NCBI RefSeq assembly: GCF_963576615.1
Contig: NC_088711.1
Coordinates: 11,092,869-11,156,868 of the forward strand
Direction of reading: 5' to 3'
DNA: 64,000 bases
DNA from: Watersipora subatra
Lineage: Eukaryota; Bryozoa; Gymnolaemata; Cheilostomatida; Watersiporidae
Position 1 is the stretch's first letter, and each line of letters opens with the position of its first letter. Shown here one piece after another: positions 1 to 64,000 of this stretch. Below the pieces are notes generated by a model. It worked only from the letters and a program-made list of their open reading frames with translations. It was not told the DNA's origin and ran no database searches. The position numbers and the translations under genes are program-made.

Positions 1-321
1 AGGAGAGAGTACAGTTGAGACGTTAATTTGATTGATAGAGATGAGTGTAGAGGGTGTAGAGAGAATGTGTGATGTAAGAGCCATTCATGTGTGTGCGGTC
101 AGCGCTCCTAAATGTAACATCTAGGCCGGAGTCAGCAACAAGAACATTCTCATTTCTATGTGACATTAGAGAGATGATGGGTGCTCCCTTTATGAGAAAC
201 AAACCCCTTTCATTTCTGCACCGTACCTCCTCAGACTACATGTATACAAATACAATGTATGTAGTGGCGGGGTTTAATACAGCTTGTCATGATGTCACAA
301 CTCCTATCTTCTTCTTTTTAG
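1..321. other. intron of the TMEM260-like gene at the left edge
   Basis: I see no exon here that matches the upstream part of TMEM260. The stretch ends in a good acceptor (pyrimidine tract then AG at 320-321). An open frame that crosses this acceptor runs in a different frame from the TMEM260 peptide and is a shadow. Confidence 0.5.
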
Positions 322-3043
322 GCCAGTTTTTGTCTGCATCGGCATGCAGGAGAAGGAGTCTTCTTGGGCTTCTAAATATCAGCTGCTACCCTATGGACCG
401 TGTCACCAGGTTGTCAGAAAGTGGAGTGAGTGGGTTGAGCCATCCCATCCATACCAAGACAATTGGAGCAGAAGCTACACGAAGTAAGAGCCTTTTAAAA
501 ATTATATAGCGAAACTCTGGGTGCTGCTGAGCTGCTTTCCCAATTAGATATATGCAACCATTTTTGTTAGCATGTCACTTGTGATAATATTCATTGCATT
601 ACCAACAATGACAGAGATAGCCCAACTGTTACGTCTGCACGCTAACTGCTACTATGCTATTATAGTCATTGCGGTGTTGTCTATGATTACTATGACTGCA
701 AATCAACTTTTTGGATGCCTCTGATGTATTCAGATCAAGTTTCATGGCTTTTAGTACGGAAAGGATAAACAAAAAGTTGCTCAATTGCTGTGCATAGATT
801 ATGCAACACGTTTTATGGCCGATTATTTATTTAGGTTGAGAAGTGGATCCTGGGAAAGCGTCGCTAATGAAGAAATGTGGAATGCTAAGTATGTTCTTTC
901 TCAATGATGCTAACTACATGTAGGTTTCTGAAAAATAAGATATTGTAAGCTCTGTTTTGGAGTTGTCCCGCTCTGTAAATGAAAAGGAAGTGAAGAGGAA
1001 TGTCTTAATAGTAATAATCAGTGATAATTACGAGTATAGCAGTAGTTTTACAGTGACAACTACTTGCTAAGCTTCCAATTCAAGTTATCATCTCCCTGAA
1101 CGCTCAGGTTTACAATTAAGCGATGAATAGCAAACGTTGCAGAATATGTTTTTGCTTTACTAAACCGCAATTTACAATAATCTCAATATATGAATTTGTT
1201 GGTATGTGATGTAAAGCTTGAGCAGATATTTGTGTCGACATATGACGTAATTTCCTGCATACGTTCATAGTTTTCTAAACATTGTTAGTCAGTACATATG
1301 AACGCAGTTCTCTATGTAGGTTGGTTCTACAGTGACTGCATAGTCTTCAACATCATTTTCTATTCTTCAATTATTTCTAGTGGCAGTAGTTGTGACAAAA
1401 GATAAGCAATACTTTTTTATGATAAAAACTAAATAATGTAATATGTAGGCAAACATCTCCGGAATAATTTAAAAAATTTTTTTTTGAATAAATGCAGTAG
1501 TTATGAGAGAGAAAAATGAAAGTGATGCGAGTGAAAGACTGGCTGAAACTAGTGAAAGTAGAGAGTCTACCCACCATAATTAGAATTAAAGTGTAAAATG
1601 TATTCAATAGAAAACAAAAACAATTAAGATACGTTACTTCAAAGCTCCTATAATCTATGTTAGACTATCTCCATATTTCTATCGGTCCTTTCACCCATGC
1701 ACCCGTCTGTCTACCGTGTCACCAAAGCTAAACTCCATTTGCCTGTCTCTCACAATAAATAAACTCTTTTGGTAGATAAATACTTTATTTAGTTTCATAC
1801 ATATAATTTATCTTTTTGCACTTTGTTTTTTATATAATGCATCTGTTTTAATGGTATATGTAATTACTGTATTCTATATAATACGTCTGTTTTAATGGTG
1901 TATGTAACTACTTTTTAGGTAGCTCTGATTAGGTTTTGAGTTGTAAAACAAATTAAACCAAATACAAAATATTCTTATTGGAATATGTGCTCCAGCATAC
2001 CACCGTTTCAACATACAAAGCAAATATTGGAACCGGTCAACTTTATGTGTCGAGTTTCGACTGAGATAAAAATCTCGTGAAGTTGAAATGGTGAGAATTG
2101 GAACAGTGCTGTCACATTCTTTATATTTTAACTGCTCTCTCCTCGAGTTCCTACTTATCATATCTTTATCACGTATTATTATTATTTCGGTTTACTGGAA
2201 GTTTACACAGTTTAGCTGCAAAGGTAAAGTACCTGCCTTTTACAGCGCTTGTTGCTGACTTAGCTACCTAACTAGGGTCTGACCCTCAGCCCTTTTAACA
2301 TCTTGTCTCGGTGCATGTATTTCAGGGTGTCGAAGGCCACGTACGTCTATAAAGCTGCGGATGAGGCAGCAAACATTACTATCAAGTATGAGCTCTTCTC
2401 TCAAGCGTATGAGGTATGGGTGTCTCGTGTTACAATGGTGCCGGATGCTCAAATGACTCATCTCTCGCTACGCGTAGACATTTATGTTGATAAATACTCA
2501 TCAACTGAACTAGTCAATTGATAAATTCCTTGCCGCTATTCTATTTGTCTATGGAATGTCACTCTAGCAGTCAGATTACATAGCATTCCTTTGAGTTGCC
2601 CCATTTTTTAATTTTTGGCACTACATTTACCAGTTGACTCGCAGTTATCTGCTCTTGAATTATTTTAGGTGTTTTCTTGTGCATTATTGCGACTGAAAAT
2701 GCTATTTGGCTCTGAAAATGATTTTAAGCATATGATGTAAGGCCTGGGAAAGAGTACAGTAAATTAACTTTTATAGTTTTATTCTAGTCTGTTTCACATC
2801 TCTTTTTAGGCATACAAGTCGATACTCACTACTCACGTAGCAGTCCCGAAATACTTTCATAAGAACTATGCATTAGCTTGTGAGAGGATGGCACGTGCTC
2901 CTAACACCCCCTCCAAACAGATAAAAAAGTATATATCAGAGGCTGTAGAACAGTTTATACTGTATAGAGACTCTGGTGTTACTGATGAACAGATGCCAGC
3001 TATTGAACAAGCTATTGCATCCATGAGAGGTCAGCTCGGCTAA
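322..3043 (+). CDS. TMEM260: TMEM260-like protein, C-terminal part (last four exons)
   Basis: I read coding exons at 322-483, 835-888, 2326-2413 and 2810-3043 (stop TAA at 3041-3043), all with GT-AG borders and matching phases. The joined peptide carries FVCIGMQEKESSW, LPYGPC, SWESVANEEMW, and YELFSQAYEAYKSI followed by HKNYALACERMAR. From memory these line up in order with the C-terminal luminal/TPR-like part of human TMEM260 (FVCIG..., SWESVANEEMW, AQAYDLYKEI, HKNYAIACERM). TMEM260 is a multipass ER protein with an N-terminal DUF2723 domain and is reported to be an O-mannosyltransferase for plexin and related ectodomains. The N-terminal membrane part is not in this window, because the gene enters from the left edge. 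Human VANEEMW is followed by a segment that is shorter or diverged here. Identity is near certain; exact exon ends are likely. Confidence 0.9.
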
Positions 3044-3139
3044 TGGCACCCTCATCCCTTCCTCCTTTTTTCTTTTACTATTTTAGAAGGCCTCTCTTTA
3101 CAATTTAAGTTTATAAATTATGTACCGCAGTATGTTTTT

Positions 3140-3145
3140 ATTAAA
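3140..3145 (+). promoter_or_regulatory. candidate polyadenylation signal of the TMEM260-like gene
   Basis: ATTAAA lies about 100 bp after the TMEM260 stop codon. It is the common variant of AATAAA and is well placed for 3' end formation. There is no transcript evidence. Confidence 0.4.
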
Positions 3146-3649
3146 GATATATTCTAAAAGCTTGGTACACAAATATTGTTCATTGAATCATACTCATTTT
3201 GGTCAAAGTTTTCCGATAGCTATGGTTTGAGTAACATTTATTGGCTTTCTGTTTTATGTAAATATTAGGGGGTGGCTAGCGCAGGCCTCCTACTCAGTAG
3301 TATCAAATGGCAATGGTGATCGCATGCTTTTCATACTATTCACGTTTTCTACTTTTCTTTTAATTTAATGTGTCCCTCTATCTAATTATGATCCATTGTT
3401 CGGGCTCTGTGTAAATCTATATGGGGAGGTGTAATCTTGTGCAGTTGCCTAGCGAGACGAATGCATGACGCAAGAGCTGACGGTAAAGCCTTTGTACCTC
3501 TCAGACTCCATAATCTGATACTCTTGAGCTATTGAATTCACACACAGCACCATACTTTTTGAAATTTAGATTTCCGCTAGCATTACCATCTGAATTTGTT
3601 GTTTTTCCTAAGAGTTTTTGTTGAATTTAAAAATTAATTGAAACTTAAA

Positions 3650-3810
3650 TGTCTACAGTATACCTGTACATATGTGATACACATGTGAATGTACGCAGTA
3701 TACCTGTACATATGTGATACACATGTGAATGTCTGCAGTATACCTGTACATATGTGATACACATATGAATGTACGCAGTATATCTGTACATATGTGATAT
3801 GCATATAAAA
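3650..3810. repeat. 40-bp tandem repeat, about 4 copies
   Basis: The phrase TACCTGTACATATGTGATAC recurs at 3661, 3701 and 3741 with a variant at 3781, so the period is 40 bp. Each unit contains short inverted segments (ACATATGT, CACATGTG). It lies in the spacer between the TMEM260-like gene and the LPMO-chitinase gene. Confidence 0.9.
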
Positions 3811-5895
3811 ATAAATTAACTGGTTAGAGGTGGTCATGTTGTTAATTGCATATATGTTGCTTTGTTTTTCTAACTTTCAGCTCAAGGGATTTATTTCGTT
3901 GGTGAAATTCAGGTAAGTTAGATATTATTGGCAACTTTAAGATACCGTTCAACTCCATTTATGAAGTTAATTTGTTTCATAATCTGCTGCGCATGTTGGA
4001 AGAAATATTTCCATAAGAGTAGAGTGTTATTTGTTCCACAAATTAAACAGCTGTAACAAGTTTTAGTAGATAATGCTGGTAACTACACATAACAAATAGA
4101 TTATGTCAAATTATATAAAAAACTAAATTATATGAAAAGACTGAAGTACTTATTACTCAAATAGTAATAAAGTTAAGCAATGAATAGCAAGATTGCTATT
4201 CATTGACCTAACAGCAAGATTACTTACTGTTAGGTCACCATAGGTGGGCAGTGCTTAGGTTCGTCACGAAAGATGGTGATGGAGTCATGCAGCATTTAAT
4301 TGTAATTTAAACTAGGTGGAATTTCTATTATTATATATAATACTATCTAGTCATGTATATTAGTCAGCAGTATATATATATATAGGTACATATATATGTT
4401 ATAGTATATATGAGCTTGCAGTATACCTTCATCCCCTTGCCAGCTAGAAGGTTGTCAATATTTATTATCTTCTGGGAACACGTTCATCACCCTTCCTCTC
4501 ACCATACACTTTTTTAACGCTCCACAACTTCAACTGTGCATGCATACAGAGAGGTTTATTACATCACTTCACCATTGCTTGGTAACTTTATAGGCGTTGT
4601 CACTCTCGCAGCTCTGCGATTACATTATATGCCTAGTTATTTATTACCTAGTATGTAGAGATCTGCAATAATCTGTCTAAAATCTTGTTCTGCAAAACTC
4701 CATAGCAGCCTCGAAGACTGGTTGATTTGGTTGGATGTTCTGAACCCACGATGATCATAGCATCCCACATATTGAAGACTGTTAGTTTGTCACATAGTCG
4801 CTTTAGTAATTTGTGATCACAGAGAACAAGGCTCTGGGGAGACATTAATTATGAAATGGTATAACTTTTATGGTATATACTTCAATACGCTATTTGATTA
4901 AACATTAATTCCATGTGCTATTTATTCTTCAAAAATAACAAAGTTGTCAACCTGCAGTCACACATCAGAAATAGGAGTTTGCAGTTGATTGGATGGTTTG
5001 AATATGTCATTTGAAGCGTATAGCCATTGTTAACCTCTGCTTAACCCTGGCACTGAATAAAAAATCATGTTTAATTAATAGGGAGTAGAGACACCAGGGT
5101 GTACGGCTACCTGTTTCTCTGTCTTCTTTCTACAGCAAGATTACCTACATTCAAGTCATAAAAGTTGAAGCAATCTATTCAAACATTGCAGATTGGTCCG
5201 ACGCATGCAATAACAAAACAGCAAAATAAAAAAAGCATGGAAAATTTAGGTTCAACTTCATAACTCCAACTTTGTCTATCCTGTCTATTCACTGGGTAGA
5301 TAGACATCGGGTTCATATTTAGTGATAATTCCGAAGTTAAAATATTTGCTGGTACCTACAACTAGTTGTACTAATATCAGTTCAGAGGCTCATTGATTGA
5401 CAATTATATCGCGCTAAATGCACCGCATCACATGTGTTCTATACACATGCGTTCATAACTGTCATAACGTGCCATATTGTCTGCTTGGTTGACTTCTATT
5501 ACATATTGTTTATATTCTTATCCACTCGCTTTGCACATTTGTTTATTGGCATTGTATATGTTCTTCACACATCTGTAAATGCTTTTACATCAACGTGGAT
5601 ATAGGTTTTTGTTGTTGTGAAACAGAGCATTCTAAGGTGACTTTCTATATACTTACTTAAGATACTTATTGATAGGGTGATGACTGCGTTTCTCTTTCCG
5701 TTAGCCAATTAGACTCAATAACTTGAGTTGTTTAGTTTTTATTCATGCGAGCTCTATGACAGCTTTACTGACGAATGTCAGGTAGCCGTGGACATAAGCT
5801 AGCCTATTGCAACCGCTGACAGCTGTGCATAGTCAGTTGTCAGTAAGGACATTGACACTTTCAGAAGGTTTGGCAGGTGATTTTGTACACTTTCC
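3811..5895. other. intergenic spacer upstream of the LPMO-chitinase gene
   Basis: No convincing coding exon was found. A short stretch at about 3881-3912 is bounded by an AG and a GTAAG and could be a non-coding 5' exon of the downstream gene, but nothing else supports it. A TATATA-rich patch lies near 4365-4405. I could not place a promoter. Confidence 0.4.
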
Positions 5896-8800
5896 ATGAC
5901 CATGCTTATTATGCAACAATGGTCAGTCTATTCTTTTTTCCTGATAGGATACCTGTTGGGGAGTGTCAAGGTAAGAACTTGCTATCGCAGAATACATCTT
6001 TGTTTCTGTCGTGATTGCTGTTGTACAATTTGTGTTCATTTTTATTCCTGCTACATGATTGATTTACCCACCTAGAACATTTTACAAGAACTTCAATGTA
6101 AAAAGATACTTATGACAATCGTGCCATGGCAGGTTTTGAAAAATATAAAATGTAGTTTCATGTTATAGTCTGCTGTAGTTTGAGGAAGAGCACAATGTGA
6201 TATCACTTGTTGTAATTTGGCAGAAGCTATCTAAGACTATTAAGATCATTTGGGAAAGGTTTCGCTGGAAATTCCTACAATTAATGGGGTTGTTGGCATT
6301 TATTTTGATCAAAACTGGTTCTGTATTAAGTGTGTTGTACAAATCAAGCATTGTGAAGCTGCAGTGTTAGTTACTTGTCCGCCGTGGTTATCTCATCAAC
6401 TAACATGCCTATTTCCGGTGTTGGTTACTTGTACGCCGTGGTTACCTCATCAACCAACATGCCTGTTCATTAAATAAGTTTTTAGATTGATACACTACAG
6501 CTGCTCCTCGTGTCTTCGCTTGCTTCACCCAACATCTAGTTTATGCATTTTCTATGAAGCAAATGTGATTCATTGAGCATAAATGTCCCAGCGGTAGAGA
6601 GCAACTAACATTGCCATACAATGACTGCCAGCAGAATGGATATGAAACTCTTATTATTTTGATAAAAATGAAAACAATTATTTCTTAGGTTGATTTATGT
6701 ATATCTTCAAGCGCGCAATTGCCATCTATTCTAAAGGTCTTTGGGTTGTGTTCATTTAATTGATAGAAATTACACTAAAATTGTGGCCTTGAGTGCTGCT
6801 GCTGTCATTGAGAGTGCCTCTTGTTCAGCTACTCATAGCAGTTGTAGTAGAGCAATTAATTTACTGCGAACCTTTTATAATGGTCTGAGATGGTTTGCTT
6901 GAATTCTATATGTTGGTTTCTTTCTACCAATTGAAATTTCTGGTTTTGGCAAAAAATTGTTAAGTGCTACCTGCAGGTTTAGAACAATGATAGGTTTATA
7001 CCCTTATCACCCGCTTTGGCCGATGGTCCACACTCTATTTTTACATTAACAAACTGTAGCTTTGTTGACAGTCTCATTGCATAAGTTGCGAACAGCTTAC
7101 AGGGTTGTCCTATCATTAGAAAGTTATTTCAGTAGAAGCAATTCCTTATAAAGTTCTTATATCGATGTTTATGCTAGTTTTATGTTACTGCTAACCGTGT
7201 TAGATTGCTTACCCTTTTATCCTTCTGACTCTATAGATTGAGGCTTTTAAAACAAGTATGTCTAGACATCTTTTAATAATACCAGATTGAGATGAGCAGT
7301 TTATTAAATCAAGGTAGTTGGCATGGCGTAAATTGAGTGAAATTTGTATAACATGTTCTCTCATCACACACTAAATAGCTGATGATTGCAGGGTCACGCC
7401 AGGCTGATAGAGCCCGCCGGCAGATCGACCGCTTTTAGGTATGGATACGGTACGCCTGCCAATTACAATGACAATCAACTCTTCTGCGGTGGAGTTCCGG
7501 TAAGTGGCTCTTGTTCAACTGCTTATTTTATGATGCTCAAAAACACTCTTTAGAACCCAGGCTTTTAGGGACAGTATTTAAGTGACTAGTAGACTAGAAG
7601 AGAGATGCAGCCCAAGATAGTTGCAAGCCAATATGTAGCATGATTGTGTGTCAATATTATGTATAATATATACATATATTGTAGTACATAATATATGTAT
7701 ATACATTATGTAACATTTATGTATCATATTATTATCATATATCATATATATGATATAATATATATAGATATCATATTATGCATCATTTATGTATCATGCT
7801 AGTTTTGACAATTGTAAGCAAAAAAATTTTGTATTTGCTTCTTATGCGTCATAAGAAACAATTGATGTAGGCTATAAACAGATATACTGATTTTTTAGGT
7901 GCAATATTCACAAAATGGTGGAAAATGTGGTGTATGTGGAGATCCATACCATGGACCTATACTCAACCAACCTGGACCGGATAATATCTACGCTACAGGT
8001 GTTCTTACTGCCAAGTATACCGAAGGGCAAGAAATATTAGCCAAAGTACAGGTAGGTATTATATCACCACTGCAACTTCTATGGTGAAAACTTTGTGAAA
8101 ACAGTGTTTACCATTAGAACGAAAAAATCTCGCAAGTCAGGCAAGTTTTGGTTCCTCAAAGATTTGTATCGAATGTTTCATGCTTATGAAAGATGGAAAC
8201 ATCACAAGCGGATGATGCAGAAGAAAATGTCACATAAGCTTTTCCATTTTAAACATCTTTCACACTTCAGTCGTTGTATTTTGAAAGTGCGCTGCTAAGT
8301 AATAGAAGAGGGCGCCGCTATGACCTCGGGCATAGAATTCCTTATTTTTGCAGCTAAGCAGCCATATTAATCCATTACACGCGAATGTCTTAAGAAACAC
8401 AGTGCACAATAACTTAATGTGCGCACAACTCCAAATCTGTATTATCCACGCAATGGAAACAGCGATAATCTTCATAGGCACGGTTGTGTAAGGTAACATA
8501 ATATCCGTGATCACATGACTAGAGCTAGTGTTATATAAGGGTCCTGTCAGAGTCTCCTAGTAGTTGTCATTACACATACTCAGCCCTTGGCTGGCCACGC
8601 ACTTGGTGCCCAGTTACAATATCAACATCCTTGCGTAAGCATAAAGTTCTATCACGCAGTCATGTTCAACGCCCCTTTCAAGACCCTGAGTAAATATTGT
8701 CTTAAGCTAACAAGAGTGGGATTCTCTATTTCTTGTTGTGTCATTCAACTAAGCTTTTGGAGCTAAACTACAATTCATGACTGTTCTTTTGACAGCTCAT

Positions 8801-11800
8801 TCAATCTCCTCATTTTTTTAGACTCCTCATACATATTAGAAGGTTTTACCACAAAAAGCGAGTGTTTTATTAGGTATTTCTCATCTAGAAAGTATGATAA
8901 ATAGAACTGGTAATTATTCAAACATTTGTACCCCAAAATTTAGTATTTAATTTAAAAAAAACTGTTTTGAAATATAGCTTACTTGAAGACTGTTTAAGTT
9001 GATTGCCCTCATGATCATCCTACAACCGCTTCATAGATTGAAAGTCTCAATTTATGAAACTTGCCTGACTTGCGAGATTTTTGCGTTTCTATCTTGGCGA
9101 TGACGCAAACTTGCTGATGGAAAATTACTATTTATGAAGCTACTGCGACAATTTACTAGCATAGTATTTGAAGTTAGAAGAGTTGGGGCAATCGTATCGC
9201 CAGACTGACATCGCTGGCAAAACTTCTCAACCCGAACGCGTATCTCATGCAGGTTTTTCTAGCATATTCTTAAAATCATGAAAGCAAACGTCTTTAGTAT
9301 AGATAATATATATTTGTACTGTACAACTGGAGTTGTCACGTTTTTTTGCATACGTGTATATTTTCAATACTTGACTAGTAACTCTTGAAATTCAAAGTTA
9401 AGGCTAATATGACTTCTGCTCATTTTAGTTATCCGAGATTGCTTAACGGTTATACACAATCTAATGTGTATGTAGATAGAAGCTTGATAAAATACTTACC
9501 TAACCTAAAAATGAACTTACACACAGTTGTAGAAGATTTACTTCTTGACACTTATTTGTCAGGACGTATCAGCATTTCTCTGTCCTTTGTGATTGCTTTT
9601 AATGTTTACAGTAATCTGACTGCCAGGATGTTTCAAGATTAAAATCAATAATACTTGACCCCGGTTCAAACGCTCAGATCAAACAAAAATGCTATTATGA
9701 TATCTTTATTTGCAAAGAGACCGACATGATTGCGACTCGTAACGCTGAAACTTGAACGCGAGAGCTGATATCCACTATAGCAATGATAGCAACTGGTGAA
9801 ATCATTTTGGCATGTATTTTTCTTTTGATCGTTTTAACCGTGATCAAGTTTTGTGAATCTAAATCTTGAAACATCCCGGCAGTCAAATCACCTCAAACAT
9901 CTAAAACAATTGCAAATGGTAGAAAAATGCCGATACTTTCCGATAGAATCTGCCAAAATTTTGTGTAAATTCATGTTTAACGTGTAGAATCATATACACA
10001 TCCTCTATTGGAAAGTGTGTGCCTGAATAAATGTATATTATATTAATCATTCTTATTATTAATGAATGATTAAAATAATTGTCATAAATAGAATTATTCA
10101 AGATTCTAAACCATTCAATTTCTGTGATCATTTCTTTTACACTGATGTAAATGTGGCTAGATATTCAACTGTATCAGTTGTTTTTACACTTTACGTAGTT
10201 TGTCTTCGAATATTGCAAATCGACTGCCTTTTTTAATGCAGGTAACAGCGCACCACAAAGGCTGGTTTGAGTTCAAGATATGTGCTAATAATGATCCCAG
10301 CAAGGCAGTAACTCAGGATTGCCTTGACCACAACGTTCTCTCTCTTTCACCAACAGGCTCTGGCACGAAGTATGTCTTGATCTCTTGATCCTTCCTGTTT
10401 GCATTTTATTTTAGCATCAGGCATGCATGCATATAGAGCAATTTGGGAGTGAGTTATAGGTCTCTAGATTTTGTGATCTGACACTGCTTTTATCTGATTC
10501 TGTCCTCATCTGACCTTATGATCTGATGTTCTGGTGTTCTATCGCTATCTCAATTTGATCCTATTATAATTCAACTCTATTCCGATCCGATTTTGTTATA
10601 TGATTATCTCGTTTTATTTTATAGATCGATAGATATTTACCTCATTTACACTGATCAATGCCGTTCAGATCAAATTGGGCCTTGAGACAAAAATGTCTTT
10701 TTAGACATGAAGACAAAATTTTCCTTGTAACTTTGGGCGATAGTTGTAATCCAATGCTTTCTTATTCAGTTATTCAGTAATTTGTAAATTACCCAAATGG
10801 CTGTAAGTGCAATTCTTAGATAAATGAAACACTTGTTTTTAGCTGTAGTTCTACAAAAAAACCTCACAAATCTCTTATTTTGTTATTGAAACTTATTATT
10901 GGGTTCAGATTTGGACTTATATCAATTATACAACCGCTGTTATACCTCTCAGTGATTACACACACACAACATGAAATTAAATTTTTCCACTGTCTGAAAT
11001 TTTTTTAATTAAGCTAGGCAGCACCTTGAGGCTGAGGTTATAGCCACTAGGCAAACATCTGCCTTTAAATAAATCTATCTATGGTAGCAATATCAAATCA
11101 ACAGGTTGTCGCCCAAAAGAAGGAAGGTAAACCAGTATAATTTAATATAACAGCAATAATAGTAAACAAATTACCAAAACCAATGATGAGAATAGACAAT
11201 TCCTTTAAGACACAAAGTAGCCAATCAGCTCTTGTTATGCCGAGTTTCTCGGCTTTCCTTGCTAGCCTTCACTTCCATAACCCAAAGGCTATTGTTTCCA
11301 GGTATTATCTACCAGGATCTAATCCAGGAATTTATGAGGTTCCATTACTGTTGCCTGTCGGTTTGACATGCACTCAGTGTGTCATACAATGGCGCTATCA
11401 CACAGGTCAGTTCTCCTTAACTTTAGATTTCATATATCTAATTCTTAACTGTCACTGTGCATTAGCTGGCTGGTCATTCGCTGCGTATGATCATATGAGA
11501 GAGAGCTGATAAACATCGCACATGCTTTTCAGTAAAATGTTTCTTCCTTTATATTTCAACCGCTGTAATAACTGTCCTCTCAACTGTCACCAGACATGCA
11601 TCCTAATGACATGACCTTACTTACTGCTTTTAATGTGTGTCGCTGCCGTACTGAAGCTTCAACTTCTGCTGATGCATCACAAAGATGTCAATCCAGGTAA
11701 TCAGAGACCAGTCTGCGCGGTCCGGTTCCAATTCCGCGACCAGTAAAATACTGACACTCTCGTTATTGGCAGCAAATAAGCCTATTGGCAGCATATAGGC

Positions 11801-14800
11801 CTATTGGCAGCGTATAGGCCTATTGGCAGCATATAGGCCTATTGGCAGCATATAAGCCTATTGGCAGTGTATATTGACTTTTTTAAAGAAAATCCCTAAG
11901 TTTATCTTGAATTCTGCTTAAAGATGAACTTAAACAAAATATTAGTAGGTTTTACCTGAATGCCGATACTTTTTGATAAAATACGTGCCAGAAAAAAAAA
12001 GAAAAATACCGATATTTTTTTCTATCATTTGCTGTTGTTTTTTTATGTTTGAGGTGATCTGACAACCAGGATGTTTCAAGATTAAAATAAACAAAACTTG
12101 ACCACAGTTAAAACGCTCAGAAGAAAGATACCTGCGCAATGACGCCATTAGTTGCTATCATTGCAATAGTTGATACCAGCTATTGTGCTCAAGTTGCAGC
12201 ATTGCGTGTCTCTATTCCATCAGTCTTTTTGCAAATATAAGTGCCATAATCGTACTTTCGCATGATCTGAGCGTTTTAACCGTGACGAAGTTTTTTCAAT
12301 TTTAGTCTTGAAACAACCTGGCAGCCAGATCACCTCAAACATAAAAAATAATTACAAATGATAAAGAAATACCGATACTTTCTAATACAACCTACTCAAA
12401 TTTTGTGTAAGTTCATATTGTGTAAGTAAATGACCTGCTGGACATGTCTGCTCTTGTCAGAAAACTTGTAGCCTGAGGATCACAATGGTATGCTGGCTTC
12501 CCTTCATAGACATTTGAGTTTTAGTTCTAAAATCTTCTGGAACCAAGTGTTCAAAGCTTTTATTATTATCTAGGAAATAGCTGGGGGTGTGATGATGTTA
12601 ATGGCTGCTGTACCGGCTGTGGAAACCAGGAAGAATTCTATGCTTGTGCTGATGTTAGTATAACTGCTATGGAGGGAGGTGTTCCCACAACTACTACCAC
12701 TGTTGGTCCTACCAATATAGCCTCCAATACTGAAGCTGCGAGCACAACCACGCCTGGTCCAGGAGTTCCTGGTGGACCTGATCCTAGTATGTACCTGTGA
12801 CTTTGTTTAAAACATTGTTTGAAAAGATAATAATTAACATGCAATAACATTTCTTGTAATTTAGTGAAATATTAGCGAAATGCCTGGCGTTGTATTTGTA
12901 TTAAAAAACAGATTATAAACAGTGGCAGGTAATGTAGTTGCCTGCCACTTGCCATTAGCCTGGCACATTGCCAATGGCTAGTTTGAGCAAGCTAGTATCC
13001 ATATTGCTAAACTTACTAATAAGAGCTGTGAGAGCAAGCTTTAGTGATCTTGCTCCATAACGTAATGCAGAGTCACTATGTGTATTTTAACCTAGATAAC
13101 CACTCATATTGCCCAATGAATCTAATGAATCTTGCGTAGCTCAATTGGTTAGCTTATTGCGAGGTGAAAGGGAGATTCCGAGATCAAATCTTCTGTTATA
13201 CGGAGTCTTCATTTCAAGGTTTTAATAACTATTGCTAGGCAGATGGACAGACAATGAGATTTATATAGATTTGAAACTGTGTATGTTAGATTGTGGTTAC
13301 TTACTGATTTTGATGTAAGGTTTCCTTATGTGTTTAAAAAATGCAGGCATACCTAAAGCATATTTCTTGCTAGAAGTCAACAACAGTATCTGTCATTTCT
13401 ATATTTTCTTAAAAATATGTTAATAATGGCATGAGATTGGGACTAACCATACTAGATGAATAGTTAGGCCAATTACACAGTCACTATTTGTACATCTCCT
13501 AGTAACCGTTTCCTTTAATGTAGACCCTGAAACACAAAGCCGTGATTAGTAATTTTTAGCAGAAAATAACAGAGCCCCTAATGCTGGTATGTATTTGTTC
13601 CGACAGCAAACTATGCGCGAGTCTGCTATTACACCAACTGGGCCCAGTACAGGAATGGGGAAGGCAAGTTTACTCCAGCCAACATTGACCCTCACATTTG
13701 TACGCACATCATCTACAGTTTTGCCAAGATAGTCAACGGAAAGCTGGCTGACTATGAGTGGAATGATGTCGGTGAGTTCTGGATCATATGAATTGCACTT
13801 ATTTTTCTTCTAGTCAAGTCGATTTCCAATTTATTTGTTTTGCCTATATTCATCTAGGAATGTACAGACAGTCAAAAAGAAGTATTTGGTGTTTATAGTT
13901 CCTTACTTGTCATTTATCAGTGTTTCCGCATGCTTCAAATCAGTTACTTCTTAAGTGTATCACTGATAGTTCTCTTCTGCACCACACATGCTCTCTCCCT
14001 CTCCCACCTTTCTCCCTCCTTTTCTTCAGCTCACCCTTCCGTTTTGCTTTCTCTCTCCTCTCTTCCTTTCCCTGCCTTCCTCTCTCTGCCTTCCTTTCTT
14101 TCCCTCCCTCTCTCCTCTCTTCCTCCCTTTCGGACTCTCCCTTTTTCTTTCTCCTTCTCTACCTCCCTGTCTCTCCTCTCTCTCTTTCTTCCTCCCTTTC
14201 TTCCTTCCTCTCTCTCCCTTCTTCTTTCTCCCTCTTGCTCCTTCTCTCTGTCCCTCGCTCCCTCCCTCTCCCTCCCTCTTTCTCTCCCTCTCTTTTTTCT
14301 CTCACTCACTCCCTCAGTTTCTTACTCTCCTCTCTTTCTCTTTTTTCTCTCTCTTCTCTAGCTTCTCACTTATGTTATGCCTCTTTGCAGCTGCGGAATG
14401 CATTATAACTATTAATCCTTTTAAAGGTAGATGGAAAATATAATCCAATGTTGGCAAAAAAATTAGACCTTTTTATTTTTCTAACAGAAATGACAGCACA
14501 GATTATACAATTAAAGAACACAAATCCTCAGCTAAAAGTACTCCTAGCAGTTGGCGGATGGACTCATGGCTCCGGCCCTTTCACAGACATGGTGGCTACC
14601 AGCAGCAAGAGATCCGCGTTCATCTCTGATGCTATAACATTCCTGCGAGGTCGAGGTATGTGAGTAGACACCAATTCAGGGTGGTCAGTGTTATCCAACT
14701 CAACTGTTCAAATCATTTTGGTAACCCTCCTTGGGCACTTTTGGACTTCTTATGTATAGATCTATGTGATTGGATTCCAGTTGCATACACTTCATAACTT

Positions 14801-17800
14801 TTTGAAAAAAATGGTAACTTTTGCCTAAATGGTAAATAACAATCAAGTCAGATATTGTATATAAGGTGAATAAGGTATATATAAGGTATATATATATATA
14901 TTGGTGAATAAGCTCAAGCATGAGGATGCAGCAGCAAAGGCCATAGCCTGAGAACCTTATAAATAGTTTAATGTTTTCAAGCTATGATAGTAGCTGATAG
15001 TAGCTGATATAGCTGAACGCTTGCCTTATAATAAACATATTCAGTTGTACATTAAAAATATTTTTTTGGATTTGTTCACAGGTTTTTGATAGAGTAATTA
15101 TTGTGATCTTCACATATCGCTGAATGTTCCCTATAGTGGATAACTTTTTATGAATACCTTTATGAATACCTTTATGAATATGTTTAGGAATAAGTTAATG
15201 TTTAATGCGTACCCCATTAAACGGCAGACTACGCGTAGTGAATCCATAAACATTACTAGTTTCACAAACCAAACATGCTAGCTAGATGCTTTATTGGAGG
15301 AGTTATCGGATGCGACCTTGAGCACATGCTTAAGAACTAAATCTATCTATCTAAAGATGTCTAGGCTGTATAGCCAAAATTTTATCTGTAAAAACTATAG
15401 AAATTATCCCTTAAACTAGGAGAACCTACCTGCATTATTTTCCTTATTCACATTACCAAAGATTTTCACCAGTAAATGTTTACATGTTTTAGTCCAGATA
15501 TATTTAAGTTTTAAAATTTAAAAGACTTTTAAGCTGTTTTCTACACACAGAAGTCATTCACTATGTTTCCATTGTACAGATGATATGGGTTTGGAGTTGT
15601 GCCCACATTGAGTTACCATGTGATAAGTGGATCAATGAATATTCGCATAATAAGGATTAACGCCTGCGCTTTGTTAAAAAAGATAAGGAATTCTACATCA
15701 GAAGTCATAGTGCAGCACTTCTGTCTCACTTAGCAACACACTTTCGAATTAGAAGTGACTGAAGTGTGGAAAATGTTTAAAATGGAATAGCTTGTGCAGC
15801 ATTTACTTGCGCATCATGCGCAAGCGATGTTTCTATCTTTTGCAAGACTAAAACATTCGGTAAAAATTTGCGAGTAACAAAACTCACTTGACTTGTAGAT
15901 TTTTGCTGTTACCATCTTGTGGATAATGCCAACTCTTGGATTAACCGCGTCTCGAAACTTAGTGAATAATCGCATTGCTGTGTGTACTGCCATTGCCCAT
16001 CAGTCTATGACCATGTTGCAGCACATACAATTACATCCCTTAGTTATAATCTTGTCAGCAACAGGCTCATCTCTTAGCATGACCGACCTTCATAAAATGA
16101 TTTGTTTGCTGTTCATGTTGTAATAAGCTTCTCTTAGATTATGGCTTCATAGGGAGATAAGCCTGTCTCTTTAATGCACTACTTTCTGTTAATACACACT
16201 GCTGTTTTCATTTTTGATAACACTGATTTGTTGATTAATCTCTTCCGGGCTCTATAATATAATATATAATATAGTACTTTATAATATATTTGCTAATCTC
16301 AGTAGGAACATCATGCTTTAATACAAAAAATGTTAACTTTGTCACAAATGTTTTCATAGGCATCTAGACTCGCATTGCTGGGAATACCTTACAATTATTG
16401 TTCAGAATCTTGTGTCTGTTAAAACAGCTTGTTATTTTTAATTTGCAATAAACCTTTAGCATTTATCTTAGTTATTAATTTCCTATACAGGCTTTGATGG
16501 ACTCGACCTAGACTGGGAGTATCCTGCTGCCAGAGGCAGTCCTCCTGAAGATAAACAAAGATTCACTCTTTTGTGTAAGGAGCTCTACGACGCTTTTGTT
16601 GCTGAGGCAGCAAGTTCATGGCAAGATCGTCTACTGCTTACTGCTGCTGTCGCTGCAGGAGAGGCAACCGTAGCCAATGGATATGAGATGGACAAGCTTG
16701 GCCAGTGAGTGTCTTGATTATGTTTTTATCGCAACAAGAATTGCCCATGTATCTAGGTCTCGGCAGCGCTATGTTTCCTCTGCTCTCACAATAGCATGAG
16801 TTGTCTTCTGTTTGATGGTAGTTGGCATTGTTGGTTAACGAATTCAGCAAATGCGCAGTAAACAATTATCATGCTCTACTGTTAGTAATAGAGCAGGATA
16901 AACTCTCATTCTTCACAAGGCATACCAGAATGAGGCTCCTAGAACCATCTTTAAAAACTGGTTCGAAACTCATAAAGTTACCACGGTATTAGATAAAATA
17001 TCAATTTTATTCACCAAGTTTATACTCCCCAAACCTTTTGGAAAAAAATTCCCGAAAGAGTCTGTCTAGCAAGATTTCTTTGCGAGGTTGTGGAGTTGGC
17101 CACCAATCACACTGGTAACGTGAACAGTGTATCTTTGGGGTGCGGGAGTGATTTCTGACATCCTGTGGTGAAGATCGAACCACAAACCTAGTGCTTGGCA
17201 CTGCGGAGTACTAGCTTCTTCCCTACCTAATTTACCTATTTATTTTAGTCAACAATTGCTATTCAAGTCAGAGTTACAAGTTTATATATAAAAATATTGT
17301 GAGTTAGTTCAACAACAAACTTTCAAGTTTTTATTTTAGTAAATAATCTATAAATTATGTAAATGTATAAATATACCATTAAAAGTCATATTTAAAGGAA
17401 ATATGAAGATTTTGGTAATGACCTCTAATGCCTTAGCTCTCGTCATCATTTTATCTGCACCATATGCTATCTATAGAAAATGTCTCATTCATTTCAATTT
17501 TCATATAATTTTATCATTCAATTTTACAAAGATAACGTCTTTTAGATTTTTAATAATCCTTAAATCCAATTCTTAGCCACATTTAAAGGTAGTGTAATCA
17601 AAACCGCAAGTCAACTAGGATATTCGTATTCTTGGTGATATCTTGTTTGTTTATAAAAGATGTCTTGGGTATTTACCTTCTGTTTTAATATATTCAAGTA
17701 TATAATATATTATAATATATTATCCATAATATATATATCCATAACTAATTATTTATGGATAAAAACAGTGAAGTGAAAGTTTACATTTGTTGCCAATGAG

Positions 17801-20800
17801 TTTAAAAAGGATCCTTGAGATGATTGTGGTACTCGGTGAAGTTGGTTTTAGTATAAACTAGTCAGCACTTGAAACTAAAAATGAGTAGTTTTTGAAGCGT
17901 GGATTCTGGCGGTTGATTAAACATCCATTGAAAGAAAATTTTTACAGAATTTTCTAGCAGAAAACAGTACGTGATTGTCTCACCTGCAAACTCAAGACTT
18001 TTTTGTCGTCGATAACAAAAGACTAGCATTGAAAAGGTGCTATGTTGACAGCTCATTCGGTTTTATTTAAACACAAATTGGTTGCTATGGACTATTAAAA
18101 AAGATGCGAAGCAAGATTTTAAATGTTTTTTACTGGTTTAAATACCGCCTGTTATTGTTAATGCGCATTTATTTAATGCGCATTAATTTTATTTTATTTA
18201 TTTATGCGCAATTTGCAGCTCTTTCAAATCACCTTAAAATACTAGCGCTAGTCAAAAAGAGTTATTTTTAATATCATCGCTGTTGTTACTATTATGCAGT
18301 CTGTAGCAAAGACTCAAGACCTCCGCAGATAGAAACCCCATTCATGAGTCGCGATTGACGTAAAATGCTTTAAAATGACATTCGAAAGGTTGACTTTTGA
18401 AATCATAAACTGTATTGATTGTGCCTGGCAGGTTTCATGTTCTATTGTCTGTACGTTATTTTGAATGTTGGCTGATGTTTGTACAACAAACAATTTATAA
18501 TTTGATTAGCGTACAATATTTGCTTTGAAGCAATTCTGCTCAACCGTTTCACTGACGCAAAACTGAAGCAATGTGCGAAAACCTAGTTAAGATGCCAACT
18601 TGAAAACATAATTTTTGCACTATTTCTATGACCAGAGCTAATGACTGTGTAATCATATTTGTATTATTCAAAATTATATGAGTATGTTTCACTCCTCTTT
18701 CCTTAAACCTCTAGTGAAATGCAGCTGTCACAGTCTGACTAGAGTGCATGGCTTTTGCCAACATTCTGGTGTTAGACCTTTGTTGTAACTTACATCTGTG
18801 TGTCATTTAGCTGCCAGATAACATACTGATTGTTGGTTTGATGCTGTTTAAAGATGATATTTGTGATGAAAAAATTTTTCTAGCTTTTTGGCTAGTACCA
18901 TTTCACAGTGTTACCCAAGCTGTGTGTTTGTATAGGCCTTGTTTGACCTTTAGCCCACAGTGCTAGAAACAGAACATTAATATATTGCTTTCAGAAAAGG
19001 TGTCAATGATATTATGTTCAGATGACTTTACAGTAAACAACTAATTTAATGAACTAGTAATATGATATTAGACATATCGAATGACTATAGTAAGCAGAAG
19101 AGCTCATTAGTAGACAGATGAACTGTAGTGTGATAAAATAATTTTCTATCACTTTACTTTTTACTTTCGCTTTCACATTTTACTTTCACTTTCACATTTT
19201 ACTTTCACTTTCACATTTTACTTTCACTTTCATATTCTGCTTGCAGATTGTAGTTTCATTTTCAAATTCTACTTCCACTTTCATATTCTACCTTCAGCTT
19301 CCAATTCTTTTTTCATGCTATACTTTTACATGCTGTTACATTCTTCTTTCAGGTGCTTTTGCCTTCTCTTTGCCTGTGAAGAGCATAACAAAGGTATAAG
19401 TGTTAGTAGAACCGTGAAGATGTAAAAGTGTCTATCATCATACATCTACAAGTAGAATTGTTATTATCAGGTCTAGCATTTGCTTTGTGATTCTACTCCT
19501 CACACCCCCTCTCTATTTGAACTTAGCATGGACAGTGCAGAAATTACTTGACCAGAATGTCAAGACCACCGATGTTCAAAATGGTTTTCTAAAATATCAT
19601 ATATTGACAGCAAATTAGAATGCTTTGCAATTATCAGTTTGAGAGCAGCTTTATGCTTAAAATTGCATTTTTTCTGTAATCTGTAGTATTTCTATGTAGT
19701 TACGAAAACATAAAGAATTAATTGTTGGATAGTTCATGATCAATACTTGTTCATTTTAAATTAAAAACCCCAAAAATCTGTTTCAGTATACACTAGTCAG
19801 TTAGAGTATTTTTTTTAGCTTTTTTTAACTTTTTTCAGCACTCCTTTGGTTCAAATTAGAGCACTAATCATCATTGGTTAATAATTCGTGTATTGAAGAA
19901 TGCCTAGTGCAAAGAGTGATACTTCAAGTACGAAAACTGCTCAACAACCTTTATGGATACTCCGTTTCTGCATCTAAAAATAGACTTTGCGTAAGCTTAT
20001 GCTGACCTAACACTCACCTATGACTAGGATTAATCAGTGCTACATGTGAGTTACACATTAGTTACACGTGAGTTACACGTGAGTTACATGTGAGTTACAC
20101 ATTAGATACACGTGAGTTACACGTTAGATACACATGAGTTGCACGTGAGTTACAAGTGAGTTACACATTAGATACACGTGAGTTACACGTGAGGTACACG
20201 TTAGATACACGTGAGTTACACTTGAGTTGCACGTGAGTTGCCTGTGAGTTACACAGTAGATACACATGAGTTACATGTGAGGTACATGTTAGATACACGT
20301 GAGTTACACATGAATTACACATTAGATACATGTGAGTTACATGTATTTTAACGACTGTTATTGGTTATAGATACATTGACATGCTGAACATTATGGCCTA
20401 TGACCTGCACGGCGCTTGGGATCCTATAACTGGCCACCACGCTCCTCTCTATGATAGACCGTCTGAGAGTGCAGACAGCAAGAAGTTGAACGTGGTATGT
20501 TGGCATGACATGAATGCATGTCGAATGTTTCACTTTAAATAATATCTTTACTATTATTCCTTTTCTTCAAGCATTCAGATTATATAGAGAATAACAGGAG
20601 GTCCGGCAGCATTTGCTCTTGCTCTAAGTATCTTTGATTATCTGATAACATTCCACTGGATACACAATTTAACAACATCTGCACTATGCAAAAATTGTCA
20701 TATATTTTCACTGACAGCCTTCGTAATGAAATAAGGTGCTCATGATAAGTGCTGCCAAAGGTTAGTTTTTTGCTGCCAGTGGCTAGTACTTTGCTTCTTG

Positions 20801-23800
20801 CATGTTTTGCTTCAGTTAAAAACTAAAATTTCTCTCTCATTTGTTAGTGTGTTTGTCATGGTTTGGTCATCTCCCCCAATCAAATATGCTGATTACAACA
20901 TCTCCACCAATCAAATATGCTGATTACAACATCAGTATAAACAAGCATTTGACGAGGTAATCTTTATAATAATACAAGTTATGTCCAATCGAAGCCACTA
21001 TTGGAAAAAGGTAGCCCGGTACAGACTTCGAACCCATGACTTTCAGCATTATAAACGCACACTCCAACAACTGCACTAATTGACCACGTTCTGTTTTTAG
21101 AATAATTCTAGCTATAGTTATTACACCTGATGATCTCTCACTGCACACAAGACTGCCAGGGTACTAGTAACTTATAAAATGCAAACATTTTCAAACACCT
21201 GCTGAGTAACTGGTTATTCCTACATCTAATTTAACCCAGCAGTACCCAGACTAAAAATTAATTAGGATATTCAATGTTTTTCTGCAATTTACATCAATAT
21301 GCACTTATATTTTATAATACAAAAGTAAAAATGCAACTGTATATTATTAAGCTAGTTTTTATGATGTGCCATATATTGACATATAATAATGTTTCGAGCT
21401 CGATAGTTCTGGTGATCTTAACAAGTTACTTACAATTTGGAGTAAACTAAATAAAAAGGGCCTCGAGGTCACATGATTTGCTGTAAACCAATCAACTTTA
21501 GTATCATTTTGTAGGTAAAATATTACTGCTTTTGAAATAAGTGAAAGCTTTTCATCTAAAGGTATATCTATGGTAGGACAATTTTACAAACTGTTTTTAC
21601 ATATTTGTCACATATGTGTCACATGTGACACATATGTGTGTCACGTGTATGTCACATGTGGTACTGTGGGGTTAAGAAGTTAAAGATACTTGGAGGTATT
21701 TTAAGAAACATCTCATAGGTTGGAGATAAATAATAACTACAGTGTACACTATTTGACCACCTTATGTATTGGCTGGCTAGTGTGTGCAGAATAAACAGTT
21801 CTGCTGTTCCACCATTCCACCTTGTCTAACTCCAAAAAATGGTGGTTCCTAAAATAATTATTTTTGATTAATATAGCTTGTACCAAATCATTTTTCATTT
21901 TAAAAAATTTTTAATTAGGGGCACATTGAATTATGATGCAATCTGTAAGTAAGGTAATAACCAACTACAGTGAGTCGATTTACATCATAGTTTTAACTGC
22001 CTGCAAATAGTCTGAGTTTTGCTGTTTAATGTTGTGAATTTGTATAGGGCGCCGAGCAAGTGTCCTGTACACTTCTTGCAGGCATATGCAGAAGCTATAG
22101 TTCTTTGTTATTACTGGACGAGTATAACTGGAGTGGCTCAGAACCTGGTCACGTGACGGGGGAATTTTCTGTTTTTGTGTAATATTTAATATCTCATGCC
22201 AAATCTTACCAATTTTTTCGAGATTTATATTTTTTTATACATTTCTCTATTTTTCTATACATTTTCCAAATACCTCTCTGTGTACAATAATCTTATGCAA
22301 GATTCTGCAACTGTTTATGCACATTTTTGCATAATATCTTATCTTATATTTCTTAACAGTATTGGGTTATTAGTAGTGGGTTATTGCAATATTTCTGTGA
22401 TAGAATATAGCATTGTGGCCAGTGTCTAATATTAAAACTGATACATGATTAAATGCAACTGGGCATGTGCAAGACATGTGACAAAAACAGAAAATTCCCC
22501 CCCCCCCTCAAGTGACCAGGTTCTGAGCCACTCCAGTTATACTCATCCGTTATTACCCCTCAGGTTTACTCAGTCAATTATTGGATTGATAATGGATTTC
22601 CCCGAGAGCGGATAGTCATGGGAATACCAGCTTATGGTAGAAGTTTTACTCTGACTGATAGTTCAAATAATGGTCTCGGAGCCCCGGCTCGAGGTGCTGG
22701 CAGTCAAGGATCATACACCGGAGAGCCGGGTAGGTCGCAGCTACACTTTTTCTAATGTATAAACACCTATTATTCAACTTTGTCTTATTTGATTATGAGT
22801 TTGATTTTATATTTTGACCTTATATTATAAAACAAGTAAATTTTATCTTATTAACATGTGATATATTTACTAAAAACATAACAGTATTTATCAAGCTAGT
22901 AATTATAGATTACAATTAAGTCTATTTAAAATACCGTGGTATTCACTAATAGACATAAAAGTTGCCTTTAGATTAATTAAAAATAAAAAAGGTTATTGTA
23001 AACCTAATCATTTCTATGAGCAGAAGGAAACATGTTCCAATCTAAGGCCTAGTTCTGACCGATGTCATATGTATGGCGTACGAGGGGTTGCATTCTGCTA
23101 TGCAAACTTGCACAGGTGTGCGATTGATGTGAACCAAATAGCTATGAAATCGCATGATGGTGCAACTAAATCGTGTGCGCACTCCACTCGAGCATTGTCC
23201 TGCGCAGTCGTGCTTAGTCGTGGTTTTGCTATGCTGGGCTAAGATTGATGTGAATCTAGTGCGTCGGCGAAATTTTAGGCTCATTATGTAATTTTGTCCC
23301 TCCACTCCAAAAGAGATGAGTCAAGGACTTTGTTTACTAACAACAAAAGTTCTTCATTTTTACATGTTTGTGGTAGTCATTATCTTTTGTATAAATACGG
23401 AGGGTTTTTGCTGTTGATGAAATACAATTTATGAAAGAGGTACGGAAATATCAAGTTTTATATGACACAAAAAGTAAACAGCGCAAGAACAAAAAACTTT
23501 GCTGCCTGTTTCCTTTTGCTCAATCTTTTTAATAATAGGAAATCAGCAACTCATTTTTAGTGTCTCTTGCAAAACGGTATTTTTTATAGATTGAAGTGGG
23601 AAAATTTATTGAAACTGGCCAAGATGCAATTTGCTCGAAGTCGAACTTTTTTTGCAAATTGCTGTCTCGCAAATAATCAGGGACACAACTGCTCGTGCGA
23701 ATTGAAATGCACAATTGATTATCCAAAAATAATGGTCTGAACCAAGCCTACATAGCGGCATTTTCTTGAATAAACTGTTTAGTTAAAATATTGTAACCCT

Positions 23801-26800
23801 GGCTATCGTTTTTAATCTAAACTAGAACATCTGTAGCCTTCATACTGCTGATAGTTTGTTTTTACATAAAACAATATGGAGTCAGATTCAACATATCCTG
23901 AAGACAAGTAATGAAATTTGGGTAACCGTGATTAGTCGTTAAACCTAAATATGCTTGAGCAAATGACTTTGTAAAAGCTAACACTACAGCTATGATGTGA
24001 TAAGGTTAGACAAACTATGGCCTAGTATGCTCTTACTTATGTACTTACTTAGTACACTACAGCTATGATGTGATAAGGTTAGACAAACTATGGCGTAGTA
24101 TGCTCTTACTTACGTACTTACTTAGTACACTACAGCTATGATGTGATGAGGTTAGACAAACTATGGCCTAGTATGCTCTCACTTACGTACTTACTTAGTA
24201 CACTACAGTTATGATGTGATGAGGTTAGACAAACTATGGCCTAGTATGCTCTTACTTACGTACTTACTTAGTACGCTACAGCTATGATGTGATGAGGTTA
24301 GACAAACTATGGCCTAGTATGCTCTCACTTACGTACTTACTTAGTACACTACAGTTATGATGTGATGAGGTTAGACAAACTATGACCTAGTATGCTCTTA
24401 CTTACGTACTTACTTAGTACGCTACAGCTATGATGTGATGAGGTTAGACAAACTATGGCCTAGTATGCTCTTACTTACGTACTTACTTAGTACACTACAG
24501 CTATGATGTGATGAGGTTAGACAAACTATGGCCTAGTATGCTCTCACTTACGTACTTACTTAGTACACTACAGTTATGATGTGATGAGGTTAGACAAACT
24601 ATGGCCTAGTATGCTCTCACTTACGTACTTACTTAGTACACTACAGTTATGATGTGATGAGGTTAGACAAACTATGGCCTAGTATGTTCTTACTTACGTA
24701 CTTACTTAGTATGTTTTTAATGTTATAGAAGTAGCGCTCATTCTCCTGTACGTCAGCAAAAATAGTTTATCGCCAGCGTGACTAGCTGTCTTTCCCATAG
24801 AGCAATTGGTGCCTTTTATTCCCAAAGACTTGTTTCGTTACGTATATATTATTATCTCACAATTACATTAGAGAGGAAAAATGCTTTACAAAGAGAAAGT
24901 TTGATCTCTACCGAGTGTCCCATAATGCATTTACTGTTGACATCCTAAAAGTGGAACAGTTTGACATCAACAGCTGGCAAATTTTGGTTTAATTGTTTTT
25001 ACGATGGCTGTTTCATAGAATCAAACATAATTAGAGTTTTTTTGTCAGTTCGGCTTGGTAAAGGTTCGTAGAGGTAGATTGCTAGAAATTTTAATACTAT
25101 GATTGGTTTGTATGTTGAGAATGTGAGGCTTACATTGGCAGGCTACGCCTCCTATTATGAGATCTGCTCTAATGCTGAAGTATTCAGCAACCAGCAGTGG
25201 GACCCTGACCACCAATCACCCTACGCGTACCACGGCACCTACTGGGTAGCTTATGATGATATAGCAGCTGTTAACCTCAAGGTAAAAGAGATGAAAGGGA
25301 GTTGTTCTCTCATTATCTGTACTTCGGTCGCTGTTTTACATAGGTTGTGACCTCAATACCGAGTATAAAGTGTTTATGTTGCACAGTGATAAGATCAGGT
25401 ATTTTTGTATGTGTAGTGTCAGTATATTAAAGACCATGGGCTGATGGGAGGCATGTTTTGGGCTCTTGACCTTGATGACTTTCGAGGAACATTTTGTAAT
25501 CAAGGAGAATATCCTCTGATAAACGCTCTGAAAGACTGTCTAACTCAATACACAGGTATGCTTGTATGATTATCAATACATATAATCCCTGTATAAGGTC
25601 TATATAAAGCCTGTATGAGTACAAATAGCCTGGCTTATACAAATATTATGCAGGAAATACCTAGGCCAAACTATTAAACTAAATGTAATATATTCGAAGT
25701 TGCCATTCAAGCATTTCAACTAATAATAATGTTTTTTTTCTGTTTTGATATGTAAAATATAATCTTATTAGCTATGTTTGATCCAAAAGTTCTGAAAAAA
25801 TTTTTTTTGTTATATTTGTGCCTTACTTCCTAAATAAACATATTTACAGCAAATACTGTCTTTGTAGATAGTGTCATGAGTACATTTAACTGAAACCTTT
25901 ATATGTACATATATGTTATCTTAAACCATTTTGCGTATTATGCTATGACTACTGACTAATGACCTTCAATGATTAATGACCTTCAATGACTAATGACCTT
26001 CAATGACTAATGACCTTCAATGACTAATGACCTTCAATGACTAATGACCTTCAATGACTAATGGCCTTCAATGACTAATGACCTTCAATGACTTATGACC
26101 TTCAACGACCAATGACCTCTAATGACCTTCAATGACTAATGACCTCTAATGACCTTCAATGACTAATGACCCTCAATGACTAATGACCTCTAATGACCTT
26201 CAATGACTAATGACCTTCAATGACTAATGACCTTCAATGACTAATGACCTCTAATGACCTTCAATGACTAATGACCTTCGATGACTAATGACCTTCAATG
26301 ACTAATGACCTTCAACGACTAATGACCTTTAACGACTAATGACTTTCAGCGACTAATGACCTTCAACGACTGATGACCTTCAATGACTAATGACCTTCAA
26401 TGACTAATGACCTTCAATGACTGACCGTAAAAAGTTACCTAAAATGTTTTTTCATGAACTTCTCATAGTTTGTATATAAACAACCACATTTTGCTATTCT
26501 GTATGCCTGGGGGTATTGTTCCTCAAGACAAGCATAGGCCGGTTTTACATTAATAACTTATCCTTTAATCAAGTTGTATCGTATACTAGGTGGAAGGCCT
26601 GTGACTGTGACCACTGAACCCGCAGTCACAACTGTTGAGGTTTCCACTACTCCGCCAGCAACCAGACCTCCTGAGTGGTTTAATGGTGAGTCACAGTATA
26701 CAGAACAGCATCACTTTAGCCATGTAGGTACTGTGTAAACTGGTGTAGGTAGTGTGTAAACTGGTGTAGGTACTGTGTAAACTGGTGTAGGTACTGTGTA

Positions 26801-29800
26801 AACTGGTGTAGGTACTGTCTAAACTGGTGTAGGTACTGTGTAAACTGGTGTAGGTACTGTGTAAACTGGTGTAGGTACTGCGTAAACTGGTGTAGGTACT
26901 GCGTAAACTGGTGTAGGTACTGCGTAAACTGGTGTAGGTACTGCGTAAACTAGTGTCACCTCACTATAGCATCTGACTGCTTATTTACTCTACGGCAGAC
27001 AAAAACATGCAACTTATCATAGGCCTCAAAATGACACACGGATGTCTCTCATGGAATTTTTGAAGATGTATTTAAAAATAATAAGGTGTTTTTCATGTGG
27101 ATCGGAGCATGACAACAACGAGGCTATGTTGGTAGATAACCAAATTTCAGTACTGTGGCATCTATCTATGCATACACTTCAAAACTTTTGAAGTTATTAT
27201 CTCTACATATAGAGTATCTAGCTGCATGTTTTTTTGTTGTAAAGTCCTATCTCGACATATGAGGTTAATGCATTCCGGGGTCGAGCTTGTACATCAATTA
27301 TTTTGTATCTCAGATTACTTTTTCCTATATAAAACAACTATAAATACAAATTAATACATTTTCCACCCACTGAAGAAAACACCTAAAAACAGGATATTAG
27401 GATAAGAAAATGTTTTTTTAATTGTTTTAATTCATCACCTACAATCACAAAGTAACAAATATTTATCTAGTGGTTATGATGTGTGGCGAATTGTAACATT
27501 ATGTACAGTACTGCGTGGAGTTCTTACCTTCGACACAAACGCAGTGACTAACGTCAGTGAGAGAGGCTTACTGTATAGGCAGTACTGTATAGAGTTCTTA
27601 CCTTCAAGATTGATCTAGTGGCTAACAGCGGTGTGAGAGAGACTCGAGGGGAACACTTTTGGGATGCCACACTTTTGTGACTCTACATAACAAAAACTTT
27701 AAAACTAACCTAAATGAATTTATCTTGCTAAGCACACATGTAAAAGTAAGATGTGTGCTGATCTGCAGCATATTGTGTGCTGATCTGCAGCATATTGTGT
27801 GCTGATCTGCAGCATATTGTGTGCTGATCTGCAGCATATTGTGTACTGATCTGCAGAATATTGTGTGCTGATCTGCAGCATATTGTGTGCTGATCTGCAG
27901 CGTATCATCAAATGTTACTAACAACGATGTAGGACCTTCTATTTTTAAACAGTGCCCGCTGGTTTGTGTACTGGCTCTCAACTATGACACATAGTTAGAT
28001 GCTACACAACACCTGTAGACTTCTTACCTGCTGTTTCATTTCCTTCATTTCCAGAGCTAGCTCTGTAGGCTCTAGTGCATTCATACACGGAGGTTGTGTC
28101 AAAGTGATATGTGTTTAAGTCTTCCAGAGCTTCAAGTACTTGGTTCATGGCAAAATTTTGCTGTCTTAGCTTTGCTTGTAAATTGTGGAACTATTTTTTA
28201 TATCTAATTATTGCATCATATGTTTTTTAGTTATCGCATCGCATGTTTTCAAACTGCTGCATTATATGTTTTAACTTTCAATATTTGATGCCGAATGCTG
28301 ATCTCAGGAGATTGAGTCACACTTGAACAAAGCATGAGTCATCGAGTATCATATAGTGATACATGATGATTCATCCTTCTTCATCCTTTTTTATCTTTAT
28401 TCTATGAATTCATGTCGGGTTCAGAATAAGACATGTGCTTGTTAGTTTCAGCTCACCTGATCTCCTACTCACCTCTATGACCTGCCTTTGTTCTGATTCT
28501 TTTGACCTTTCTTGCAGGTTATGCTATGGTATGCTATACAACCAACTGGGGTCAATACAGAGACCCTCCTTATCAGTTCACTACTGCTGCCATTGATGAG
28601 CACCTGTGCACGCATATCATCCACTCTTACATTCAGATCACAGATGGTGTCTTAGCCTGGTTGGAGCCAAATGATGACAGTAAGGCTCTCAAACACTTGT
28701 TCGCTTCTTAGAGTCTGTCGTAGTTTATACAGGAACTGTTATTATTATTGTTCTGTTCATATCATCATTCTTATTATTAGTGCATGCTCTGTGCACCTTT
28801 GCATGCAAATCAGTTGCATTAGATTGGAAATTTTTTGCAAATTGATATGTTTATACACTAATTACATGTCTAAACATGACTACATGAAGGGCTGGTGTTC
28901 AAAAGTGAGAATTTGACTCTATGAAGTAAAAATGATGAAGTAAATGTTTTTTTCAAGTAAAATATAGTAAAAATGTTTACTTTATTTGCGATAAAGTAAG
29001 AGTAGCTTTATCTGAAGAGCCTCAGCGGTGCAGCATATTGATCTGTGACACAAGGTATGGTTGTTTAAATAATGCTGATTCCAATGACCCGCTCGATCAC
29101 AATACTTACTCACTAATCAAAGCTGTTACTTACATCTGTACTTACTGCAATATGGGGACTACCAAAGATTTTACTACAAAAATATTGTATGACGCAGTTC
29201 ACCTGACTACAACAGCCGAGTGCAGATAACAACGTTGAAGGAACAACTTAGTGTTTAGGTTGCGCAGGATATCTTTCTACAGTATAACACTATATTACTT
29301 TAATATTCACCTGTTTGTTTCTTCTTGTGTCATTTACAGTGCCTAATAGTTCAACTTTGTTTTGCTAGCACTTGTTCAAGAGTTGGTGGCGTTGAAAAGC
29401 AGCAACCCTGACCTCAAGGTGCTTTTGTCTGTCGGAGGCTGGCTTCAGGCTAGCACAAAATTTACTAAAGTGGTCACCAACACTTCAACTAGAGCAACAT
29501 TTATCACCCACGCAGTTCAGTTTTTACGGTGAGCATAATATTTTAAAATATAATTATATATATTGCTGCGATAAATTTGTAGAAACACTGCTACAAGGAA
29601 TTACTGTGATGTGATTGGTTAAAAATTGATGATGATTAAGGCAGCTATCTCAGATTACTCTAGGTCAGCAATCGGCCCAAGATACTCGCCGTGTTTGTAT
29701 TTTACATGAGATGAAGCAGCAATGTAGTCCCGTGAGATCATGTCAAGTGAATTGCCTGAGTGTTTTTGAAAGTCATGGTATGTTATGGGTAAAACACTTG

Positions 29801-32800
29801 TTCACTCGTAGACTAACACTTACTACGGCAAGAACCTGATTAAGAGTGACATAAAATTTTATAAAGCAATAGGCTGGAGTGACATTAGCTACTGTAAAGC
29901 ACCTGTCTGAGGGTGGAATTTGCTACTATAAAGCACTTGTTTGAGGGTGACCTGAGGGTACTGTAAACCACCTGTTTGAGGGTGACATTAGCTACTGTGA
30001 AACACCTGTTTGAGGGTGACTTTAGCTGCTGTGAAACACCTGACCAGGTGTTTCAAAGTAGACAAATAAACCATAATTAATAAGCCATATGATACCATTG
30101 TTACACAGGACTTTCCCGTTTGTGCAGGGCTAGCTCTGTGGATGGCCTTGACCTGTACTGGATGTTTCCCACTGATCGGGGAGGCGCTGCCGAGGACAAG
30201 GAACGATTCACTCTATTCTGTAAAGAGCTGATGGAAGCTTTTGAAGAGGAAGCCAGCAACAGTGGCAACACACGCTTGCTCCTCACTGCATCCGTTTCAC
30301 CAGAAAAGGATGCCATAGACAGCGGGTACGAAAAAGACAAACTTGGACCGTAAGTATTCGTTGATTGAATTTTTAGATATTTGTCATAATTTTTGTCAGT
30401 TGCTGTGTGACTTTCTGTTTAGATCTGTGAAAACCCTGTTTACCTCTACTCTAAACATCGCTCACAATTCTTACTAATATCTCGTGTCAGAAACTCGTGG
30501 CAGAAAATTGGGTTTTCTAGCTTGGAATCGCAACTCCTTATGTCACGCCTTTAGCTTTCAGAGTGGGGTATGAATAATCCGTGGAGCAAACAGATTAAAT
30601 TACAGCTGATGAGTGGCAGCCATTTACAAATCTTCAACGCTTACAAGCTGCTTTAATCCTCTTTTGTGCCAGCAATTGCTAACAGCCATAAATATCAGGT
30701 TTCTCTTTAATCATCTCAAGGCATATATTATGACATAGTAACTTCGAAATTGGGCGCTATTATCGATCGAAGTTATCGTCCCAATGTAAGTGTAAAGCGC
30801 AATGACTCCGATACCAGTTTTTACAATTTATGGTCACTGTTTCTCATCCATATTAATAAATCTCACTTTATCACGGATTAACCCAGATAAAGTGATCTTT
30901 ATCAGTGTTAGTCACTGATAAAGATAAAGATATAGTCTCACCCCTTACTGTGCCAGATCAGTGTTAGTCACTGATAAAGATAAAGATATAGCCTCACCCC
31001 TTACTGCGCCAGATCAGTGTTAGTCACTGATAAAGATAAAGATATAGCCGCACCCCTTACTGCGCCATCTTTATCAGTATTAGTCACTGATAAAGATAAA
31101 GATATAGTCTCACCCCTTACTGTGCCAGATCAGTGTTAGTCACTGATAAAGATAAAGATATAGTCTCACCCCTTACTGTGCCAGATCAGTGTTATTCACT
31201 GATAAAGATAAAGATATAGTCTCACCCCTTACTGTGCCAGATCAGTGTTAGTCACTGATAAAGATAAAGATATAGTCTCACCCCTTACTGTGCCAGATCA
31301 GTGTTATTCACTGATAAAGATAAAGATATAGTCTCACCCCTTACTGTGCCAGATCAGTGTTAGTCACTGATAAAGATAAAGATATAGTCTCACCCCTTAC
31401 TGTGCCAGATCAGTGTTATTCACTGATAAAGATAAAGATATAGTCTCACCCCTTACTGTGCCAGATCAGTGTTAGTCACTGATAAAGATAAAGATATAGT
31501 CTCATCCCTTACTGTGCCAGATCAGTGTTATTCACTGATAAAGATAAAGATATAGTCTCACCCCTTACTGTGCCAGATCAGTGTTATTCACTGATAAAGA
31601 TAAAGATATAGTCTCACCCCTTACTGTGCCAGATCAGTGTTAGTCACTGATAAAGATAAAGATATAGTCTCACCCCTTACTGTGCCAGATCAGTGTTATT
31701 CACTGATAAAGATAAAGATATAGTCTCACCCCTTACTGTGCCAGATCAGTGTTAGTCACTGATAAAGATAAAGATATAGTCTCACCCCTTACTGTGCCAG
31801 ATCAGTGTTATTCACTGATAAAGATAAAGATATAGTCTCACCCCTTACTGTGCCAGATCAGTGTTAGTCACTGATAAAGATAAAGATATAGTCTCACCCC
31901 TTACTGTGCCAGATCAGTGTTATTCACTGATAAAGATAAAGATATAGTCTCACCCCTTACTGTGCCAGATCAGTGTTAGTCACTGATAAAGATAAAGATA
32001 TAGTCTCACCCCTTACTGTGCCAGATCAGTGTTATTCACTGATAAAGATAAAGATATAGTCTCACCCCTTACTGTGCCAGATCAGTGTTAGTCACTGATA
32101 AAGATAAAGATATAGTCTCACCCCTTACTGTGCCAGATCAGTGTTATTCACTGATAAAGATAAAGATATAGTCTCACCCCTTACTGTGCCAGATCAGTGT
32201 TAGTCACTGATAAAGATAAAGATATAGTCTCATCCCTTACTGTGCCAGATCAGTGCTAGTCACTGATAAAGATAAGTCTCACATTATTAGGACTAACACG
32301 CATGCGTGTGTAGGTGGGGATAGTAGACCTACACACGCATGGACATAGTCCATGTTAATACTATGTGTTTCTTCATGTTTTTCCAATCTCGTCCAAACTT
32401 AACACGCATATAATTTGTATCATCTGCCAAGTCACCATAAATATTTGGTTTCAAAACTCTGTGTAGTTTCTGAAAACCAGCCTCTCAAACTCTCAACTGC
32501 TGGCTAACTGCTAGTAACTGCTAATTAAAACACCGTGGATATTAGTTATAGTGTTCTTCATCGATTGAGATTCCTCTCACTGAATAACATAATACATATA
32601 TTGTTAGCGTTGCTCACAGGAATATTATATGTGTTCGAGTTATCACTTAACTAAACCCTTCAGGTACCTCGACTTGCTCCACGTGATGGCCTTTTATTTC
32701 TACAACTACATGTCACCAACCTTGGAGCACAGCTCTCCAATGTACTTCAGTGAAAGGCAAGCAGACGAGTCGCGCACTAAGAATGTGGTAAGAACACTGG

Positions 32801-35800
32801 CTATATTCACAAATCTTCTGTAGTTCCTTTTACTCACCCCTTACTGTGCTACATACCCGCCCCTTACTGTGCCAGATACTTACCCCTTACTGTGCCAAAT
32901 ACTCGCCCCTTACTGTGCCAGATACTCGCCCTTTACTGTGCCAGATATTGTGCCAAATATTTGCTCCTTGCTGTGCCAGATGCTATGCTAAATACCCTTC
33001 CCTTACTGTGCCAGATACTTGCCCCTTACTGTGCCAGATACTCGCCCCTTACTGTGCCAGATACTCGCCCTTTACTGTGCCAGATACTGTGCCAGATACT
33101 TGACCCTTACTGTGCCAGATACTCGCCCCTTATTGTGCCAAATACTTGCCCCTTACTGTGCCAGATACTCACCCCTTATTGTGCCAGATACCAGCAGACT
33201 TTCCAAAGTCTATAGAATAGAACCAGTGTGTTTGTAGGATTGTTTTTATGTTGTGTATTGTGATATTTCTGTTTATATTTGTTTAAACTGCTAAACAGAA
33301 ATGGTGAAATACTCGTACAAATCTATTTATTTAGTCATCTATAGAACACGAGTCACTTAGGAACTTCTTTGAAGGTTTTGGTAATGAATTCAATCTGCAA
33401 TGTTATAAGCAATGGTGTGGCATGTTCTGTGCAAAACTCTGGTCCACTCCTAGACTAATACTAGCTACTTCAATCACCTGACTGAAAGTCACTCTTTGAC
33501 TAATACTAGCTACTGCACTCACCTGACTGAAAGTCACTCTTTGACTAATACTAGCCTCTGCACTCACCTGACTGAGGGTCACTCTTAGACTAATACTAGC
33601 TACTGCAATCACCTGACTGAAAGTCATTCTTTGACTATTACTAGCTACTGCACTCACCTCACTGAGGGTCATCAGTTTTAACAAATCAATGTTTACAGTT
33701 TTTAGCAATCAATTAATTGTGTGCCTTATGTATATAAGCTCATTTTAGTAAGATACTTGTTTGCTATAGGACTATGCCCTTCAGTACTGGATAAGTGGAG
33801 GTTTTCCTGCAAGAAAAATTACTCTAGGGATGCATCTTTGGTCTATCGCGTGGAATATGGCTGATCCGGACAATAACTCTCCGGGAGATGCCAGTAATGG
33901 AGCTGCTCCAGGCACTGACACTGTATCTAAGAGAACAGGCTATCGCACATCTATGGAGGTATCTTTTGTAGATCCAAGAATTCTTTCTAAGACATTTTCA
34001 GATGATATGGTAAATTTCAAGGCTTTCTTTCTTACTAACTTCAATAACATCTGTACTTCAAGCAAAGCTTCGCGGTTTCCAAAAATCACCCAACGGTTCG
34101 ATGTAGTAAATAATCTATTTGCAATATATTGCCATATTATTATTATGTGAAAAAGCTTGTAAATTTTTGTTAATATTTATTTGTATATTTTAATTTGAAA
34201 AGAAAATGTTTTGTGTTTGTGATATTTAGAATCGTTTATGAAAGGCCATGGAATGAGCTTATTATATGACTAAAAGTCCTGTGCATTTTAGTTCCAGTAT
34301 CTTTAAATGGTGACGACTTTGAAACTTGTATAGTTTACAAGTTGCCACAAAACAATTAAATTGCCATATCGTCAAGATCTAACTCCAAGGCAGATACTCC
34401 CTCTGTTACTGCAACCAATCAAATCTGGCTATTGCACATTGTAGCTCTGCATGGACAGCAATTTCAGTGAGAACGCGCGGTGGGACTATGACCAGTGGGC
34501 AGCATACTCCTGGAGCGGAGATGTTTGGGTTTCATATGGTAGTGAATCCAGCTTTCTTGCCAAGGTTCTCTATAATTCTCATGGCTCTGAACCCTGTTGT
34601 CATAATTATTAATCTACTGTGTATTCCCTGTTGTTATACTTATGGCGCTACTGTATATGCCCTGTTGTTATACTTATTACTCTACTGTATATTCCCAGTT
34701 GTTATACTTATTATTCTACTGTACGTTCCCTGTTGTTATACTTATGACTCTACTGTATATTCCCTATTATTACACTTATTACTCTACTGTATATTCCTTA
34801 TTATTATACTTATTACTCTACTGTATATTCCTTGTTGTTATACTTATGACTCTACTGTATATTTCCTGCTGTTATACTTATGACTCTACTGTATATTCCC
34901 TGCTGTCATACTTATGACTCTACTGTATATTCCCTGCTGTTATACTAATGACTCTACTGTATATTCCCTGTTGTTATACTCATTACTCTACTGTATATTC
35001 CCTGTTATTATCTTTTTAGCTCTTTTACTTCAACTTAAATGCTGTTATATTTATTTTGATTTTTACTTGTTTTTGTTTTATCTTGATTTCATTTTTTCAG
35101 TGTCTATGTGTTTTTATGTTTGTTAACTTTTAATTAGATGCTGGTACTAAAATGAGTTATTCCAGTATTAGCTCATTGTTATGGAACTTCTTGACTCTTC
35201 TATGGCATGTAGTGCGAGTACATCAAACAGCACAATCTTGCTGGCGGAATGTTCTGGGATTTGACAGCCGGTGTTTACAATGCGACTGTATGCGGCTCGA
35301 CCACCTACCCTAACATCAGACTTATGAAAGAGTGTCTCCTTGGTAGGTCATTCGTTTTTTAACTATTAATTTCAATATCATGTGACAATTATATACCAAG
35401 TTCTTTCTCTGTTTGCATTTGTCTCCCAAAATCCTGTTTTTTCCCTTCAAAAATTTTCCTCTCTGCTCTTTTGCTAAGTTAATATGTTCAAGTTTGAACA
35501 TATTTACAATTTGCCCAAGTTGAATTGACTTCATGTGAAGCATATGCTTGTTACATAGCATGCTCTGAAGCCCACAACTAGATTTGCAAATGTCTGAAAT
35601 GCAATGAAGTGCGAATTTGTGAATTTTTGTCACTATAAGAGAATGTTGAAAATGTAAAATAATGATATTATTTTACATCGCTAAAAACAAACTAACTTAT
35701 ATCGATGTGCGATGTTTAAACGTTTTTAGTAAAATGAGTACCATGTCATTTACACTGAGCACTTCAACGTTAATAAGTGGCTTCCACAATGTAGAATCTT

Positions 35801-38800
35801 TTCAATTTGTGTTCTAAACAGATGTCTGTCTCATATAACAACTGTACTAGTTATTATGATATGCTGCGAGCAATGAACCAGTCAAGTATCAATGCAGTAT
35901 ATATTGATCAGGCTTTTTAACTACTTATTCAATTATTTAATTGATTAATTTAATTTTCAAAACTTTGTCGTTATCTATGACTTTGAACAGATAGAAGGAA
36001 ATGATTTTGTATGGTTCTACCCGACACTTATTTTTGTCTCAGCAGCTTTCCTGTAAGTTATTAGTTCATCAGTCAAACTTTTAGCAAAAACTATCATTTA
36101 CATGGCACACGCTCATAATGCCCTCTGTTAAACAGCATCAACCATAAGCTAGTCTACCTGTTACTTCTCGCTGTGTTCAGGGGAAGATGAAAGACCACCC
36201 GTGTCCCTTCCCGGGCCATCTGAGTCCTCCGTCTCATCAGCAAGTCCCACCTCTACAACTACTACACCAGCGGTGAATGTTGTCACTCCCGGAACAGGCA
36301 ACTGTGGAGGTAAGAAGGTCTCACTATATGCTTCGTGTTCTTGCCAGACATGGTTCAGGCTTTTCTTGCAATAAGCTCAGCGCAATTAAATGTAATGCTT
36401 TATCTAGTTCCTGGTTCTGCTCTCATCAATGCCTTACATCATAAAGGGATAGCATCAGAGAGTTACATTGACTATCACTCAGCTGCAATTTTTTGTCTTG
36501 TCAGTACTCATTGGTTTATGTTTTGTCTTGTCAGTACTCATTGGTTTATGTCGTAACTAGGTCAACTAGAACTTTAGTGAGTGTGCAGTTTTCAGAGATG
36601 TACTAAATCGTAGTTCGTCGTCTGCAGAGTACGTTTTGGTGACAAACCTTTTGATGCAAGTTTGACTCCTTTGATTTTATGATAAACTTTATAAATCGCT
36701 TATTGTTGTCCTGTCAAATTCAGCCACTGACAACCATTGAGTCTGCAACCGCACCTTCAGAAAACCTACTCCGGGTGTTGAAGAAATATATAATCTGTTA
36801 GAGCAATTGTAACAAATGAATACAAATAGACTCGCTACTATTTAAGATGCTCCAACTGGGCTGTAATATATTCTTTTACAATGGCTTTTTAGCATTTTGT
36901 CAGTTGAATCACGCAACTCCTTCGTCATTTTAAAAAGATGAAATTTTTTCCCCTCTGAATTGCTAACGAGCACATAGCTATCAACATATGTACATGCAAT
37001 TTCATAGCAGTATAAACTTTGCTAGCTGTGTACATAGGTTGCTAAGCATTCTTTTTTGTAGATGAAATTATCTGTAGCCCAGGCTCATTCGCATTCATCC
37101 CTGACCCCTGCGACTGCACTAAGTACTATCAATGCGCTTATGGCACGGCTTACCCAGGAACCTGCCCAGCAACCCTGGTTTGGGACACTCAGCGCAACCT
37201 CTGTAACTATGACTACCAGGTTGCATGGCCTTGTGGGACTGTTGGTGAACCAGCATCTGTTGTAAGTATATTCATAATACGCTTTAAATGTGTTAGTAAC
37301 ACAGAAGTGCTGCGCTATTGATTGAACTACCATTATAAATAGTAATGACATTGTTTCAGGCGACAGCCGCATCCACCCAGAGTACTTCCATCGATACGCA
37401 GACCGTTCCGCAAGGCAACTTCTGTGACAGTGAGTGTTAATAAACTAGCTATAAGGAGAGCGGAAGGCTGATTCGTCAAGTTTTTCTTTTAGCCATGGTT
37501 CTCCTTGGTTTTTACTCTTGTTTATTTTCTTCATATTTTAGACTACTACTAATTAATTAATCCAATTTGGCTATTTTTAGCTTATAGAGAGCTTTTTATG
37601 CGTACGTGTACAGTTTTTGTTGAGCATAGCGTTAAACTCTAGACAAGATTGTAACGCCCTTGCACTCGGGTTTTATTCTAACTACGTAATACTTTTATTA
37701 AAATTCATGTGTATTGTTTAAGTTATGATAATATTGTCGGTATACAGACATGTTGTTGGAAAAACTTCAGCACAGAAAAGGTTCAATATTTAACAGATAA
37801 AACATCAATTCTTGGTGACAGAAGGACTGAGAGAAGCATATTGCTCTTACCAGGCAAAATCATTGCTGATGATAGTATTTGTGAAGGTTGCTGCAAGAAT
37901 ATGTCGCAAATAAAATGGGATATCTGTCACTTGTTCTCACCATCGATTGCTAGTCGACTTACATATGCCATCTTCACATACTAGTATCAAAAAGGTTTCC
38001 AAATTTAGAGTCGATAAAATTAAAATATAATCATGATAATGCTGCCTGACTATTTTTTAAAAATTTATAGTTGGAAAGTATTTTTTACTCATTGAGCATG
38101 TGACCAACTAATCACAAACTTTAGGGTAAAAATAAGTTGGCTTCATTGTCTATTAAGACATATGGTTTATAGATCTCATCTGTCACAAGTACAGTTGGAT
38201 AAACTAACATACAGAATAACTGAATGATAGCAAGTACAATGGTGCATGTGTATCTCTACGTCTCTACATCTCTACGGCTGGCACTTCACAGCAGCTGCAT
38301 AATTTGTTACCTTTTACTGAAATCCTATTTTGTATTTTTTTGAATGTCTATTTTAACTTTTGCCGATTATTGGCATTACGCAGCCTGTATTCTCTGCTGT
38401 ATACTCATCGCCATGGCTACAAAGAGTACACAAACTACCGTTTTAACGTTATCTCTTTCTATGATTTTTAAATGGGCGGAAAACCAGTGTTTTGGAATAT
38501 GGCTTATTTAAAAAGAAACGCCCTAAAACATCTTGATCTGTCAGCCTGATCAAAAGTCATGCTCACTGCACCGGTGAGCTGTCACGCTTAGAATATGTAG
38601 AAATATTGTACGATGTGTGAAAATCAAGAGTTGCTGAATGTTCATATCAGAAGCGTTGTTGCACTCACTTACACCATGAATAGATATGACTCATAGATGA
38701 CTCATTGATGACTCATTAACTATAGATATTGTCTAAACATTCTCCAACATCGGCTCCGTTGTTATCTGGGTCGCCTGTAGGCTCAGTCTCACGGTATTTA

Positions 38801-41800
38801 TGAAGAGATGCATAAGCCAATTAAATATTAACTTACACACAATTTTAGTAGATTCTATCAAAATCTATCGAAATTTTTCTATTATTTGAAACTGTTTTTG
38901 ATGTTTGGGATGATGGGACAGCCAGGATGTTTCAAGACTAAAATCAACAAAACTTGATTGTGGCTTAAACACTCAGAAGAAAAATACGTGCCGAAATGTC
39001 ATTACAAGTTGTGCAGCTGCCTGTCTTGCCTCTCTTTCGCTATTTATATCGGCTATTGCGTCACGCGTCTCTATTCCGTCAGTTTCTTCAACAAAGGACA
39101 ACTATAGATGCAATATTTCGCTTGAATCTGAGAATTTTAATCGCGATCAAGTTTGGACGATTTTAATCTTGAAACATCCTGGCAATCAGATCCCCTGAAA
39201 CATCAAAAACAATCACAAATGATAGAAAAATATGGATACTTCCTGATTAAATCTACAAAAATTTTGTGTTCAATTTTGCGACAAGGTCATAAATTAATAA
39301 CAAAAACTAAGGATGACAAGTACATTAACTAGTAGCAACGATAGTAAATGGTGTATCATGAAGCTGGTATTCTGCTGCAGACTATGTGCGGGAATGCACA
39401 GCTGCTGGAGACTTTGAAGATCTCTGCAACTGTTACCAGTTCTACAAGTGCAATCATAATGGAGCTACTGCTGTGATAGTCCCTTGTGCGTCCGGAACCA
39501 TATACGATGGCTCCATATGTAACTGGCCACGTAATGTAGCTGCAGACGAGTGTGACCAGGTAATAATGAGTCTTAGTCAAAAGTATTCGTGTGGAAATGT
39601 GTTGTCATGAGTAGGAGTGAATGGATACCAGGAAACCTCAAGGGATTATGAACAGGTTAGAGTGTGACCAGGTAGCAGTGAGACTAGATAGCAATTAGAC
39701 TAGGTAGAGGTGTAACCAGGTAGCAGTGTTACTGGATAGCAGTGTGACCGGGTAAGAGCGTGACCAGGCAGGGGCACACTCAGGGTGCGATCACGTCACG
39801 ATACAATCATATGGGAGTGTCATCAGGGCGAGTCAATGATTGGAGCTCTGTTACTCTCATAGACTATAGTCTAATAGTGTCTGTTCTTTTATAAACATCA
39901 TAAGGAAATACTAATGTCTGTTGGACTTTTTTTATGAGACAATTTTCTAGGTGTCTTTTATTTGTCCACGAATTCGCATCACAAATAGATGGTCTGGTAT
40001 AAATGATAGCTTTTACAAAATATCAGATGTTTTCTGGTAAAAAAATATATCTTTGTTCTACTATTTGGAAAAAATGGTATACATGTAAATGATATAATTT
40101 GGACAGAAGTGAGATGCTTACGATTACCTTGTATGGTCTCTTGTAGCCAACTTATCCAACAGTTCCTACAACTACCCCCGTTACAACCGCTTCACCTGCT
40201 GATACCAGTGCACCTAGTGTAACATCTTCCAATGATCAGAATGCTCCTGGCACCGTTGTGTATGTCGTTCCTTCAGAACCAGAGACCATTACACAGCCAG
40301 AGGTCACTACTCCAAAACTGCCCGATTTGGTTAAAGGTTTGTTTTGTTCACAGGTCCTAAGACCTTGTAAACCTGTGTGAGTAAAAATAAACCTGGCATT
40401 TAAAGGACAGTAGGTTATAGTAAGACTAAGGTACCTAATATGGTAATTTCTGCACTTAGTTGTTGATACTCCGGCCTTGACATAGACCGTTATCTTTGCT
40501 ATTGACGTTATATCAACTTCTTTGCTATTGACGTTATATCTACTTCTTTGCTATTGACGTTATATCAACTTCTTTGCTTTTGAATACATCTTACTGATAT
40601 CTGGTTCCCACTGCACACTATTCAAGCACTGTATAGACTGGTAACTGAGGAGATGAGTGCAAATATTCGTGTAATAGACACTCTGGGCATGTCATATCAG
40701 ACCATAAGGGATGTTAGACTTTGTGAAACTTTCTCATTCACTTGGAACATGTAAACCCTGACGGAGTCAGGTGCTGTCTCTGTCTCTATGGGTTGAGATA
40801 CTTGTATTTGCTATATTAAAATGAATGCTGAACATTCTAAGAATTTGATAATTTCTTGATAAATTTTTTAAAATTATTTATTAATTGCAATTACAAATTA
40901 AATATTTCATAGCCTACCAACACTCAACTGCTTATGTAAAACATTTCAAGGAAAAATACTTTCCATGTAGATGTCCCAAACATACATAAAGTCTGTCGTT
41001 TTGAATAATTAAATAAGGGTTTCCTTAAAGCTGTCTGTTCCGCCACTCATGCTGCCCCTTCATCTATGCATAGTGAATGTAAGTTCTCATTGTGAACAAA
41101 AATTAGTTCTAAAAACAAGTCATTGCATTCATCTTCACCTCCACAATGTTTTCCCTGACCCTGTTATTCTGGCTAGAGCAGTTAGATTAGACAGCAATAA
41201 GTAAACTTATGTGTGATTAGGAGGAAAATGCAATTTGAATCAGGTTGGTCTATATACATATATAGACACACATAAACATACATATAATATATTTCTATAT
41301 ATACATGTATATATAGAAAAATATATGACCATGTCATACTATTACTGTATACAGCGGAGACTTGAAACGAGTAAGAACTACTAAGCTTATGTGTACATAC
41401 ATCTTATCTTTTTTGACAAAAGATTAAAATAGTTAACGATTCAAGGGAGACTTGATACAGTTCACTTAATACAATTACTATGATGTTTTGAGTAATATTC
41501 AGTGTGGACCAGACCTTGGAGTGTAAGACTTGTTTTTTATGTTAATCCACATTTTTTGCTAGCATTGTTGATGACCTTGACAAATATCCTATAAAAGCTG
41601 GTAATGGCAGTGATTTGACACGAGTTGTCTTATGGTAGCTCCATGGAAGAGAGTGTGCTACATAACCAATATGGCGGCTGATCGACCGACCGGTGCCAGA
41701 TTTACACCCGCCTATGTAGATCCTATGCTGTGCACCCATGTCGTCCTCGGTTATGCTGCCATACAGAGCAATATCTTGCGGCAGACAGGATATTCCGATG

Positions 41801-44800
41801 ACGGTAGGTTGAGTAATACTTTAGATCCTTGTTCTTTTACTAGTGACTGCCAAATATCAAATAATTTGTTATCTGGTCCATTTTCTCTCTTTGTCTATTG
41901 AATCACCTTGAGCAGCATGGAGGTAGTTGTACAAGGTTATCGGTTGAATTCTTGGCCGGTCAAGCTGTTGGCTTTTTGACTCAAAATTAAATTATCTCCG
42001 GGAATCGTTCTTTGTGTGCTGTGAGGTTTGCCAGATAGCTAGGAAACTCGGAATAATTATTCAGTGACAGCTAGTGTGTTTTCCTTGTAGTGAAATGTCA
42101 TAACGCAACTGAATCGGTTGTATTGCTCTGTTACGCTTTCTTTAGAAGACAACTCCTTGTTTATGACTTTTGTTAAGATTTGACGTAAAATATTGTACTT
42201 GGTCAATATTAATAGGTTTCTACCAATTAACAGAATTAGGAGTTGATCAGGCTATAATATGATGTCTATAGCTTTAGTATTTATATATAATGCAATGTCT
42301 TTCTTCACGTATGTCTAGAGATCTGCATTTGTCCTCTCCTGGATTTTTTAGCATTCCACAAACAGTTCTTGTAATGGTCGAGTGGTCTAAGGCTCTGCAC
42401 TGTGTTTGGATCAGTCTTTTTTCTATGAATACCTGTTTGATGCAGAAGTGGTAGAGACCTGGTAAAGGTTCTGAAATTCTTTGAACTGCTATGGTTCTGC
42501 TTCTGTTCTCTCCCTAATAATCTGGTTTTGAGTTATTTGGAAGCCTCAAAAGCAATGAATGAGATTTTCTGAATTGTTAAAAGACAATATGAGAATATTA
42601 TTCAAGTCATGATTATAACAGGACTTTTCAAACATAAAATTATTTTCTTTCTAGGAAAGTCTTTAGTCTCATCTGATAGTGAAATTCTTTTTAAATTTAG
42701 GCCACCCAAGCTCTGGGTCAAATCCTGTTTTTATTTACCATCAGCAAAATGCAGTGAGAAAGATAGAGGGCAATTGGTAGTGGTTTTTCTATTGATCTCT
42801 CCATTGATGGATCTCTCTATTGAAGGCTTTACACTTTGGCAAGTTCTACATTTCTGTTTTAAGGACTGGACACAAAGATAGTCTGCACATCACGACTTAC
42901 AACGAGAGAACGAGAAAGGCAGTTTATCATGAAGCTTTGCAATAAAAATATTTAGTATCAACCTGAAACCTTAAATTACCAAAATAAAATCATTAAATTT
43001 AGTTTGTAAGTAAAATTATAATAAAATTATTCATATTTTCTCTTTTTAAAACACAATTTTGAATAATTATTATTTTAAAAATATTAAAATATATATACTT
43101 ATGCAAAGTACAAACTAATCATTGAAATACTACTTGCATACCATTTTTTTATTTTAACTCTGCTAAAGCCTTTGTACCTTTGCATACTAATTATCTACAA
43201 ATATCAGAGTAAGAACACTTTTTCTGCAGAACACAGGCTATGGTTTGAGTCTCATAAAATGCATGAGGCATAAATGGTGTCAGGGCGAGTATCACATCTT
43301 AATTGTTCATGAGTTCAGTTAGCAAATCTAAACGAGGGAGATAGAGCTGGCTAGTGTTGATCTAACAAGGGTGCAATAAACAAAACTAACAAGTCAAAAT
43401 TGAGGTGAAAATATACATCAGTCTAGTCTGAATGTTGAGGTGGTTACACAGCTGACTCAAGGCATAGAACCTCCAACTGTAAGTTTGTGAATGAATGCAA
43501 GCTATATTTTATCTTCACTTCTGCACCTGGCAGCTTCTGCTCGCATGTGCTTGCTTAGAGCACAGTAGAAAAAATACAAATGCGCATGATATCTATTTTG
43601 CTACAGTAATGGGTTCTCTGCCAAATCGTTTACCCAAAATATGATGTTTTCAGGATAGATAAACAAAGCATGCAGCTGTGCTGGGCAGACTTTCTGCAGC
43701 AGATTATCATGTTCCATGAAAATTTGCTGAAGTTGCATGGAGTCATTCGCTTTGTATTATAAACTGCAATGAAATCGAGTGTTTTGACACGACAACTGAT
43801 TTTGGTTTGTTTTATTTCAGTGTTGATCTATGAACTGCTGGGACTTAAAAATCGAAACCCAAATGTAAAGGTTATGATTGGTGTGGGCGGACCCAACATG
43901 GATGCCTTAGGCTGGAATAATGCGACATCTAATGATGAGTCACTCGCCACCTTTGTGTACACAACGACCGAGTTTCTGAAACATTTGAGACTAGATGGTT
44001 TGGACATTGCCTGGTACTACCCAAACCCTGAGGGTAGGTACAGCCTTAGTTCTTTCTGTGGGCATCACACTTTGCCCTTATGTATTTCAAGATAGGACGG
44101 TAAGACTTTTTGATTGTCACGCCTATTCTTCTAAATATATTTCATTTGTGGAAAGTTCTTAAAGCTCGCTGCACAGTTCCAATATCAGTTTTATATAAAC
44201 AGCAGCAACAAAAATTCAAAATGTGCCAAATGTTTTTGCTTCAGAGCTAAACAAAAATTCACAACGCAAACACTCTGTTCCTCTCCCAAACAAGTTATTC
44301 CTAAATTTTTTTTATCTTACACAACAATCTGGGAAAATGAGGTTGCTACTGATACATTTTTTACCCTAGCGTACTCTAGTAGTGGAGTATTATGATAACT
44401 CTGTCTACGTTACGTATTGCTTTCTTCTTTTTTTCAAAAAAATCTTTTTCTAGTATTGGAACAAATCAAAATTATTTACATTTTTTATAATGGAAAAACT
44501 GTTGTGGATTTCACACAAATCGCTTTTCAAACCGTTTTCTCAAACGAATGATGATCAGCAACCGAAGTCGGACTTTATGGGATAAGTTTACCTGGTTTTG
44601 TGTCCATATCCATAAAAATCAACTTTGCCAATTTTAATTCTATTCAGCGTTTATTTAAAACACGGAAACAAAGTAAATGGTAGAAATAACTGGAATGAAA
44701 GCTGAGTGAACTATTAGATGGTGTCTTACAAAGGGCAGTTCACATTTCCTCTGTCCAATAATAATTATAATGATAATAATAATGATAATAATGATAATAA

Positions 44801-47800
44801 TGATAATAATGATAATAATGATAATAATGATAATAATGATAATAATGATAATAATGATAATAATGATAATAATGATAATAATGATAATAATGATAATAAT
44901 GATAATAATGATAATAATGATAATAATGATAATAATGATAATAATGATAATAATAATAATAATGATAATAATGATAATAATGATAATAATGATAATAATG
45001 ATAATAATGATAATAATGATAATAATGATAATAATGATAATAATAATAATAATGATAATAATAATAATAATAATAATGATAATAATAATAATAATGATAA
45101 TAATGATAATAATAATAATAATGATAATAATGATAATAATGATAATAATGATAATAATGATAATAATGATAATAATGATAATAATAATAATAATGATAAT
45201 AATAATAATAATGATAATAATGATAATAATGATAATAATGATAATAATGATAATAATAATAATAATGATAATAATGATAATAATAATAATAATGATAATA
45301 ATAATAATAATGATAATAATGATAATAATGATAATAATGATAATAATGATAATAATGATAATAATGATAATAATGATAATAATGATAATAATGATAATAA
45401 TGATAATAATGATAATAATGATAATAATAATAATAATGATAATAATGATAATAATGATAATAATGATAATAATAATGATAATAATGATAATAATGATAAT
45501 AATGATAATAATGATAATAATGATAATAATGATAATAATGATAATAATGATAATAATGATAATAATAATAATAATAATAATAATGATAATAATGATAATA
45601 ATGATAATAATAATAATAATGATAATAATGATAATAATGATAATAATAATAATAATGATAATAATGATAATAATGATAATAATGATAATAATGATAATAA
45701 TGAACAATATTACTTATGAATAGAAAGACGATTAATGACAGCTACAAACTTTCGCTTTTTTGTAATGCTTCAGGAGACGCACCAGTTGAAAAGAATCGGC
45801 TTTCTAGCTTGCTCGAGGCCTTCTACTTAGCATTTAATGCAGAGACTGCGAACCAGGAGTCGGAGAAGCTCATACTCTCCGCTTCTCTGTCTGGCGTCAG
45901 TACTGTGATCGCTCATTCGTATGACCTATCAACTATCTCAGGGTATGCACACCCAGACATCTATAGTTCTATTGTATTACCTATCAACTATCTCAGAGTA
46001 TGCACACCCAGACATTTATAGTTCTATTGTATGACCTATCAACTATCTCAGGGTATGCACACCCAGACATCTATAGCTCTATTGATTTGGAGTTCATGGC
46101 TCACTTGCTAAGCTGTAGTTTAGGATTAGAGCGTCAAAGGATTCTATCAGTATCACCACTGAAAGATGGGAAATTATGGGATTCATCTGCTCCTACCTAC
46201 TCATAAGATTTTATTATTAATGGTCTTGCAATACAATTAGAGAAAATGCATTATTTATAAGAGAATTTGCTACTCGGTCATGATTGCCATCAGTAATGTA
46301 TGTCTCCCACCATCACTGCTCACGGCTTTAGACTGCTGACTGTTTGGTAATAATGATAATGATGGTAATAACTTTTCCAGTTTAGAGACAATTAGTTACT
46401 CCATGCATTGCAGGCTTGTAGACTTCGTCAACTTGATGTCCCTGGACTTGAGTTCGATAGATGATGAAATAACTGCTCATCATGCTCCTCTCTACTGCGA
46501 GACTGGTGACTGTGTGGTATGTCAACCATTGACCTCTTGCTTTACAGCTTTGTCTTTTTATGTTGGCATAAAACTGCAATTCAGCTATCTTAGCAACCCT
46601 CAGCAATGCCATGAACAGTAGCTTCTAATTACATAAACGATACCTTTTCTCTGTTGCCAAACCAGTAGTCATCTTCTCTATGTTGTATATAATGTCATGA
46701 TTAGTTGAACCAAACTGCATAAACTACACTTTTTTCCATTACTAAACTAGTGGTTGTCTTCTCTTTGTTGTTAAGAGAAGACAACCACCATTCATGATAT
46801 CCTATGCTACTATTCATAAGATGTCATCAATGGCAACCCCTGGTTACATAAACTATATCTGATCTCTGGTTACATTAAATTTCCTTTCTCTCATGCACCA
46901 GACCAGTGGTTGTCTTCCCTATGTTGAATAGAATGTCATAAACAGTAACACCTGGTTACATAAGCTATACATGTATTTTCTCTCTGATTACATACAATGT
47001 CCCTTCTCCTCTATACCAGACCAGTAGTTGACTTCTCTAAGGTGTATGGAATTCTCATAACGTATACATTAAACACTTTAAATGTAAGTTGTTACTTACG
47101 TTTGTCTCATCAAATTGTACCTCTAGCATCTAGTAACCTTATTTATCCTGCATGCAGCCAAGATCACTCCGAATGTTGGTCCATGTTGGCTATATCTATC
47201 AATTGTTCAAACTTTTCCTAACCGATTCAGTATTTGAGTGTTTAATTTTATGTTCCTTTTAAGCTTGTCTCGTGTGGTCTCTGAAACAATGTCACATAGC
47301 ATTAGAGCCATTCCAAAATTGACTTTGAATATGTAAAGGTATTAAACTTCATTTTGAGCATTTCAAATCCGTTAAATATGTTTAAGTATAACATTTTAAA
47401 TGTAGGTGTTACTTTTTCTACTAACAAGTTAGTAGGTATTTGTAATAATAATAAATATTACTCCATAAATATTAATAGTATTACTCCAGTAATATAATAG
47501 TATAATATATAATAATATAAAGTATAGGACTGTATTTCTACTGAACATAAAAACTTATACATTAAAGAACTTTTCCTTTTTCGTTATGCACTAGTAGTGA
47601 CCTCGGAGATGCATGGATTTCTTTCATATTCGATAAGATAGTTCGTAGGTGGGTGTTTAGGCAGAATTTCAGAAGCTAGATGGAGTTTTGAAATCATTTA
47701 TTTTTAGAGACTTGAAAGAAGGCGCAGATGATATGCATGGGAAGTTTGTATAAACTCAGGCAGAATGTGTGGAAGTGCATAACATTTACGCAGACTAACA

Positions 47801-50331
47801 GAAAGACATACAATGAAAAAGAGGGCGTTATTAATATAGATAGTTCCTTATAAAAATATGCCACTGAGACATCAGTGTCAACATTGCTATATAGCACATT
47901 GGGACCACAGACTAAATTAGTACCACATGCTACATTAGCACTGCAGACCACATTGGCTACAATACTACATGAGACTGTATTGTATTAGCATTGCGTGTGA
48001 AATTACTCCTGCTTGAATGACTAGGAATTCGCCCCGTGATTCCCTCTGCGCCCCGTGATTCCCTCTGCGCCAAGTTAAACTAATGACCCTGTAAATAGGT
48101 CAAGTGTTTGTTTTGTGCCTCTATCTCTGCTGTTAGTAGGTAGTTCCATAGAGAGGTGTCCATAGAGAGGTGACCATAGAGAGGTGTCCATAGAGGGTCC
48201 ATAGTATTATTCTAATAACGTTTTATCAGGATACAGGAGTTAAGACACTTATTGATGGAGGGTTCTTAAGAGACAATATTGTCTTAGCCATCCCTGCCTA
48301 TGGCCGCTCCTACACACTTGCCTCCTCTAGCACTACAGGCCTCGGGGTTGGCATACTTGGAGAGACACCCCCAACACAGCTAACGAATGAAACGGGTCTC
48401 TTAGCCTACCACGAGGTAGGTAACTTTCAATGGTTAAACAAAATGCCCTGTCAAACTATTGTCACATACGGTAGTTCTCACATTTGAAAGTTAGTCATAG
48501 CAAATTCTCCTTAGATACACCAGTCATTACTAAACAATTAGGTGGTAGATGATAGTAAAAAAGGCTTGCTGTTTGCTAATTTTAAGGTTAAAATTCTGTT
48601 CATCTAGCATTCTTTATTCATGTTTAGATCTGCTCTGAGGCAACTTTTATGACCCATGCAGTGGTTGACGAGGAGATGAAGGTGCCTTATACTTACATGA
48701 CTAATATTTGGGTTGGATATGATAGTCCATCATCAGTCCAAGTTAAGGTAGGCAGAATGTGGTCGACAACTGCCAGTTGGTTTTCATCAATTATAAAACC
48801 TTGTATTGTCGATCATTGATGTTTTGCCTTTAGGTGGACTACATCAAAACAAACAATCTAGCAGGAGCGTTGCTGTACACGATAGACATGGATGACTTCG
48901 GAAACAAGTGTGACTCCGGAGCCTTTCCTCTAATGACAGCAATCAGTGCTGACCTAGAAGAAGGGGGTCCAGTAGCATCCGCAGACCAGACACCATGGGG
49001 AGTGTCAACAACAGAGTCATCAGCAAATCAACTTTCTGCTAAAATTGGGGTATGTACAACTGTGATATACGTTTCTTGTGTTTAACGTGTATCGCTGGTA
49101 CATAGGTCACTTCGTAGTCTCTAATCAGTGTGTGCATTGATCTAGGGGCACAAGAAACTTTTCGACAAACAGTTGTGGTGAGGATATAAATGCATGGCAT
49201 CAAGCTTGATAATACATGCTATTGGCTGAGGCAATGGCTGGCATGTCAAGGCTGTTCACCAATTATAGTAATTCATTTCATGGTTTCACTCATTCAGAAT
49301 AAACTAACAGATAACTGCCTCAATACTATCAGTCGTTTTAGGTTTTTTCCTGAATTATCACATTTATTTTGGCTGTTTGACCAGATATCATGCTTTACCT
49401 TGCTTTCTTTCTCATTAACATAATGCTGGTTCACACTATATCATGGTACGTTAGCATTAACCACACATAGCTTCGGTGATTATCTGCAATAACAATATTT
49501 CTACTATCATAAATCCATCCGCTTTTACATCAGCGATTAGTTCGTGACACGGCATTCTCATTATACAATGCTGTTGCGGAAATGATGACGTACTAGTCTC
49601 GCAGCAACTGTTAGAAAGAGAAGATAAGTAGAGCAATCTGTGACGGCCAATACTCATCGCCGAAGTGGTGCCCACCGAAGTGGTGAACTATCAGGAAGTT
49701 TGACAGCTGCAATTTTTTTTACGTATCCGCGTTGCCTTGACGATGCCATCCGTTACAGTGCACATAGTCAATGAATAATCATCGAGAGAACGACTCCAAC
49801 ATATGATGATATAGTGTGAACCAGCCTTTGGTCTCACCTTGCGTCTGAGCAATGCCTGAAAGATCGAGTTGATGTCTGCTTAGCTCACTGCGAACAGAGG
49901 CAGTACATGTTTTCATCAAGAGCATTGTTGCACAAACATGGCCTCTGGGATTTTAGCTGGGCACTTATCTCCGGAAACCGGAGACATGCCCGGTTGCAGA
50001 AAACAATTTAAGATTGGATGTCATTCCTGTCACCGCTGTTGGGCTTTTTGAGAATCGAACCCCAATTTGTTGTTTATAGGTCGGTTGTTCTAGACCTCGA
50101 GGCAACTGCTGCACTCACATTAGGGTTAAACTCAAAGACAAAATAAGAATGTTCTATATAACTAGATGAACTCACTAGTATGTCGCTCAGATATCAGATT
50201 CAGTACTTCTGACACTGCCAGTCTTAACTGCTTTTATTTCTCTAGTAATTCCATTACTTTAGGAAAACTGATGTTGGTCGTGTTTACAGGTGATGCTGCC
50301 AGTTGCTCTTCTCATGCTTATCTTCCTGTGA
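5896..50331 (+). CDS. modular AA15 LPMO - GH18 - GH18 - 2x CBM14 - GH18 protein, predicted GPI-anchored
   Basis: There are 34 coding exons, 5082 nt in all, giving 1693 residues and a TGA stop at 50329-50331. Every splice phase I derived is consistent and the total is a multiple of three. Approximate residues: signal peptide 1-26; AA15 27-225; Thr/Pro linker to 260; GH18-1 261-632; linker to 664; GH18-2 665-1034; linker to 1076; CBM14-1 1077-1143; CBM14-2 1167-1226; linker to 1290; GH18-3 1290-1650; stalk; hydrophobic tail 1681-1693. The expected job is attack on chitin at the cell surface: AA15 enzymes oxidatively cut crystalline chitin using copper, GH18 hydrolyses the freed chains, and CBM14 binds chitin. 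Only GH18-1 keeps the catalytic Glu. Alternatives are two or three separate transcripts, but there is no internal stop, start or signal peptide between modules, and linker exons join them in phase. The exon chain is strongly supported; the single full-length transcript is an inference. Confidence 0.85.
7640..7800. repeat. AT-rich TATA-type low-complexity tract
   Basis: A run of ATATAT/ATCATAT with internal inverted repeats, in the intron between exons 2 and 3. Confidence 0.7.
8052..10241. other. intron 3 of the LPMO-chitinase gene
   Basis: Apart from one foldback MITE copy at its 3' end I see no gene. Open frames here have no homology that I recognise. Confidence 0.5.
9565..9985. mobile_element. 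foldback MITE, family A, copy 1
   Basis: It has a left arm with TGCCAGGATGTTTCAAGATT and a right arm with its reverse complement (AATCTTGAAACATCCCGGCA). The arms continue with ACTTGA...GTTCAAACGC and its counterpart GTTTTAACCGTGATCAAG. The same structure occurs three more times in the window. No coding capacity is visible. The ends are approximate. Confidence 0.75.
11765..11872. repeat. 19-bp tandem repeat, about 5.5 copies
   Basis: The unit is CCTATTGGCAGCATATAGG with small changes, in the intron between exons 5 and 6, just before a MITE copy. Confidence 0.9.
11915..12420. mobile_element. foldback MITE, family A, copy 2
   Basis: It has the same inverted arms as copy 1 (CCAGGATGTTTCAAGATTAA on the left; TCTTGAAACAACCTGGCAGC on the right) and the same middle section, including TTGTGCTCAAGTTGCAGCATTGCGTGTCTCTATTCC. 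It lies in intron 5. Confidence 0.75.
13130..13260 (+). repeat. tRNA-like SINE fragment
   Basis: GCGTAGCTCAATTGGTTAGC resembles a tRNA 5' half with an A box. It is followed about 35 bp later by AGATCAAATCT, a decayed B box. There is no intact cloverleaf, so this is a SINE relic and not a tRNA gene. Confidence 0.4.
13985..14370. repeat. polypyrimidine tract (CT-rich, about 380 bp)
   Basis: Nearly pure C/T on the + strand, made of CTCTCCCT/CTTTC units, in intron 7. It opens long frames in all + frames (Ser/Leu/Phe/Pro-rich) and one on the - strand (Glu/Arg/Gly-rich). These are low-complexity artefacts. Such tracts can form triplex (H-DNA). Confidence 0.9.
17000..17225 (-). repeat. tRNA-derived SINE-like element, minus strand
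   Basis: GATCGAACCAC is the reverse complement of a Pol III B box (GTGGTTCGATC). It is followed by CTAGTGCTTGGCACTGCGGAGTACTAG, which resembles the tRNA anticodon-arm region read on the minus strand. It lies in intron 9. The ends are uncertain. Confidence 0.4.
20035..20345. repeat. short tandem repeat of GTGAGTTACAC(G/A)TTAGATACAC type
   Basis: Alternating units of about 10-11 bp (GTGAGTTACA, TTAGATACAC) run to within about 25 bp of the exon 10 acceptor at 20370. Confidence 0.85.
20985..21145 (-). repeat. tRNA-derived SINE-like element, minus strand
   Basis: ACTTCGAACCCATGAC is the reverse complement of a good Pol III B box (GGGTTCGAAGT). Tract GCACTAATTGACCAC further right could be the reversed A-box side. 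It lies in intron 10. Confidence 0.45.
22115..22548. mobile_element. MITE with about 65-bp inverted ends and 8-bp target duplication
   Basis: The left end GAGTATAACTGGAGTGGCTC, continuing AGAACCTGGTCAC...GGGGGAATTTTCTGTTTTTGT, is repeated inverted at the right end (ACAAAAACAGAAAATTCCCC ... GAGCCACTCCAGTTATACTC). GTTATTAC flanks both sides (22107-22114 and 22549-22556). An 8-bp duplication suggests a hAT-type non-autonomous element. Its right edge is only about 15 bp from exon 11. Confidence 0.85.
23043..23750. mobile_element. putative MITE with imperfect short inverted ends
   Basis: The left end AGGCCTAGTTCTGACC and the right end GGTCTGAACCAAGCCTA are imperfect inverted copies about 700 bp apart in intron 11. 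No clear target duplication or coding frame was seen. Confidence 0.45.
23980..24715. repeat. 73-bp minisatellite, about 10 copies
   Basis: CTACAGCTATGATGTGAT recurs at 23984, 24057, 24130 and so on (period 73). Within the unit is a short subrepeat of ACTTACGTACTTACTTAGTA. It lies in intron 11. Confidence 0.95.
25940..26425. repeat. 17-bp minisatellite (AATGACCTTCAATGACT), about 27 copies
   Basis: Perfect and near-perfect units, with occasional longer units carrying CTCTAATGACC, in intron 13. Confidence 0.95.
26590..26685 (+). other. exon 14: Thr/Pro/Val linker between GH18-1 and GH18-2
   Basis: A single 96-nt exon (phase 1 at both ends) encodes about 32 residues rich in Thr, Val and Pro (for example [17 protein letters not shown]). 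It is likely O-glycosylated. Being symmetric in phase, it can be skipped without breaking the frame. Confidence 0.8.
26720..26960. repeat. 21-bp minisatellite (GTGTAGGTACTGTGTAAACTG), about 11 copies
   Basis: Starts 35 bp after exon 14, in intron 14. A subset of the later copies has GCG instead of GTG, showing directional spread of a variant. Confidence 0.95.
27755..27905. repeat. 22-bp minisatellite (TGTGCTGATCTGCAGCATAT), about 6.5 copies
   Basis: A repeat in intron 14 with a PstI-like CTGCAG in each unit. It makes two shadow open frames on the minus strand. Confidence 0.95.
29860..30055. repeat. degenerate repeat of about 35-40 bp, about 5 copies
   Basis: Units of GAGGGTGACATTAGCTACTG and AAGCACCTGTTT lie just upstream of exon 17. 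Confidence 0.75.
30880..32275. repeat. 56-bp satellite array, about 25 copies, with alternating monomer types
   Basis: The unit contains TGCCAGATCAGTGTTAGTCA, then CTGATAAAGATAAAGATATAG and TCTCACCCCTTACTG. From about 31130 on, copies mostly alternate between GTTAGTCAC and GTTATTCAC. It fills most of intron 17. Confidence 0.97.
32832..33195. repeat. 23-bp minisatellite (CGCCCCTTACTGTGCCAGATACT), about 15 copies
   Basis: It starts 45 bp after exon 18. Its core CCCCTTACTGTGCCAGAT is also the end/start junction of the 56-bp satellite on the other side of that exon. It generates three shadow frames. Confidence 0.95.
33440..33670. repeat. 45-bp minisatellite, about 5 copies
   Basis: Unit GACTAATACTAGCTACTGCA then CTCACCTGACTGAAAGTCACTCTTT. 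The period is a multiple of three, so it makes a shadow open frame on the minus strand. It lies in intron 18. Confidence 0.95.
34600..35015. repeat. 34-bp minisatellite, about 12 copies
   Basis: Units of ACTCTACTGTATATTCCCTG then TTGTTATACTTATG follow exon 20. Since 34 is not a multiple of three, the shadow proteins cycle through all three frames ([20 protein letters not shown]). Confidence 0.95.
36181..36309 (+). other. exon 22: Ser/Thr/Pro linker
   Basis: This exon encodes about 43 residues rich in Ser, Thr and Pro ([17 protein letters not shown]), ending in CGG just before the first CBM14. It is phase 1 at both ends and probably an O-glycosylated spacer. Confidence 0.8.
36485..36545. repeat. 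30-bp direct duplication
   Basis: TTTTGTCTTGTCAGTACTCA then TTGGTTTATG occurs twice head to tail, in intron 22. Confidence 0.9.
37062..37429 (+). other. exons 23-24: CBM14 (peritrophin-A) chitin-binding domain 1 plus spacer
   Basis: Exon 23 (37062-37261) encodes [33 protein letters not shown] and WPC. This is the six-cysteine peritrophin-A pattern with the aromatic KYYQC core, plus one extra cysteine in a CDC pair. CBM14 binds chitin. Exon 24 (37360-37429) is a short Thr/Gln spacer. An overlapping frame on the same strand is a shadow. Confidence 0.88.
38821..39275. mobile_element. foldback MITE, family A, copy 3
   Basis: Left arm AGCCAGGATGTTTCAAGACT and right arm AATCTTGAAACATCCTGGCA, with the shared centre (GTCACGCGTCTCTATTCCGT). 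It lies in intron 24, ending about 100 bp before exon 25. Confidence 0.8.
39381..39559 (+). other. exon 25: CBM14 chitin-binding domain 2
   Basis: This exon encodes [20 protein letters not shown], then [17 protein letters not shown] and DEC. It is again the CBM14 cysteine frame with an aromatic YQFYKC core, and again with an extra Cys in a CNC pair at the same place as domain 1. [12 protein letters not shown] is the typical C-terminal half of the family. Confidence 0.88.
40147..40336 (+). other. exon 26: Thr/Pro linker before GH18-3
   Basis: About 63 residues rich in Thr, Pro, Ser and Val ([15 protein letters not shown]), likely O-glycosylated. The exon ends in phase 1, matching the start of the third GH18 module. 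Confidence 0.8.
40490..40580. repeat. short tandem repeat, 3 copies
   Basis: CTTTGCTATTGACGTTATAT followed by CAACTT or CTACTT occurs three times, in intron 26. Confidence 0.85.
41220..41340. repeat. AT-rich tract with TATATA palindromes
   Basis: ATATATAC/GTATATAT inverted segments in intron 26. Confidence 0.6.
41804..43820. other. intron 27 of the LPMO-chitinase gene
   Basis: Around 42373-42470 it holds TAATGGTCGAGTGGTCTAAGG followed by CTCTGCACTG, which resembles the 5' half of a Leu/Ser-type tRNA but lacks a convincing B box, so it is a SINE or tRNA relic. No gene was seen in the rest. Confidence 0.45.
44757..45705. repeat. long (AAT/GAT)n microsatellite, about 950 bp
   Basis: Built from ATAATG and ATAATA trinucleotide blocks, mostly (AATAATGAT)n, it fills about half of intron 28. 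It makes poly-Asn/Asp, poly-Ile/Met and poly-Ile shadow frames over 300 codons long; these are not proteins. It ends about 70 bp before exon 29. Confidence 0.98.
45921..46080. repeat. 55-bp tandem triplication that includes the 3' end of exon 29 and its splice donor
   Basis: CTATCAACTATCTCAGGGTA occurs at 45926 and again near 45981 (donor changed to AGAGTATGC) and 46036 (donor intact). The first copy straddles the exon 29 border at 45942/45943. Confidence 0.95.
46517..48229. other. intron 30 of the LPMO-chitinase gene
   Basis: Contains degenerate copies of an element of about 120 bp with CCAGACCAGTGGTTGTCTTC at about 46640-47060. Near 48135-48200 there is a small CATAGAGAGGTGTC repeat of about 4 copies. 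No coding region was seen. Confidence 0.5.
49425..49825. mobile_element. MITE with about 21-bp inverted ends
   Basis: The left end GCTGGTTCACACTATATCAT and the right end ATGATATAGTGTGAACCAGC are perfect inverted copies 400 bp apart, in the last intron of the LPMO-chitinase gene. No open frame of note; I could not settle the target duplication. Confidence 0.75.
50035..50115 (-). repeat. tRNA-like SINE fragment, minus strand
   Basis: GAGAATCGAACCCCAA is the reverse complement of a Pol III B box (GGGTTCGATTC). It is followed by CTAGACCTCGAGGCAACTGC, resembling the tRNA 5' half read backwards. It lies in the last intron. Confidence 0.45.
50290..50331 (+). other. exon 34: hydrophobic C-terminal tail, probable GPI-anchor signal
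   Basis: This exon reads [13 protein letters not shown] then TGA, in phase 0 with exon 33. A short hydrophobic C-terminus with no cytoplasmic residues, after a small-residue stretch ([11 protein letters not shown]), is the usual GPI-attachment signal; Ser/Asn at about 1670-1673 could be the omega site. The acceptor (TTTACAG) is good. A secreted protein or a very short transmembrane segment is less likely. Confidence 0.7.
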
Positions 50332-50370
50332 AGGTAATTGGAAGATTCTGACAGCCTACTCAAGAGTGGT

Positions 50371-50421
50371 TTTATTCATTAACACACACTTTTATGTTCT
50401 ATATACGTATGCATGTTTATT
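50371..50421 (-). promoter_or_regulatory. candidate polyadenylation signals of the SPRYD3-like gene
   Basis: AATAAA read on the minus strand (TTTATT at 50371-50376 and 50416-50421) lies 260-310 bp past the SPRYD3 stop. These sites are only 40-90 bp from the stop codon of the convergent LPMO-chitinase gene, so the two 3' UTRs may overlap. Confidence 0.35.
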
Positions 50422-50677
50422 ACTACCACTGCATGGGCCCCTCTCCCCCCCCCCTACCTTTTGATTTTTCATTCCAATTCCTCTAGAACATTCTGTGATA
50501 TTTTAAACCTTAGATATATATGAAACTATTTGAAATTTCTATTTTGTGTATATATATTTATGAGCTTGAGTGTGTTCACTCTATTAGTACAATTCCTTGT
50601 TGTTCTAGATAATATCCTATGGGCTTTGTTCTCTCCACAAAGAATATAATATATATTTATGCATTTCATTGATGGAG

Positions 50678-53600
50678 TTATGCCCTCTCTTTCATTTGGG
50701 TAGCAATAGGTGGTAGAAGGTCAACCTTGACTCTTGCACCTTCGCTTAGCAGCCCAATAGTTGGGTAGTACTCACCAAATATCAGCCCAACAACTCTCAC
50801 TCCTATTAGTTTTCCATTTAGCATCACAAACACCTGAAAGAGCGCATAAGCGTGGTTATACAGTAACACAGTGGTTATACAGTGGTACAGTGGTTATACA
50901 GACATAGTAGTACAGTGGTTATACAGCCATAGTAGTACAGTGGTTATACAGACATAGTAGTACAGGGGTTATACAGACATAGTAGTACAGTGGTTATACA
51001 GACATAGTAGTACAGTGGTTATACAGACATAGTAGTATAGTGGTTATACAGACATAGTAGTACAGTGGTTATACAGACATAGTAGTACAGTGGTTATACA
51101 GACATAGTAGTACAGTAGTTATACAGACATAGTAGTACAGTGGTTATACAGACATAGTAGTACAGTGGTTATACATACATAGTAGTACAGTGGTTATACA
51201 GACATAGTAGTACAGTGGTTATACAGACATAGTAGTACAGTGGTTATACAGACATAGTAGTACAGTGGTTATACAGACATAGTAGTACAGTGGTTATACA
51301 GACATAGTAGTACAGTGGTTATACAGACATAGTAGTAAGGATGTCCTGTAAAATATCAGCATCTTTTCAATATTTTTGCACACATGTCATATTGGTACAG
51401 TCATATCTCATTTCAAAAGATCTGCTGAAACTATATTCCAAGATTGTTTTATATTCATATCCTTACAACTTCATATTTCCTTTTTATACAAATCGGTCTG
51501 CGCTAAAGAGGTTTTGTGTTTTTAATGCCATCATTCTGACTCGAAGGGTTGTATAAATATACGTGTTAAATTATTTTCCTATTATTCAAACAGAGACAAG
51601 CTTGTATCAGGTCCTAAGCTACAACAGTGTATTACTAATTCACTGAAACCTATTCAATATCTTTGATCTCAACACTTTATACTATAGCTAGTTGTGCTGT
51701 TATTCTATTAGGTCGCACTTACTTTAGCAAAAGCGAGTCCTTCACCTTTAGAATCATGGTGATCGAAAGCTGAAACGATGGAATTTTTACCGACCATTCG
51801 TTTTAGAGTTGGCCTTGGGCTCATTGTAGTCCATTCTTCTCCAAATAGCAGACCACAGCACACCTCATCTCCTACATCGCATTTGCAAATAACGTTAACT
51901 ACTCAATTATATGTGTGTCTGTAACTATTTCACAAGTTCTACCTGTTTTGCTCATAATAGTTGAATGATTTGAACTCTCATGCAATAGAACATAATGTAC
52001 CTTTTTGTATCTTTGGTCCAAATTTTATTCCCATCTCATCACCAGCATATAGCTTTCCATCATCTGCAACATCACCTCCATTACTTTCAACTCATCTCTC
52101 TTTGAGTAGTAAAAACACTATACCAACATATACGTGTATGCATGTATTTTCAGGTTTTTAGGTGATCCAAGACAGTTCTATATAGTTGAACTATAGTTGG
52201 TCTAGATAGTTGATCTTAGACTGGTCTAAAAAGTTGACCTAAGACAGCTCTATATAGTTGATCTAAGACTGGTCTAAAAAGTTGATTCAAGACAGTTCTA
52301 TATAGTTGATCTAGGACTGTTCTGTAGAGTTGATCTAAAACTGGTCTAAAAAGGCAATCTAAGACAGTTCTATATAGTTGATCTAAGACAGTTCTACATA
52401 GTCGATCTAAGACTGGTCTGAAATGAGGTTTGATGGTCGAGTGAGTGGTAGAACTTTGCAAGTTAAGCTTACTCTATTGTACACTAAATATAGCTCAAGT
52501 TAGCGTAAACAGGTACCTTTACAATTGTTTGATTGTGTTTTTAGCTTAATCCACATAGTTTACTTTTACCTACAACGCTGTAATATATTTGGAAGTGTTG
52601 GAAGTCATTTTTGAAAACGGATGTCTAGTTGTTATGACAACCTATTGCGCAATGATCACTTTTATTGACTGTGTTAACAGCTATTCAAAGTCTTACCAGC
52701 GTGGTAGGCAACAGACTTCTTCTTCCATCCTGGCATCTCATAGCTTGGGTAGTGCTGGAAAAACATTGACAGAGCTCTTATTGTAACTCTTGGCTAATAT
52801 TTCAACCTAGTAACTTACAATCCAATTCTTTGGTTCTCGGTCTTTCATCTAATATAACATTTATACTCTATAATATCTTGTAACTCCTACCTGAGCAAAC
52901 AGTGAACAATTTGCAGGCAATGTATTCATAGTTGTCTGTGTAAAGCTGTGAAACTGACTCGTTGCCATCAAAAGTCACTGACAACAGGTGGGTGTCAGTG
53001 AATTTCGTTAACATAGAAGCAAAAACATTCAGTGTGTTATGGTCTTTGTTTTGAAATGGTTGACTGACGGAAATAACCAGCTTTATTAGAAAGTAAAAAG
53101 GTAGGAACTTTGATTATGCCAATTTTAGAGAAGCCCAATCTTTCCATAAAATTATATTTACATTTGCCTGCAAATTACACATATGCATGTACATGTAAGT
53201 TACACAAACACATGAAACTTACATATTCTCATGTAATTTTCACTTATTGGTGTTATTTTTGAAAAATACTCATATTAGTTACACATTAATATTATTAGTT
53301 ATTGTTATTAATTTATTATTTGTTATTATTATTAATATTATTATTATTAATTACATTTAATAAAATAGAAATAGACACCAACCTTTAACTTAGAAGGTCT
53401 GGTTAAGGAGACTCTCACACTATATTGATCAACTGATATAACAGAACCATAACAATCTTTGCTGGTGTGAAAGATTCTGAGTGATGCAAAAAATAATAGT
53501 TAGCAATACAAAGTATTTTTTTGTAAAATAATTCTGAGAAAGGTTTTATATGATGCACTCATTCATTAACACACCCAGAATTTTTTAGAAGATGTCACTA

Positions 53601-56288
53601 TAAGATTAGATTAGGGGCGTACATAGTATTAATAATATCACATAAAACGTAAGTTAGACACAAACTGAAAACGTACCTTGGATGCCAATCCAATAGCAAT
53701 ATAATTGTCACGTCCGTTGTCCAGTACTGTAACTTTAAAGTAAAAGTTAACAGAATTAAGTGAGTACCTTGCCTGAGCAAAAGCTACATCTCTTACTTCT
53801 TTTGTTGTTCTACCGTAGCTGAGTATAGATCCCTGTAATATAATATTTCTCAGGGTGTTACTATGTCTGCTTACAAAAACACTGAATACATAAATTCGTT
53901 ACCATTTGCACAGCTGAGAGTGGTGATAGTTTATTATAGAGAGTGATGATAGTGCATTATAGAGAGTGATGATAGTACATTATAGAGAGTAATGATAGTA
54001 CATTATAGAGTGATAGTAGTGGATTGTAAGAAGTAGAGATAGTATGGCATAGATGTTTGTCTATATCATGCTCACGCAACTGTTAAACATATAATATATG
54101 CAAAGTTTTTGTTTGACTACCAAAGCTTTGCATTAAAATTTATAGCTACACTTTCGCATTCGCAAAATTAGATCCATTTTTGAGATGGTGTTTTGCAGTA
54201 TTTATAGAAGCACCAGGCAAGAGCAATCATGTCTGTAGAAGTATTTTCAATAGTGAGTGTATGCAATAACTGAAAACTTGGAACTTTGTAAAAACTGGCA
54301 TTGTGAGACCATGCAATGCTAGCTCATCTTACTCTTTTGTTGGAACATTAACGCGTGGTGTTCACTTGGAGTTACCTTTTCTTGTTGTTCCATTTATGAT
54401 AACTCCTAATCAACATTTCAACTGATAATATTTCCCAAAAAATTGCATCCTTTTCAAACCGAAGCGACTTTACAATTTATTATTTGATTGAAGAAAAATC
54501 TTTTTGCTCTTAATATTTAGTTTTCATTTGTTAAAACAGCCTTCCATTAAGTAAAATAATTTGATTTTGGTTGTATGGTTATATTTTGGTTACTTGAACT
54601 GACTAAAAACTTTGAGTAAGTGGATTTTTATTCATGAATATAAAGTGCAAACTTGTTAGCAATTAAACACGATTCATTCTAATATCTTTATAAAAAACTG
54701 CCTTTCGAGTGTGTTTGCCAGTTGTTTACCTCTTGCTCATGATGAATACATCGTAATCTGTGCCATTTCGCTTGAGGAGAGCGAAGTTGATAGGCCTGCA
54801 GTCTCCTTTGTGTTGTTTGAAAACTCGCATTAAATATATTCATGACACTTACCGGAGTAGAAACTTCTGGAAGTCTATCAACGCTGTTGATTATTTGGCA
54901 ACAACTAAATTTAACCGTTTTACCGCCTTGTCGAGAGTCATTTGGTGAGCTACCATAATTACAAGCCAAATCATCTTCAGAGGGTGCCAAATCCAATGTC
55001 GCATTTGGTTCCCCGGAGACCAGAGGACTGTCTACAGACAGCTCATCCATCTCATAGCCATTATTAAAATAACTGTGACTCTTTAGCCTCGTGGAGTTAA
55101 AGACCCTCATTTCAATTTCTTCAGGTGGGCAGACAGTCTCTGCTGTGATCACCTGCAGGGAGCTTGGTTGTTCATGTTTGTGCCATGACAGAGGCTGAAA
55201 AGTATGTAGTATATTGCACCATTCTCCAGATGTCTGCATGGATGAGTCGACCAGTTGTGTCTCTTGTTCGCTGCCCTGATATTTCTTTACAATGAAACGA
55301 GCAGCAGTGTAATCGCCTTCAAAGCTTTTATTGACATAGCTTGTAGCCTGAGGGCCCATAACTAGCACTCCACTACTCTCACTTGAACAGTCGTCTTCCA
55401 TTTCAAGGTTTGTAGCCTGAGGTTCTATACCTAGCACTCCACTACTCTCACTTGAGCTGTCATCTTCCATTTCATGGTTTGTTGCCTGAGGCTCTATACC
55501 TAGTACTCCACTATCCCCACTTGAGCTACTATCTTCCATTTCAACTATTTCAACTTCAGACATCTGTGACCGCTTTCTTAGCTGATACATCTACAAGATG
55601 CATAAGTACAAGATGTATAACTGAGGCATAAGATATAAAAACTCATACAGTATAACATGCAGCAGCGCATATCTGAACTAAACTTCAGTATGCTGTACAA
55701 TGGTTTGTAATAGCCATGATTTACTGTGCACAACTTTTTTTATGTAAATTTATAAGCCAAAATGGTCTTGAAATTTCAAAAAAGGGCATGACATAGCCCC
55801 GTGTTTGTAATACACCAGTCTGTTTTAGCCATAACTTTCTGTATAATATGAAAGTTTAGATGAAAGTACAAGTTTTAGCTACACTGTTAGTGGAAACACC
55901 AATGATTGTTGGTTCTCACTAGCATTTGGGTCTTTTTAACTTCTCTGATGGCAAAGCATAATAATTGAATGTGTGGATAAGGTTGACAGTTTCCACTAAT
56001 TAAAGCTCAGGAGACTGCAACTCCTGCCTATTTGAAGCAATGGTCATCTTTTTCGATTTTTTATGGTGGCTTATAAAATAATAGATAAAAATTACCACAG
56101 GGTGCTCAATAGATCACAAAGGTAAAAGTCATATAGACTAGTGGTAGCTTATTATTAGTAGTTGGCTACTAACTACACTTCTGAATGGGCCGCCATAAAG
56201 ATTCACTTCTGCTACTTACCCTGAATATAAGCTCACAGTTGTTCATGAAGATCATCCAACTCTGATGGTTTATAGATGAGAAATTCAT
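50678..56288 (-). CDS. SPRYD3: SPRYD3-like protein with acidic repeat N-terminus
   Basis: Minus-strand exons in transcript order: 56220-56288, 54853-55590, 53677-53832, 52697-52754, 52001-52063, 51723-51871 and 50678-50833. They total 1389 nt (462 residues) and all phases agree. The C-terminal half matches human SPRYD3 SPRY domain 2 from memory: GSILSYGRTTKEVRDVAFAQ, YIAIGLASKHYPSYEMPGW, KKKSVAYHADDGKLYAGDEM, IKFGPKIQKGDEVCCGLLFG, MLNGKLIGVR and YYPTIGLLSEGARVKVDL. The SPRY fold is a protein-interaction module; the function of SPRYD3 is not well defined. The human N-terminal SPRY domain is not found. Instead, residues about 40-100 hold three acidic Ser-rich repeats (EMEDDSSSESSGVLGIEPQ). The first exon (start ATG at 56288) is the least certain part; translation could start at 55590 (MYQLRKRSQ). 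Tandem repeats fill the introns. Confidence 0.85.
50870..51340. repeat. 25-bp minisatellite (TTATACAGACATAGTAGTACAGTGG), about 18 copies
   Basis: The period is exactly 25 bp with few changes, in the last intron of the SPRYD3-like gene. Confidence 0.97.
52165..52430. repeat. tandem repeat of alternating units of about 35 bp, about 7 copies
   Basis: Two half-units alternate: GTTGATCTAAGACTGGTCTA and AGACAGTTCTATATAGTTGA. It lies in a SPRYD3 intron and makes a shadow frame on the minus strand. Confidence 0.85.
53925..54015. repeat. 23-bp tandem repeat, about 4 copies
   Basis: Unit GAGAGTGATGATAGTACATTATA, in the SPRYD3 intron between 53833 and 54852. The rest of this intron shows no exon. Confidence 0.9.
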
Positions 56289-58275
56289 GTCGCCTTTTCT
56301 GTCTTCTCTTCTGAACAAACTGTTCTCTTTAACTGTTGGTATTGGATTAACCAATTATATCTACAGCACCAAAACGAACGGCTCGTAGCACTCTATCGAT
56401 TATTATAAATCAATTAGGTAAGACATCGCCTTCGGCTATTATTGGTTTCTTTTGGAAAGTAAAACGGACATGGCCTGAAGTGCTAGAGAAAACTTAGGAG
56501 GCAGACTTATAGCTGCCAGAGTGAGTTGGTAGACAAAGGAATACACGCACTCATCATTTCCTATAGCTCATAGTTCAGCTGTTGTCGCTAATTTAAGATG
56601 ACAGTTGCTGACTGATTTTATTACATCTTCGGAATCAATAAAATCAGTGCTGCCAAACGTTTCCTTTATCATCACGTGCTTTCTGCTGTAATTCAACTAT
56701 TAGTCATCAATATCAGAACCTGTAGAATTTTTCTATCTTGTTTAATACTCATCTGCACTCTGTCATGACTTCTATATGGTTTATCTTAGAGTTGTCTTAT
56801 CTAAATAACACAACTCCATTCCGACTAATAACTTGAGTAATAGCGAGAAGCATTAGATATCTGGTGTCAGAGAGTGTACATATTTCAGTAAAACTGTACA
56901 TGTATGCAGATACAAGGCAAAAATACTGGCCCAGAGAGTGTACACATTTCAGTAAAACTGTACATGTATGCGGATACAAGGCAACAATACTGGCCTGTTT
57001 CGTATCAACTTTTCTGCAACATCTTTGCTTATCATTTCTTATTATTAATTATCGCGAGCAAAATTTTAAAATCATGACAATAACATTTACGGAAACGCAT
57101 CAGCAAGCAAAGAACCTGCTAAACTTCACTACTTTGTAAACCCTTAGCATATACACAAACTGGTTTATTGATATGTATAACCCTGGTTTATCACCTAGCA
57201 ACGCAGTTGGCATAGATTTATATAGAATAGAAATAGAATTACCCTTTTTAACTTCTGTTCTCATAACTTTGTTGTGTTTTGAATATATTCCAAAGGACCA
57301 TTTCCTACTCTTTTGTTGTCAACATGGTGGATGAAATGGTTGATGGAGATGAGTATACTGACACAGGGTTTGATATTAACATGATTTATATAAACATATA
57401 TATTTTTTGTCCAAACCTATTCAAACAAGGAAAGCCTATTGTTAACTGGAATAAGTTGCAACTAGTGTTAAGTAGTAAACCTTTCCAAGACGTGATTCTA
57501 TCAACAAGAATTACAGGCTGCTAATAAATAACTTGGTGTTTCTGACATTCAACAATAAAGCTTGTTTAGTTATTATTATATTCATCTGTGCTTGTCATAA
57601 CATTTTTTCCATACTTATAATGATTTTACCAGCGCTGCTGCGGTATTTGTCATGAAAACTTTGAATGTCAGCTGAATGATAATATAGGCTTTGGTCAGAA
57701 CTATATGGAGGTGCTGATCTGTGACTTTAAACAACTTTCTCAAAGTTTGTCAAAAAGATTTGAAAAAGTTCTTGCTAAAACTTAATAGCCTCCTTTTTCT
57801 GTACACCCTATTTCTTAATTTGAGGTTGTCAAAACAAACCCTCCTCAGCGATTAGCCAATGGTTTTATAAATATGTAGTGGTAATGACTGCCAGCGTAGT
57901 ATGCTATCACTATGTGATAACCTCACTCAAATATAGCCTCAAATACATTGATATTAGTTTGCTTGCATCACTTTGTCTAAAAACTTTCATGCTTTGTTAA
58001 GGTTACATGCTTGCTGGTGCTGAGGCTAGAGCACTCATTGCTCACTGCTTAGTAATTGGCAGGTATGTATTTAGGGAACGCAATGTGCGGTCACCTGAGA
58101 GCAGCTGTTGAACTAGTAAAAGAGTGCAGGCAATCCTGTAACTAATCACACTTGCTCCAACTTTATAAACAATTAGCTGTGGGTTCAACACGACTCTTAA
58201 AACAACTTCTCCTCTTCGAAGCAACATACGAAAAAGATAGTGGTGAGGTTGGAGGTTGTACAACTACGACAGCGC
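56289..58275. other. spacer between the divergent SPRYD3-like and peroxidasin-like genes
   Basis: This spacer of about 2 kb separates the start codons of two genes that point away from each other, so it should hold both promoters. I could not place a TATA box or initiator. It holds a 64-bp direct duplication at 56868-56995 (AGAGTGTACA at 56871 and 56935). No coding exon is supported; short open frames here match nothing I know. Confidence 0.5.
56868..56995. repeat. 64-bp direct tandem duplication
   Basis: Two copies of a segment beginning AGAGTGTACA and containing TTTCAGTAAAACTGTACATG lie between the SPRYD3-like and peroxidasin-like genes. Confidence 0.92.
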
Positions 58276-61200
58276 ATGGCTCGAGATATGACATCCGACA
58301 CGCCGCAAAGAACACTCTCGATAGTTCTGCCTTTGCTGCTTGTGTGGATATCTGTTGCAAAGGCTCAGCCGTCTGGCTGCCCCGACTCCTGTCTCTGCTT
58401 TCAAAGAGATAATGGCATGGTGGTACGGTGTATGTTTGTCGGGCTAACTGAGGTTCCTCGTGTGCCTATTGAAACTGCTATACTGTGAGTATTCTCAATA
58501 TATTCTCACATAAGTCAATATCCTTTTACTTGTGATATGCAAATAAGTTATACGACTCTTCAAGACAGTTGCTACCTAATCTTTACTATAAAGAGATGCC
58601 CTGGAATAAAGTTATTTACAATATATTCTTTTATCTAATAAAAGTATTGTTTGGATGCAGTAAGGTGATTGTTTATAACTGTCTAAACAATGCTGTATGT
58701 TACAAAATTATTAGAAAGTATAAATCAGCCTTATTACTTGATAGAAAATGGACTCAATCAAATCTACAAGGATATTAGTATCCTCTAATACAGCACACAA
58801 CCTTGGGGATGATTTTCATATAAATCGTAAATGCATCTGTATATATAGTTAAGCCAACTTCTGAAGGAAATTGGTTCACGGTCTATTAGATACCAGTTTC
58901 ATGTAAGATGGCAGCAAATATTTTGGTAGGGATCAAAACCACTTCAATTAGGTAGTGTGTTTTGTTTGTTGCGGAGTGTATATATGACAATCAGGTCTGC
59001 CCACTCATAAAGAGTCACTCTTTGAACTGATATATTTTAGTGATGTACACACCAGTACATGATTCAACTGAAAGTTTATATTATTCTCTAACACCTGTAT
59101 ATAAATAAATACATATATAAAATCATATAATATACTGTATGATTTTATACACAATATTGTATAATATATTGTATATGGTGTAAATATAATATCATTAAAA
59201 ATACTAGTTTCATAAAGAATAATAAAGAAAAAGCACTCAATGCACTATGTGTAGAGTGAATTATGCTATAATATGAAATATAAAGACTACTAAGCTATTA
59301 GTCATTCGCTACAAATTTGAAACAAATGGACTAACTGTGTTCTTTATATTATAGTAAATATACATGTATATACACATTTGTTCATTGGTTTTGTTCTTAT
59401 AGTAACTATACTTGTGTGAAGATTAATGATAGAGGAATATCATTGTCAGAAATGAGTTGAGATATTGAGAGTACTGTTAAATTCACATCGTGGTACACTC
59501 AGTTAAATGTTTGCATATTGAAGTATCACATTTCATAACAATTGTTTGACTTCATGACCTGCCTCGACCTCCACCTCACAGAATAATTTGCTATCTGCCC
59601 ACCGGGTGCTTAGGCCGGATTGATCTACATGTAAATGTGTAGTTTTACTATTGGCATCTTTATGCTCTCAGATGATTTTGAATGTTAACTGATAGGTAGT
59701 GCAGGTGGTGGAGGTGTTATGGCATTGCAGTGGCAGGTAGTGCAGGTGGTGGAGGCGTTATGGCATTGCAGTGGCAGGTAGTGCAGGTGATGGAAGCACT
59801 ATGGTATAGCCGTGACAGGTAGTGCAGGTGGGGGAGATATTATGGCATTGCAGTGCTCAGAATTGTTAACCACTTTAGTTAGTTTTTGTTTTCTGTCAAA
59901 ACTAGCTGGGTACGAGATCTATTGATAGTCATCTATATACTGAACAAACCTCAAGGCAAACATATCTGTACAGATGTATAGATATGTTTTCTGTCGCTGT
60001 TTTAATGCTGGTAATTGTTAACTAGAATTTGACCTGCAGTTTGTCGACTGCATATATGTACACAAGCACTTTTATAGACTCAAAGAATGCCTGTGCCGCT
60101 AGCTCAGACTGAAAGAAGCTTTTTATTGGCAGCTCTGTGATGAACTAGACAATAGCAATTGAATGTAGAGTGAGTGAAATAGACTCAGCTGATGAATTGT
60201 GTATAAACAAAGACACGATTTAGTTGATGTACAATTGAACGTATAAATTCTATCTCAGTGGTTCTTAATCTGGGGTTCATCGAACATTAGGAGAACATTA
60301 GTGAGCCAGTCTCCGGTGGAGGTCTCTCAAAGGTAAAGGCAAAAATCACACTGATTTGTGAGGTCATGTCTTCATGAAAAGATATGTAATTCGTTGTGAG
60401 TTCTTGCCGTGTATTGGTTTTGTTTTTTGAACACAGTAATGTTAATGCACAGCTTATTTTGTGCAAACATAAACTGTGGTCCTGAGTCCTGTGTCCTGAG
60501 TGTGAAAAAAATCATATTTTATTTTTTAATAATGAAGAATTGGGTGAAAGCTCGTATGAAACTGATTTCGGCTCATCCCGTCCATCAAAGTTAAGAACGA
60601 CTGTTCTAGCTGGTTAATACTTAATATATCACTATCAAGCGAGGTAGGCTTGCAAATATAAATTAATTTTTTGAATATTAAACAGATTAAATGTTAGTCG
60701 TATGGTTTTAGTAAACTGTCAGAGTTATTCTCTCCATCGCAAAGCGAGTGTGTTTACTGAAGATCCAATTATAAACATGAGATTTGTATTATCTGGGGCG
60801 AGACTCTGTCACAATATTTTTGGATAGTTATAAACTTTATTTACGCAAGTCAGCGCTGTTTAAAGCAAGTTAGACCATGAGACAAAGAAATAGTAAAGTA
60901 AATTATGTGTAGGCCTAACCCTACTGAAAAAAAAAATTTTTGCGTATCGATGTTCTATAATGCAAATTGGCAAGATGTTAGTGTCTGGTATAAGATGTAG
61001 TGTTTTTGGGAAAGTAGGAATATAATGGATGGTCAGACAGATTTGAGTATTTTAAACAGCAAATATTTACGTTGGCAACTTTTTGAAGTTTTGTATGCAT
61101 TCGAATGTATGGCAGAAGTGATCGTTGCTACCTATGACAGGTAACCTACTATTTACTAGAGTACAACTGTCTTATCGCTCGTTTGGCAAAGGAAGGATGA

Positions 61201-63665
61201 ACAATTATATTACACTCATCTGCTGAATGGAATTGCTGGAAGCGCTCTTCTTTCCTCTGCTCAGCATTTCTCACACTAATTAGAATGAGTCACGAGAATA
61301 AAACTTGGCAGCGGTAGAACTGCACGCTGTCTGAAAAGTCTTAATACGTCAATATCTGTGGTTAAAAGTTTACCGAGGCGGCTTGCTGTTTGGCAGCCAT
61401 TCATTTTATATCTCACTTGCTTCTTACGACATAGAAAAGTGCGTACAGTCTTTAATCAATTGCGCACTTTGCCTTAACTTTAGCCAGGCAGCTACAAATA
61501 ATATCCACGTGTAATCGAGTTCCTATTTACCTCATATTTAATTTAAAGTGTGTTGTGGTTAGAGATGGGTCCTGCAATGAACATTTACACCATTTATCAA
61601 TTGTTATCATGTTATCATGTTGCCGTTTAGTTACTAGTGACATGCTGTCGGTGTTGTTTACAGAGACCTCAGGTTCAACAGAATATCAACTATCTCCCCA
61701 GGAATATTTGAAGGTCTTACTTCTCTATACACATTGTGAGTGTATTAAACTGTACTACTAAGCTATGACAATTTCAGATTTAAAAATGAACTTAGACAAA
61801 ATTTCATTAGATTTTATCAGAAATTATCGGCATGTTTTATCATTTGTAATTGTTTTTTGTGTTTGAGGTGGCCTTACTTCCAGGATTTTTTAAGATTACA
61901 ATTGACAAAACTTGATACCGGTTAAAACGCCCAGAAAAAAATACATGCTTTATGATGTCATTTGTTGTTATCATTGCGATAGTTGATATCATCTATTGGG
62001 CTCAAGTGGCAGCGTTACGCGTCTCTATTCCGTAGGCCTCTTTGCACATATAGATGCCACGAGCGCACTTTCGCATGATAGGAGCATTTTAAACGCGATC
62101 AAGTTTGTTCGATTTTAATCTTGGAACATCCTGGCAGTCAGACCTCAAACATAAAAAACAATCACCAATAATAGACAAATATGGATAATTTCTGATAAGA
62201 CATTGTGCAAGTTTATCTTTAATCAATCGTATAAGCTGGTACTTTTCTTTATGCATAACTTTAGTAATTGTTCATTTGCTTCGGCTGCTCAAAAACTCAA
62301 AATTTTTGCCGATAGTTACTATTCGCTAGTGTCAGCATGGTTAATGATTGATAGAATGGTGGTACTATACACCTCATAGTCGCTAGTGTCGGTATGGTCA
62401 ATGATTGGCAGAATGGTGGTACTATACACCTTATAGTCGCTAGTGTCAGCATGGTTAATGGTTGACAGAGTGGTGGTACTATACACCTTATAGTCGCTAG
62501 TGTCAGCATGGTTAATGATTGACAAAATGGTGGTATTATACACCTTATAGTCGCTAGTGTCAGCATGGTCAATGGTTGACAGAGTGGTGGTACTATACAC
62601 CTTATAGTCGCTAGTGTCAGCATGGTCAATGGTTGACAGAGTGGTGGTACTATACACCTTATAGTCGCTAGTGTCAGCATGGTTAATGATTGACAAAATG
62701 GTGGTACTACACACCTGATAGTCGCTAGTGTCAGCATGGTTAATAATTGACATAGTGGTGGTACTACACGCCTTATAGTCACTAGTGTCAGCATGGTTAA
62801 TAATTGACAGAGTGGTGGTACTACACACCTTATAGTCGCTAGTGTCAGCATGGTTAATGATTGACAGAGTGGTGGTACTATACACCTTATAGTCGCTAGT
62901 GTCAGCATGGTTAATGATTGGCAGAGTGGTGGTACTACACACCTTATAGTTGCTAGTGTCAGCATGGTTAATAATTGACAAAGTGGTGGTACTACACACC
63001 TGATAGTTACTAGTGTCAGCATGGTTAATGATTGGCAGAGTGGTGGTACTATACACCTTATAGTCACTAGTGTCAGCATGGTTAATGATTGACAGAGTGG
63101 TGGTACTACACACCTTATAGTCACTAGTGTCAGCATGGTTAATGATTGACAGAATGGTGGTACTATACACATTATAGTCACCAGTGTCAGCATGGTCAAT
63201 GATTGACAGAGTGGTGGTACTATACACCTTATAGTTGCTAGTGTCAGCATGGTTAATGATTGAAAAAGTGTTGGTACTACACACCTTATAGTCGCTAGTG
63301 TCGGTATGGTCAACAATACCTCTGTAGATCGTACAATGCATAGTTACTGTCGATGCTTAAAATTTGATGGATGGGCAGCTGCTTAAAATAGCACAGGAAA
63401 TTCTTCTAACCCTGTGACCTAATGTATAGGGACATCTGTGAAATGGTCCTAATCTCTCATACACTATAGGTCTTTATGAAATACAACTGCATAGTTGATA
63501 GGTTTTTGACAACCGACTCAATGGTTGATATATAAGTTAAATTATAAGCATGTATATTTAAACTGTCTTTGTGTAATTTGCTTTCCTTTGTAGACTGTTG
63601 AACAGCAATGAACTTGAAGAAATTCCAGATGAGGCATTTAAAGGCCTGGACAATCTAAAATATCT
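58276..63665 (+). CDS. PXDN: peroxidasin homologue, first three coding exons (gene continues past the window)
   Basis: Exons are 58276-58484, 61664-61735 and 63594-63665. Exons 2 and 3 are exactly 72 nt, phase 2, one leucine-rich repeat each. The start ATG at 58276 gives a signal peptide (LSIVLPLLLVWISVAKA), then an LRRNT with CPDSCLCF and VVRCMFVGLTEVP. The repeats read DLRFNRISTISPGIFEGLTS and LLLNSNELEEIPDEAFKGLD followed by NLKYL. From memory this follows human peroxidasin (CPSRCLCF, ILDLRFNRI, TLLLNNNQIKRIP, LENLKYLY) residue by residue. Peroxidasin is a secreted multidomain haem peroxidase (LRR, Ig, peroxidase, VWC) that crosslinks collagen IV in basement membranes. The Ig and peroxidase exons lie beyond the right edge. 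A GTG upstream is not needed as a start. Confidence 0.92.
58485..61663. other. first intron of the peroxidasin homologue
   Basis: A 3.2-kb intron with an AT-rich stretch (about 59090-59200) and a 41-bp repeat. No further coding exon of this gene is needed, since the LRRNT joins directly to LRR1 in phase. Confidence 0.6.
59695..59860. repeat. 41-bp tandem repeat, about 4 copies
   Basis: Unit GGTAGTGCAGGTGGTGGAGG, then TGTTATGGCATTGCAGTGGCA; G-rich on the + strand, in the first peroxidasin intron. Confidence 0.9.
61783..62216. mobile_element. foldback MITE, family A, copy 4
   Basis: Arms AATTTCATTAGATTTTATCAG... and their inverted copy at the right, with the shared centre GCGTTACGCGTCTCTATTCC. 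It starts about 50 bp after peroxidasin exon 2. Confidence 0.8.
62320..63320. repeat. 57-bp minisatellite, about 17.5 copies
   Basis: Unit TAGTCGCTAGTGTCAGCATG, GTTAATGATTGACAGAGTGG, TGGTACTATACACCTTA. The period is 19 codons, so two minus-strand frames stay open for about 340 codons (TMLTLATIRCIVPPLCQS and a companion). There is no start context, domain or splice support, and it sits inside a peroxidasin intron, so I call it non-coding. Confidence 0.95.
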
Positions 63666-64000
63666 GTATGGAAGCTAAACTCCTGTTTGTTATACACAAA
63701 CTAGCTGAATGAGAGTATATTGCTGCCTTCTTACTCGCTATGGCTATGTTTCCATGATGCGCATAATTCGCAAATTTGAGCCAACCCGCAAGTCAATCAG
63801 ATCATGGAAACGGTATAAATCTGCAAGCTAAGCGAGTTTTGCGACTTGCAAAACATTACCAAATCCATCATGCTTGCGAATAATGGAAACAGTACTTGCA
63901 AATGATGCGCATTAAAACACTGCGCCAGCTATTCAATTTTAAACATTTTCATTACTTTCGTTGTTCTTTTTCGATCGATTTTCACGTGTTTGCGTCGCTA
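63666..64000. other. third intron of the peroxidasin homologue, at the right edge
   Basis: Starts with a GTATGG donor. It contains several GCGCAT/ATTCGCAA words and GTTTCCAT inverted motifs (63750-63900) that also occur near 15545-15850, probably another small interspersed repeat. No exon was seen. Confidence 0.4.

Follow-up and report, generated by a model that had tools for sequence, protein, structure and literature searches.

The locus raises the question of whether a single animal gene joins an AA15 lytic polysaccharide monooxygenase (LPMO) to GH18 chitinase modules and CBM14 domains on one chain, or whether two neighboring genes have been read as one, and what such a chain would do. In the 64,000-nucleotide stretch of DNA analyzed here (the window), we consider it likely that a single animal gene encodes a multimodular protein that degrades chitin and is secreted and probably tethered to the cell surface, a reading drawn from the sequence and its comparisons.

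Exon borders were placed manually on the basis of open frames, homology, and splice sites, and a script then joined the exons (Table 1). All 32 introns are of the GT-AG type, and the joined exons give a single open frame without an internal stop (4995 bases including the stop codon, as recounted). The predicted chain consists, in order, of a signal peptide, the AA15 LPMO, an S/T/P-rich linker, GH18-1, a linker, GH18-2, a linker, two CBM14 domains, a linker, GH18-3, and a 13-residue hydrophobic end. The initial annotation had placed a complete AA15 domain, three GH18 modules, and two CBM14 domains on one continuous chain, and this chain, with three GH18 folds, is upheld by the gene model and by Pfam; all of the parts named there were recovered on the plus strand, within the ends given, and the count of 34 exons and about 1690 residues became 33 exons and 1664 residues on rebuilding. 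The 34th exon, if real, most likely sits between the two CBM14 exons. A consensus donor, GTAAGT, at 37262 would let exon 23 end in phase 0, with one extra small exon needed before exon 24; the donor used in the model, GTGAAC at 37245, keeps the frame without an extra exon.

A few other borders leave some choice. For exon 13, either of two acceptors separated by six bases could be used, and among the 32 donors none is weaker than that of exon 20 (AAG|GTTCTC at 34564). An earlier end of exon 20, at 34538, followed by a micro-exon was considered and dropped; the frame continues to 34564, and the corresponding site is used in modules 1 and 3 as well. A 55-base tandem repeat in three copies (45919-46084) begins within exon 28 and copies the sequence around the exon 28 donor; using a downstream copy as the donor would shift the frame, because 55 is not divisible by three.

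Table 1. Features of the predicted gene (positions in the window; + is the forward strand)
Feature	Position	Strand	Basis or remark
Coding gene model	5896..50331	+	33 exons, 1664 aa, joined by script
Exon 1, signal peptide	5896..5970	+	Sequence; predicted cleavage before His27
AA15 LPMO domain, residues 27-222, exons 2-6	7392-7499, 7899-8051, 10242-10369, 11302-11405, 12574-12786	+	Pfam LPMO_10; PDB 5msz; copper ligand columns
S/T/P-rich linker, residues 223-260	Encoded by end of exon 6 (12574-12786)	+	
Intron 6, AA15/GH18 junction, 820 bases, phase 1	12787..13606	+	Donor and acceptor scores
GH18-1, residues 261-632, exons 7-13	13607-13771, 14488-14655, 16491-16704, 20371-20494, 22564-22729, 25142-25281, 25417-25555	+	Pfam GH18 1.9e-95
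Exon 14, linker, residues 633-664, S+T+P 47%	26590..26685	+	
GH18-2, residues 665-1033, exons 15-21	28518-28679, 29369-29528, 30128-30349, 32664-32787, 33770-33958, 34445-34564, 35213-35342	+	Pfam GH18 1.6e-72; active-site columns
Exon 22, linker, residues 1034-1076, S+T+P 51%	36181..36309	+	
Two CBM14 domains, residues 1077-1197, exons 23-24	37062-37244, 39381-39559	+	Pfam CBM_14, 2 stretches
Exon 25, linker, residues 1198-1260, S+T+P 51%	40147..40336	+	
GH18-3, residues 1261-1620, and start of C-terminal stretch, exons 26-32	41639-41803, 43821-44033, 45774-45942, 46414-46516, 48230-48415, 48628-48747, 48834-49049	+	Pfam GH18 7e-64; active-site columns
Exon 33, 13-residue hydrophobic end and stop; possible GPI signal or membrane anchor	50290..50331	+	

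A dispersed element of ~400 bases occurs in four copies (9559-9980, 12017-12408, 38821-39269, and 61780-62198) that are 70-79% alike and lie in both orientations; it looks like a MITE, with ends that can be aligned to one another in inverted orientation. Another dispersed repeat, of ~340 bases (8123-8461 and 15564-15904), is inverted and 72% alike. Intron 27 holds ~105 copies of ATAATAATG (44758-45703), with long spurious ORFs on both strands, and large minisatellites were identified at 23981-24711 (10 copies of 73 bases), 30901-32275 (24.5 copies of 56 bases), 50881-51337 (18.3 copies of 25 bases), and 62323-63310 (17.3 copies of 57 bases). Three flanking ORFs gave nothing beyond a subthreshold LRRNT match (0.0027) in the ORF at 58201-58488, which has a signal-peptide-like start and may represent exon 1 of a leucine-rich-repeat gene. 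No Rfam family matched at its gathering score.

The AA15 domain is complete as judged by its alignments, and both histidines of the copper brace are present. Pfam LPMO_10 matched residues 29-217 over profile positions 3-183 of 183 (8.9e-16; above the curated cutoff and far beyond chance), and a Thermobia AA15 (PDB 5msz) was the sole PDB chain past the threshold (E value, 1.4e-49; domain residues 1-193). The columns were counted over 44 other AA15 rows, after one short match (P0038, -2 bits) had been dropped: His27 is aligned with His in 39 rows and with gaps in the remaining 5, His117 with His in 42, and Phe211 with Phe in 40. The Phe211 column, which we take to be the axial copper site, has Tyr at the aligned position in Thermobia. 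The first brace histidine, His27, would be placed at the mature N terminus by the predicted signal cleavage.

Relatives of the AA15 part were collected by word searches that covered proteins of roughly 915-2900 aa and roughly 350-1110 aa. These yielded 3 long and 41 middle-length proteins, one of them common to both sets, giving 43, and the 34 named ones are from molluscs (32), the brachiopod Lingula, and the tubeworm Ridgeia. With no tunicate among these 34, and with the other 9 carrying no name, a tunicate source of the window is, by this indirect argument, improbable. One of them (P0004; Lingula anatina, 676 aa) has two AA15 domains, at 30-224 and 519-675. None of the 44 domain rows exceeds 58% identity to the window AA15, whose lineage is therefore poorly covered; in the placement among relatives, no starred set contained it. 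One-sequence scans of prokaryote and viral collections, a method that reaches close relatives only, picked up 4 viral_contigs stretches and 14 genome_contigs stretches, and no AA15 was confirmed among them. For the chitinase part, a GH18/CBM14 word search scored the 7981 candidates that shared most words, and 120 of its 170 matches were listed. At least two GH18 modules were present in 85 of these 120 fetched proteins, and altered motifs were seen in many of the 60 listed. The 163 fetched homologues, with 120 of the 170 GH18 matches among them, contained AA15 in 43 cases, GH18 in 120, and both in none, and the AA15-GH18 architecture may therefore be new for its lineage. This absence weighs little by itself, since the published fusions of tunicates, green algae, and diatoms are also missing from the lists.

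The initial annotation had described three GH18 modules and hydrolytic attack on chitin, and such attack by all three is not supported. Pfam GH18 matched the chain in three stretches (5.7e-232; above the curated cutoff), and CBM_14 matched in two (1.7e-11; 44.5 bits against a cutoff of 22.1). GH18-1, which matches acidic mammalian chitinase in the PDB at 2e-130, has the motif DGLDLDWE, a DxxDxDxE motif with the catalytic acid, and keeps all 14 of the active-site positions checked. The corresponding motifs of GH18-2 (DGLDLYWM) and GH18-3 (DGLDIAWY) depart from DxxDxDxE and are without the catalytic acid, and each of these modules is unlike GH18-1 at 8 of the 14 positions. Across 39 other modules (each scoring above 80 bits and longer than 250 aa; 19 proteins, hand-picked among the 120, supplied them), the catalytic acid column holds E in 37, against M in GH18-2 and Y in GH18-3, and the column two positions before it holds D in 36, against Y and A, respectively. 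Tryptophans 272, 340, and 601 (module-1 numbering) are kept in GH18-2, and all three are lost in GH18-3. By these residues, GH18-2 and GH18-3 are pseudo-chitinase modules of noncatalytic type, and chitin hydrolysis can be expected from one of the three modules, GH18-1. In the GH18 tree, modules 1 and 2 group together (SH-aLRT, 83), and module 3 falls within the same larger group (89). Tandem duplication of the modules is only suggested by this grouping because of the long branches of GH18-2 and GH18-3 (1.61 and 2.12, respectively, against 0.33 for GH18-1).

The hydrophobic C terminus, which was absent from the initial annotation, bears on where the protein would act. When the exon 33 acceptor is part of the training set, it scores 10.12, the highest of the 269 AG sites between 49060 and 53000; its exclusion from training lowers the score to 8.19, which would place it fourth. 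The acceptor next in rank, at 50080, scores 10.02 and would lead to a different, nonhydrophobic end, and reading through exon 32 adds 11 residues before a stop. We inspected the 23-residue C-terminal stretch for the GPI pattern (small residues and a spacer followed by a hydrophobic tail), and, although the last exon is itself uncertain, the hydrophobic residues are suggestive of a GPI signal or of a short membrane anchor.

In the gene model, AA15 and GH18 lie in one open frame, joined across intron 6, and the junction falls at 12786/13607, as in the initial annotation, with ordinary splice sites of matching phase 1. The intron 6 donor, left out of training, scores 5.94 (ninth lowest of the 32 but in the top 4.3% of 4000 GT sites), and the exon 7 acceptor, at 6.88, lies slightly above the middle of the 32. 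Upstream of the GH18 domain, the exon 7 frame extends no further than 13582 and contains no ATG. Seven of the eight intermodule introns are in phase 1, against 14 of all 32 (P = 0.006, with the module borders set by the analyst and the exon 23/24 phase picked to keep the frame), an excess expected for modules joined via phase-1 introns. We consider a single chain probable. Under the alternative, which we regard as unlikely, the locus holds a pair of adjacent genes: a short AA15 gene made of exons 1-6 that terminates within intron 6, and a multi-GH18/CBM14 chitinase whose own signal-peptide exon lies in that intron or upstream of it. If intron 6 is retained, the AA15 part stops after PDPSMYL, and the absence of any fetched protein with both domains would fit such a pair, as would an ATTAAA at 12900, although a poly(A) signal of this kind is uninformative in AT-rich DNA. 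A new signal peptide before exon 7, which the initial annotation had named as a sign of two separate genes, was sought in intron 6, and one candidate was found, a hydrophobic 23-residue stretch starting with ATG (12974-13043) and followed by a phase-1 GT that would join exon 7 in frame. However, that donor (TTA|GTGATC) scores -1.37, a value equaled or exceeded by 52% of the 4000 GT sites, and equally good start candidates occur in 22 of 112 noncoding 820-base pieces and in 95 of 500 shuffles of intron 6. The candidate counts for little because comparable ones arise at chance level, and a signal-like start with a near-consensus donor was found in no intron. The AA15 exon, moreover, closes with an S/T/P-rich linker and an ordinary donor whose phase matches that of exon 7.

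A single chain could also serve chiefly for structure or binding, as a matrix or chitin-scaffold protein to whose work the enzyme modules contribute little. Two of the three GH18 modules are noncatalytic by their residues and have long branches, and the shell matrix list of abalone includes proteins with chitinase and chitin-binding domains (PMC6003135; the "AA15" in that text is a residue number and not the enzyme). However, GH18-1 retains its full set of checked active-site positions and AA15 both brace histidines, and we consider a chiefly structural role quite improbable. Separate AA15 and GH18 enzymes have been reported to act synergistically on chitin in insects (PMC5823890, PMC9156745). 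For the chitin-degrading protein that we favor, signal cleavage would free His27, and copper held by His27 and His117 would allow AA15 to cut crystalline chitin oxidatively, creating new chain ends. The tethered GH18-1 would then hydrolyze the chains cut by AA15, the fusion placing the hydrolase at the new ends. The CBM14 pair, and perhaps GH18-2 with its retained cleft tryptophans, would hold the protein on chitin; GH18-3, which has lost these tryptophans, more likely serves for spacing or for protein binding; and the S/T/P-rich linkers would give reach. With its C terminus acting as a membrane tether, the protein would remodel chitin close to the cell. The gene itself probably arose when an AA15 gene was joined to a multi-GH18/CBM14 chitinase gene via phase-1 introns.

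A fuller version of this proposal is a membrane-tethered chitin-degrading machine of an architecture new to animals, with one LPMO and one chitinase on a single chain and two noncatalytic chitinase folds for binding or spacing. We advance it tentatively, at a little short of even chances. If it is true, oxidative and hydrolytic attack on chitin would be covalently coupled at an animal cell surface, and the AA15-GH18 chain would offer a natural way to learn whether tethering makes the attack on crystalline chitin more effective. The anchor would point to local remodeling at the cell surface and not to bulk digestion, and the presence of an intact GH18 module together with two decayed ones would make a clean case of enzyme modules becoming binding modules.

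The fusion had been thought perhaps undescribed, which the literature does not bear out: a 2018 paper already documents AA15-GH18 fusions from Chlorophyta, Bacillariophyceae, and tunicates (Sabbadin 2018, PMC5823890), and the fusion type is therefore not new. The same report describes AA15 fused to GH19 in Oomycota and Haptophyta, as well as C-terminal extensions, CBM14 included, in about one-third of the AA15 members of other species. Our predicted chain would share with the published fusions the joining of AA15 and GH18, the level at which the two were compared; the gene model has three GH18 modules (two of them noncatalytic), two CBM14 domains, and a hydrophobic end, and its nearest named AA15s are from molluscs. 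In the literature searched, we found no description of the order of three GH18 modules, two CBM14 domains, and a hydrophobic end, and titles and abstract openings there, with subscription journals mostly outside the scope, named no AA15-GH18 protein of molluscs or their kin. A published AA15 group shares the hydrophobic C-terminal segment, and the passages on that group mention neither GH18 nor CBM14.

The single-domain Thermobia AA15 (PDB 5msz) shares with the window protein a whole AA15 domain and the histidine brace, whereas the aligned position that we presume to be axial is Tyr there and Phe here. Thermobia AA15s are described as consisting of the catalytic domain only (PMC5823890). The remainder of the chain resembles the multi-GH18 animal chitinases of the chitinase 10 type, in which several GH18 modules are likewise combined with CBM14 and some modules, often the first ones, have altered motifs; unlike the window gene, none of the 120 GH18 proteins listed contains AA15. 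Chitinase-like lectins such as chitinase-3-like protein 1 are not known to carry the catalytic acid, and GH18-2 and GH18-3 resemble them in having a GH18 fold of this kind. However, the best PDB match of both GH18-2 and GH18-3 is chitotriosidase and not a lectin.
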